Below, piece by piece: positions 1 to 36,428 of a DNA stretch of 36,428 nt (positions are counted from its first letter, which is position 1; every line of letters begins with the position of its first letter). The stretch comes from an uncultured Bacteroidales bacterium. GTDB lineage: Bacteria > Bacteroidota > Bacteroidia > Bacteroidales > Bacteroidaceae. A model generated the notes under the pieces. It was not told where the DNA came from. It searched no databases and worked only from the letters and a program-made list of their open reading frames with translations. The stretch is from positions 1 to 36,428 of the forward strand of contig CACZBC010000021.1 of the NCBI GenBank assembly GCA_902779315.1, read 5' to 3'. A program made the translations under genes and the position numbers.

Positions 1-111
1 GATGTGCTTGCAAAAATCGTCCAGATCGAGGACTTCGTGAACTTGTGCTGCGCCGTAGGCCTTGGTGGAATAGGTCTGTTCGGTCTTCTTCGTGCCTGGT
101 TTGCACGACAT
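1..111 (-). CDS. HU-like DNA-binding protein, N-terminal fragment (cut by window edge)
   Basis: Thirty-seven codons of a minus-strand gene run off the left edge. The protein starts MSCKPGTKKTEQTY and continues with ...AQVHEVLDLDDFCKHI. The short basic start, then a segment with a conserved hydrophobic/acidic helix, resembles the start of Bacteroidales HU-family proteins that precede the IHF/HU fold. That reading is inference, because the diagnostic fold lies outside the window. It is divergent from the DUF4248 gene at 417-596. The pairing of a DUF4248 protein with an HU-like protein is common in Bacteroidales accessory regions, and this supports the call. The 300-bp intergenic region holds a 22-nt repeat array. 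Confidence 0.5.
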   Translation of the reverse strand, partial: MSCKPGTKKTEQTYSTKAYGAAQVHEVLDLDDFCKHI

Positions 112-177
112 GATTGCGATACTGTAATTAATCATAGTTGGTTAGTTTTTTTAGTTTTTGGTTTGTTAGTAATTAGG

Positions 178-265
178 TTAATTCTCTCTAGTGTGACGAT
201 TGCGTTTGTCACGTTTGACATTTGCATTTGTCTAGTGTGACGATTGCGATTGTCGCGTGTGTCAT
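178..265. repeat. 22-nt-period degenerate tandem repeat, locus R1
   Basis: Four consecutive 22-nt units begin at 178, 200, 222 and 244; the last three start with TTGC. Alternate units share TAGTGTGACGA (189-199 and 233-243, exactly 44 nt apart). The unit relates to the five other loci listed in this annotation, here mostly in the reverse-complement sense (GTGTGACGATTGC). It lies between the divergent HU-like and DUF4248 genes. Function unknown. Confidence 0.8.
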
Positions 266-416
266 CCGGATTGACGATACAAAGTTACAACCTTTTCAAG
301 GCGCGTTGATGGTCTTTGGCGGGCATTGGAAGTCTTGGGTGGTTATTGGTGGTTATTGGTGGAAAAAGCGGGGCGAAAACTTGCATAAGTCACGGAAATT
401 TAGTAACTTTTGTAGC

Positions 417-596
417 ATGAAAGCGATGTATAAATACGAACTGGCAGAAGCCGCTGGAGTGAGCGCAAACACCTTCCGTCGTTGGCTCAACGAGAACACA
501 CAAAACCTTGCCCGATTTGGCGTGAAGAAGCGCAGCCAAATGCTGCCACCAAGGGCAGTGCAGTGGGTGTGCCATGAATATGGCATCAATTTGTAG
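417..596 (+). CDS. DUF4248-type small helix-turn-helix protein
   Basis: The protein is 59 aa from the ATG at 417; an alternative ATG at 426 gives 56 aa. The open frame extends further upstream but without family-like sequence. It reads MYKYELAEAAGVSANTF, a helix-turn-helix-like segment, followed by RRWLNENTQNLARFG, a basic linker and PRAVQWVCHEYGINL. This layout fits the DUF4248 family of small Bacteroidales proteins, usually found beside HU-like proteins in accessory regions. A DNA-binding role is inferred from the HTH-like helix pattern only. The gene ends 3 bp before an inverted-repeat element at 599-753. AACTTTTG at 404-411 could be a degenerate -7 box, with TTG about 21 nt upstream. Confidence 0.75.
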   Translation: MKAMYKYELAEAAGVSANTFRRWLNENTQNLARFGVKKRSQMLPPRAVQWVCHEYGINL

Positions 597-598
597 TT

Positions 599-753
599 GT
601 CACAAAATCACAAATGTCACAAGCGAAAAAAAGAGATGTGCGGTTTCCTATTATATAATTAAGGAAATATTAATTACTTATTATTATAATAATATATAGT
701 CTTCGCTCCTTTCTCAAATTTAGTTGTGATTTTTGTGATTTTTGTGATTTTTT
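599..753. repeat. Inverted-repeat element A with AT-rich core
   Basis: The left arm (599-622) carries TCACAAAA-type iterations and ends in AAGCGAAAA. The right arm (724-753) carries three GTGATTTTT iterations, the same motif inverted. The roughly 100-nt core is very AT-rich (TTATTATTATAATAATAT) and ends in CTTCGCTCCTTTCTCAAA before the right arm. Element B at 10643-10800 has the same layout, the same AGCGAAAA and CTTnGCTyCTyTCTCAAA-like junctions and nearly the same size. This indicates one family of element rather than chance. Confidence 0.75.
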
Positions 754-1140
754 CGTGGATGTTGGGCGGCAGAAGGTGCTTGAAAGTTTCGCAGCCACAT
801 AAAAAGCCTCCATTTCGACAGGCATTTGAAGCGGACGGAAAATTGCGCTGTTTCCACACCTTTTTCATGCCAAAAAGAATTGCCCGTCTCAGGACGAAAT
901 CCAGAACCCCCGAAAAACCCCTCTCTTTTGCCCCAAAATCGCTTCAAATGTCTCCGACGTATATTTGTACCACCGAAGCAAAAACTTGCGCTCTACGGTG
1001 CCTTAAAATGAGCCGTTAAAATTCAAAGAATTTTACCCCTCCGAAAACCATAGTGAGATTTATGCCTAGAGCTTTACACTTCACACCTTATTTCCACAAA
1101 ATCACAAAATCACAAAAATCACAGGGGTTTTTGACACATA
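754..1140. other. Non-coding interval with a third TCACAAAA array
   Basis: No convincing gene is seen. A 97-codon plus-strand open frame (726-1019) begins inside the repeat arm and has no recognisable domain. At 1094-1124 there is a third array of TCACAAAA-type iterations in the same sense as the left arm of element A, so 724-1124 is itself bounded by inverted arrays. The interval may be a decayed remnant of an accessory element; nothing else was identified. Confidence 0.5.
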
Positions 1141-1176
1141 AAGAAAGCCCCTCCCTTTTGCCGGGGAGAGGCTTTC
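1141..1176 (-). terminator. Rho-independent terminator of the C1B peptidase gene
   Basis: A stem of GAAAGCC and GGCTTTC continues through CTCCC/GGGAG with one mismatch, and has a TTTTGC loop. Read on the minus strand it ends in GGCTTTCTTTAT, 26 bp past the stop codon at 1202. Confidence 0.75.
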
Positions 1177-1201
1177 ATGTCGCTTTGGTTTTATCTGTCT
1201 G

Positions 1202-2419
1202 TTAGAAGCCGAGCTTCTGGCGGATGTCGGAGGGAACGGCGTTCTTGTTGATGACGATGTTCATGGTCTTGTAGGCGGCATAGGCTGGGCTGACGTACCA
1301 GAAGCCTTTGTAGGGACCGCTCTCGCCCCACGAGTTCTTCATCATGAAGTATTCCTTGCCGAACTGGTCCTTGGCCAGGCCGTAGATCTGCATGCCGTGG
1401 TCGTCGGTGGTCTCCCAGTTGTCGTAGGCCTCCTGACGCATCTCGGGCGTGATTTCCTTCTCGGCATTGGCCTTGACGATTTCCACTTTCTCGGAGACTG
1501 CCTCGCCCGTCCAGCGTGCCTGGTCGCTGCCTACGCCTGCCTTGAACTTGGTGTCGGGCACCATGGCCACGCTCTTGTTCTTGCCTGTGCGGCGGCTGAA
1601 TCCGTCCTCGCTGACGTCTGCGCCCCAAGCGAAGGTCCAGCCGTTCTTGACGCTCTCGAACATGACGCGCATGAAGTCGTCGAGAGGCAGATTGTACGAG
1701 CTTGCCCAGCGCCAGTTGTCCTCGATCTCGAGGATGAAGGTGCTCCAGTAGGGATGGTGTGTGTAGCTGGTCAGGCTGACATAGTCGTTGGGGTCGAGCT
1801 TGAGGTAGTCCTTGACGAAGCTCTGGGGTGTGTAGCGCACGCCTTTGTACTCGAACTCTTCGGGGCACTTGCCGAAGTAGCCGTCGAGCATGCTCTGCAG
1901 GGCGCCCTTCCATGCCTTGGGATAGATTTTCTTGGCTCCGCTCTTCGAGATGCTCTGCAGGTAGGCGGTCATCGGGGGGAAGAGCTGGCCGAAGTTGAAG
2001 AGGGAGTCGCCGTACTCTGTGATGGGATAAGGCATGATGCCTTCGGGAATGAGGCCGTAGTGCTCCATGCAATAGAGTGCGTCCTCGAAGCTTCCACCTT
2101 GGCTGAAACTTGCGTCACCATGGGTGCGGACGTGCTTGTCGGCACGGTCCACATAGGTCTTGCTGATGAGGAACGATTCGCAGAGGTCGAGGTCGTCCTT
2201 CAGGGCAGGGTTCTTCTTGATGGCTTCGCTCTCCAGGAATGCGAGAGAGGAATAGGCCCAGCAAGTTCCGCTGCTGTTCTGGTTCTTGATGCTTGTTACG
2301 GGATGTTCGATGATGGTTGTGAAGATGAGGGAGTCGTTGTCCTTCTTCTCCTTCTTGTCCTTTGCAGCAGCGGGCATGATGAGCAGAGCTGCGGCTGCGA
2401 GTGCGATGATTTTTTTCAT
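1202..2419 (-). CDS. C1B (bleomycin hydrolase/aminopeptidase C-like) cysteine peptidase, exported
   Basis: The protein is 405 aa with an N-terminal signal (MKKIIALAAAALLIMPAAA) followed by a Lys-rich stretch. The papain-like catalytic set is visible: Cys53 in NSSGTCWAYSS, His341 in DDHGMQIYG and Asn362 in MKNSWGES. The spacing and the HGM motif fit family C1B (aminopeptidase C/bleomycin hydrolase) rather than secreted papains. The signal peptide suggests a periplasmic enzyme, unlike the cytoplasmic homologues of other phyla. It follows the M24B peptidase with a 14-bp gap and probably closes a four-gene unit, which a terminator at 1141-1176 ends. A second C1B peptidase lies at 9047-10414. The two are clearly divergent, so they are paralogues and not a recent duplication. 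Confidence 0.85.
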   Translation of the reverse strand: MKKIIALAAAALLIMPAAAKDKKEKKDNDSLIFTTIIEHPVTSIKNQNSSGTCWAYSSLAFLESEAIKKNPALKDDLDLCESFLISKTYVDRADKHVRTHGDASFSQGGSFEDALYCMEHYGLIPEGIMPYPITEYGDSLFNFGQLFPPMTAYLQSISKSGAKKIYPKAWKGALQSMLDGYFGKCPEEFEYKGVRYTPQSFVKDYLKLDPNDYVSLTSYTHHPYWSTFILEIEDNWRWASSYNLPLDDFMRVMFESVKNGWTFAWGADVSEDGFSRRTGKNKSVAMVPDTKFKAGVGSDQARWTGEAVSEKVEIVKANAEKEITPEMRQEAYDNWETTDDHGMQIYGLAKDQFGKEYFMMKNSWGESGPYKGFWYVSPAYAAYKTMNIVINKNAVPSDIRQKLGF

Positions 2420-2433
2420 TTTGGATTTTTTAT

Positions 2434-3822
2434 TTATAGATTTTGAATTTCGTCAAGATGATAGGGGATGCGCTTTTCGCCCAGATATCGGCAACCGTCC
2501 TTCGTGATGAGGATGTCGTCCTCGATGCGGATGCCGCCAAAGTCCTTGTAGGTCTCGAGAAGGTCGAAGTTGAGGAACTCCCGGCAATGGCCCGTAGAGC
2601 GCCAATCGTCGATGAGGGCTGGGATGAAGTAGATGCCGGGCTCATCTGTCATGACAAAGCCTTCCTGCAAGCGACGGCCACAACGCAGGCAATTCGTTCC
2701 GAACTGCTCCAGATTGGGGCGTACCTCATCGTCGAAGCCGACATAGGTCTGTCCGAGGCCTTCCATATCGTGGACGTCCATGCCCATCATGTGCCCCAGT
2801 CCGTGAGGCATGAACATGGCATGAGCTCCAGCCCGAACGGCTTCGTCGGTGTCGCCTTTCATGAGGCCAAGTTCCTTGAGGCGCTCGGTCATTAAGCGGC
2901 AAACGCCAAAGTGCACGTCCCACCATTTTACGCCGGGTTTGGCAATGGTGAGAGCGAAGTCGTGACACTCTTCCACGATGCTGTAAATCTCGCGTTGGCG
3001 CTGGGTGAAAGTGCCGCTGACAGGCATTGTGCGGGTATTGTCGCTACAATAGTTCTCGTTGGTCTCGGCTCCTGCATCACAGAGGAAAAGGCGTCCTGCT
3101 TCGAGAGGACGGGGGCTGGGATAGCCGTGCATAATCTCGCCATGCTGGGTGACGATGGACGGGAAGCTGACCATACAACCCCTGCTGCTTGCAATACCGC
3201 TGATTACGCCTGCAATCTCCTGTTCCGTCACACCTGGGCGGCACATCTTCTGGGCCGTTGTATGCATCTCGTAACCGATGGCACAAGCCCGTTCAATCTC
3301 GGCTATCTCGCCAGCACTCTTCACGGCTCTCTGGTCCACTACGGCCTTGATGAGCTCCACGCTTGCAGCCTCTCTCTGCTGAGAGGGATGGATGCCCGTC
3401 ATGTCCATGAGCTGAATCATGGTGTCGTGGCGATAAGGGGGCAGGAAATGGATGCGCTGACCGCTCTGTTTGGCCTTCTTGATGAAGTCCGAGAGGCCCT
3501 TCATGGGCAAGGTCTTGGCGATTCCGGTCTCGGCAGCCATATCGGCTACGCTGTCCACAGAACCGAACCAGACGATGTCCTCGATGTCTATGTCGTCGCC
3601 TACAAGGTACTCCTGGTCGTTATCCACATCGATAACGCCAGCCAAGCCCTCGCGATGAAGCCCGAAGAAATAGAGGAACGAGCTGTCCTGGCGAAAACGA
3701 TAGACGTTGCTGGGATAGTTGGCAGGCGAGTCGTTGTTGCCCATCAGCAAGATGACTCCCGAACCGATCCGCTCGCGGAGTAGCCTTCTGCGCTCAATAT
3801 ATGTCTGTTTGTCGAATAGCAT
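2434..3822 (-). CDS. pepP: Xaa-Pro aminopeptidase (M24B, aminopeptidase P)
   Basis: The protein is 462 aa, the usual length for bacterial aminopeptidase P, which removes an N-terminal residue preceding proline and uses two metal ions. An N-terminal creatinase/AMP_N-like domain (about 1-165, with RFRQDSSFLYFFG) is followed by the pita-bread catalytic domain. All metal ligands are visible: Asp in LFLCDAGAE, Asp in CSDNTRT, His in MFMPHGLGHMMG, Glu in MTDEPGIYF and Glu in GGIRIEDDIL. There is no signal peptide, so it is cytoplasmic. It starts 3 bp after the GH5 stop and is probably co-transcribed with the peptidase downstream, a peptide-recycling pair. Confidence 0.93.
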   Translation of the reverse strand: MLFDKQTYIERRRLLRERIGSGVILLMGNNDSPANYPSNVYRFRQDSSFLYFFGLHREGLAGVIDVDNDQEYLVGDDIDIEDIVWFGSVDSVADMAAETGIAKTLPMKGLSDFIKKAKQSGQRIHFLPPYRHDTMIQLMDMTGIHPSQQREAASVELIKAVVDQRAVKSAGEIAEIERACAIGYEMHTTAQKMCRPGVTEQEIAGVISGIASSRGCMVSFPSIVTQHGEIMHGYPSPRPLEAGRLFLCDAGAETNENYCSDNTRTMPVSGTFTQRQREIYSIVEECHDFALTIAKPGVKWWDVHFGVCRLMTERLKELGLMKGDTDEAVRAGAHAMFMPHGLGHMMGMDVHDMEGLGQTYVGFDDEVRPNLEQFGTNCLRCGRRLQEGFVMTDEPGIYFIPALIDDWRSTGHCREFLNFDLLETYKDFGGIRIEDDILITKDGCRYLGEKRIPYHLDEIQNL

Positions 3823-3825
3823 AGA

Positions 3826-5151
3826 TTATTGTTGTTTTAAATGGGTTGTAACCAACTGGATGATGTCGAGCGTCATCGTGTCGCAGGCAAAGACGGCATT
3901 CAGGCCCTGTTCCTCTTGGGCAGGATCGCCCACATAATCGTCCCAACGCTGCCAACGGACATGCTTCGGCTGGGCATAACCGCCCCAAGCCCAGAAGCAG
4001 CAGCCCTGCAACTTGCCCTCGTCCATCAGACCGAAGACATAGGCATAGTAGATGTCACGACCTTGAGTGGGCGAGCCCGGCTCTATGCGATATCCGTCGC
4101 GAGGATAGCCGAACTCCTCCAGAACCATCGGTTTGTTCAGGTCCTTCACAATGTCCCAGCACTGCTCCATATAGGCACGCGTTTTGCGGGCTGCATGGGG
4201 GACGCTGTCCAAAGTGGAGGCCTCGCCATTCCCTGCCAAACCCACTTCCAACGGACCGCTGGCCGGACCGAGCCAATGCCAGTTGTAGGGCCAGATGTGG
4301 ATGCAGACATAGTCTATCTCGGGGAAAGCATGGATCTGATGGAAGAGGTCGGGGTCGTACTCGCAACCTTCCAGACCTTCGCTGCCGGTCGTAACCAAAT
4401 GGTTGCCGTCGAGGCTCTTGATGAGCTTGGCCTGTGCCTCAACCCACTGGGCGAAACAAGCCTTCGTCACAGAGTCGCGGGCAAAAGCACGAGGCTCGTT
4501 GGCAAGCTCCCAAGCCATGATGGCCGGTGACTCGCTATAGGGCTTTCCGGTAACGGTATTGGTGCGGGACACTATGTGGCGGACATGACGCTCGGCCATG
4601 GCCTTGGCACTATCATTCTTGACGAACTGGCAATGGTAGTTCTGAGCGATGGTCCAGTCCGACCAGTCGGGCACAGGACCGCAGCCTGCCCATTCCAGAT
4701 AGGCACCATATCCCCCACTCCATTCCCAAGCATTGTTCAGGAAGAGAACTGCCGTCATCTCGCGTTTCTCGAGCTCCGCAATCAGGTAGTCGAGACCCTG
4801 GAGAATGGTGTCGTTATAGACGCCGGGCTCGGGCTGGAGAACAGGAACGACGTGGGAAGCCACCGTATCGGGACCTTCGCCACCAACCAGGACACGCACA
4901 TTTGTGATGCCCACTTCCTGCATCAGGTCGAGCTCTTTCTGCAGCCTGTCACGGTCACCACCCTGACCTTCGCTGGCCAGGACTGCGCCATACCAGAAGT
5001 TTGTGCCGACGAACTTGTACTCTTTGTCGCCACGATAGAATTTTCCGTCGCGGGTCGTCACAAAATTACCGCTGTGTTGTTGAACTTTTTCACTGCAGGA
5101 AATGAACAACACTACAGCAAGCAATGTGAGAAGAGACTGGAGGTGTTTCAT
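3826..5151 (-). CDS. GH5 family glycoside hydrolase, mannanase-like lipoprotein
   Basis: The protein is 441 aa with a lipoprotein signal (LLAVVLFISC, lipid-carrying Cys19), so it is probably outer-membrane or periplasmic. The retaining GH5 catalytic pair is visible: acid/base Glu219 in MAWELANEPR and nucleophile Glu346 in MVLEEFGYP. The N-terminal FVGTNFWYGAVLAS and the HIWPYNW segment (about 285-291) resemble the GH5_7 mannanase/mannosidase branch. Beta-mannan as substrate is therefore an inference from family resemblance, not proof. It lies 19 bp after an AraC regulator on the same strand, which may control it. No SusC/SusD pair or binding protein is nearby. The downstream neighbours are two peptidases with no obvious link to mannan. 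Confidence 0.85.
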   Translation of the reverse strand: MKHLQSLLTLLAVVLFISCSEKVQQHSGNFVTTRDGKFYRGDKEYKFVGTNFWYGAVLASEGQGGDRDRLQKELDLMQEVGITNVRVLVGGEGPDTVASHVVPVLQPEPGVYNDTILQGLDYLIAELEKREMTAVLFLNNAWEWSGGYGAYLEWAGCGPVPDWSDWTIAQNYHCQFVKNDSAKAMAERHVRHIVSRTNTVTGKPYSESPAIMAWELANEPRAFARDSVTKACFAQWVEAQAKLIKSLDGNHLVTTGSEGLEGCEYDPDLFHQIHAFPEIDYVCIHIWPYNWHWLGPASGPLEVGLAGNGEASTLDSVPHAARKTRAYMEQCWDIVKDLNKPMVLEEFGYPRDGYRIEPGSPTQGRDIYYAYVFGLMDEGKLQGCCFWAWGGYAQPKHVRWQRWDDYVGDPAQEEQGLNAVFACDTMTLDIIQLVTTHLKQQ

Positions 5152-5170
5152 AACTATGAACTATAAAAAT

Positions 5171-6049
5171 TTAGATGATGATTTTGCTCTTGTGGTAGTT
5201 GTCGCGGAAAGCAGTCGGCGAGCAACCCTTCTTCTTCTTGAAGATGCGGTTGAAGTTGCTGATGTTGTTGAAGCCGCAACTGTAGCAAATCTCTGCCACG
5301 CTGGTATGTGTGTCGACAAGCAAACGGGCGGCATAGCCCAGACGAATGTCGATGATGTAGTCGCTCACAGTCTTGCCCGTACGGGTACGGAAGAAACGCG
5401 AGAAAGCGGCGGGAGTCATGCCTGCAATATCAGCCAAAGTCTTCAGTCGGATTTCCCTCTTGAAGTTCTGGTCGATATGCTCTTCGACAGCACGAACGCG
5501 ACGGCTTTCGGGTGTGTTCTTGACATTGGCAAACGATTTGCTGGCCAGCAAATGGTAGTTATCCTGAAGAGAGAGCTCGTAGAGAATCTCGAGCAGAGAA
5601 AGCATGCGATAGAAGCCGGGCTGAGCCGAAGTGATGTTCGTGATCTTGCCATACAACTCCATAATGGCCGGCAACTCGAAGGCTACGCCTCGCTTGGCAT
5701 TCTCGAAAAGGGCACGAAGGCTGCTCAACTGGTTCTTCTGGAGGAACTGCTCACCAAGCAAGTCGGGGGGAAACTGAATGGTGATTTCGTGGATGGAATG
5801 GCTCTGGCAATCGTACTGGTCCCACATGTGCTCGAGACCGCTGCCAACAAGCACGAGGTCGTACTTGCCAAGCACCTCGATACTGTCGCCAACAATGCGG
5901 CGAGCACCATCGCAATGTTCCACGAAGTTCAACTCCATCTCTTCGTGTTTGTGAAGAGGATAAGTAAATGCGTCTTTGTCACGATCGACCATCAGGAAGC
6001 AATCCTTCTCTCCCAATGGCGTGACCTCAGTAATTACTTTGTCAGTCAT
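5171..6049 (-). CDS. AraC-family transcriptional regulator
   Basis: The protein is 292 aa. The N-terminal part is a cupin-like effector-binding domain (PLHKHEEMELNFVEHCDGARRIVGD, about 30-56; quoted here only in part as PLHKHEEMELNFVEH). The C-terminal roughly 100 residues carry the paired AraC helix-turn-helix motifs, with LKTLADIAGMTPAAFSRFF, then DIRLGYAARLL and VAEICYSCGFNNISNF before PTAFR. It is the first gene of the minus-strand run and sits directly upstream of the GH5 gene, so sensing a mannan-derived sugar is a reasonable guess. A well-formed promoter lies at 6114-6144. Confidence 0.92.
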   Translation of the reverse strand: MTDKVITEVTPLGEKDCFLMVDRDKDAFTYPLHKHEEMELNFVEHCDGARRIVGDSIEVLGKYDLVLVGSGLEHMWDQYDCQSHSIHEITIQFPPDLLGEQFLQKNQLSSLRALFENAKRGVAFELPAIMELYGKITNITSAQPGFYRMLSLLEILYELSLQDNYHLLASKSFANVKNTPESRRVRAVEEHIDQNFKREIRLKTLADIAGMTPAAFSRFFRTRTGKTVSDYIIDIRLGYAARLLVDTHTSVAEICYSCGFNNISNFNRIFKKKKGCSPTAFRDNYHKSKIII

Positions 6050-6113
6050 AGTTTTTAGTTAAACTTTACGATAAATAAAATAGTTTCGGTGTATATATTA
6101 TTCTTTCGCGCCA

Positions 6114-6144
6114 CAAAATTACACTTTTTTGTCAAAAAACACAA
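6114..6144 (-). promoter_or_regulatory. Bacteroidetes-type promoter of the AraC-GH5 unit
   Basis: On the minus strand, TTG (6144-6142), a 20-nt spacer and TAATTTTG (6121-6114) match the TTG-N19/20-TAnnTTTG consensus of the Bacteroidetes primary sigma factor. The start codon is 65 nt downstream. Confidence 0.65.
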
Positions 6145-6193
6145 GTTTCGGGCAAAAAAAGAATAGTTTGGATAAAAAAATAATAAAGAAGCA

Positions 6194-7402
6194 TCAGAAG
6201 CGCTTCATCACTCCACTGGCAGGACGACCGGCAAGAAGTTCCTGACGCATATAATCCATGTAGGGAGCAACATGATGGAAATAGATTTGATAGCCCGCGC
6301 AAAGATAGTTGAGCCCAGGCTCCCCATCGGCCGTCTTCAGGAAACGCAAACGAGGACACTCGCCATGACAAGCCTTGAGCCATTTGCACTCGCGACATTG
6401 GCGGGGCAAAGCCTCCTTCTTCAAGCGGCTGAAACGATTCTGTTTCGTGCCATAAAGCATCTGGGGCAAACCATTCGTACGAATGTTGCCAAGTTTGTAT
6501 TGAGGGAAAACAAAGTGGTCGCAGGAATACACATCGCCATTCTGCTCCATGACGGCTGCATGACCGCATTCCTCGGCATAGACACAAACCCCTGGCTCGG
6601 CTCCCATCCATCCGGCCAGCGTGGCATCGAAGAGCTGCACAAAGACCTCGCCGACATCCCTCTTCACCCATTCATCGAAAATGGCACACATGAACCTTCC
6701 CCACTCTTCCGGACGAATGCTGAAGGGTGCAACCGGACAATCCTCGTCGAAGAGTTGGGCAAGATGCCGACCGTCGTTATGCTCCTTGATGCGCTCCACA
6801 ACAGGACTGATCTGCAGGAACTTGCACTTGAGTTCGTCGCGGAAAAAATGATAGAAGGCAAGCGGGTCTTGGGCGTTGTAATGATTGGCCGTCGCCATCG
6901 CATTCCACTCCACACCGTATTCATTGAGCATCCTGATGCTCGCCACAACTCTTTCCCAAGTGCCATTACCCTGAGCATCAAGCCGATAGGCATCGTGTTG
7001 CTCCTTGGTCCCGTCAATACTGATGCCCACAAGCCAACCCTCGTCATGAAGGAACTGACACCATTCTGGCGTAAGGTAAAGCCCGTTGGTCTGAATACTG
7101 TTGCTGATGCGCTTGCCTCGCCCATAATACCTTTGCAGCCGAACTGCCTGCTGATAGAAACTGAGGGGCTTGAGCATCGGTTCGCCACCATGCCAAGTGA
7201 AAAGCACATCGGGCATCTGCTGCACACTGATGTAGTCGCGGATGTATTGCTCGAGGAGTTTGTCCGTCATGCCGCCCTTTTGCTTTTCCGAAAGATGCTG
7301 CTTCTCCAAATAATAGCAATACTGGCAACGCAGATTACACATCGGACCTGCAGGCTTGGCCATGACATAAAGCGGACGGGCGAAAGGATAGGCGGTGCTC
7401 AT
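6194..7402 (-). CDS. Radical SAM/SPASM anaerobic sulfatase-maturase-type enzyme
   Basis: The protein is 402 aa from the ATG at 7402. The longer frame to 7450 lies inside the upstream gene, and MSTAYPFARPLYVMAKPAG matches family N termini. The SAM cluster motif is C22-NLR-C26-QY-C29. A C-terminal SPASM-type set of cysteines follows (CVYAEECGHAAV, YSCDHF, CRECKWLKACHGECPR, YLCAGYQ). The family converts a Cys or Ser of sulfatases to formylglycine and is required for growth on sulfated glycans. Its ATG overlaps the stop of the LolC/E-like permease (ATGA), so translation is coupled. No sulfatase gene lies in the window; its targets must be elsewhere. Other SPASM peptide maturases are a less likely alternative. 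Confidence 0.88.
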   Translation of the reverse strand: MSTAYPFARPLYVMAKPAGPMCNLRCQYCYYLEKQHLSEKQKGGMTDKLLEQYIRDYISVQQMPDVLFTWHGGEPMLKPLSFYQQAVRLQRYYGRGKRISNSIQTNGLYLTPEWCQFLHDEGWLVGISIDGTKEQHDAYRLDAQGNGTWERVVASIRMLNEYGVEWNAMATANHYNAQDPLAFYHFFRDELKCKFLQISPVVERIKEHNDGRHLAQLFDEDCPVAPFSIRPEEWGRFMCAIFDEWVKRDVGEVFVQLFDATLAGWMGAEPGVCVYAEECGHAAVMEQNGDVYSCDHFVFPQYKLGNIRTNGLPQMLYGTKQNRFSRLKKEALPRQCRECKWLKACHGECPRLRFLKTADGEPGLNYLCAGYQIYFHHVAPYMDYMRQELLAGRPASGVMKRF

Positions 7403-8667
7403 AGGATTTTCTTTGAAAGATAGCGGACCGGATACCATATTGCGAGCCAACCAACGGCAAGAACCGTGACGAGGACAAGCAAGATGTCGGTCCAGTAGAC
7501 ACTGACGGGATAGGTGTCGATGATGAAACTGCCTTCGCTGTCACCCATCCTCACGATGCCGTACTCTTGCTGAATCCAGCAGAGAACACCACCCAAAACC
7601 AAGCCGAGCAAAGCTCCTGCCAGACTGATGATGTGGCCTTCCAGTCGGAAAATGGTGCAAATCTGCGAGTCGGTTGCGCCTAGGCTGCGAAGTGTCTGGA
7701 TGTCCTGCCGCTTATCAATCATCAGCATCGAGAGCGAGCCGATGATGTTGAAGCAGGCCACCAAAAGAATGAAGGAGAGGAAGAGATAGGAGATGAGCTT
7801 CTCGATGCGCATCACCCGGAAGACGTCGTTCTGCTGCTCATAGCGGTCCTCCACCTTGAAGCGCTCGCCCAACTGCGCCTTCAACTGCTCTTTGACCTTA
7901 TCTGTCTTGAGGCCATCCTTCAGTTTCAGTTCGACCGACGACACCCTGCCCTCCCTGTCGAAAAGCTTTTGGGCAAACTGCAAGCTGGTCAGGATGTAGT
8001 TCGCATCGTACTTGGCCTGTCGAACCATGAAAACCACGCCCGGACTTTGCAGTTCATCGTGATTGAAGGAAGACAAGGGATTGCCGATGTTCACACGTTC
8101 CCCAGGCTTTGGAGCATAGACTTGAAGCGGGTTCTCGAAGTTGGCGGGAAGTCCGAGTTGCTGAGCCAGTTGGATGCCCAAGATGCCGTACTCCAAAATG
8201 TCGGCATGCAGGCAGAAATGCCCTTCGCCATAAAGGATGTCCTCGATGTGGCCTTGCTTCGTGACATTGTCGGTCACGCCCTTGATGGTCACGACTTGCT
8301 GCTTGCCACCTTCCACAACGAGGGCCTGCCCTTCCAGTACTGGCGTGTAGACCTCCACCACATCGCTCTTCTTGAGCCACAACAGGTCTTTGTCCTTCGC
8401 ATCGATGGTCTGCCCGTCTTTTGGCGTGACCAGCAGTTCGGGGTCGAAAGCTGTGAAGAGGTCGGCCACGAGGTCCTGGAAGCCGTTGAAGACGCTCAGC
8501 GTGACCACCATAGCCATCGTAGCCACAGCCACTCCGAGCACAGAAATGCCACTGATGATGTTAATGGCATGATGACTCTTCTTGGCGAAAAGGTAACGAC
8601 GGGCTATAAATAGTTCGAGCCTCCCCCATCCCCTCCAAAAGAGGGGAGAACTGCTTGCAGTCTTCAT
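7399..8667 (-). CDS. LolC/LolE-like ABC transporter permease (FtsX domain)
   Basis: The protein is 422 aa. A transmembrane segment at about 38-60 (IISGISVLGVAVATMAMVV) is followed by a large periplasmic domain and three C-terminal membrane segments (LISYLFLSFILLVACFNII, IISLAGALLGLVLGGVL, LLVLVTVLAVGWLAI). This is the MacB-core/FtsX topology of lipoprotein-releasing permeases. The family extracts outer-membrane lipoproteins from the inner membrane with the ATPase LolD, which is not adjacent. The first 16 or so residues (SSPLFWRGWGRL) are encoded by a dispersed GC-rich repeat at 8619-8651, so the N terminus differs from homologues that begin near FIARRYLFAKKSH. The gap to rbfA is 12 bp. Confidence 0.88.
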   Translation of the reverse strand: MKTASSSPLFWRGWGRLELFIARRYLFAKKSHHAINIISGISVLGVAVATMAMVVTLSVFNGFQDLVADLFTAFDPELLVTPKDGQTIDAKDKDLLWLKKSDVVEVYTPVLEGQALVVEGGKQQVVTIKGVTDNVTKQGHIEDILYGEGHFCLHADILEYGILGIQLAQQLGLPANFENPLQVYAPKPGERVNIGNPLSSFNHDELQSPGVVFMVRQAKYDANYILTSLQFAQKLFDREGRVSSVELKLKDGLKTDKVKEQLKAQLGERFKVEDRYEQQNDVFRVMRIEKLISYLFLSFILLVACFNIIGSLSMLMIDKRQDIQTLRSLGATDSQICTIFRLEGHIISLAGALLGLVLGGVLCWIQQEYGIVRMGDSEGSFIIDTYPVSVYWTDILLVLVTVLAVGWLAIWYPVRYLSKKIL

Positions 8668-8716
8668 CCGCTTGCCGGTTTAGTTTTCCCCTCCTTTGGA
8701 GGGGCCAGGGGAGGCC
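8619..8716. repeat. Inverted pair of a dispersed GC-rich repeat spanning the rbfA/lolC-E junction
   Basis: The copy at 8683-8716 (TCCCCTCCTTTGGAGGGG plus CCAGGGGAGGCC) and the copy at 8619-8651, its reverse complement with a few changes, are separated by 31 bp. They encode the last residues of RbfA (SPGPSKGGEN) and the first of the permease (SSPLFWRGWG). A related repeat lies inside the isomerase gene at 12263-12303. Confidence 0.8.
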
Positions 8717-9045
8717 TTCAGGAGTTCGTCGATATGTTCCACATAGTCCAGGCTGTCGTCCACAAAGAACTTGAGCTCAGGGATGATGCGGAGCTGTTTG
8801 CCGACGCGAGTGCCGAGTTCATAGCGGACCTGTCGCTGGTTCGTGTTGATGTTCTGCACTATCTCCTCGGCTTTCTCGCTTGGGAAGACGCTGAGATAGA
8901 CGCGGCACACACTCAGGTCGGGACTGATGCGGCAAGCACTGACGCTCACTAGGACGCCCCTCATCGCACTGCTCTGCTTCTGGAAGATGTCGCTCAGTTC
9001 CTTCTGGATGAGACGTGCTATTTTGTTCTGTCTGGTTGTTTCCAT
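8680..9045 (-). CDS. rbfA: 30S ribosome-binding factor A
   Basis: The protein is 121 aa. It starts METTRQNKIARLIQKELSDI, the typical RbfA N-terminal helix, and continues with the KH-type core (GVLVSVSACRISPDLSVCRVYLSVF, quoted in part as ISPDLSVCRVYLSVF) and ends IPELKFFVDDSLDYVEHIDELL. RbfA binds the 30S subunit during late 16S maturation and cold adaptation. The final ten residues, ASPGPSKGGEN, derive from the GC-rich repeat at 8683-8716, so the original stop codon was probably replaced. It begins 1 bp before the C1B peptidase stop and is in the same operon. Confidence 0.93.
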   Translation of the reverse strand: METTRQNKIARLIQKELSDIFQKQSSAMRGVLVSVSACRISPDLSVCRVYLSVFPSEKAEEIVQNINTNQRQVRYELGTRVGKQLRIIPELKFFVDDSLDYVEHIDELLKASPGPSKGGEN

Positions 9046-9046
9046 A

Positions 9047-10414
9047 TTAGTCTTCTTCGCTAAACATTGGGTCCCATGCGGGCAAACGGACGGGTTTCTG
9101 TTTCAGCAGATCGAGCACGGATGCCGGGCAATAGCGACGGTTGGCCACTATGCGGAACATGTACTCGCGGAACCATTCGTCGGTCATGATGATGTAGCCG
9201 TTTGCGCCGCTGTCCGAGCCCCAGCTGTTCTCCACTTTCCACTTCTTCGCCTTGCCCTGGCCGTCGAGGTCCACAGCCATCAAGGTCATGGCGTGGGTGC
9301 TGCCGCTGTCGAAGGTCTGGATGCGCTGCTTCTTGTTCATGCCAAAGGTCGTTCCCAACAGGCTTCCGTAGTCGAAATTCGCCAGGTCGGCTATGCCTGT
9401 AGTGCGGTCCAGGAACTTGTTGACGTCGCAGCTGAAATAGATCTGGCTGCTGTCCTTCAGCGAAGCGATGGCGATGCTCTCCAGCTCCTCGATGGGCAGG
9501 TTGACATAGAGCCAGTTGTGTCCGTCGTAGACATGGCGGTCGTAGTCAATCTCATAGACCTTGCCAAAGGGGCGGCTGGGGTCGTTCATCAGCATCACAT
9601 AGTCCTTGTTGAGGTCTTCGCCATCCTCGATGCAATAGGCCTTGAAGAATTCTTGCGGGGTGTAGGACTTGTCCTCCCAAGTGAACTTTGTGGGAGGCAC
9701 GCCATAAGCCATGACGAGCATGCGATAGACGGTGCCGAGCTGCTCCACCTTGAGCGCCTGCAACTGCTTCTCGCCCATACCTGCCTCACTCTTTTCGCGA
9801 AGGGTGATGCCGAACTCGCGCAACTTCCTTTTCAGGTGACCGCAGAACTCGCTGGTACTGTTGCTGACATAGGTTTCGGGCATGATGTCGGCAGGGACGA
9901 CGCCGTACTTTGTGGCCAGGTCAGCCACGCCGGTGTAGGTGCCGCCGTCGGAGAGCGGATGCTGGAAGAGCCAGCGCACCATCTCGCTGTCGACGGGTTG
10001 CTTGCGGGTGTCGATGATGCCCTGCAGGAAGAGATTGCTCTTCTCGAGCTGGTCGTAGAAGAAGAGGTAGCACTGACTGAGGACGAGGTCCTTTGTGCCG
10101 AGCTTCTTCATCGCCCTGCCCCTCAGCACATTAAGCCCTGTAAAGAGCCAGCAACGGCCGCTGCTCTTCTGGTCGGTAATGCCCGTGTTCTTAATCTCGA
10201 TGCCGAAGTGCTTGTCCTTGGCACCGGCATTCTCCTGGTTGATGGCCATCTTCGCGATGCCGACATTGCTGATGGCATTGCGGAGCGCCTTCTCGGCGGG
10301 TGTACCGGTATAGCTGCCCTCGAGCTGCTTGAGCACTTCGGGCGTGATGCTCGTCTGTGCGCTTGCCAGCATGCAGAACATCATTGCCAACGTGTAGATA
10401 ATCGCTTTCTTCAT
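9047..10414 (-). CDS. pepC: Aminopeptidase C/bleomycin hydrolase (C1B), exported
   Basis: The protein is 455 aa, the normal C1B length, with a signal peptide (MKKAIIYTLAMMFCMLASA). The catalytic residues are visible: Gln82/Cys88 in DQKSSGRCWLFTG, His374 in SGSTHAMTLM and Asn396 in VENSWGSD. Family members are hexameric thiol aminopeptidases that trim peptides from the N terminus; here export would place it in the periplasm. It is the first gene of a minus-strand operon with rbfA, the LolC/E-like permease and the radical SAM maturase. A strong promoter match is at 10447-10478. Confidence 0.92.
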   Translation of the reverse strand: MKKAIIYTLAMMFCMLASAQTSITPEVLKQLEGSYTGTPAEKALRNAISNVGIAKMAINQENAGAKDKHFGIEIKNTGITDQKSSGRCWLFTGLNVLRGRAMKKLGTKDLVLSQCYLFFYDQLEKSNLFLQGIIDTRKQPVDSEMVRWLFQHPLSDGGTYTGVADLATKYGVVPADIMPETYVSNSTSEFCGHLKRKLREFGITLREKSEAGMGEKQLQALKVEQLGTVYRMLVMAYGVPPTKFTWEDKSYTPQEFFKAYCIEDGEDLNKDYVMLMNDPSRPFGKVYEIDYDRHVYDGHNWLYVNLPIEELESIAIASLKDSSQIYFSCDVNKFLDRTTGIADLANFDYGSLLGTTFGMNKKQRIQTFDSGSTHAMTLMAVDLDGQGKAKKWKVENSWGSDSGANGYIIMTDEWFREYMFRIVANRRYCPASVLDLLKQKPVRLPAWDPMFSEED

Positions 10415-10446
10415 GGTTGTATTTTAGTATTTAATTATTTCGAGTG

Positions 10447-10478
10447 CAAAGATACAACATTTTTTTCGAATTTCCAAA
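10447..10478 (-). promoter_or_regulatory. Promoter of the pepC-rbfA-lolC/E-maturase operon
   Basis: On the minus strand, TTTG (10478-10475), a 20-nt spacer and TATCTTTG (10454-10447) give an ideal Bacteroidetes primary promoter, 33 nt before the start codon. Confidence 0.8.
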
Positions 10479-10543
10479 TAATTTGGCAATTATTTTGCAT
10501 AGCAAAATAAAATTCTTTCATAGGCAGGGTAAAATGCAAAGAT

Positions 10544-10642
10544 GACGTGTGAAGTTGGGCAACTTAGCACGTGAAGTTTGGCATCTTCGCACGTGAAGTT
10601 TGGCATCTTAACAGGCCATCTTTGGCATCGTCGCTGGCGCAT
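10544..10642. repeat. 22-nt-period degenerate tandem repeat, locus R2
   Basis: GGC of the TTGGC core recurs at 10558, 10580, 10602 and 10624, exactly 22 nt apart. The first units carry GCACGTGAAGT; later units decay. The array runs directly into the left arm of element B. It lies upstream of the pepC promoter. Confidence 0.85.
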
Positions 10643-10800
10643 CTTACAAATCTTACATTTCTTACAAGCGAAAACGAGACAAGCCGGAGCTTTCTTATTT
10701 ATATATTATATCAATAATTACACTTATTCAACTATAATATATATATAAATGCACCCTTGCTTCTCTCAAAAACAGATGTAAGAAATGTAAGATTTGTAAG
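10643..10800. repeat. Inverted-repeat element B with AT-rich core
   Basis: The left arm (10643-10666, iterations CTTACAAAT, CTTACATTT, CTTACA) is an exact 24-bp inverted repeat of 10777-10800. The 110-nt core is AT-rich with TATATTATAT and ATATATATATAAA, bounded by AAGCGAAAA on the left and CTTGCTTCTCTCAAA on the right. The layout, junctions and size match element A (599-753), although the arm sequence differs (TTACA versus TCACA iterations). Confidence 0.85.
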
Positions 10801-10897
10801 ACAACTTCGTAAAATTACAAAAATCGCCCATTTCATCGAGAAATTTGGACTTCCTGCACTCCACCAAAACTGCACAAAAGATGCCGGATTTTCGTGC

Positions 10898-11080
10898 CTA
10901 GTACTTCCAGAAATCGTATTTCTGGCGCAATTCTTCCTGCTTTTCGGGCGGCAAAGACTTGAAATAGCCTCGCCAACTGGGGCAGAAATTGATTTGCCAA
11001 CGCCAAAAACGGCCTATTAACGACTTGGGGTTCTTGTCATACTGTGCACGAAGCTTGCAATTCTCACACGGATACTTCAT
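10898..11080 (-). CDS. Small hypothetical protein with CxxC motif
   Basis: The protein is 60 aa: MKYPCENCKLRAQYDKNP, then SLIGRFWRWQINFCPSWRGY, then FKSLPPEKQEELRQKYDFWKY. Features seen are an N-terminal CENC pair, an aromatic and basic middle with a third Cys, and a charged helix with the sense of a short coiled segment. No named family is recognised. The regular composition, a methionine start preceded by an A/T-rich leader, and isolation between the peroxidase gene and element B favour a real gene. A structural zinc site through the cysteines is speculative. It lies downstream of the glutathione peroxidase gene on the same strand. Confidence 0.6.
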   Translation of the reverse strand: MKYPCENCKLRAQYDKNPKSLIGRFWRWQINFCPSWRGYFKSLPPEKQEELRQKYDFWKY

Positions 11081-11199
11081 AATATATAAGGTATAAAGGG
11101 GGTTTACTCGCTATAATTGTGGTCAACAACGATGACAACCTGTTTGTTGGGCACCAAAGGCTGGAGTTCGGCGGTAAGTTGGCCAACTCCTATCCACAC

Positions 11200-11823
11200 C
11201 TATTTCTCCAGTTGTTCCTCTATCGGCTGTTCCAATTGGGCAGGCTCGGTGGTCGGTTCAAAACGGCCCACGACCTTGCCCTTGCGGTCAATCAGGAACT
11301 TCGTGAAGTTCCATTTGATGTCGGGCTTCGATGCGTAATCGGGATCTGCCTTGGTGAACATTTGGTCCAGCAGTTTGGAGAGCGGATGCTCGGGCGCGAA
11401 GCCGGCAAAGCCAGCCTGCCTCGTCAGCCATTTGTAGATGGGATGGGCATTCTCGCCGTTCACTTCAATCTTCGACATCAAGGGGAAGGTGACGCCATGA
11501 TTCAAGCGGCAAAACTCCTCGATTTGCTCGTCGGTACCGGGTTCCTGATGCCCGAACTGGTCGCAAGGGAAACCGACGACGACCAGCCCGCGGTCCTGGT
11601 ACTTCTGATAGAGGGCTTCCAGTCCGTCGTACTGAGGTGTGAAGCCGCACTTCGAGGCTGTGTTGACAACGAGGAGCACCTTGCCCTTGTAGTCGGCAAA
11701 GCTCACCTCCTGGCCCTTGTTCGAGAGGGCGCTGAACTGATAGATAGTGTTTATGGAGTTTGTTTTACAAGATAGCAGGCAAAGAGTGGCTGCTACGATT
11801 AGAAATAAAGAATTGTGTCGCAT
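11200..11823 (-). CDS. Glutathione peroxidase-family lipoprotein
   Basis: The protein is 207 aa. A lipoprotein signal (LIVAATLCLLSC) precedes a thioredoxin-fold peroxidase domain. The catalytic set is visible: Cys in VNTASKCGFTPQY (Cys, not selenocysteine), Gln in FPCDQFGHQEPG and Trp in IKWNFTKFL. The family reduces peroxides, in bacteria usually with thioredoxin rather than glutathione. Lipidation suggests a periplasmic-side role in oxygen defence. A -7 box TAACTTTG (11862-11855) lies upstream without a clear -33 partner. After the TAG stop the same frame stays open for 31 coding-like codons to a TAA at 11104; see findings. Confidence 0.92.
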   Translation of the reverse strand: MRHNSLFLIVAATLCLLSCKTNSINTIYQFSALSNKGQEVSFADYKGKVLLVVNTASKCGFTPQYDGLEALYQKYQDRGLVVVGFPCDQFGHQEPGTDEQIEEFCRLNHGVTFPLMSKIEVNGENAHPIYKWLTRQAGFAGFAPEHPLSKLLDQMFTKADPDYASKPDIKWNFTKFLIDRKGKVVGRFEPTTEPAQLEQPIEEQLEK

Positions 11824-11904
11824 TCTGATGGGTGGTTTTGGTTGTTATGCTTTGCAAAGTTAGGGAAAATGAATCAATTTATTCACATATTTCCACCATT
11901 CATA

Positions 11905-11935
11905 TTGCCTTCTTGATAGTTTTTTACTATCTTTG
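11905..11935 (+). promoter_or_regulatory. Promoter of the mannose-use operon
   Basis: TTG (11905-11907), a 20-nt spacer and TATCTTTG (11928-11935) match the Bacteroidetes consensus. The box ends 21 nt before the ATG at 11957, so the leader is very short. It also rules out an upstream TTG at 11933, which is part of the -7 box. Confidence 0.8.
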
Positions 11936-11956
11936 CAAAGAAATAGATACATTTTT

Positions 11957-13690
11957 ATGAGAAAAAGCAATTACGACAAGAAACCCTCGACACACATCGA
12001 GGGCAAGATAATAACTGGTTGGGATAACATCGTCGAAACACTTTCGCAGGCATGGGCCGACGAACCGGTATGGGCAATCGACCTATACCCGGGCACTTAC
12101 GAAGAAGATTTCATCAATGCTTTCGCCAAAACAGGCAGAAGAATCATCAATACACGCTCGCTGATGCGTCCTGAAGAGGAAGTCCACCAACTGACAGAGC
12201 GCTTCATGACCGACGATGTGCTGTTCGGATACATGTCGAACATAAGGATGGAAGAATACTTCAGCCCCCTCCCCGCTCCCCCTTTGGGGGAGTGCTCTGG
12301 AGGTATCGTCATCATCGGCACAGGCGCAGCCTTCGTCGCCCAAAAATGGTCAATGGTCAATAGTCAATGGTCAATAGCTTACGCCGACATGGCTCGTTGG
12401 GAGATTCAGCAGCGCTTCCGCCGCCACGAAGTGAAAGCGCTCGGCATCGACAACCACGAAGACAGCCCTTCTGTGCAATACAAACGCGGCTACTTCAACG
12501 ATTGGAACATCGTCGACCACTACAAGGACGAACTGATGCAAAACGGCCTGATCCAGTTCTGGATTGACTCGAACCAGCGCAACGAACCCAAGCTGATAAC
12601 CGACGCCCAAATGCGGCAAGGACTGGAGCGGACGGCTCACAAGCCCTTCCGAGTGGTGCCCTTCTTCGACCCGGCTCCCTGGGGCGGACAATGGATGAAG
12701 GAGGTTTGCGACCTTCCTCGCGAAGAACAGAACTATGGCTGGTGCTTCGACTGTGTGCCTGAAGAGAACAGCCTCTATCTGGAAGCAGAAGGAACACTCT
12801 TCGAACTGCCTTCGCAAGATGTTGTGCTGGCCCACTGTCGCGAATTGCTTGGCCAGCAAGTCTGGCATCGCTTCGGCAAGAGTTTCCCCATCCGTTTCGA
12901 CTTCCTCGACACGATGGGTGGCGGCAATCTCAGCCTGCAAGTGCACCCCACAAACGAGTTCGCTCAACGCGAGTTCGGCCTGCCCTACACTCAAGACGAG
13001 AGCTACTATCTGCTCGATGCAGCCGACAATGCCGTGGTCTATCTCGGACTGAAAGAAGGCGTTGACAAAGTGCAGATGATTGAGGACCTCAGGGCTGCTC
13101 AAAGAGGCGAAATCCTGTTCGATGCGGAAAAGTATGTCAACAAGCTCCCCGCCAAGAAGCACGACCACTACCTCATCCCAGCAGGAACGATTCATTGCTC
13201 AGGCCACGACAGCATGGTGCTTGAAATCAGCTCTACCCCCAGCATCTTCACATTCAAGCTTTGGGACTGGGCACGACTCGGCTTGGACGGAAAACCGCGT
13301 CCCATCAACGTAGAACGCGGCAAGTTCGTCATCCAATGGGACCGCACCACACCTTTCGTCAAGTCGCAGATTGCCAACCACTTCGAGGTGCTGAGCGACG
13401 AGGAAGGCATCAAAGAGGAGCGGACTGGCCTGCATCCCAACGAGTTCATCGAGACACGAAGGCACACCTTCACTCGTCCTGTTGAGCACAACACAAATGG
13501 CGGCGTGAATGTCCTCAATCTCGTTGATGGCGAGGCAGCCCTCATCGAAAGTCCCGAAGGCAAGTTCGAACCCCTCGAGGTGCACTATGCCGAAACCTTC
13601 ATCATCCCAGCCTGCATCGGTCGCTACACCATCAAACCCTTGCAAGGGGAATGCATGACAATCAAAGCATACGTAAGACAAACACTATAA
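11957..13690 (+). CDS. manA: Class I mannose-6-phosphate isomerase, long form
   Basis: The protein is 577 aa from the ATG at 11957. The C-terminal half is a type I phosphomannose isomerase: zinc ligands in SLQVHPTNEF (Gln, His), TQDESYYLL (Glu) and PAGTIHCSG (His), interconverting mannose-6-P and fructose-6-P. The N-terminal roughly 240 residues (WAIDLYPGTYEEDF, IIGTGAAFVA, YADMARWEIQQRF, YKRGYFNDWNIVDHYK) form an extra domain seen in Bacteroidales homologues; its role is unclear to me. Two repeat-derived insertions interrupt this domain, at about residues 103-116 (SPLPAPPLGECSGG) and 130-140 (WSMVNSQWSIA). It is followed after 12 bp by a ROK kinase and then an MFS transporter, which fits mannose catabolism. 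Confidence 0.9.
   Translation: MRKSNYDKKPSTHIEGKIITGWDNIVETLSQAWADEPVWAIDLYPGTYEEDFINAFAKTGRRIINTRSLMRPEEEVHQLTERFMTDDVLFGYMSNIRMEEYFSPLPAPPLGECSGGIVIIGTGAAFVAQKWSMVNSQWSIAYADMARWEIQQRFRRHEVKALGIDNHEDSPSVQYKRGYFNDWNIVDHYKDELMQNGLIQFWIDSNQRNEPKLITDAQMRQGLERTAHKPFRVVPFFDPAPWGGQWMKEVCDLPREEQNYGWCFDCVPEENSLYLEAEGTLFELPSQDVVLAHCRELLGQQVWHRFGKSFPIRFDFLDTMGGGNLSLQVHPTNEFAQREFGLPYTQDESYYLLDAADNAVVYLGLKEGVDKVQMIEDLRAAQRGEILFDAEKYVNKLPAKKHDHYLIPAGTIHCSGHDSMVLEISSTPSIFTFKLWDWARLGLDGKPRPINVERGKFVIQWDRTTPFVKSQIANHFEVLSDEEGIKEERTGLHPNEFIETRRHTFTRPVEHNTNGGVNVLNLVDGEAALIESPEGKFEPLEVHYAETFIIPACIGRYTIKPLQGECMTIKAYVRQTL
12263..12303. repeat. GC-rich dispersed repeat inserted in frame in manA
   Basis: The palindromic block CTCCCCCTTTGGGGGAG with flanking CCCCTCCCCG belongs to the same C/G-rich style as 8619-8716. 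It is translated as SPLPAPPLGECSGG without breaking the frame. Confidence 0.75.
12345..12376. repeat. 7-bp tandem repeat (AATGGTC) inserted in frame in manA
   Basis: About four and a half copies of AATGGTC/AATAGTC occur in a row. They are translated as KWSMVNSQWSIA, out of character with the surrounding protein. The array lies 41 bp after the GC-rich insertion. Confidence 0.8.
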
Positions 13691-13702
13691 AAAACAACTA
13701 TT

Positions 13703-14797
13703 ATGAGTAAAGACAAGAAAATCGTGCTGACGCTTGATGCAGGCGGAACGAACTTTGTGTTCTCAGCAATTTGCAACAACGAGGAAATCGTAGAACCCGT
13801 TCGGCTGAAAGCCGTTACGACCGACACAGAAGGCTGCTTGGCCACTCTGGTACAAGGTTTCACCACCGTCAAGGAGAAACTCGGAGCAGAACCCGTCGCC
13901 ATCAGTTTCGCTTTCCCCGGTCCTGCCGACTATGCAAGAGGTGTGATTGGCGACCTGCCCAACTTCCCCTCTTTCCGTGGAGGTGTGGCACTTGGTCCGT
14001 ATTTGGAGAGTGTCTTCAAGATCCCCGTATTCGTGAACAACGACGGCAACCTCTTTGCTTATGGCGAGGCTTTGGCAGGTGCCCTGCCTCGTGTCAATAA
14101 GGCCCTCGAGGAAGCTGGTTGTCCGCGTCGCTACAAAAACCTGATTGGCATCACTTTGGGAACAGGTTTCGGTTGTGGCGTGGTAATCGACAAGGTTTTG
14201 CTGACTGGCGACAATGGCTGTGGTGGCGATGTTTGGTGTATGCGCAATGGCATGTATCCCTTTGTCATTGCCGAGGAAAGTGTCAGCATTCGTGCCGTCC
14301 GCAGAGTGTATGCAGAGATGTCGCACGAAGAGATTGGCGACCTCACTCCCAAGGACATCGGCGACATTGCAAATGGTACTCGGCCAGGCAATGCCAAGGC
14401 TGCTCAGGAAAGCTTCCGCCAGCTCGGTCAAGTCTGCGCAGCCGCTCTGGTGAATGTGCTCAATATTGTCGATGGAATCGTGGTTATTGGTGGCGGACTG
14501 TCACACAATTCGAAATGGATTCTGCCTGGCATGATGGAGGAGTTCAACCGTCCTGTAGGCACATTCTCAGGCAACCTGCTCCCCACTCTGCAATCTGAAG
14601 TTTATAATTTCGAAGACCCGGAACAGCGCACAGCCTTCCTCGAAGACAAGGATGTCTTTGTAGATGTGCCCCACACAGACAAGAAAGTGCTCTACCAAGC
14701 CCAGCGCAAAGTGGCTGTTCTGGTGTCCGAACTGGGAGCAAGCAAAGCCATCAATCTGGGCGCTTACAACTTCGCAATCAATCAGATAGGCAAGTAA
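13703..14797 (+). CDS. ROK-family sugar kinase
   Basis: The protein is 364 aa. It has the phosphate-binding motif LDAGGTN (residues 11-17), a catalytic Asp in FVNNDGNLFAYGE and the second nucleotide loop GITLGTGFGCG, followed by adenosine-motif VVIGGGLSHNS. The usual ROK zinc signature CxCGxxGCxE is not present; NGCGGDVWCM stands at that place. It probably phosphorylates a hexose at C6. With manA 12 bp upstream and a sugar transporter 38 bp downstream, mannose is the best guess, with fructose or glucose as alternatives. Confidence 0.88.
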   Translation: MSKDKKIVLTLDAGGTNFVFSAICNNEEIVEPVRLKAVTTDTEGCLATLVQGFTTVKEKLGAEPVAISFAFPGPADYARGVIGDLPNFPSFRGGVALGPYLESVFKIPVFVNNDGNLFAYGEALAGALPRVNKALEEAGCPRRYKNLIGITLGTGFGCGVVIDKVLLTGDNGCGGDVWCMRNGMYPFVIAEESVSIRAVRRVYAEMSHEEIGDLTPKDIGDIANGTRPGNAKAAQESFRQLGQVCAAALVNVLNIVDGIVVIGGGLSHNSKWILPGMMEEFNRPVGTFSGNLLPTLQSEVYNFEDPEQRTAFLEDKDVFVDVPHTDKKVLYQAQRKVAVLVSELGASKAINLGAYNFAINQIGK

Positions 14798-14835
14798 AGC
14801 CCTTCTCAAAAAACATGAACTCATAACCTGGAATT

Positions 14836-15993
14836 ATGAACTATAAGAAGTTAATCCCTGTCATGCTATGCTTCTTCACGATGGGTTTCGTGGATATGGT
14901 TGGCATAGCAAGCAACTATGTAAAGGCCGACTTGAATCTCTCCGATTCCATGGCAAACACACTTCCTTCGCTTGTGTTCCTTTGGTTCCTTATCTTCAGC
15001 ATTCCCACAAGTTTGCTGATGAACAAAATCGGCCGAAAGAACACGGTACTTCTGAGTCTTGTGATGACTTTGGCAGCAATGGTAGTGCCCGTGTTTACCC
15101 TCGATTTCACCATGTTGCTCCTGTCCTTCTCACTTTTGGGAATAGGCAATGCCATTATGCAAACCTCGCTCAATCCATTGGTTGACAGTGTGATGAAAGG
15201 AGGCGCATCAGCCAGCACCCTGACTTTTGGGCAGTTCATCAAGAGTATCGCATCGTTTCTGGCTCCCATCATCGCTTCTTGGGGTGCCACCACAAATGCT
15301 TTCGGCCTGGGTTGGCAAGCACTCTATCCTATTTATTTAGGCATCGGAGTGGTGGCAACATTGCTACTTTTCGGCACTCGTATCAATGAGGAGCCAGTCA
15401 TCGGCGAGCAGAAATCCGTAGGCGAGCAGTTTGCCGGAGCCTTTGCTTTGCTGGGCAATTCCTTCATCCTGCTTTGCTTTATCGCCATCATCTGTCATGT
15501 AGGAATTGACGTTGGAACCAGCGTAACCGCGCCAAAGATACTGATGGAACGGACTGGCATGACACTTAACGATGCCGCTTTCGTCTGCACCATCTACTTC
15601 ATAGCCAAGGCTGCAGGCAGTTTCTCGGGCAGTTTCATCATGAACTATGTCAAGGACTGGACTTTCCTGCTCATCAGTGTCTTGATGATGGTATTGGCAG
15701 CCTTCGGTCTCATCTACGGCCAGAGCACAGCCGTCATCTATGCAAGTGTGGCCTTGATGGGCTATGGCAACGGCAATCCTTTCAGCATCGTCTTTGCAAG
15801 AGCTCTGCAAGCTGTTCCCAACAAGAAGAACGAAGTCAGCGGTCTGCTCATTATGGGCATCTTCGGCGGCACAATTTTCCCGCTGCTCATGGGCTTTGCC
15901 AGCGATGCAATGGGACAAGTGGGAGCCGTCCTTGTTATGGCTGTCGGCATCCTCTATCTGCTCGGCTTCTGGCTTCAAGGCAGGAAAGCTTGA
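14836..15993 (+). CDS. MFS sugar transporter
   Basis: The protein is 385 aa with about twelve hydrophobic segments. It begins MNYKKLIPVMLCFFTMGFVD and carries the MFS loop LLMNKIGRKNTVL after the second helix. It resembles the fucose/glucose/galactose permease branch (FGNAIMQTSLNPLVD-like ending of helix four is seen as GIGNAIMQTSLNPLVDSV). It sits in the inner membrane and likely imports a hexose by proton symport. As the last gene of the manA-ROK operon it probably carries mannose. A 22-nt repeat unit overlaps its stop codon, and a terminator follows at 16089-16118. Confidence 0.88.
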   Translation: MNYKKLIPVMLCFFTMGFVDMVGIASNYVKADLNLSDSMANTLPSLVFLWFLIFSIPTSLLMNKIGRKNTVLLSLVMTLAAMVVPVFTLDFTMLLLSFSLLGIGNAIMQTSLNPLVDSVMKGGASASTLTFGQFIKSIASFLAPIIASWGATTNAFGLGWQALYPIYLGIGVVATLLLFGTRINEEPVIGEQKSVGEQFAGAFALLGNSFILLCFIAIICHVGIDVGTSVTAPKILMERTGMTLNDAAFVCTIYFIAKAAGSFSGSFIMNYVKDWTFLLISVLMMVLAAFGLIYGQSTAVIYASVALMGYGNGNPFSIVFARALQAVPNKKNEVSGLLIMGIFGGTIFPLLMGFASDAMGQVGAVLVMAVGILYLLGFWLQGRKA

Positions 15994-16077
15994 AAACGTC
16001 ACACTTTATGATTGGCAACGACACACGTTAAGTTTGCCAACGACACACGTCAAGTTTGCGATTTAACTACGTCATGT
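15990..16077. repeat. 22-nt-period degenerate tandem repeat, locus R3
   Basis: Units start at 15990, 16012, 16034 and 16056, exactly 22 nt apart. The second and third units differ at only a few positions (TTGGCAACGACACACGT / TTGCCAACGACACACGT). The first unit overlaps the stop codon of the MFS gene. It lies between convergent transcription units. Confidence 0.88.
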
Positions 16078-16088
16078 TTTAGGAATAG

Positions 16089-16118
16089 GAAAGGGGCAGC
16101 CTCACGGTTGCCCCTTTC
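16089..16118. terminator. Terminator between convergent MFS and anti-sigma genes
   Basis: A perfect 10-bp stem GAAAGGGGCA/TGCCCCTTTC continues inward (CC/GG) round a short loop. It can serve both directions; the T-tract is weak. The remaining 67 bp up to 16186 hold nothing I recognise. Confidence 0.7.
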
Positions 16119-16185
16119 TGTCGTTAGATTAGTCGTTTTGAGAGAATTGATTGTTTTAATAAGCAATATCTAAAAGAAGAAATTA

Positions 16186-16674
16186 TTATCTTGGAAGTGT
16201 ATTGATTGTATCAATCGGTTGTTTCGTAAGTTCGGCCGACTGTTGTTCTGGCTGACCGATAGTGATTTGCTGCAAGCTGTCGGCTGCAATACTCTCTGCC
16301 ATTTGCTGGCTGTCTGCAATGTCTTCGTCTTCGGAGAAACTCTGATGAGCTGCATTGCCGATAGTCAGGAGAATTGCGATAAGGCCGGCTGCTCTGTAGA
16401 AAGGACGAAGACGGCGCATAAAGGTTAGGCGGCGAGCCTTGCAGACATGAACTGGAGTTTCCTCTCCAACCAACTGAAGCATCTTGTCGGCAAAATCTTT
16501 GTCCAGATGTTCTTCTGCCATTTCGTCTTGCTCATTGAAGAACTGACGATAAGGGAGCAGACTTGCCGGCACATCTTCCTGACGGAAGAAATTGCGCAGA
16601 ATGGCTTCCTCTTCAAGCGTCGTCTGGCATTCCCAGTAGCGCTCCAGCAGTTGTTCTATGTATTTATAGTCCAT
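16186..16674 (-). CDS. Putative membrane-anchored anti-sigma partner
   Basis: The protein is 162 aa. The N-terminal part starts MDYKYIEQLLERYWECQTTLEEE, a soluble Glu-rich region of the kind found in small proteins encoded after Bacteroidales ECF factors. A single membrane helix lies at about 93-107 (AAGLIAILLTIGNAA), followed by a Gln/Glu-rich tail outside. The gene overlaps the sigma factor by 19 bp, so co-translation is likely. The anti-sigma role is inferred from this context and topology, as no ZAS zinc motif is seen. The homologous group has often carried misleading enzyme names in databases. Confidence 0.6.
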   Translation of the reverse strand: MDYKYIEQLLERYWECQTTLEEEAILRNFFRQEDVPASLLPYRQFFNEQDEMAEEHLDKDFADKMLQLVGEETPVHVCKARRLTFMRRLRPFYRAAGLIAILLTIGNAAHQSFSEDEDIADSQQMAESIAADSLQQITIGQPEQQSAELTKQPIDTINTLPR

Positions 16675-17150
16675 ATACGTTCTTTTATCTTTGTTCGGGC
16701 CCGATGCAGATAGACTTTCACTTGTGTCTCGCTGATGTCGAGCGTCTGTGCTATCTCCTGGTAAGTTTTGCCTTCGATGTCTCGCAGCAACATGATGGTT
16801 CGCTGCACTTCGGGCAAGTCATCCATGAGACGATTCACGAGAGAGATTTGTTCGTTAGCCTCCAGTTGTTCTTGAGGTGTCTGGCTGCTGAAATGTGCCA
16901 TTTCATCGAGCTTTTCGGTGTTGCGGCCGGTTCGCTTCATGACATCGAGAGCCCTGTTCCTGCAAGTCGCGATTGCGAAAGCTTCGAGGTTGTTTATCTG
17001 CTCCCATTCTTCGCGATGCTCCCACACCTTCAAGAGTGTGTCCTGCACCACATCTTCGGCCTCTGCCCTGTTCATTGTAATGCGGAAAGCGAGTCGGAAG
17101 AGCTTGTCGCTCAACGGCAAAACGGTGGTTCGGAAGCTGATGTTTTCCAT
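16656..17150 (-). CDS. ECF-type RNA polymerase sigma factor
   Basis: The protein is 164 aa. Region 2 is visible as LFRLAFRITMNRAEAEDVVQ-DTLLKVWEH, with ...FAIATCRNRALDVMKR. Region 4 is DLPEVQRTIMLLRDIEGKT-YQEIAQTLDISETQVKVYLHRAR. The size and the absence of regions 1 and 3 define an ECF factor. Regulation is suggested by a promoter at 17166-17191 with the ECF-like sequence TGTAAC-N16-CGTC, so it may transcribe itself. It is co-encoded with the putative anti-sigma protein. The regulon is unknown; it is not next to SusC/SusD genes, unlike polysaccharide-type anti-sigma systems. Confidence 0.93.
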   Translation of the reverse strand: MENISFRTTVLPLSDKLFRLAFRITMNRAEAEDVVQDTLLKVWEHREEWEQINNLEAFAIATCRNRALDVMKRTGRNTEKLDEMAHFSSQTPQEQLEANEQISLVNRLMDDLPEVQRTIMLLRDIEGKTYQEIAQTLDISETQVKVYLHRARTKIKERIWTINT

Positions 17151-17165
17151 CTCTCTATTTATGAA

Positions 17166-17191
17166 GACGATTCAGGGCTGCAAATGTTACA
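17166..17191 (-). promoter_or_regulatory. ECF-type promoter upstream of the sigma factor gene
   Basis: On the minus strand, TGTAAC (17191-17186), a spacer of 16 nt and CGTC (17169-17166) match the general ECF promoter form, 16 nt before the start codon. An exact 8-bp inverted repeat, CAGGGCTG/CAGCCCTG (17173-17197), overlaps the -35 and spacer and could be a binding site or an argB-end hairpin. Confidence 0.55.
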
Positions 17192-17209
17192 GCCCTGAGT
17201 AAAAAATTT

Positions 17210-18010
17210 TTATTTTATTGTTGTTCCTCTCGAGCCGTCGATGTTATCAGAGTGGGTGATAACGACTTGCCGCACCCCTTTGTGAATGGCATCGAAAGCA
17301 TTCTCTATCTTCGGAATCATGCCGCCAGCAATGACACCTTGAGCAATAAGTTTGCTTGCCTCTTGCTCGTCTATGAGAGGGATGACGCTATTGTCGTCGT
17401 TGGCATCGCGAAGCACTCCAGCCTTCTCAAAACAAAAGGTAAGCGTAACTTCATAATGCTCGGCAAGGGCTTGTGCGACAGACGAAGCAATGGTATCGGC
17501 ATTGGTATTGAGGATGTGACCTTCGCCATCATGAGTCAAAGGAGCAACGACTGGCACGATTCCGCTTTCGATAAGCGAGGCAAGGAACTGAGCATCAACC
17601 TTGTCGACATCACCCACAAAGCCGAAGTCCACCATTTGTTCTGTTCCGTCGTCCATCTTGACAAGTTTGGGCGGACGTTTATGACTACGGATAACATCGC
17701 CATCGACACCAGTCAAACCGACTGCTTTCACGCCCTTCGTCTGCAAACCTGCCACGATATTCTTGTTAACCAAGCCGCCATAAACCATCGTCACGACCTC
17801 GAGCATCTTGGCATCCGTTATGCGACGACCGCCAACCATTCGGCTCTCAATGCCGAGGCTGGTTGCCATAGAAGTTGCCAATCGGCCGCCACCATGCACA
17901 AGCACTTTGCGGCCTTCCATTTCAGCAAACTGATTCAACAACGAAGCAAGCGAAGCGGCATCTTCCACCACTCCACCTCCTACCTTTATTATATTGAGTG
18001 TTTCTTTCAT
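17210..18010 (-). CDS. argB: Acetylglutamate kinase
   Basis: The protein is 266 aa, of standard length. The amino-acid kinase fold is evident: IIKVGGGVVED at the N terminus, VLVHGGGRLATSMA, MVGGRRITDAKMLEVV, ILNTNADTIASSVAQAL and GGMIPKIENAFDAI. It phosphorylates N-acetylglutamate in arginine synthesis, in the cytoplasm. It starts 5 bp after the rsgA stop. It probably is the third gene of a frr-rsgA-argB unit; other arginine genes are not in the window. Confidence 0.95.
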   Translation of the reverse strand: MKETLNIIKVGGGVVEDAASLASLLNQFAEMEGRKVLVHGGGRLATSMATSLGIESRMVGGRRITDAKMLEVVTMVYGGLVNKNIVAGLQTKGVKAVGLTGVDGDVIRSHKRPPKLVKMDDGTEQMVDFGFVGDVDKVDAQFLASLIESGIVPVVAPLTHDGEGHILNTNADTIASSVAQALAEHYEVTLTFCFEKAGVLRDANDDNSVIPLIDEQEASKLIAQGVIAGGMIPKIENAFDAIHKGVRQVVITHSDNIDGSRGTTIK

Positions 18011-18015
18011 CTTCT

Positions 18016-18954
18016 TTAGTTCGCACTTCTGTATTTGTCCTCGTCCTTGTCTTCGAGCATTGAGAGGTAACTAATGAAGCGGCTCTCGGCAATACTCCCT
18101 TCTGCAACGGCTTCCAACACAGCGCAACCAGGTTCGTGAGTATGGGTACAATTGCCGAAACGGCAATCAGCCGAAGTCCTGAATATCTCGCGGAAGTAGT
18201 GCGACACTTCTTCGCGCTCCATATCGAATGTGCCGAAGCCCTTTATGCCTGGAGTATCGATCAATGCCCCACCTTGAGGCAGGAAGAACATCTGCGAGAA
18301 GGTCGTAGTGTGCATTCCTGAATCGTGAGCCACACTAATTTCTGCCGTCTTCGCTTCCGCTTCAGGAACTAGCAAATTGAGCAAAGTGCTCTTGCCCACA
18401 CCACTATTGCCGCTAAGCAACGTCGTCTTACCCATAAGTTCTGCTTGCAACTCGTCGATGCCATTGCCCTTTTCTGCAGAACAAGTCAGACAAGTATAGC
18501 CGATGTTTCGATAGAGGGCGACAAGTTCATTCATCTGGCCCAACTCGTCCTCATCATAGAGATCAGTCTTGTTGAAGATAAGGAGGACAGGAACTCGATA
18601 AGCTTCTGCGCTTGCCAGAAAGCGGTCAATGAAAGTTGTGCTTGTTTCAGGATGTGCAATCGTGACGACAAGAGCCGCCATGTCGACATTTGCGGCTATG
18701 ATGTGGCTTTGCTTCGAGAGGTTGGAGGCCTTGCGAATGATGTAGTTGCGACGGTCCTCGATGTCCTCAATCAAAGCAGTTTGCCCGTCAGGACTTGGGG
18801 TAATAGTCACCACGTCGCCTACAGCAACAGGATTCGTGCTCCTGATGCCCTTTAAGCGAAACGTTCCCTTGACTTTGCAATCGAACAAACGGCCATCGTC
18901 TGTCTTGACGGTGTACCAGCTTCCTGTATTCCTGACAATGAGGCCGCGCATCAA
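18016..18954 (-). CDS. rsgA: Ribosome small-subunit-dependent GTPase A
   Basis: The protein is 312 aa. An N-terminal OB fold (about 1-65) is followed by the circularly permuted GTPase with motifs in order G4 NKTD (128-131), G1 GNSGVGKST (182-190) and G3 DTPG. A C-terminal zinc knuckle ([14 protein letters not shown]) comes last. RsgA checks late 30S assembly. Its start overlaps the frr stop by 4 bp. Together with rbfA elsewhere in the window it is part of ribosome maturation. Confidence 0.96.
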
Positions 18955-19511
18955 ACGGTCATGATTTCCTTCTCCTTGGCAGCAAGCAGCTCGTCCACCT
19001 TCTTGATGAACTTGTCGTGCATCTTCTGCATGTCGGCTTCAGCATCCTTTTCCAGGTCTTCAGAGAGGCCTTCCTTAATGCTCTTCTTGAGCTTCTCGAT
19101 AATCTCTCGACGAGTATTGCGGATGCTCACTTTTGCCTGTTCGCCTTCCTTGCCACACTGCTTGGCAAGCTGTTTACGACGCTCCTCTGTCAAAGGAGGA
19201 ATGCCCAAGCGGATGATCTCGCCGTTGTTTTCAGGAGTGATGCCGACGTTGCTGTCCATGATGGCCTTCTCGATGGGACGGAACATGCTCTTGTCCCAAG
19301 GCTTGATGGCAATGGTACGAGCGTCTGGAGTGTTGATTGCTGCAACCTGATTCAAAGGCACCATGCTGCCATAACTGTCAACACGAATGCCGTCCAGAAT
19401 CTTCACGTTAGCTTTGCCTGCACGAATATGTGCCAATGCTTCCTCGAGGTACAACACGGCCTCTTCCATCTTTTCCTCAGCCTTGCCAAGGATTTCTTTT
19501 ACTTCTACCAT
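18951..19511 (-). CDS. frr: Ribosome recycling factor
   Basis: The protein is 186 aa, the family length. It begins with helix [19 protein letters not shown], continues with [36 protein letters not shown] and [20 protein letters not shown], and ends in the long helical bundle. It splits post-termination ribosomes together with EF-G. A minus-strand -7-like box TACTTTTG lies at 19570-19563, with no clear -33 element. It is the first gene of the frr-rsgA-argB unit. Confidence 0.97.
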
Positions 19512-19641
19512 ATTCCTTTCTATTTATTAATATATAATGTACACTAAAGCGCTTTTGTTTAGCAAAAGTAGTGATTTTTTGTTAAAAACACTTAGTTTGG
19601 AACTGATATTTGCGTAAAAATGCATATATTTGTCGCGTAGA

Positions 19642-20433
19642 ATGTCAAATAATATGGATATTGATGCTCGCATAGACGAATTACTTGCCAATCTGAAGCC
19701 AATCACGTTGGATGAGATGAAGGAGATCCGTCTCATGAATCGCACGGACACTAAGTTCGTGACGAACAAGGAAACCCTTGCCCGTCTTTTGGAGATGGCT
19801 CAGGGGAAATACTATGCACAATTCCATTTTGGCGCCAAGATTGCAAGTTACATGACAACCTATTGGGACACTGACGGGCATCTGTTCTATCTGGAGCATC
19901 ATAACGGCCGTGCACCAAGGCAGAAGGTTCGCGTCAGGACTTATATGGACAGCGACGACACCTTCTTGGAGGTCAAGACGAAGAACAATCACGGCAGGAC
20001 TAAGAAAAAACGTGTGGCTGTTCCCAGTCAAGAGATAACAGGCGAGAATGGCAACGAAGAGTTCTTGCAGGAGAAAGTGCACCTTGGTTTGGCAGACATC
20101 CATCCTACTGTCCGCAACCAGTTCCATCGTATCACCCTTGTCAACTACGGCAAGACTGAACGTCTGACAATTGACTATGACGTGCACTTCCACAACTTCG
20201 AGACTGGCAAGGATGCCAATGTCGGACCTCTAGTCATCATCGAACTCAAGCGCGACGGCAACGTCTACAGTCCTGTCCTCGACATCCTTCGCCAACTTCG
20301 CATCAAGCCGTTAGGTTTCAGCAAGTATTGCATCGGCTCGGTTCTGACGAACAAAGGCCTCAAACAGAATCGGTTCAAGTTGCGACTGGTCAAGCTAAGC
20401 AAGCTGGCAGGACAGAAGTTGCAAGCCATTTAA
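19642..20433 (+). CDS. VTC-domain protein (polyphosphate polymerase-like)
   Basis: The protein is 263 aa from the ATG at 19642, and 259 aa from the ATG at 19654. The -7-like TATATTTG at 19625-19632 makes the later start attractive, since it leaves a leader. The VTC/CYTH tunnel-fold residues are visible: RLMNRTDTKFVTNKE, MTTYWDTDGHLFYLEHHNGR, RQKVRVRTYMDSDDTFLEVK, TKNNHGRTKKKR, and a C-terminal EL-KRDG stretch. In eukaryotes VTC4 makes polyphosphate from ATP; bacterial members are often encoded next to DUF4956 membrane proteins, as here (27 bp downstream). Substrate and product in bacteria remain largely uncertain. Confidence 0.88.
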   Translation: MSNNMDIDARIDELLANLKPITLDEMKEIRLMNRTDTKFVTNKETLARLLEMAQGKYYAQFHFGAKIASYMTTYWDTDGHLFYLEHHNGRAPRQKVRVRTYMDSDDTFLEVKTKNNHGRTKKKRVAVPSQEITGENGNEEFLQEKVHLGLADIHPTVRNQFHRITLVNYGKTERLTIDYDVHFHNFETGKDANVGPLVIIELKRDGNVYSPVLDILRQLRIKPLGFSKYCIGSVLTNKGLKQNRFKLRLVKLSKLAGQKLQAI

Positions 20434-20460
20434 GAAGAATAAAAACTAAACATCAATTAT

Positions 20461-21174
20461 ATGGAATTTCTAAACGACCTTAACTATCAGCTGGGTAATG
20501 CGATAGGTTTGACCCTCCTCGACCCCCAGCACTTCATTTCACTGGTGATGCGTTTCGTCATCAACCTTATTGTGGTGACCATTATTGCGCGTTACTTCTA
20601 CTATCCTCGCAGCCGTCGCCGCGACTATATGTTCATCTTCATCCTGATGTCCCTGAGCATCTTCCTGCTTGTCAGCCTGATGGAAGGTGACGGCATGAAT
20701 CTTGGAGCTGCGATGGGCCTCTTTGCCATCTTCGGCATTATGCGTTTCCGCACAGAAGCTGTGCCCATCCGCGAGATGACATACCTCTTCATGCTTATTG
20801 CCGTGAGCGTCGTCAACGCACTTGGTCGTGCCGAATATCATCCGAAGGCCGACTATTGGGATGGCTTTGGCTTGGTAACCATAGTCTTCGTCAACCTTGT
20901 CTTCCTGGGCATGGCATGGCTCTTCGAGAGCAGCAAACTGGTCAGCTCAAGTTGCAGCAAATATATCCTTTACGACAATGTCGCCCTTATTTCTCCTGAG
21001 AAAAGGGATGAATTGAAGGCCGATCTGGAGAAGCGCACAGGCTTGAAGATAACACGTATGGAAGTGGGTACTGTCGACTTCCTGAAGGACTCATGCATGA
21101 TTCGCATCTTCTACGACTATCCTTTCGACCGTGGCAGCAGCATAGAAGGAATGATAAAAATGCCTCGTACATGA
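20461..21174 (+). CDS. DUF4956 integral membrane protein
   Basis: The protein is 237 aa. About four hydrophobic segments lie in the first 160 residues (LVMRFVINLIVVTIIARYF, YMFIFILMSLSIFLLVSLM, LGAAMGLFAIFGIM, and a later one at LVTIVFVNLVFLGMAWLF). They are followed by a cytoplasmic domain of about 75 residues. FAIFGIMRFRTEAVPIREMT is the family's characteristic stretch. It is regularly encoded next to VTC-domain proteins, and here it follows one directly. Its stop overlaps the next start (ATGA), so translation is coupled. Role: probably the membrane partner of the VTC enzyme, by inference. Confidence 0.87.
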   Translation: MEFLNDLNYQLGNAIGLTLLDPQHFISLVMRFVINLIVVTIIARYFYYPRSRRRDYMFIFILMSLSIFLLVSLMEGDGMNLGAAMGLFAIFGIMRFRTEAVPIREMTYLFMLIAVSVVNALGRAEYHPKADYWDGFGLVTIVFVNLVFLGMAWLFESSKLVSSSCSKYILYDNVALISPEKRDELKADLEKRTGLKITRMEVGTVDFLKDSCMIRIFYDYPFDRGSSIEGMIKMPRT

Positions 21175-22034
21175 AAATACGTCAAACCATACTCGTCCTC
21201 TCGTTGCTCTTCGCAATTCCTTTGCTTGCGCAAGAGAACGATGAACTCGGCATCTGGTCGGAGATAGGCATTGAGAAATCCATCACGAAGAGCTGGGATG
21301 TCGGACTGGATTTGGAGTATCGCGCACAAAACAAGGCACGCTTCTCCACCAGTCTTGGCACTAGCTACAAGCTGAACAAGTACCTCAAGTTTGGTCTCAG
21401 CTACAGTTTCCTCTACTCCGAAAAGAACGCATACAAGGACAAGAGCGAAGGTGAAATCGGCTCAGGCGATTGGACTAAAGGCTACAAACTCATCACCGAT
21501 GACTGGTATCCTCGCCATCGTTTCAGCGCAGAGGCTACGGGCAGCATCAAGCTTTGGTCGTGGCTCAAGATTTCACTCCGAGAACGTTACCAACTGACTC
21601 GCCGCAGAGAAAGGAATGTCAACAGACTTGTCCATCTCGAAAACCACGTGACTGAGATTATCGATTGGGACGAGGACTTCAATCCCATCACAGAGGATCA
21701 CGTATATATAACAGACAAGACAGAGATAAAGAACTACCCTGCCCTCACGGACCAGGTATTGCGTTCACGCCTCAAACTCGAGTACGACAAGAAGCGCTGC
21801 CCCTATTCGCCCTTCGTTTCGGCTGAGTTCCACAACAGCGTCAGCAAGGGTGAAAACATGCTTCTGCAGAAGATTCGCACATCTGCAGGCTGCTCCTACA
21901 AGTTCCGCAAGCACAACGAAGTGTCGCTCTCATACACGACAACATTCTACATGTACGACATAGAAGAGGACGCAACCGTGCGTCTCCACGAAAGAAGACA
22001 CGCCATTTGCCTCGGCTACAAATACAGTTTCTGA
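21171..22034 (+). CDS. DUF2490 outer-membrane-type protein
   Basis: The protein is 287 aa from the ATG at 21171; the longer frame to 21093 lies in the DUF4956 gene. A signal peptide (MKIRQTILVLSLLFAIPLLAQ) precedes alternating beta-strand sequence with many aromatic ends (YKLNKYLKFGLSYSFLYSE, RHRFSAEATGSIKLWSWLK), ending in a terminal aromatic ICLGYKYSF, which is typical of beta-barrel proteins. This is the DUF2490 pattern. It is translationally coupled to DUF4956 and likely provides the outer-membrane part of the cluster. No enzymatic motif is visible. Confidence 0.82.
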   Translation: MKIRQTILVLSLLFAIPLLAQENDELGIWSEIGIEKSITKSWDVGLDLEYRAQNKARFSTSLGTSYKLNKYLKFGLSYSFLYSEKNAYKDKSEGEIGSGDWTKGYKLITDDWYPRHRFSAEATGSIKLWSWLKISLRERYQLTRRRERNVNRLVHLENHVTEIIDWDEDFNPITEDHVYITDKTEIKNYPALTDQVLRSRLKLEYDKKRCPYSPFVSAEFHNSVSKGENMLLQKIRTSAGCSYKFRKHNEVSLSYTTTFYMYDIEEDATVRLHERRHAICLGYKYSF

Positions 22035-22066
22035 ACAATAACAAGCATAACAAACATAACAGACTT

Positions 22067-22513
22067 ATGAAGACAAAGTTCTTTCTCGCAGTAATGCTGC
22101 TCGCCTTCAGCACAGGAATGATGGCTGACAAGTACCTAACCGTCACCTATAACGGCGCAGAAGAGAGCATTTCACTGCCTCTCGTAAAGAGAATCTTTTT
22201 CCAGGATGACTGCATCAAAGTGACAACAACCAACGGAGAGACACACACCTTTGCTCTTTCCAACTTTGAGAAAATCACATTCACCGAATCGGCCGATGCC
22301 ATCAAGGCTCTGCCCGAGCAGGAAGAGAACCTGACATACAAGGACGGTAAACTCGCAGTCAAAGGTGACGGACTGTTGCGCATCTATGGAATGAGCGGCA
22401 CTCTCATCTGTATTGCACAAGTCAAGGATGGCGCAAACGTCAGCTTCGACAACCTGCCTGCCGGTGTTTATATCGTCAGCAAGGACGGCAAGACCATCAA
22501 GGTCAGGAAGTAA
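22067..22513 (+). CDS. Small secreted protein with type IX-secretion-like C-terminal domain
   Basis: The protein is 148 aa from the ATG at 22067. A signal peptide (MKTKFFLAVMLLAFSTGMMA) is followed by about 65 residues of a beta-rich domain. The last 50 residues, including LRIYGMSGTLICIAQ and FDNLPAGVYIVSKDGKTIK, match the general type A sorting-domain pattern (strand, G, strand, LPAGVYIV, basic end). This suggests export through the type IX system and surface attachment. The assignment rests on the pattern only. It is 32 bp after the DUF2490 gene; a repeat array (R4) separates it from the next gene. Confidence 0.7.
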   Translation: MKTKFFLAVMLLAFSTGMMADKYLTVTYNGAEESISLPLVKRIFFQDDCIKVTTTNGETHTFALSNFEKITFTESADAIKALPEQEENLTYKDGKLAVKGDGLLRIYGMSGTLICIAQVKDGANVSFDNLPAGVYIVSKDGKTIKVRK

Positions 22514-22515
22514 CT

Positions 22516-22628
22516 TGCAACGCCCTCCTAAGGTCATCGCAAAACATCTAGTGTGAAAACCGCAAACGTCAAGTGTGACGTTTGGCATTTTCACGTGTGA
22601 TGTTTGGCAACGACACTGGGGACGTTTC
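22516..22628. repeat. 22-nt-period degenerate tandem repeat, locus R4
   Basis: Units start at about 22516 (weak), 22538, 22560, 22582 and 22604, each 22 nt long; the last two begin TTGGCA. AAGTGTGACGT, CACGTGTGATGT and CAACGACACTGGGG occupy the variable part. It sits between two co-directional genes of the VTC cluster and immediately upstream of the DUF4353 gene, 25 nt before its ATG. Confidence 0.85.
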
Positions 22629-22652
22629 AAACCATTAAACTGAAACAAGAAA

Positions 22653-23879
22653 ATGAGAAAAACCTATCTCATATTTTCACTCTTGCTCTTCGCCTCCATC
22701 ATGCAGGCTCAAGAACAGATTCGCGTCTGGAAAGAAGGCGAAAGCAAGCGCTTTACGACCTCGGAAATCCAGTTCTCCGAAGACGGAACAACATTCTCTG
22801 TGGCCGATTCCACCTACGATTGCGCCGCTATCGACAGCATCACCGTAGTGCATACAGTTACCGTCACCTTTGATGGAGACACAGCTTATGTCGACCTGGG
22901 GCATGCAGCGAATGTTACAGACACCATCAAAGGCGCCCACGTCAACATCGTCAGCACAAACACAAAAAGCGAGTTGGAGTTCGTCCTGCAAGGTGAAAGC
23001 ACGCATGGCTCGCTGACCTACGACGGACCGCTCAAGTGCAAGTTCTACCTGAACGGACTCAATCTCACGAGCGACGAAGGCGCAGCCATCAACATCCAAT
23101 GTGGCAAACGCATTGACCTCATCCTGAAAGAAGGCACCGAGAACGTCCTTGTTGACGCGCCTAACGGCGAACAGAAGGGAGCCCTCTACTGCAAAGGACA
23201 CCTCGAAGTGTCGGGTGGCGGCTCACTTACCGTCTCAGGAAACTCCAGGCACGCAATCGCCACAAAGGAATACATGCAGATAAAGAAGAGCACAGGCAGC
23301 ATCACAGTCAACAAAGCAGTATCCGACGCCATGCATATCGGCCAGTATTTCCTTATGGAAGGAGGCACGTTGAACATCGGCGGACAAGGTGGAGAAGGCA
23401 TTCAGGTTGAGACCTTGACGATCATTACAGAAGATAATGACACCATACCAAACCCGGAGAAAGAGGACAACGGCTTGATGTTCATCCGTGGAGGACAACT
23501 GAATATCACTGCTGGTGCTCCCACTTCGAAAGCAATTAAAGCCCCAACCGACTTGACAATCAGTGGAGGCACATTTGAAATAGCAGCTTCCGGCCCAGGC
23601 ACCAAAGGCATCTCTGTCTCTGGGAACATGCTTGTCAATCAGGATGACAACACTACCGTCATAACTGTTCGCGCAACTGGTGGCAGTTATGAAGACGAAA
23701 GTGGGGACGATTCTTATTGCTATGGACTCAAGATAAAGGGGAATCTGACTGTTACTGCCGGCAGACTTCAAGTTTCGAACAGAGGCTATGGTTCAAAGGG
23801 AGGCAAAGTCGGAGGCACTTGCATTAAGTCTCCTGAAGCTTCCGTGAGTGTTAGCGGACTGACCTGGCAAACTCAATAG
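22653..23879 (+). CDS. DUF4353-type carbohydrate-binding-like secreted protein
   Basis: The protein is 408 aa. A signal peptide (MRKTYLIFSLLLFASIMQAQ) precedes a long right-handed beta-helix-like region rich in short repeated turns: INIQCGKRIDLILKEGTENV, GALYCKGHLEVSGGGSLTVSG, MLNIGGQGGEGIQ-like (TLNIGGQGGEGIQVETL), LFIRGGQLNITAGAP and LTISGGTFEIAASG. This is the carbohydrate-binding domain (DUF4353) often found near VTC/DUF4956/CotH genes. The protein is probably displayed at the surface. CotH, a common partner in that neighbourhood, is absent here. The end lacks the sorting-domain pattern. Confidence 0.83.
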   Translation: MRKTYLIFSLLLFASIMQAQEQIRVWKEGESKRFTTSEIQFSEDGTTFSVADSTYDCAAIDSITVVHTVTVTFDGDTAYVDLGHAANVTDTIKGAHVNIVSTNTKSELEFVLQGESTHGSLTYDGPLKCKFYLNGLNLTSDEGAAINIQCGKRIDLILKEGTENVLVDAPNGEQKGALYCKGHLEVSGGGSLTVSGNSRHAIATKEYMQIKKSTGSITVNKAVSDAMHIGQYFLMEGGTLNIGGQGGEGIQVETLTIITEDNDTIPNPEKEDNGLMFIRGGQLNITAGAPTSKAIKAPTDLTISGGTFEIAASGPGTKGISVSGNMLVNQDDNTTVITVRATGGSYEDESGDDSYCYGLKIKGNLTVTAGRLQVSNRGYGSKGGKVGGTCIKSPEASVSVSGLTWQTQ

Positions 23880-23898
23880 AAACAGTATCATACTCATA

Positions 23899-23940
23899 AA
23901 CAAAGGGTGCTGGCTTTTGCATGAGCCAACACCCTTTGTT
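23899..23940. terminator. Bidirectional terminator between DUF4353 and rfbA
   Basis: A 17-bp stem with one mismatch (AACAAAGGGTGCTGGCT / AGCCAACACCCTTTGTT) and an 8-nt loop separates two convergent genes. The outer stem is A/T-rich, giving a U-tract in either direction. Confidence 0.85.
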
Positions 23941-23957
23941 ATGTATACCATTTTAGG

Positions 23958-24866
23958 CTATAGGTCAACTCCTTCCTTGCCGAAGCGCTTCACATCCTCG
24001 ATGACCTTAAGCAGATACTGACCATATTGATTCTTCAGCATCGGTTGGGCTATCTGGCGCATACGCTCTTCGTCAATCCATCCCCTACGATAGGCTATAC
24101 CCTCGAGACAACCGACCTTTAAGCCCTGACGCTTCTCGAGAACTTCGATATAGGTTGATGCTTCGGAAAGAGAATCAAAGGTACCTGTATCGAGCCATGC
24201 AAAGCCTCTGCCAAGCGTCTGCACCTTCAATTCTCCATCCTCAAGGAAGCGTTGGTTGACAGTCGTAATCTCGTATTCTCCTCTTGCACTTGGCTTGATG
24301 TTCTTTGCCACTTTAACCACCTTGTTGGGATAGAAGTAAAGACCTACAACAGCATAGTTGCTCTTTGGATTAGACGGCTTTTCTTCGATGGAAAGGCAGT
24401 TCCCTTGCTTGTCGAACTCTGCCACTCCATAGCGTTCTGGATCGTTTACCCAATATCCGAATACAGTTGCCTTCTTTTCTTCTTCTGCAGTTCGAACGGC
24501 TTCCTTCAGCATTTCACTGAAGCCATTACCTTGGAAGATATTGTCTCCAAGCACCAAGCAGGCACAATCGTCCCCAATGAAATCCGCTCCAATGGTAAAG
24601 GCTTGTGCCAATCCATCTGGCGAAGGCTGTTCGGCATACACGAAATGAACGCCATAATCACTGCCGTCACCAAGTAAACGTTTGAAGCCTAGCAGGTCGA
24701 AAGGCGTAGAGATAATCAGTATCTCGCGTATCCCTGCCTGCATAAGCACGCTGATGGGATAGTAGATCATAGGTTTGTCATAGATAGGCATAAGCTGTTT
24801 GCTGATGCCTTTCGTAATGGGATATAGCCGAGTGCCGGAGCCTCCAGCAAGAACGATTCCTTTCAT
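23958..24866 (-). CDS. rfbA: Glucose-1-phosphate thymidylyltransferase
   Basis: The protein is 302 aa, the family length. The nucleotidyltransferase signature [19 protein letters not shown] is at the N terminus, followed by [19 protein letters not shown] and [12 protein letters not shown]. It makes dTDP-glucose from dTTP and glucose-1-P, the first step of dTDP-rhamnose synthesis, in the cytoplasm. rfbB, rfbC and rfbD are not in the window, so it is separate from its usual partners. It starts 10 bp after the Dabb-family gene on the same strand and is likely co-transcribed with it. Confidence 0.95.
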
Positions 24867-24876
24867 ATTCTGTGTG

Positions 24877-25188
24877 TTAGTCGTTAATCATATAGTCGAG
24901 ACAAGTGCGCAAGCAGGTATAGGGACGAACCTTCCCATCTGCCACAGCCACATGTTCTGGATGCACAGCATAGGCTTTCAGAGCAGCCTCATCAGTAAAA
25001 GTGCTGTCGAGCATTACGTCTGCATTGGAAGAATCGAGTCGTCCGTCAATATTCACGACGATATTGAGCAGCCCGGGAATACGGCCAGCCAAGCCTTCGA
25101 GACCTGCCTTAATGTCCTTCTTGACACACTGCTTCTCTTCCTCTGTGAGGCCGTCTCTCAACTTCCACAATATGATGTGCTTTACCAT
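24877..25188 (-). CDS. Dabb-family (stress-responsive A/B barrel) protein
   Basis: The protein is 103 aa: [18 protein letters not shown] at the start, ending in [20 protein letters not shown] with His residues at the positions typical of Dabb domains (dimeric alpha-beta barrel, ferredoxin-like). Biochemical roles in the family vary (monooxygenase-like, cyclase-like or none known), so no substrate is proposed. A promoter at 25220-25250 precedes it. It is the first gene of a two-gene unit with rfbA. Confidence 0.88.
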
Positions 25189-25219
25189 AATATATTATAA
25201 ATAATGTGTAATCGTGCCA

Positions 25220-25250
25220 CAAAGATAATATGATTTGCCGACATCTCCAA
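25220..25250 (-). promoter_or_regulatory. Promoter of the Dabb-rfbA unit
   Basis: On the minus strand, TTG (25250-25248), a 20-nt spacer and TATCTTTG (25227-25220) match the Bacteroidetes primary consensus, 32 nt before the start codon. Confidence 0.8.
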
Positions 25251-25266
25251 ATTTAACAGGTTAAAA

Positions 25267-26043
25267 TCAACTTCCATATGTGTGGACACTTATGCCTTGA
25301 GCAGAAGGAAGATAGTTTATCCCCCACCAACACATCTGCAGACACAAGAAGCAAATCACTTGCCACAACAGGGCTGGAGTGACCGCTGCTGGGCGACTCT
25401 TGCGCAAGTGCACATAGATGAGATAGCAGAGCCAAGTTGCAGCAGCCCACGTTTCCTTCGGATCCCACGACCAATATGTGCCCCAAGCCTCTTTTGCCCA
25501 CAATGCTCCGAAGAGCATACCAATAGTAATGAACGACAGACCTACTCTGGTCAGGTTGTCAATGGCTGCCAATTGATCTTGTTTCCTGAAGAGTTGCCAC
25601 AATGCCATCAGTGTTGCGACGCCAGTCGTGGCATAGGCAAACATATATATAATAACGTGTGGAGCAAACCAAGGACTCTGCAAAGCCGGCATCATCTCCT
25701 TGCTATGTATCTCGGGTTTCAAGATGTTTATGCAGAGAAAGACTGCGCTGAGCAATGTGCTGAAAGACAGAATCCATCGATATTGCCAACGACTATAGGT
25801 TATCAGACCAACGAGGGGAAGGAAGAAGGAGTACCAAAGTCTGGTTTCTCCCATTGTTCGCATAGGAGGGCGTTCCAGCGAAATCCACATCATGGCAATG
25901 TACGAGCCAAAGATGAGCAAGCCGCAGACGGTCAACATATAGACTAAACCTTTCTTTCCGCCTCGAAGCGAAAGTAATGCTGCCACAGTCCAACATATCA
26001 AAGCGGGCAGGGCAAAAAGCCAAAGAGTGTTCCAAGTTACCAT
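25267..26043 (-). CDS. ccsA: Cytochrome c biogenesis protein CcsA (heme handling)
   Basis: The protein is 258 aa with about eight hydrophobic helices. The WWD heme-handling motif is visible as AWGTYWSWDPKETWA, with histidines in flanking loops (WFAPHVIIYMF, ISVHTYGS). In System II cytochrome c maturation, CcsA and CcsB/ResB bring heme across the inner membrane and attach it to CXXCH apoproteins. It overlaps the resB gene by 7 bp, so translation is coupled. No cytochrome c or nitrite reductase gene is adjacent, unlike the common nrf arrangement in this group. Confidence 0.92.
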   Translation of the reverse strand: MVTWNTLWLFALPALICWTVAALLSLRGGKKGLVYMLTVCGLLIFGSYIAMMWISLERPPMRTMGETRLWYSFFLPLVGLITYSRWQYRWILSFSTLLSAVFLCINILKPEIHSKEMMPALQSPWFAPHVIIYMFAYATTGVATLMALWQLFRKQDQLAAIDNLTRVGLSFITIGMLFGALWAKEAWGTYWSWDPKETWAAATWLCYLIYVHLRKSRPAAVTPALLWQVICFLCLQMCWWGINYLPSAQGISVHTYGS

Positions 26044-26921
26044 TTCTTACCTACAAAAATACTTAATGCACCTGCCAACATCATGAAGATGCCTAAATAG
26101 ACGAAGGGCAGCCAAGGGTCGCGAACGAGTTCGAAGACGCTGATGTCACTCTCGACGCCCTTTGCCTCGTCATAACTGTACTGATATATCTTCCACCCTC
26201 GAAACGAGAGAGGTTTGTTCACTAGGATGGTGTCGCGAACCGTTGTGCCACTCTTCGTGTAGACAGTCACATCGGAAGAGAAACTGCGAGGCGCTGCCGA
26301 AGATTCATGAAGTTCCATGGAAAAATCATGAAGTTCTATGGCTATCGGAAGTTGATGAACATGATGCTTGGAGTCGACAGCCCGCCATTCTGTCTTACCT
26401 TCCTGTACCACCATTCGCAAGTCTTGCATGTCTGCGTTTCCAAGCGTGCCAGCAACAAGGGCAATGAAGAGTCCCAAATGATTGAGCAGGAAAGGAATGT
26501 TTCGCCAAGAAGGGTGCAAAAGACGAGTCATGCACACCATTCCGACGAGCACCACAAGCCATGTATACGAGAGGACAAACGGCCAGAAAGTGAGCATGGA
26601 GGTAATGCCGAAGGGTTCCGTAGGCTGATGCCCCGTCGGAACTTGCCTTGTAACTCCCATCAGCACAGTCAGCATGGCGCAAGCCACCATAGCCGGAACG
26701 CCTGCCTGAAGTGTTGACATCCAACGGAACAGATGTACCTTACCACGCAACAAATGCATGGTCAGAATACCGAATAGCAGCACTGTCAATACTATTATAT
26801 TGACAGGAGAAGCCATCGCATCCCATCTGACCGGTCCCATCGTCAGTTGCAGCAACATTCCGACAGCAACCAATCCGCAACAGACAATGCAGCCCTTTGT
26901 CATTCCCCAGGTTTTGCTCAT
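26037..26921 (-). CDS. ResB/CcsB-like cytochrome c biogenesis protein
   Basis: The protein is 294 aa. There are several N-terminal membrane segments (VCCGLVAVGMLLQL-like, ASPVNIIVLTVLLFGILTM, TFWPFVLSYTWLVVLVGMV), then a periplasmic beta-rich part with VNKPLSFRGWKIYQYSYDEAKG, a signature of ResB proteins, and a final helix (FVYLGIFMMLAGALSIFVG). It works with CcsA downstream. It is shorter than Gram-positive ResB, as expected for this group. A promoter candidate is at 26941-26970. Confidence 0.85.
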   Translation of the reverse strand: MSKTWGMTKGCIVCCGLVAVGMLLQLTMGPVRWDAMASPVNIIVLTVLLFGILTMHLLRGKVHLFRWMSTLQAGVPAMVACAMLTVLMGVTRQVPTGHQPTEPFGITSMLTFWPFVLSYTWLVVLVGMVCMTRLLHPSWRNIPFLLNHLGLFIALVAGTLGNADMQDLRMVVQEGKTEWRAVDSKHHVHQLPIAIELHDFSMELHESSAAPRSFSSDVTVYTKSGTTVRDTILVNKPLSFRGWKIYQYSYDEAKGVESDISVFELVRDPWLPFVYLGIFMMLAGALSIFVGKKW

Positions 26922-26940
26922 ATTCGCTTATTTGTTTATG

Positions 26941-26970
26941 CAAAGGTACAAAATATTTCATAATTCGCAA
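26941..26970 (-). promoter_or_regulatory. Promoter of resB-ccsA
   Basis: On the minus strand, TTG (26970-26968), a 19-nt spacer and TACCTTTG (26948-26941) match the Bacteroidetes consensus, 20 nt before the start codon. Confidence 0.65.
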
Positions 26971-26992
26971 TTCATAATTCATAAATATTTCT

Positions 26993-27000
26993 TATCTTTG
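26993..27000 (+). promoter_or_regulatory. -7 box of the xth-flippase unit
   Basis: TATCTTTG lies 23 nt before the ATG at 27024, divergent from the resB promoter. No exact TTG at the expected spacing is present; ATTC elements are in its place. Confidence 0.55.
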
Positions 27001-27023
27001 CACACAATAATAAACACACTACT

Positions 27024-27776
27024 ATGAAATACATCAGTTGGAACGTCAACGGACTTCGTGCAGTTGTGGGCAAAAACTTCAGCGAAGTGTTTGCTCAACT
27101 CGATGCTGACTTCTTCTGCCTTCAAGAGACTAAGATGCAGGCAGGACAGCTCGACCTGAATTTCCCGGGATATCAGTCCTATTGGAACTACGCAGAGAAG
27201 AAAGGTTACTCAGGAACTGCCGTCTTCACCAAACATACACCCGTCAATGTGACCTACGGAATAGGAATCGAGGAGCATGATCAGGAGGGTCGCGTCATCA
27301 CGCTCGAGATGGAGGATCACTTCTTGGTGTGCGTCTACACGCCGAACAGCCAAGATGGTTTGAAGCGCCTCGACTACAGAATGACTTGGGAGGATGACTT
27401 TCGCCAATATCTTCTTGCATTGGACAAGAAGAAACCGGTCGTTGTTTGTGGCGACATGAATGTGGCTCACGAAGAGATTGACTTGAAGAATCCGAAGACG
27501 AACCACATGAACGCAGGCTTCACAGATGAGGAAAGGGAGAAGATGACTGTGCTGCTCAATAGCGGATTCATCGATACATTCCGACACTTCTATCCTGATG
27601 CCAAAGATCGCTATAGTTGGTGGAGCTATCGTTTCCACGCCAGAGAGAAGAACGTGGGCTGGCGTATCGACTATTTCCTCGTGTCTGAACGGCTTGCATC
27701 ACGTTTGAAATCAGCAGAAATACACGACAACATTATGGGTAGCGACCATTGTCCCGTCTCAATAACACTCATCTGA
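27024..27776 (+). CDS. xth: Exodeoxyribonuclease III
   Basis: The protein is 250 aa. The exonuclease-endonuclease-phosphatase fold is shown by ISWNVNGLRAV, FFCLQETKMQ (metal ligand Glu), CGDMNVAHEEIDLKNPK, YSWWSYRFHAR and the terminal MGSDHCPVSITL (catalytic Asp-His). It repairs abasic sites and trims 3' ends. The next gene starts 1 bp after its stop, so it is co-transcribed with a flippase although the two are functionally unrelated. Confidence 0.96.
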   Translation: MKYISWNVNGLRAVVGKNFSEVFAQLDADFFCLQETKMQAGQLDLNFPGYQSYWNYAEKKGYSGTAVFTKHTPVNVTYGIGIEEHDQEGRVITLEMEDHFLVCVYTPNSQDGLKRLDYRMTWEDDFRQYLLALDKKKPVVVCGDMNVAHEEIDLKNPKTNHMNAGFTDEEREKMTVLLNSGFIDTFRHFYPDAKDRYSWWSYRFHAREKNVGWRIDYFLVSERLASRLKSAEIHDNIMGSDHCPVSITLI

Positions 27777-27777
27777 T

Positions 27778-29202
27778 ATGGCAAACTTAAAAGGATTAGC
27801 AAAGGATACGGCCATCTACGGACTCTCGAGCATCGTGGGTCGTTTCCTCAACTACTTGCTCGTTCCGCTCTACACACACTATATGCCCAAAGCCTCTGGC
27901 GATTATGGTGTGAGCACGAACATGTATGCGTACACGGCTTTGTTCTTCGCCATTCTGACTTTCGGCATGGAGACGACACTCTTCCGCTATGCCAACGATG
28001 AGCGAGAAACACCCGATACCGTCTTCTCCACCGGTTTTGCGATGGTGGGAAGCCTTACTGCTCTCTTCCTTTTGCTTGTTTTCGGCTTCATCACACCCAT
28101 TTCGAACTATCTCGGATATGCAGCTCATCCTGAATACTTAATGATGATGGCAGCCGTTGTTGCCCTGGATGCCTTGCAGGCTTTGCCTTTCTGTTTCCTT
28201 CGTTTCCAACATCGGCCCATACGTTTCATGTCGTTGAAGATGCTCTTCATCTTCCTCAACATCGCCCTCAACCTTATATATTTCGTCATTCTTGGCAAGA
28301 CAAGCGTCTTCTATGTCTTTTTCATTAATCTCATTTGCACGAGCTTCATCACCTTCTTCTTCATTCCTGATCTGATAAAGATCCATTGGAAATTCGACGG
28401 CAATCTGTTGCGAAGGATGCTCTCCTACTCGTGGCCGATACTCCTATTGAGTGTGATGGGCATCCTAAATCAAGTGGCGGACAAGATACTTTTCCCAAAG
28501 GTTTATCCAGATGAGGCTCAGGCGAACGTCGAGTTAGGCGTTTATGGAAGTTGCGTGAAGATAGCCATGATTATGGCCATGATTACCCAAGCTTTCCGAT
28601 TTGCCTACGAGCCCATCGTCTTTTCAAAGGCGAAAGATGCCGACAAGAACGAGTATTATGCCCTAGGCATGAAGTACTTCATCATCTTCACCCTCCTTGC
28701 TTTCCTCGGAGTGATGGGATACTTGCCCATCTTGAAGTATATGATCGGCTCCGATTATTGGGAAGGATTGAAAGTAATCCCAATCGTGATGGCAGCCGAG
28801 ATTATGATGGGCATCTACTTCAACCTCTCATTCTGGTACAAGTTGATTGACAAAACCATCTATGGTGCCCTGTTCTCTTTGGCAGGATGTCTCGCTCTTT
28901 TGGTCGTCAACATTTGGGGAATCCCCCATTACAGCTATATGGCTTGTGCTTGGGGAGGTGTTGCAGGATACGGAACAGCTATGCTTCTGAGCTATTTCGT
29001 AGGGCAGCGAATCAACCCAATCCCCTATCCGATTGGTTCGATAGCGCTTTATGTCATCATCGCAGCCGTATTCTACGGAGTGATGGCACTCGTTCCCAAA
29101 GAATGGCCGATGTGGATTTACCTAGCTATCAGCACACCACTTTGCCTCACATTTGCAGGCATAATTTACTGGAAGGAACTGAGGAAGAAACCAGCCAACT
29201 AA
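27778..29202 (+). CDS. Polysaccharide/lipopolysaccharide flippase (MOP superfamily, Wzx-like)
   Basis: The protein is 474 aa with about twelve to fourteen membrane segments. It begins MANLKGLAKDTAIYGLSSIV and has the family-typical GRFLNYLLVPLYTHY. It probably moves undecaprenyl-linked sugars to the periplasm, in the inner membrane. No glycosyltransferase cluster is adjacent. An rfbA gene lies 3 kb away on the other strand. An R5 repeat array follows its stop codon. Confidence 0.87.
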   Translation: MANLKGLAKDTAIYGLSSIVGRFLNYLLVPLYTHYMPKASGDYGVSTNMYAYTALFFAILTFGMETTLFRYANDERETPDTVFSTGFAMVGSLTALFLLLVFGFITPISNYLGYAAHPEYLMMMAAVVALDALQALPFCFLRFQHRPIRFMSLKMLFIFLNIALNLIYFVILGKTSVFYVFFINLICTSFITFFFIPDLIKIHWKFDGNLLRRMLSYSWPILLLSVMGILNQVADKILFPKVYPDEAQANVELGVYGSCVKIAMIMAMITQAFRFAYEPIVFSKAKDADKNEYYALGMKYFIIFTLLAFLGVMGYLPILKYMIGSDYWEGLKVIPIVMAAEIMMGIYFNLSFWYKLIDKTIYGALFSLAGCLALLVVNIWGIPHYSYMACAWGGVAGYGTAMLLSYFVGQRINPIPYPIGSIALYVIIAAVFYGVMALVPKEWPMWIYLAISTPLCLTFAGIIYWKELRKKPAN

Positions 29203-29230
29203 GGACAAGAGAAAACATGGCCTTAGTCGT

Positions 29231-29318
29231 TGGCAAACGTATAGTGTGACGATTGCAAATGTATAGTGTGACGATTGCAAACGTGGCACTATACGATTCG
29301 AATCATAAAGTGCCACGT
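29231..29318. repeat. 22-nt-period degenerate tandem repeat, locus R5
   Basis: Units start at 29231, 29253, 29275 and 29297. The first two are nearly identical (GTATAGTGTGACGA shared). The last two form the arms of a 42-bp palindrome. It is located between convergent genes. Confidence 0.9.
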
Positions 29319-29320
29319 TT
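29279..29320. repeat. 42-bp near-perfect palindrome within R5
   Basis: AAACGTGGCACT (29279-29290) and AGTGCCACGTTT (29309-29320) are exact inverse arms, and the centre GATTCGAATC is also self-complementary about the same axis. Only 2 of 21 base pairs mismatch. It lies between convergent stop codons, so it could serve as a terminator, although there is no T-tract. Confidence 0.85.
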
Positions 29321-29335
29321 AAAATCGACATATTC

Positions 29336-31831
29336 TCACTCTCGCAAAATAATCTTTCGAAGGGCATCCATCAACTGGTCAGCCAAGCCGATGTTGTATC
29401 CTTGGCGAATCCAATAGACGCGATTGAAAGTGTCGCAAAGCATGAGAAGAGGCAATTCTTTGCTGCCGTGAGTGAGTTCCTCGATGTGCATCGCCTCGAT
29501 TGTTTCAGGGTCTGCCACGCCGAAGAGCACGTTGCTTGGCAAATCGTCAAACTCCTTTCGGTCGAAGTTGGAATAATCCTCCTGACTTTGGAAAAGCATC
29601 AAGTAGCATTGCGACCATTGCGAGAGATGGATGTTAGCTGCCTCCATGTCGTGAAGGAGGTGTGTGCTCGGCTCATGATTGCTGCGGATAAGGGCTATCA
29701 TATAAAAGCCTCGACCAGTCGTCTCAAGTATCTTCTTGTGAACACCTCTTGCATTCGTGAAGTAATTCTCGCAGTCGAAATTGCCAATTACATGCAGATG
29801 CTCCTCATCTGCTCGCAGTCGCAAAGTCGCAGTCTTATCTTTCTGTGCCTCAACACCAAATATCTCGAGGTTTGCCCAAACACCGCCATTTGCCAAACGA
29901 GTGCCGCTGACAAGCATGTACTGGCCTGCATCAATGTTCACGCCATTAGCAAATGTCCCTTTCAAAGTCGCATTTTCTGGGAACTCCTGAACTTTTGGAC
30001 GACCACTCTCGATGCGCGACAAGGCGAAATGCGAGTAGTAGGAAGGATTCTCCTTCACTTCCTGGTCCTTATAGAAGAAATACAATGTACCTTGAGGAGC
30101 CGTTTTTTCCTGAGCAGAATCAAACAGGACATCGTACCACGAGTCAGTCGTAATGTCTGCCCATTGCACTTTGCCTGTCACCTCGTCAATGCGTGCTGGG
30201 ATGCCTATACTACGAGCCGCAGAAACAAAGAAAATGTCGCGACTGTGAGCGTCACAAGTTCTGTGACTTAGCACGCCAAGCGGACTCATGCAGAGATGCT
30301 GCGGATTGCGCGTATCATCAACTGTGATACTGTCCGTCACCCATTGCAGAAGTTGCTCTGCCGTCATGCCTTGGAACTTCTCAGAAAGGGTCCCTCGACA
30401 AGGCGTCAAACGTTCATTAGCGACTCTCGGACAGAGAACATAGTTGTCCCAAAGTGGGCTGTCAAAACCCTTCGTGTTCTCAGCCACGTCCATCAGCACC
30501 TCCATCGTGACATCACGATAGTCCTTGCGAGCAAGTGTCTTGAGGACATCGCCCTTGCATTTCTTGGCAGCTTCGCTCTTTTTGAAAGCTTCGATGGTCT
30601 GCCAATTTGCTCGTGCCATCACTTCTGGACTATTTGGCTCGCCATTTTGACAGAATGCCTCTTTCATATAGGCGATACGGATGCTATCCTCCTCGGCAAG
30701 ACGTTTTCGGTTGGCACGAACTGCATCGGCACTTACTTCAGGCTTGTTGTCTTTTCCAAACGGTGGATTCAGGTCCATCTCAAGCGAGGCAGTATACGTG
30801 CTGTCCTTGTCAAGGACAACAGTCACTAAGGCATCTTTTCCAACACTCACTTTCTGGAAGCCGAACTTACCGTCCTTGCTTGCCCAGACAATCAAGTCGC
30901 CCTTGCCACAAGTCAACGACGACTTGCCCTTCACATCACTTTGCTTCGACACAATAGGATAGAACTCTGCATAATTGTAAAGGCGGTAATCAACCGTCGC
31001 ACCCTCGACAGGAAGACTATCCTGGCCAAGCACAGTTACTATGATGGAAGCCACATCGACATAGTTCTTCGTGACGTTTATCTCCGTATAACATGCCGTC
31101 TTGTTCACTACTTCCTCTGGTCCCGTATAATCACCAAAGACTTTCGTGTGCATGAGCATGCCTCTGCTGGCCGATTCGTTGAACCATCCGAGGTTCAATA
31201 CCGGCTCTGGTTCGCAAGCGCCCAAGAAGTACCACCTTCCATCGACCCAAGCCTCTACCCAAGCATGGTTGTCATCCGTATGTGCCCAACGAGGTGTGTA
31301 AACTTGTCTGGCAGGAATACCGATGGTGCGAAGAGCAGTAACTGTGAATGTGCTTTCTTCTCCACAACGTCCTATGGCAGAACGAAGTGTGTTCATCGGC
31401 GAGGAGGTCCGACTGTCGCTGGGTTGGTAGCTGACATGTTCGTGACACCAATGGTTCACCTCCAACACGGCAGCATACATCGTCTTGCCTTCGACACGCG
31501 CCTTCAACTCGTCGTAATAGGCAATACGAAACGAGTCGAGGTCCTCGTTGTTGACACGCAAAGGCAGAACGAAGTGCCGCCATTCCCTGCCTGGAACCTT
31601 CTCTCCCCAAGGCATTTCATGACGTGCTTTAACCGCCATCTCCACGTTAGCTTCCCAGAATTCACGAGGATAATCCACGCTGTCGGGCAGCGGCATTCCC
31701 GCATAAAGGAAGTCGAGTGCGTCTTGTTCCTCTTGCTTCAGACCGTCTGTGCAAGCAGTCAGCACACTTATAAAAGCAAAGAGCCCCACAACGAGGGCTC
31801 CATGCAATGTCTTTCTTACGTTATTCTGCAT
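29336..31831 (-). CDS. Transglutaminase-core lipoprotein, two-domain
   Basis: The protein is 831 aa with a lipoprotein signal (FAFISVLTAC, Cys27). The first transglutaminase-like domain has Cys156 in AIGRCGEESTF and His189 in DDNHAWVEAW; the position usually holding the third triad residue is Gly204 in YFLGACEPEP. A middle Ig/CarboxypepD_reg-like beta domain (VDVASIIVTVLGQDSLPVEG) follows. A second, diverged transglutaminase-like segment (LGVLSHRTCDAHSRDIFFV, then SIGIPARIDEVTG) lies near residue 530. It overlaps the GH125 stop by 11 bp and closes the GH92-GH125 operon. Role unknown; RCGE resembles the peptide:N-glycanase motif RCGEWA, a possible clue. Confidence 0.85.
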   Translation of the reverse strand: MQNNVRKTLHGALVVGLFAFISVLTACTDGLKQEEQDALDFLYAGMPLPDSVDYPREFWEANVEMAVKARHEMPWGEKVPGREWRHFVLPLRVNNEDLDSFRIAYYDELKARVEGKTMYAAVLEVNHWCHEHVSYQPSDSRTSSPMNTLRSAIGRCGEESTFTVTALRTIGIPARQVYTPRWAHTDDNHAWVEAWVDGRWYFLGACEPEPVLNLGWFNESASRGMLMHTKVFGDYTGPEEVVNKTACYTEINVTKNYVDVASIIVTVLGQDSLPVEGATVDYRLYNYAEFYPIVSKQSDVKGKSSLTCGKGDLIVWASKDGKFGFQKVSVGKDALVTVVLDKDSTYTASLEMDLNPPFGKDNKPEVSADAVRANRKRLAEEDSIRIAYMKEAFCQNGEPNSPEVMARANWQTIEAFKKSEAAKKCKGDVLKTLARKDYRDVTMEVLMDVAENTKGFDSPLWDNYVLCPRVANERLTPCRGTLSEKFQGMTAEQLLQWVTDSITVDDTRNPQHLCMSPLGVLSHRTCDAHSRDIFFVSAARSIGIPARIDEVTGKVQWADITTDSWYDVLFDSAQEKTAPQGTLYFFYKDQEVKENPSYYSHFALSRIESGRPKVQEFPENATLKGTFANGVNIDAGQYMLVSGTRLANGGVWANLEIFGVEAQKDKTATLRLRADEEHLHVIGNFDCENYFTNARGVHKKILETTGRGFYMIALIRSNHEPSTHLLHDMEAANIHLSQWSQCYLMLFQSQEDYSNFDRKEFDDLPSNVLFGVADPETIEAMHIEELTHGSKELPLLMLCDTFNRVYWIRQGYNIGLADQLMDALRKIILRE

Positions 31832-33251
31832 ACATGTCTACGATGAGTTCGCCAAAGATTGTGTTGGCCCATGCGAACCAACTGCGAGTGAAGTCTTCTG
31901 CATTATCCTTGTTGAAGGACTCGTGCATAAAGCCTTTGCCGCCATCGGTCTTAAGGATTTCCTGCACGCACCACTCCTTCTCAGCACGGTCATTAGTGGT
32001 GAATGCCTTCATCACCAAGCTCATAGGCCAAGGCTTATCGAGTCCGCAGTGAGGACCCCCAATGCCTTCGCCAGCCTTTCCTTTGAAGAAGTAAGGATTG
32101 TCCTCACTCCAAACGAACTTGCGCGTATTTTGATAAATGGGATCGTCAATAGCGACATCGGTCAGGTAGGGCAGACAAAGCAGGCTGGGAGCATTGCTGT
32201 CATCCATCAGGAGATAGCTTCCGTAGCCGTCAACTTCGAAGGCATAGATGGGACCATACTTGGGATGTTCCACAACGGCATATTCCTTCAAGGCTGCTTC
32301 CACCTGGCTTGCCATCTGCTCACATTCCCCAGCAAGCACCTTTTCCTTGTTCACGTCGCGAAGAATGGTTGCAGCTTTACGCAGAACACTTACTGCAAAG
32401 AAGTTCGAAGGCACAAGGTATGGGAAGATTGTGCTGTCGTCACTGGGACGGAAAGCACTGGCAATGAGTCCGCATGCTTTACCAGGATGGCCGTAGCCTG
32501 CGTTGCTGCGAGTATCGTGCAATGCCTTGGTGTTGCGACGGAAGTGGTAGTTGGTCTTGTATCCATTCCAGTTCTGCTGGTCGCGGAACACGTCGAGTGT
32601 GGCGCGTACTACTTTGAGCCAAGTCTCGTCGAAGATGCTGTTATCACCTGTCTTCTGCCAATAAGCATAAGCCAAGCGGAGAGGATAGCAAAGAGAGTCA
32701 ATCTCGTACTTGCGCTCGTGCAACATCTTATTCATCTTTGTCTCGTCTGTCTGCCATTCACCATCTTTTGGCTTGATGTTGAAGGCATTGGCATAGGGAT
32801 CGATAAGGATGCATGCGAACTGACGACGGATGACGCCACGAATGAGATGACGCAGCGGCTCGTCCTGATTCACATAGCGAAGGTAGGGCCAAACTTGTGC
32901 TGCACTGTCGCGCAACCACATAGCTTCAATGTCGCCAGTAATGACAAATGTATCGTCGTCACCACTCTCGTTGCTGTACCAAACAGTCGTGTCGAGCGTG
33001 TTAGGGAAGCAGTTAACGAACATCCAATACAGTTTGGGATCAATTGCGGTCAATTTCTGCTTGAGGTCGATTATTTGCTTCTCGACAGCTTCACTGCGGA
33101 AGAGTCGCTTCTCTGGAGCAGGACGGAGGTCCTTGATAGTGCTTTGTACTGCCACTTGCTGCTTTTTTGCAGGCTCAGGGAAAGTGTAGTTCGTATTGCT
33201 GAAAGCGAACATTGGCGCGCTCATCAGCAGGGCAAACATTAGTTTCTTCAT
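31821..33251 (-). CDS. GH125 exo-alpha-1,6-mannosidase
   Basis: The protein is 476 aa with a signal peptide (MKKLMFALLMSAPMFAFS). The family's conserved blocks are seen: GDIEAMWLRDSAAQVWPYL (with the general acid Asp), LIDPYANAFN, then LCYPLRLAYAYWQKTGD, and near the end GGKGFMHESFNKDNAEDF with TRSWFAWANTIFGEL (base Glu region). GH125 enzymes are inverting, metal-independent, and remove alpha-1,6-linked mannose from yeast mannan or N-glycan cores. It lies between GH92 (19 bp upstream) and the transglutaminase gene (11-bp overlap), and is exported. Confidence 0.93.
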   Translation of the reverse strand: MKKLMFALLMSAPMFAFSNTNYTFPEPAKKQQVAVQSTIKDLRPAPEKRLFRSEAVEKQIIDLKQKLTAIDPKLYWMFVNCFPNTLDTTVWYSNESGDDDTFVITGDIEAMWLRDSAAQVWPYLRYVNQDEPLRHLIRGVIRRQFACILIDPYANAFNIKPKDGEWQTDETKMNKMLHERKYEIDSLCYPLRLAYAYWQKTGDNSIFDETWLKVVRATLDVFRDQQNWNGYKTNYHFRRNTKALHDTRSNAGYGHPGKACGLIASAFRPSDDSTIFPYLVPSNFFAVSVLRKAATILRDVNKEKVLAGECEQMASQVEAALKEYAVVEHPKYGPIYAFEVDGYGSYLLMDDSNAPSLLCLPYLTDVAIDDPIYQNTRKFVWSEDNPYFFKGKAGEGIGGPHCGLDKPWPMSLVMKAFTTNDRAEKEWCVQEILKTDGGKGFMHESFNKDNAEDFTRSWFAWANTIFGELIVDMYAE

Positions 33252-33270
33252 CGTTATCTCTTTTTTTACC

Positions 33271-35433
33271 TTATTTCGTCATGTAAACATCCAGCGTTCC
33301 ACCAGCCATGATCTGCTCGTGGGTGATGGTTGTACCCTTGAGGGTTTGGCCGTTCAGCACATACTTCTTGACGTAGATGGCTTTGTCGCTGCCTCCGTGG
33401 GTACGGATGGTGAAAGTCTTATCTTCGCCGACAGGAATGACAGCCTCTTCCACAATGGGCGAGCCAAGCTGATAAACGCCGCCACAAGGCTCAACCTGAT
33501 AGAAGCCGAGGGCTGAGAGGATGTACCAAGCAGACATCTGACCTACGTCCTCATTGCCGCAAAGACCTGCAGGCTGGTCTGTGTAAAGTTCGTCCATCAC
33601 TTGGCGAATCCACTTCTGTGCCTTGCGAGGTTGCCCAACATAATTATACATATAAAGGATGTGATGGCTGGGTTCGTTGCCATGAGCATACTGACCGATA
33701 AGGCCGGAAATGTCTGGAGCAGCACCTGCACCAAGGTCGCTACTTGCAGCCAAAAGGTCGTCGAGACGCTTGTCAAGAGCCTTGTCTCCACCCATCACCT
33801 CAGCAAGTCCCTTCACATCATGAGGAACGAGGAAGGTATACTGCCAGGGATTGCCTTCAGTATAGTCGCGTGTCTGCTGATTCGGGTTGAAGTTGGGAGG
33901 CAGAGGACGGAACTCTCCTTTGCTGTCAAGAGCGCGCATCACGTTCACTCGGCGGTCGTAGAGCTTCTTGTAGTTCATGCTGATCTCATAGAAACGAACG
34001 CTGTCTTCCTTGTGACCAAGTTTTCCTGCGAGTTGAGCTGCTGCCCAAGATGCTATGAAGTACTCCATGCTCTTGCCGACAACCTCGCCTTCGCGACCGT
34101 CGTAAGGCAGATAACCAAGTTCTGCAAGATAGTCTTTACCACGAAGAGGAACTCGACGAACCTTTGCGAATTCAGTGGGAAGCATGCTTGCACAAACTGC
34201 TTCGTAAGCCTCGTCAATGTCAATATCGCCAGCCTCTCCCTTCAGAATGATATCAGCCAGAACGGGAACGGCAGGCTCGCCCACCATGCAATAGGTGTCG
34301 TTACTTACGAGATGCCAAACTGGCAGTTCGCCCCATTCGCGATAGATGGCGAGCATCGTCTTGGCATAATCGCGCATACGGTCAGGCATAATGATGGTTG
34401 CCAAAGGATGAGCGGCACGATAAGTGTCCCAAAGACTCCAGGTTGTGAGCGTATTATAGTCAGCTCCGCGATGAACCTTAAAGTCCGCACCCATATAGTC
34501 ACCCGTCACATCGTTCCAAAGTTGGGGAGCTACCATGTAGTGGTACATTGCCGTATAGAAGATGGTACGCTCGCGTTCCGTACGGAAAGTCGCTTTGATG
34601 CGGGAGAGTTGCTCGTTCCAAGCCTCGACTGCAGCTTTTGCAGTACCGTCGAAGTCAAAGCCATTAGGCTGCTCGACATTCATGTTGATGAGCGCATTAG
34701 CCTCGCTTGTGGGTGAAAGAGCCACTTTAACCATCACATCATCACCAGGTCCGACCTCGAAGGTGGCCTGTCCGTACTTCGCATTCAGGCCTTCGCTCAG
34801 CCAGTTATGAATGGACTTGCTGAACTTCATGCAGAAATAGACAATCTGATCGTTTGCCCAACCATGACTGCGACGATAGCCCATCAGAGTATAGTCGTCA
34901 ACAGGAACAACACGAGTATCTGTAGCTTGGTCGCCGATGGTATTTTCCAAGTCGATAATGATGCGAGCATTGTTGCTGCCTTTTGGGAAGGTGAAACGAT
35001 AGAGAGCGGTACGCTCAGTTGCAGTCACCTCAGCCTTGATGTGGAAGCGGTCCAATATGACTTGGTAATAACCAGGCTCCACAACCTCCGATTCGTGACT
35101 GTATTCGCTGGCAATACCTTCGCGAGAAAGCTCCAGATCGCCATAAGCAGGCATCAGACCGATGTCTCCCAAGTCGCCGCAACCAGTACCGCTCAAATGC
35201 ATTTGGGCAAAACCGATAATCTTCTTGCCACTCTCATGATAGCCGGAACACCAGTCCCAACCCGTCTCAATCTGTGTCGGACCAGCATTCACCATACCAA
35301 AAGGCACGTTGGCACCCACGAAAACATGGCCGTGATCGCCTGTACCGATGACGGGATTGACGTACTGTGCAAAGTTTTCAGCCTGTGCCGTAACAGCAAA
35401 CATCAGGCCGAGAAGGAAAAATTTACTTTTCAT
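33271..35433 (-). CDS. GH92 alpha-mannosidase
   Basis: The protein is 720 aa from the ATG at 35433. The open frame runs to 35580, but MKSKFFLLGLMFAVTAQA is a signal peptide and the -7 box lies upstream of it. Family blocks are YVNPVIGTGDHGHVFVGANV, GYHESGKKIIGFAQMHLSGTG and, near the C terminus, GLCGNEDVGQMSAWYILSALG. GH92 enzymes are calcium-dependent, inverting and exo-acting on alpha-1,2/1,3/1,4-mannosides. It is the first gene of the GH92-GH125-transglutaminase operon. A strong promoter match is at 35467-35497. Confidence 0.95.
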   Translation of the reverse strand: MKSKFFLLGLMFAVTAQAENFAQYVNPVIGTGDHGHVFVGANVPFGMVNAGPTQIETGWDWCSGYHESGKKIIGFAQMHLSGTGCGDLGDIGLMPAYGDLELSREGIASEYSHESEVVEPGYYQVILDRFHIKAEVTATERTALYRFTFPKGSNNARIIIDLENTIGDQATDTRVVPVDDYTLMGYRRSHGWANDQIVYFCMKFSKSIHNWLSEGLNAKYGQATFEVGPGDDVMVKVALSPTSEANALINMNVEQPNGFDFDGTAKAAVEAWNEQLSRIKATFRTERERTIFYTAMYHYMVAPQLWNDVTGDYMGADFKVHRGADYNTLTTWSLWDTYRAAHPLATIIMPDRMRDYAKTMLAIYREWGELPVWHLVSNDTYCMVGEPAVPVLADIILKGEAGDIDIDEAYEAVCASMLPTEFAKVRRVPLRGKDYLAELGYLPYDGREGEVVGKSMEYFIASWAAAQLAGKLGHKEDSVRFYEISMNYKKLYDRRVNVMRALDSKGEFRPLPPNFNPNQQTRDYTEGNPWQYTFLVPHDVKGLAEVMGGDKALDKRLDDLLAASSDLGAGAAPDISGLIGQYAHGNEPSHHILYMYNYVGQPRKAQKWIRQVMDELYTDQPAGLCGNEDVGQMSAWYILSALGFYQVEPCGGVYQLGSPIVEEAVIPVGEDKTFTIRTHGGSDKAIYVKKYVLNGQTLKGTTITHEQIMAGGTLDVYMTK

Positions 35434-35466
35434 CGTTATAGCTTGTTTATTGTAGAAAATTTGGTA

Positions 35467-35497
35467 CAAAGATACGAAAAAGAAACGAAAGGCCCAA
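35467..35497 (-). promoter_or_regulatory. Promoter of the GH92-GH125-transglutaminase operon
   Basis: On the minus strand, TTG (35497-35495), a 20-nt spacer and TATCTTTG (35474-35467) match the Bacteroidetes primary consensus, 34 nt before the start codon at 35433. Confidence 0.8.
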
Positions 35498-35590
35498 GCC
35501 ATCCGGCATAATTCTTCATCTCGGAAACCTTTTTCCCTGCCTGACTCTATATTAGTCCAACAAAGCACATCCACAAGCACCCAGTCATGT

Positions 35591-35678
35591 TTGCAAACTA
35601 GGCACGTTACATTTGCAATCGTATAACGTTACGTTGGCAATCGTATAACGTTACGTTGGCCAACGACACACGCCACGT
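35591..35678. repeat. 22-nt-period degenerate tandem repeat, locus R6
   Basis: Units start at 35591, 35613, 35635 and 35657. Units two and three are almost identical (GCAATCGTATAACGTTACGT). The fourth carries CCAACGACACACG, matching R3. It lies between the GH92 promoter and the rplQ terminator. Confidence 0.9.
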
Positions 35679-35712
35679 TTTGAAACACCCCTGCCCACGA
35701 TCGCCTATACAA

Positions 35713-35750
35713 CAAAAAGCCGCTCCATCCTTCACGGACGAAGCGGCTTC
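35713..35750 (-). terminator. Rho-independent terminator of the rpoA-rplQ operon
   Basis: The stem AAGCCGCT/AGCGGCTT has an inner TCC/GGA pairing. On the minus strand it is followed by a T-run (TTTTTG), about 18 bp past the rplQ stop codon. Confidence 0.85.
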
Positions 35751-35767
35751 ATTATTGCAATTTAGAA

Positions 35768-36289
35768 TTATTCTTGAGCTTCTTCTGCAGGAGCTGCAGT
35801 CTCTGCAACCTCTGCTGCGGGTGCCTCTGCTTCTGCTACTGGAGCAGCCTCTTCAGCTGCGGGAGCAGTTGTAGCCTTCTTCGAAGAACGACGTGTACGC
35901 TTTGCCTTCTTAGCTGTCTTTGCCATATTCTCATCGAAATCAACGAGCTCGATGAAGCACATGGGAGCAGCATCGCTAGCACGGAAGCCAGTCTTGATGA
36001 TGCGAGTGTAACCACCAGGACGATCGGCAACAGCCTTAGAGATAGTGGTAAACAGTTCCGTAATAGCGTGCTTGTCCTGCAGATAGCTGAACACGACACG
36101 ACGTGAATTAGTAGTATCCTCCTTCGACTTAGTGATCAGAGGCTCTACATACTTCTTCAAGGCCTTTGCCTTGGCGAGGGTCGTAGTGATTCTTTTGTGC
36201 ATGATCAGGGACACGGCCATGTTGCTCAACATAGCTGCTCTGTGGGATGCAGTACGACCCAGATGGTTGAATTTCTTATTATGTCTCAT
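35768..36289 (-). CDS. rplQ: 50S ribosomal protein L17 with acidic Ala-rich tail
   Basis: The protein is 173 aa. The L17 core is seen in [20 protein letters not shown], then [20 protein letters not shown] and [20 protein letters not shown]. After about residue 121 comes a Lys/Arg stretch ([16 protein letters not shown]) and then a low-complexity Ala/Glu/Pro tail ending in EEAQE. L17 in many bacteria ends near 115-130 residues, so the tail is an extension of the kind seen in Bacteroidetes L17. It is 6 bp downstream of rpoA, the usual order. Confidence 0.97.
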
Positions 36290-36295
36290 GACTTT

Positions 36296-36428
36296 TTATT
36301 CTTTATCTAATTTATATTTAGAAATATCAGTTCCAAACGACAGATTCAGACTCTCGAGCAAATCATCAAGCTCCGTGAGCGATTTCTTGCCGAAGTTCCT
36401 GAACTTGAGCAGGTCGGTCTTGTTGTAC
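36296..36428 (-). CDS. rpoA: RNA polymerase alpha subunit, C-terminal end (cut by window edge)
   Basis: The last 43 complete codons before the stop are visible: [20 protein letters not shown], then [20 protein letters not shown] and [15 protein letters not shown] is the conserved segment of the alpha C-terminal domain that contacts UP elements and activators. The order rpoA-rplQ is the normal end of the ribosomal protein cluster. Confidence 0.93.

Follow-up and report, generated by a model that had tools for sequence, protein, structure and literature searches.

The published item nearest to the arrays described here is PINSR of Prevotella intermedia and Prevotella nigrescens, an intergenic, lineage-specific repeat that lacks terminal inverted repeats and numbers 177 copies in one strain and 184 in another; about three-quarters of its sites are common to both strains, and it is missing from most strain-specific regions (partial text of PMC4755523). 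BrickBuilt, a minisatellite/MITE of Porphyromonas gingivalis, has a 23-nt unit, a leader and tail, terminal inverted repeats and 19 elements in ATCC 33277 (partial text of PMC4596501). REP/BIME sequences with RAYT are high-copy extragenic palindromes in arrays, of alternating orientation and species-specific (partial text of PMC2817692), and the DNA uptake sequences (DUS) of the Neisseriaceae form dialects that are species-specific, conserved within species and diverging along the family (partial text of PMC3630211).

We compared these systems with a stretch of 36,428 nt (the window) from the 2.83 Mb genome of an uncultured rumen Bacteroidaceae (G000), in which an earlier note had claimed six arrays of 22-nt units separated by 10.3, 5.5, 6.5, 6.7 and 6.4 kb. 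All six are present and had been placed within about 20 bases, with correct spacings; the borders shift at array 2, whose lattice runs from about 10534 to 10621 and not from 10544, at array 4, which is best read from 22538, and at array 5, which reaches left to 29209. No strand is assigned to any of them. Array 1 (178..265; about four units of 22 nt; lattice score 66.0) lies ~0.94 kb beyond a papain-like peptidase gene (1202-2419, −), on the 3′ side of that gene; the array's first unit is low-scoring, so that the unit walker returned 0 units, and the array was caught by Tandem Repeats Finder and the lattice score. Array 2 (10534..10621; four units) lies 120 bp upstream of an aminopeptidase-C-like gene (9047-10414, −), and array 3 (15990..16077; four units) overlaps the stop codon of an MFS transporter gene (14836-15993, +); array 3 is followed by a distinct hairpin, GC-rich and with a T run as judged by eye, and then by a convergent gene (16186-16674, −). 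Array 4 (22538..22625; four units) is flanked by co-directional genes (22007-22513, +, and 22653-23879, +), array 5 (29209..29318; five units) by convergent flippase (27778-29202, +) and transglutaminase-like (29336-31831, −) genes, and array 6 (35591..35678; four units) by a GH92 gene (33271-35580, −) on one side and, on the other, by the ribosomal protein L17 gene (35768-36289, −), whose 3′ end faces the array. Used as a genome-search query, array 5 gave 94 matches at E ≤ 10.

The observation is confirmed as real, and it is larger than first stated: 436 kb sampled from the source genome held 53 strong arrays, mostly of 4–7 units, or ~340 by extrapolation. The strict 22-nt phase that had been claimed holds for 244 of the 251 unit matches that score 10 bits or more near these 53 arrays. 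Matching 18-nt windows in the same 436 kb numbered 1271 at lag 22, 567 at lag 44 and 235 at lag 66 (vs. 0–162 at control lags from 5 to 79, except 317 at lag 7), and a 16-mer taken from the unit, up to three mismatches being allowed, occurs 352 + 351 times genome-wide (vs. 11 + 4 for the reversed pattern); by these counts the phase is commoner than chance and the six loci do have further relatives, the two points on which the earlier note had staked its claim. The lattice is, as described there, dispersed, locally homogenised, mostly intergenic and quasi-palindromic, and both senses do occur: units flip in place (offsets 16 and 28, whose sum is 44). Given that these near-palindromic units turn round inside arrays, sense relative to the origin is hardly meaningful, and because two dyads 11 bp apart are automatic for any palindrome repeated every 22 bp, they add no evidence of helical phasing.

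Like PINSR, the arrays are intergenic and, in their own genus, without terminal inverted repeats, and P. nigrescens, which is reported to carry PINSR, shows dense 22-nt arrays in our analysis; a 22-nt lattice, even spacing and counterparts of other sequence in other genera are features that the partial text of PMC4755523 does not report for PINSR. Likened by its description, PINSR, whose published consensus is 188 bp long, is probably one instance of these arrays. BrickBuilt also forms intergenic tandem arrays of short units in Bacteroidales, with no spacers and a strain-variable unit number (partial text of PMC4596501), but the arrays here consist of 22-nt palindromic units in hundreds of copies; we rejected membership on the period of 22, with lag 23 no higher than background in G000 and in same-genus-like loci, on the lack of a leader, tail and terminal inverted repeats, and on the absence of MITE-like shared flanks from three array-rich genomes (G000, G008 and G012). 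High-copy extragenic palindromes, the mark of REP/BIME, are found here too, but on a fixed 22-bp lattice whatever the sequence and with copies that repel one another, and REP/RAYT membership was rejected since the cognate Y1 transposase was not found in array-rich genomes. Species dialects are shared with DUS; a DUS, however, is a short word present thousands of times, whereas the arrays are ~90-bp palindromic tracts in hundreds of copies. The units abut without spacers, unlike CRISPR repeats, which are split by unique spacers.

The lattice recurs far beyond the source species while its sequence does not, a point that the earlier note missed. Palindromic period-22 arrays, their cores largely different, occur across much of the genus as well as in some of the family's other genera and in P. 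nigrescens: 31 same-genus-like loci gave 57 clusters at lag 22 (vs. 0–7 at other lags of 16–30, except 16 at lag 16 and 27 at lag 21), other genera gave 18 at period 22 (vs. 1–6 at six control periods), and P. nigrescens gave 29 (vs. 0–5 at periods 17–31, except 9 at period 21). Under a length limit, 39 of 93 genus arrays had at least 8 of 11 pairs (vs. 1.9% of shuffled units). Mean unit similarity, under length and palindrome limits that kept, for example, 22 G000 arrays, was 14.06/22 within genomes vs. 10.49/22 between them; on average, a genome's own units resemble one another, and the resemblance between genomes is near chance level. In several species the same gap is occupied by an array whose core differs. 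Upstream of the orthologous aminopeptidase-C-like gene (pepC), we saw by eye an array in 9 of 30 other loci, a count that leaves out L148 (incomplete locus) and four of 14 calls judged by eye to be AT-rich simple repeats (L136, L137, L143 and L152). Two or three unlike cores occur together in G012; G005, whose sequence is largely N, was left out of further array work. The pattern TTGSCAA-N15-TTGSCAA occurs 90 times in the own genome (vs. 1 in the control) and 0–31 times in 120 other family genomes, and, being rare outside its own genome, it cannot trace the dialects; the looser TTGCAA-N16-TTGCAA (up to two mismatches) outnumbers the reversed control in the majority of 41 genomes, also in distant families, and is uninformative without a period control.

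In G000, arrays lie nearer to gene ends than to starts and recur roughly every 6 kb. None of 47 spacings was under 2.5 kb (vs. 9.2 ± 2.4 expected), nor was any of 45 under a stricter null (7.6 ± 2.1 expected), with nulls that rest on a simple gene caller and not on annotation. Spacing was evener than chance also in G008, G012 and P. nigrescens, the effect being weaker in G008 and P. nigrescens. Between unlike families of G012, 0 of 9 spacings were under 3.5 kb (vs. 3.5 ± 1.4), a count without C1:33039 and C3:31493, which the gene-overlap rule removed and which, their neighbours of a different class being 2.1 and 1.7 kb away, would give two cross-family close pairs; the rule excluded arrays more than half inside gene calls from the spacing counts of G008 and G012, from the T-run and sense-folding counts and from this cross-family count. 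Mutual exclusion or even spacing thus supports, in the tested parts of four genomes, the uniform genome-wide distribution that the earlier note had linked to a role in chromosome architecture. Some stretches of 15–34 kb in G000 have no array, and the coefficient of variation of its spacing (0.68 vs. 0.82 in the null, 307/5000) is not clearly below the null. Low-GC flanks were found at none of the 51 gaps that hold an array vs. 12 of the 77 that do not, and the low-GC genes that lack adjacent arrays are probably acquired genes; over all gaps, the GC difference is not significant (p=0.18).

We infer from this geometry that the arrays are putative platforms on which a dimeric, oligomerising DNA-binding protein would dock and act at the scale of the chromosome, a reading to which we assign a probability of roughly 45%. 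A homodimeric protein would fill the 4–7 adjacent palindromic sites on double-stranded DNA, two helical turns apart, and the bound protein would assemble into a wrapped complex or a short filament within intergenic gaps about once per 6 kb. Its task would most likely be to fix supercoil or loop boundaries, or to load a topoisomerase or nucleoid protein, in which case extra nearby copies would not be kept; the sites would drift through whole-unit gain, loss and homogenisation, giving lineage dialects with the 22-bp step held. Such platforms best explain a period that is fixed while the sequence is free, the exact phase, the palindromic units, even spacing (in G012 seemingly also between unlike families), the same gap with a different core, the absence of low-GC flanks at gaps with an array and, as set out below, the lack of a sense-strand folding advantage. 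The unlike cores of G012 are not easily explained by a single sequence-specific protein, and the array-free stretches, the non-significant GC difference over all gaps and the weaker evenness in P. nigrescens and G008 also count against the reading. The earlier note's interpretation, taken as a whole, is partly supported.

The arrays could instead be largely non-functional minisatellite or REP-like repeats, spread by copying and tolerated in gaps, with whole-unit slippage keeping the period; several families per genome, units concentrated within genomes and the gain or loss of one unit between L158 and L159 (95% identical) are consistent with this, and some copying process must exist. However, copies repel each other, apparently across unlike families too, and independent families should not all settle on 22 nt. 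Flank 11-mers common to at least two arrays were at control level in G008 (14 vs. 14) and G012 (71 vs. 72); the excess in G000 (248 vs. 87, against control places that were random and not intergenic) is limited to promoter-like words, the commonest of which we take to resemble downstream promoter −7 motifs. PF01797, the Y1 (IS200/IS605-like) transposase, was not found in G000, G005, G008, G012 or G016 (84–92% complete), which also tells against such repeats; across the genus it was found in 22 of 61 genomes at E ≤ 0.001 (17 above the cut-off). On this balance, we consider non-functional repeats somewhat unlikely. The earlier suggestion of a non-autonomous element is not supported in the forms tested, no RAYT-type transposase having been found in G000 and no shared terminal flanks. 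Flanking inverted 9-mers numbered 7 vs. 9 in controls (G000), 2 vs. 3 (G008), 5 vs. 2 (G012) and 3 vs. 0 (L155, five arrays), and empty-site alignments of L132/L133, L137/L143 and L131/L132 showed no clean junction. Array 5 had just weak 30–31-base matches to plasmids of unrelated species, and the sole match of a P. nigrescens array in the plasmid collection was its own record. In L158/L159, one family has an 18-bp right flank common to two sites.

A position nearer gene ends than starts would also suit RNA-level elements, that is, 3′ UTR hairpins terminating transcription or protecting mRNA ends. The real unit order folds slightly better as RNA than permuted order (z −0.71 ± 0.18, 45 arrays), as expected of an RNA hairpin. 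T runs of at least 5 at array ends, read from the upstream gene end, were found in 8/57 cases in G000 (other side, 2/41; random 27-mers, 17/1200) and 9/40 in G012 (other side, 9/30; random, 9/400), and arrays overlapped by a terminator-like hairpin numbered 18 of 39 in G012 and 12 of 57 in G000; these results, with the permutation score, weigh against docking platforms. Yet sense and antisense folding did not differ in 31, 7 and 24 co-directional arrays, G008 showed neither overlapping hairpins (0/18) nor T runs (0/17; random, 6/200), 12/57 (G000), 3/18 (G008) and 10/39 (G012) arrays have a separate terminator-like hairpin no more than 150 bp away, and an RNA hairpin has no need of an exact 22-nt step. 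Some arrays, though not all, may act as intrinsic terminators, and RNA-level elements as the general account are distinctly improbable; in line with the earlier note, the arrays are no simple promoters, and the canonical intrinsic terminator is not a likely general explanation.

BIME-2 of Escherichia coli, an intergenic palindromic array, is cut by gyrase (partial text of PMC6379681). By analogy, the arrays might be loading sites for gyrase or another topoisomerase near transcription-unit ends, which would agree with their kilobase spacing and their place nearer gene ends. Gyrase, however, is a conserved enzyme, whereas the cores differ between species, and we hold this reading to be improbable. 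Self-recognition marks, similar to DUS or Chi, with dialects telling own from foreign DNA, would account for the dialects, the even spacing and the absence beside low-GC genes, and two exact array patterns had no match in viral contigs; but the viral comparison covers those two patterns only, and uptake words are much shorter and far more numerous than ~340 sites of ~90 bp, so that this reading is highly improbable.

Returning to docking platforms, a broader version, possible though doubtful, is that Bacteroidaceae as a family mark the chromosome at intervals of about 6 kb, using a protein platform that forms filaments (22-bp palindromes, ~90 bp, intergenic, mutually exclusive; a conserved geometry) and whose recognised sequence turns over between species by co-evolution of the protein and its sites; if so, one protein would co-evolve with hundreds of sites at once. 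Conserved geometry and spacing, combined with a changing sequence and with unlike families that seemingly keep their mutual distance, are what would be expected of a function. Dispersed bacterial repeats are often regarded as selfish or decorative, and these arrays offer a handle on how the Bacteroidota chromosome is divided. The question is testable because the arrays are present in P. nigrescens, a culturable named species, in which 24 of 66 gaps contain all but one of the 25 arrays, the remaining array lying outside any gap.

All six arrays that the earlier note had claimed in the window (178-265 to 35591-35678) were found. The window is contig C21 of a genome (G000; 2.83 Mb, 107 contigs, 84% complete) that protein matches indicate to be rumen Bacteroidaceae and whose nearest loci come from rumen metagenome genomes. 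Training a weight matrix on 436 kb (the window and 400 kb from five contigs) gave a unit made up of a TTGSCAA-like linker and a 16-bp quasi-palindrome, e.g. WCGTCAAG/TGTGACGW. Both senses occur, as the note had it, with a spacing mostly of 22 in one sense and of 16 and 28 where units flip; because flipped neighbours stand at 16 and 28 and same-sense neighbours at 22, the lattice (the exact 22-nt phase) survives the flips. The strict phase was borne out around 53 arrays, where 244 of the 251 unit matches scoring ≥10 bits lie exactly in phase, and the six loci do have further relatives: the 436 kb hold 59 arrays with a lattice score ≥18 vs. 1 in a Markov-shuffled control, and 53 vs. 0 at ≥24, the whole-genome number being ~340 by extrapolation. 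Four to seven units make up 40 of the 45 arrays walkable for at least three units. The idea that helical phasing sets the unit gains no added evidence from the 11-bp dyad spacing, since a palindrome repeated every 22 bp necessarily has both dyads 11 bp apart. Short tandem 8-9-mer repeats (TTGTGATTT / AAAATCACA) also occur at 724-752 and 1095-1123, between array 1 and the gene at 1202-2419.

The step length of 22 is conserved in the genus while the unit sequence is not. Among 41 genomes, the own-genome 16-mer is abundant in G000 itself (703 matches vs. 15 in the control) and in G008 (301 vs. 10), modest in G005 (72 vs. 6) and G012 (50 vs. 21), and found at 67 vs. 11 in G026, from another family; the remaining genomes give 9-43. 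Across 31 same-genus-like loci (572 kb), 57 clusters were found at lag 22, and other lags from 16 to 30 gave 0-7, save 16 (16 clusters) and 21 (27 clusters). Nine more genus genomes (395 kb) yielded 17 arrays at 22 vs. 1-3 at six control periods, with at least one array in seven of the nine and a few of the calls not evidently palindromic; G004 and G170 had no array within the 35-40 kb examined. Outside the genus, 661 kb from 31 genomes of further genera gave 18 arrays vs. 1-6 at control periods, across 12 genomes, and 200 kb of the 568-kb replicon of the oral species Prevotella nigrescens gave 29 at period 22 vs. 0-5 at periods 17-31, save 9 at 21, its main family comprising 25 arrays by weight matrix. 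Bacteroides/Phocaeicola loci (L196-200) and more distant Bacteroidales loci (L201-209) had no clear period-22 excess. Arrays are fewer but longer, with several different cores, in contig C2 of G003 and contig C12 of G016, which suggests another regime of the same system.

Cores in the own genome and its relatives include TACATGTA, GGTTAACC, AAGTACACGTACTT, CGCCGCGTGCGG, AACTAACGTTAGTT, CACTTGTACAAGTG, CGACCTAGGTCG and, from P. nigrescens, GCAAAACAGGCTCTTTTGC. At least 8 of 11 palindromic pairs are present in 18/50 arrays of the own genome, 39/93 of the genus, 17/57 of the loci around pepC (an aminopeptidase-C-like gene, 9047-10414 on the minus strand) and 6/40 of other genera, vs. 1.4-2.9% of shuffled units. 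For arrays past the palindrome limit, mean unit similarity (of 22) is 14.06 within genomes, 10.49 between genomes and 10.25 after shuffling, and a similarity of at least 16 is reached by 58%, 10% and 0.04% of unit pairs, respectively. In three exceptions (L140, L158 and G024), each entering the count with two or three arrays from families that differ, similarity within is not above that between; between-genome similarity is well over chance in some close pairs (L130/G008/G000, L156/L138 and L158/G012).

The same gap carries an array in several species. In the gap ahead of the aminopeptidase-C gene, a mechanical threshold selects 14 of 31 sequences (including the window), and 10 are left, with at least five unlike cores, once four AT-rich cases are dropped by eye. 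In this gap of L137, L143, L144 and L152, AT-rich simple repeats (7-mers, e.g. CAAAATT) mimic arrays at lags of 21, 28, 35 and at times 22. Downstream of the neighbouring peptidase gene (1202-2419), arrays occur in 8 of 16 loci reaching at least 300 bp further, and other gene gaps likewise hold arrays in common. Four compared arrays are co-located in L158 and L159 (95% identical), and in one of them the two loci differ by one full 22-nt unit. It follows that arrays are passed on in place, with whole units gained or lost. No clean empty sites were found among the compared loci. An unusually long array of ~10 units lies at 6608-6832 of L142, with about five units in the same gap of L134, L154 and L155.

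The 53 arrays in 436 kb lie in 18 (--), 13 (++), 13 (+-) and 5 (-+) contexts, with 3 within gene calls and 1 without both neighbours. Divergent gaps are rarer among arrays in G000 (5/49 arrays vs. 26/117 gaps), G012 (3/35 vs. 12/60) and G008 (3/15 vs. 10/30); in P. nigrescens they are not under-represented (5/24 array-holding gaps vs. 13/66 gaps). Arrays in G000 lie a median of 35 bp from flanking gene ends and 146 bp from flanking gene starts, and ends modestly exceed starts beside arrays (57 vs. 41). Flanking-gene GC below 0.45 was found in 0/51 gaps with an array vs. 12/77 of the gaps lacking one (p=0.0017, Fisher). This is one of three thresholds run, which gave p=0.021, 0.0017 and 0.0007; low-GC gaps partly adjoin each other, and over the full set of gaps the GC shift falls short of significance (p=0.18). 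On contig C1 of G000, ~60-92 kb (L064, L065) holds a gene cluster without arrays, low in GC (0.30-0.48) and with nearly all genes in one direction, that resembles an acquired locus for surface polysaccharide or something similar. In the window, transglutaminase-like, GH125 and GH92 genes stand in a row at 29336-35580, a mannoside-type gene group.

The array system is real, widespread and orderly. We favour, with a probability of roughly 0.45, the reading that arrays are a platform for a putative protein with a chromosome-scale role; that they are non-functional repeats, the main rival, seems to us rather unlikely. Against a null in which the same number of gaps ≥100 bp is chosen at random, G000 has 0/47 neighbour distances below 2.5 kb (9.2 ± 2.4 expected; 0/5000 draws as low) and 26 at 4-8 kb (13.9 ± 3.0 expected); its variation coefficient does not stand clearly below the null (0.68 vs. 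0.82; 307/5000) because of a few long array-free stretches. Under a stricter null of 97 gaps, either neither divergent nor low-GC or array-holding, 0/45 distances fall below 2.5 kb (7.6 ± 2.1 expected) and the variation coefficient is 0.65 vs. 0.87 (10/5000). Among 32 neighbouring eligible gap pairs less than 2.5 kb apart, an array stands in just one of the two gaps in 25, in neither in 7 and in both in 0. If periodicity alone defines the arrays, the effect in G000 is weaker (3/44 below 2.5 kb vs. 8.2; 41/3000). The tests also covered G012 (4/34 distances below 3.5 kb vs. 12.9 ± 2.1; 0/3000), G008 (0/14 vs. 3.3 ± 1.3; 20/3000) and P. nigrescens (variation coefficient 0.60 vs. 0.88 ± 0.15, 30/5000; only 3/24 below 2.5 kb vs. 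6.3, 230/5000). G012 holds GGTTAACC arrays, CTTC-N6-GAAG-type arrays and a few others, and 0/9 counted unlike-family neighbours are below 3.5 kb (null 3.5 ± 1.4; 35/4000); this count omits two arrays overlapping gene calls, whose inclusion would add two close unlike pairs, so that avoidance between families is only suggestive.

That the length is fixed while the sequence varies freely speaks more for the geometry of the DNA double helix than for RNA. With ~11 bp to a turn, a unit of 22 spans two turns, a pitch also compatible with A-form RNA. The real unit order folds slightly better than permuted order (z −0.71 ± 0.18, 45 arrays), for which local homogenisation could be the cause, and the sense strand folds no better than the antisense in 31, 7 and 24 arrays of three genomes (p=0.79, 0.30 and 0.21). 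In G000 and G012, T runs of at least 5 are commoner at array ends than among random 27-mers; in G008 they are not. Terminator-like hairpins overlap 12/57 arrays in G000 and 18/39 in G012, and some arrays may double as terminators. Termination does not account for all arrays, given 0/18 such overlaps in G008, separate hairpins within 150 bp (12 arrays in G000, 3 in G008, 10 in G012) and, read by eye, an evident terminator ahead of the array in L131 and L132.

The closest published counterpart is PINSR (PMC4755523), an intergenic repeat 188 bp long in the P. intermedia/nigrescens group. It numbers 177 copies in one strain and 184 in another, lacks terminal inverted repeats and is missing from most strain-specific regions; to judge by this description, it is probably these arrays as seen in one lineage. 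A Porphyromonas gingivalis paper (PMC5771137) points to BrickBuilt, a minisatellite/MITE. A literature search, with most subscription journals outside its coverage, returned no title or abstract on a 22-nt lattice, its family-wide spread or even spacing. Regarding mobility, the Y1 transposase domain PF01797 was not found in G000, G005, G008, G012 or G016 and is matched in 22/61 genus genomes, and two exact array patterns matched no viral contig. Array flanks have promoter-like words in common in G000, and no common words above control in G008 and G012. One array family of L158/L159 has a flank in common: two arrays of L158 (5330-5640 and 9700-9900) have an identical right flank, one being bracketed by an 18-bp inverted repeat, and these are possibly a MITE-like variant limited to that lineage.
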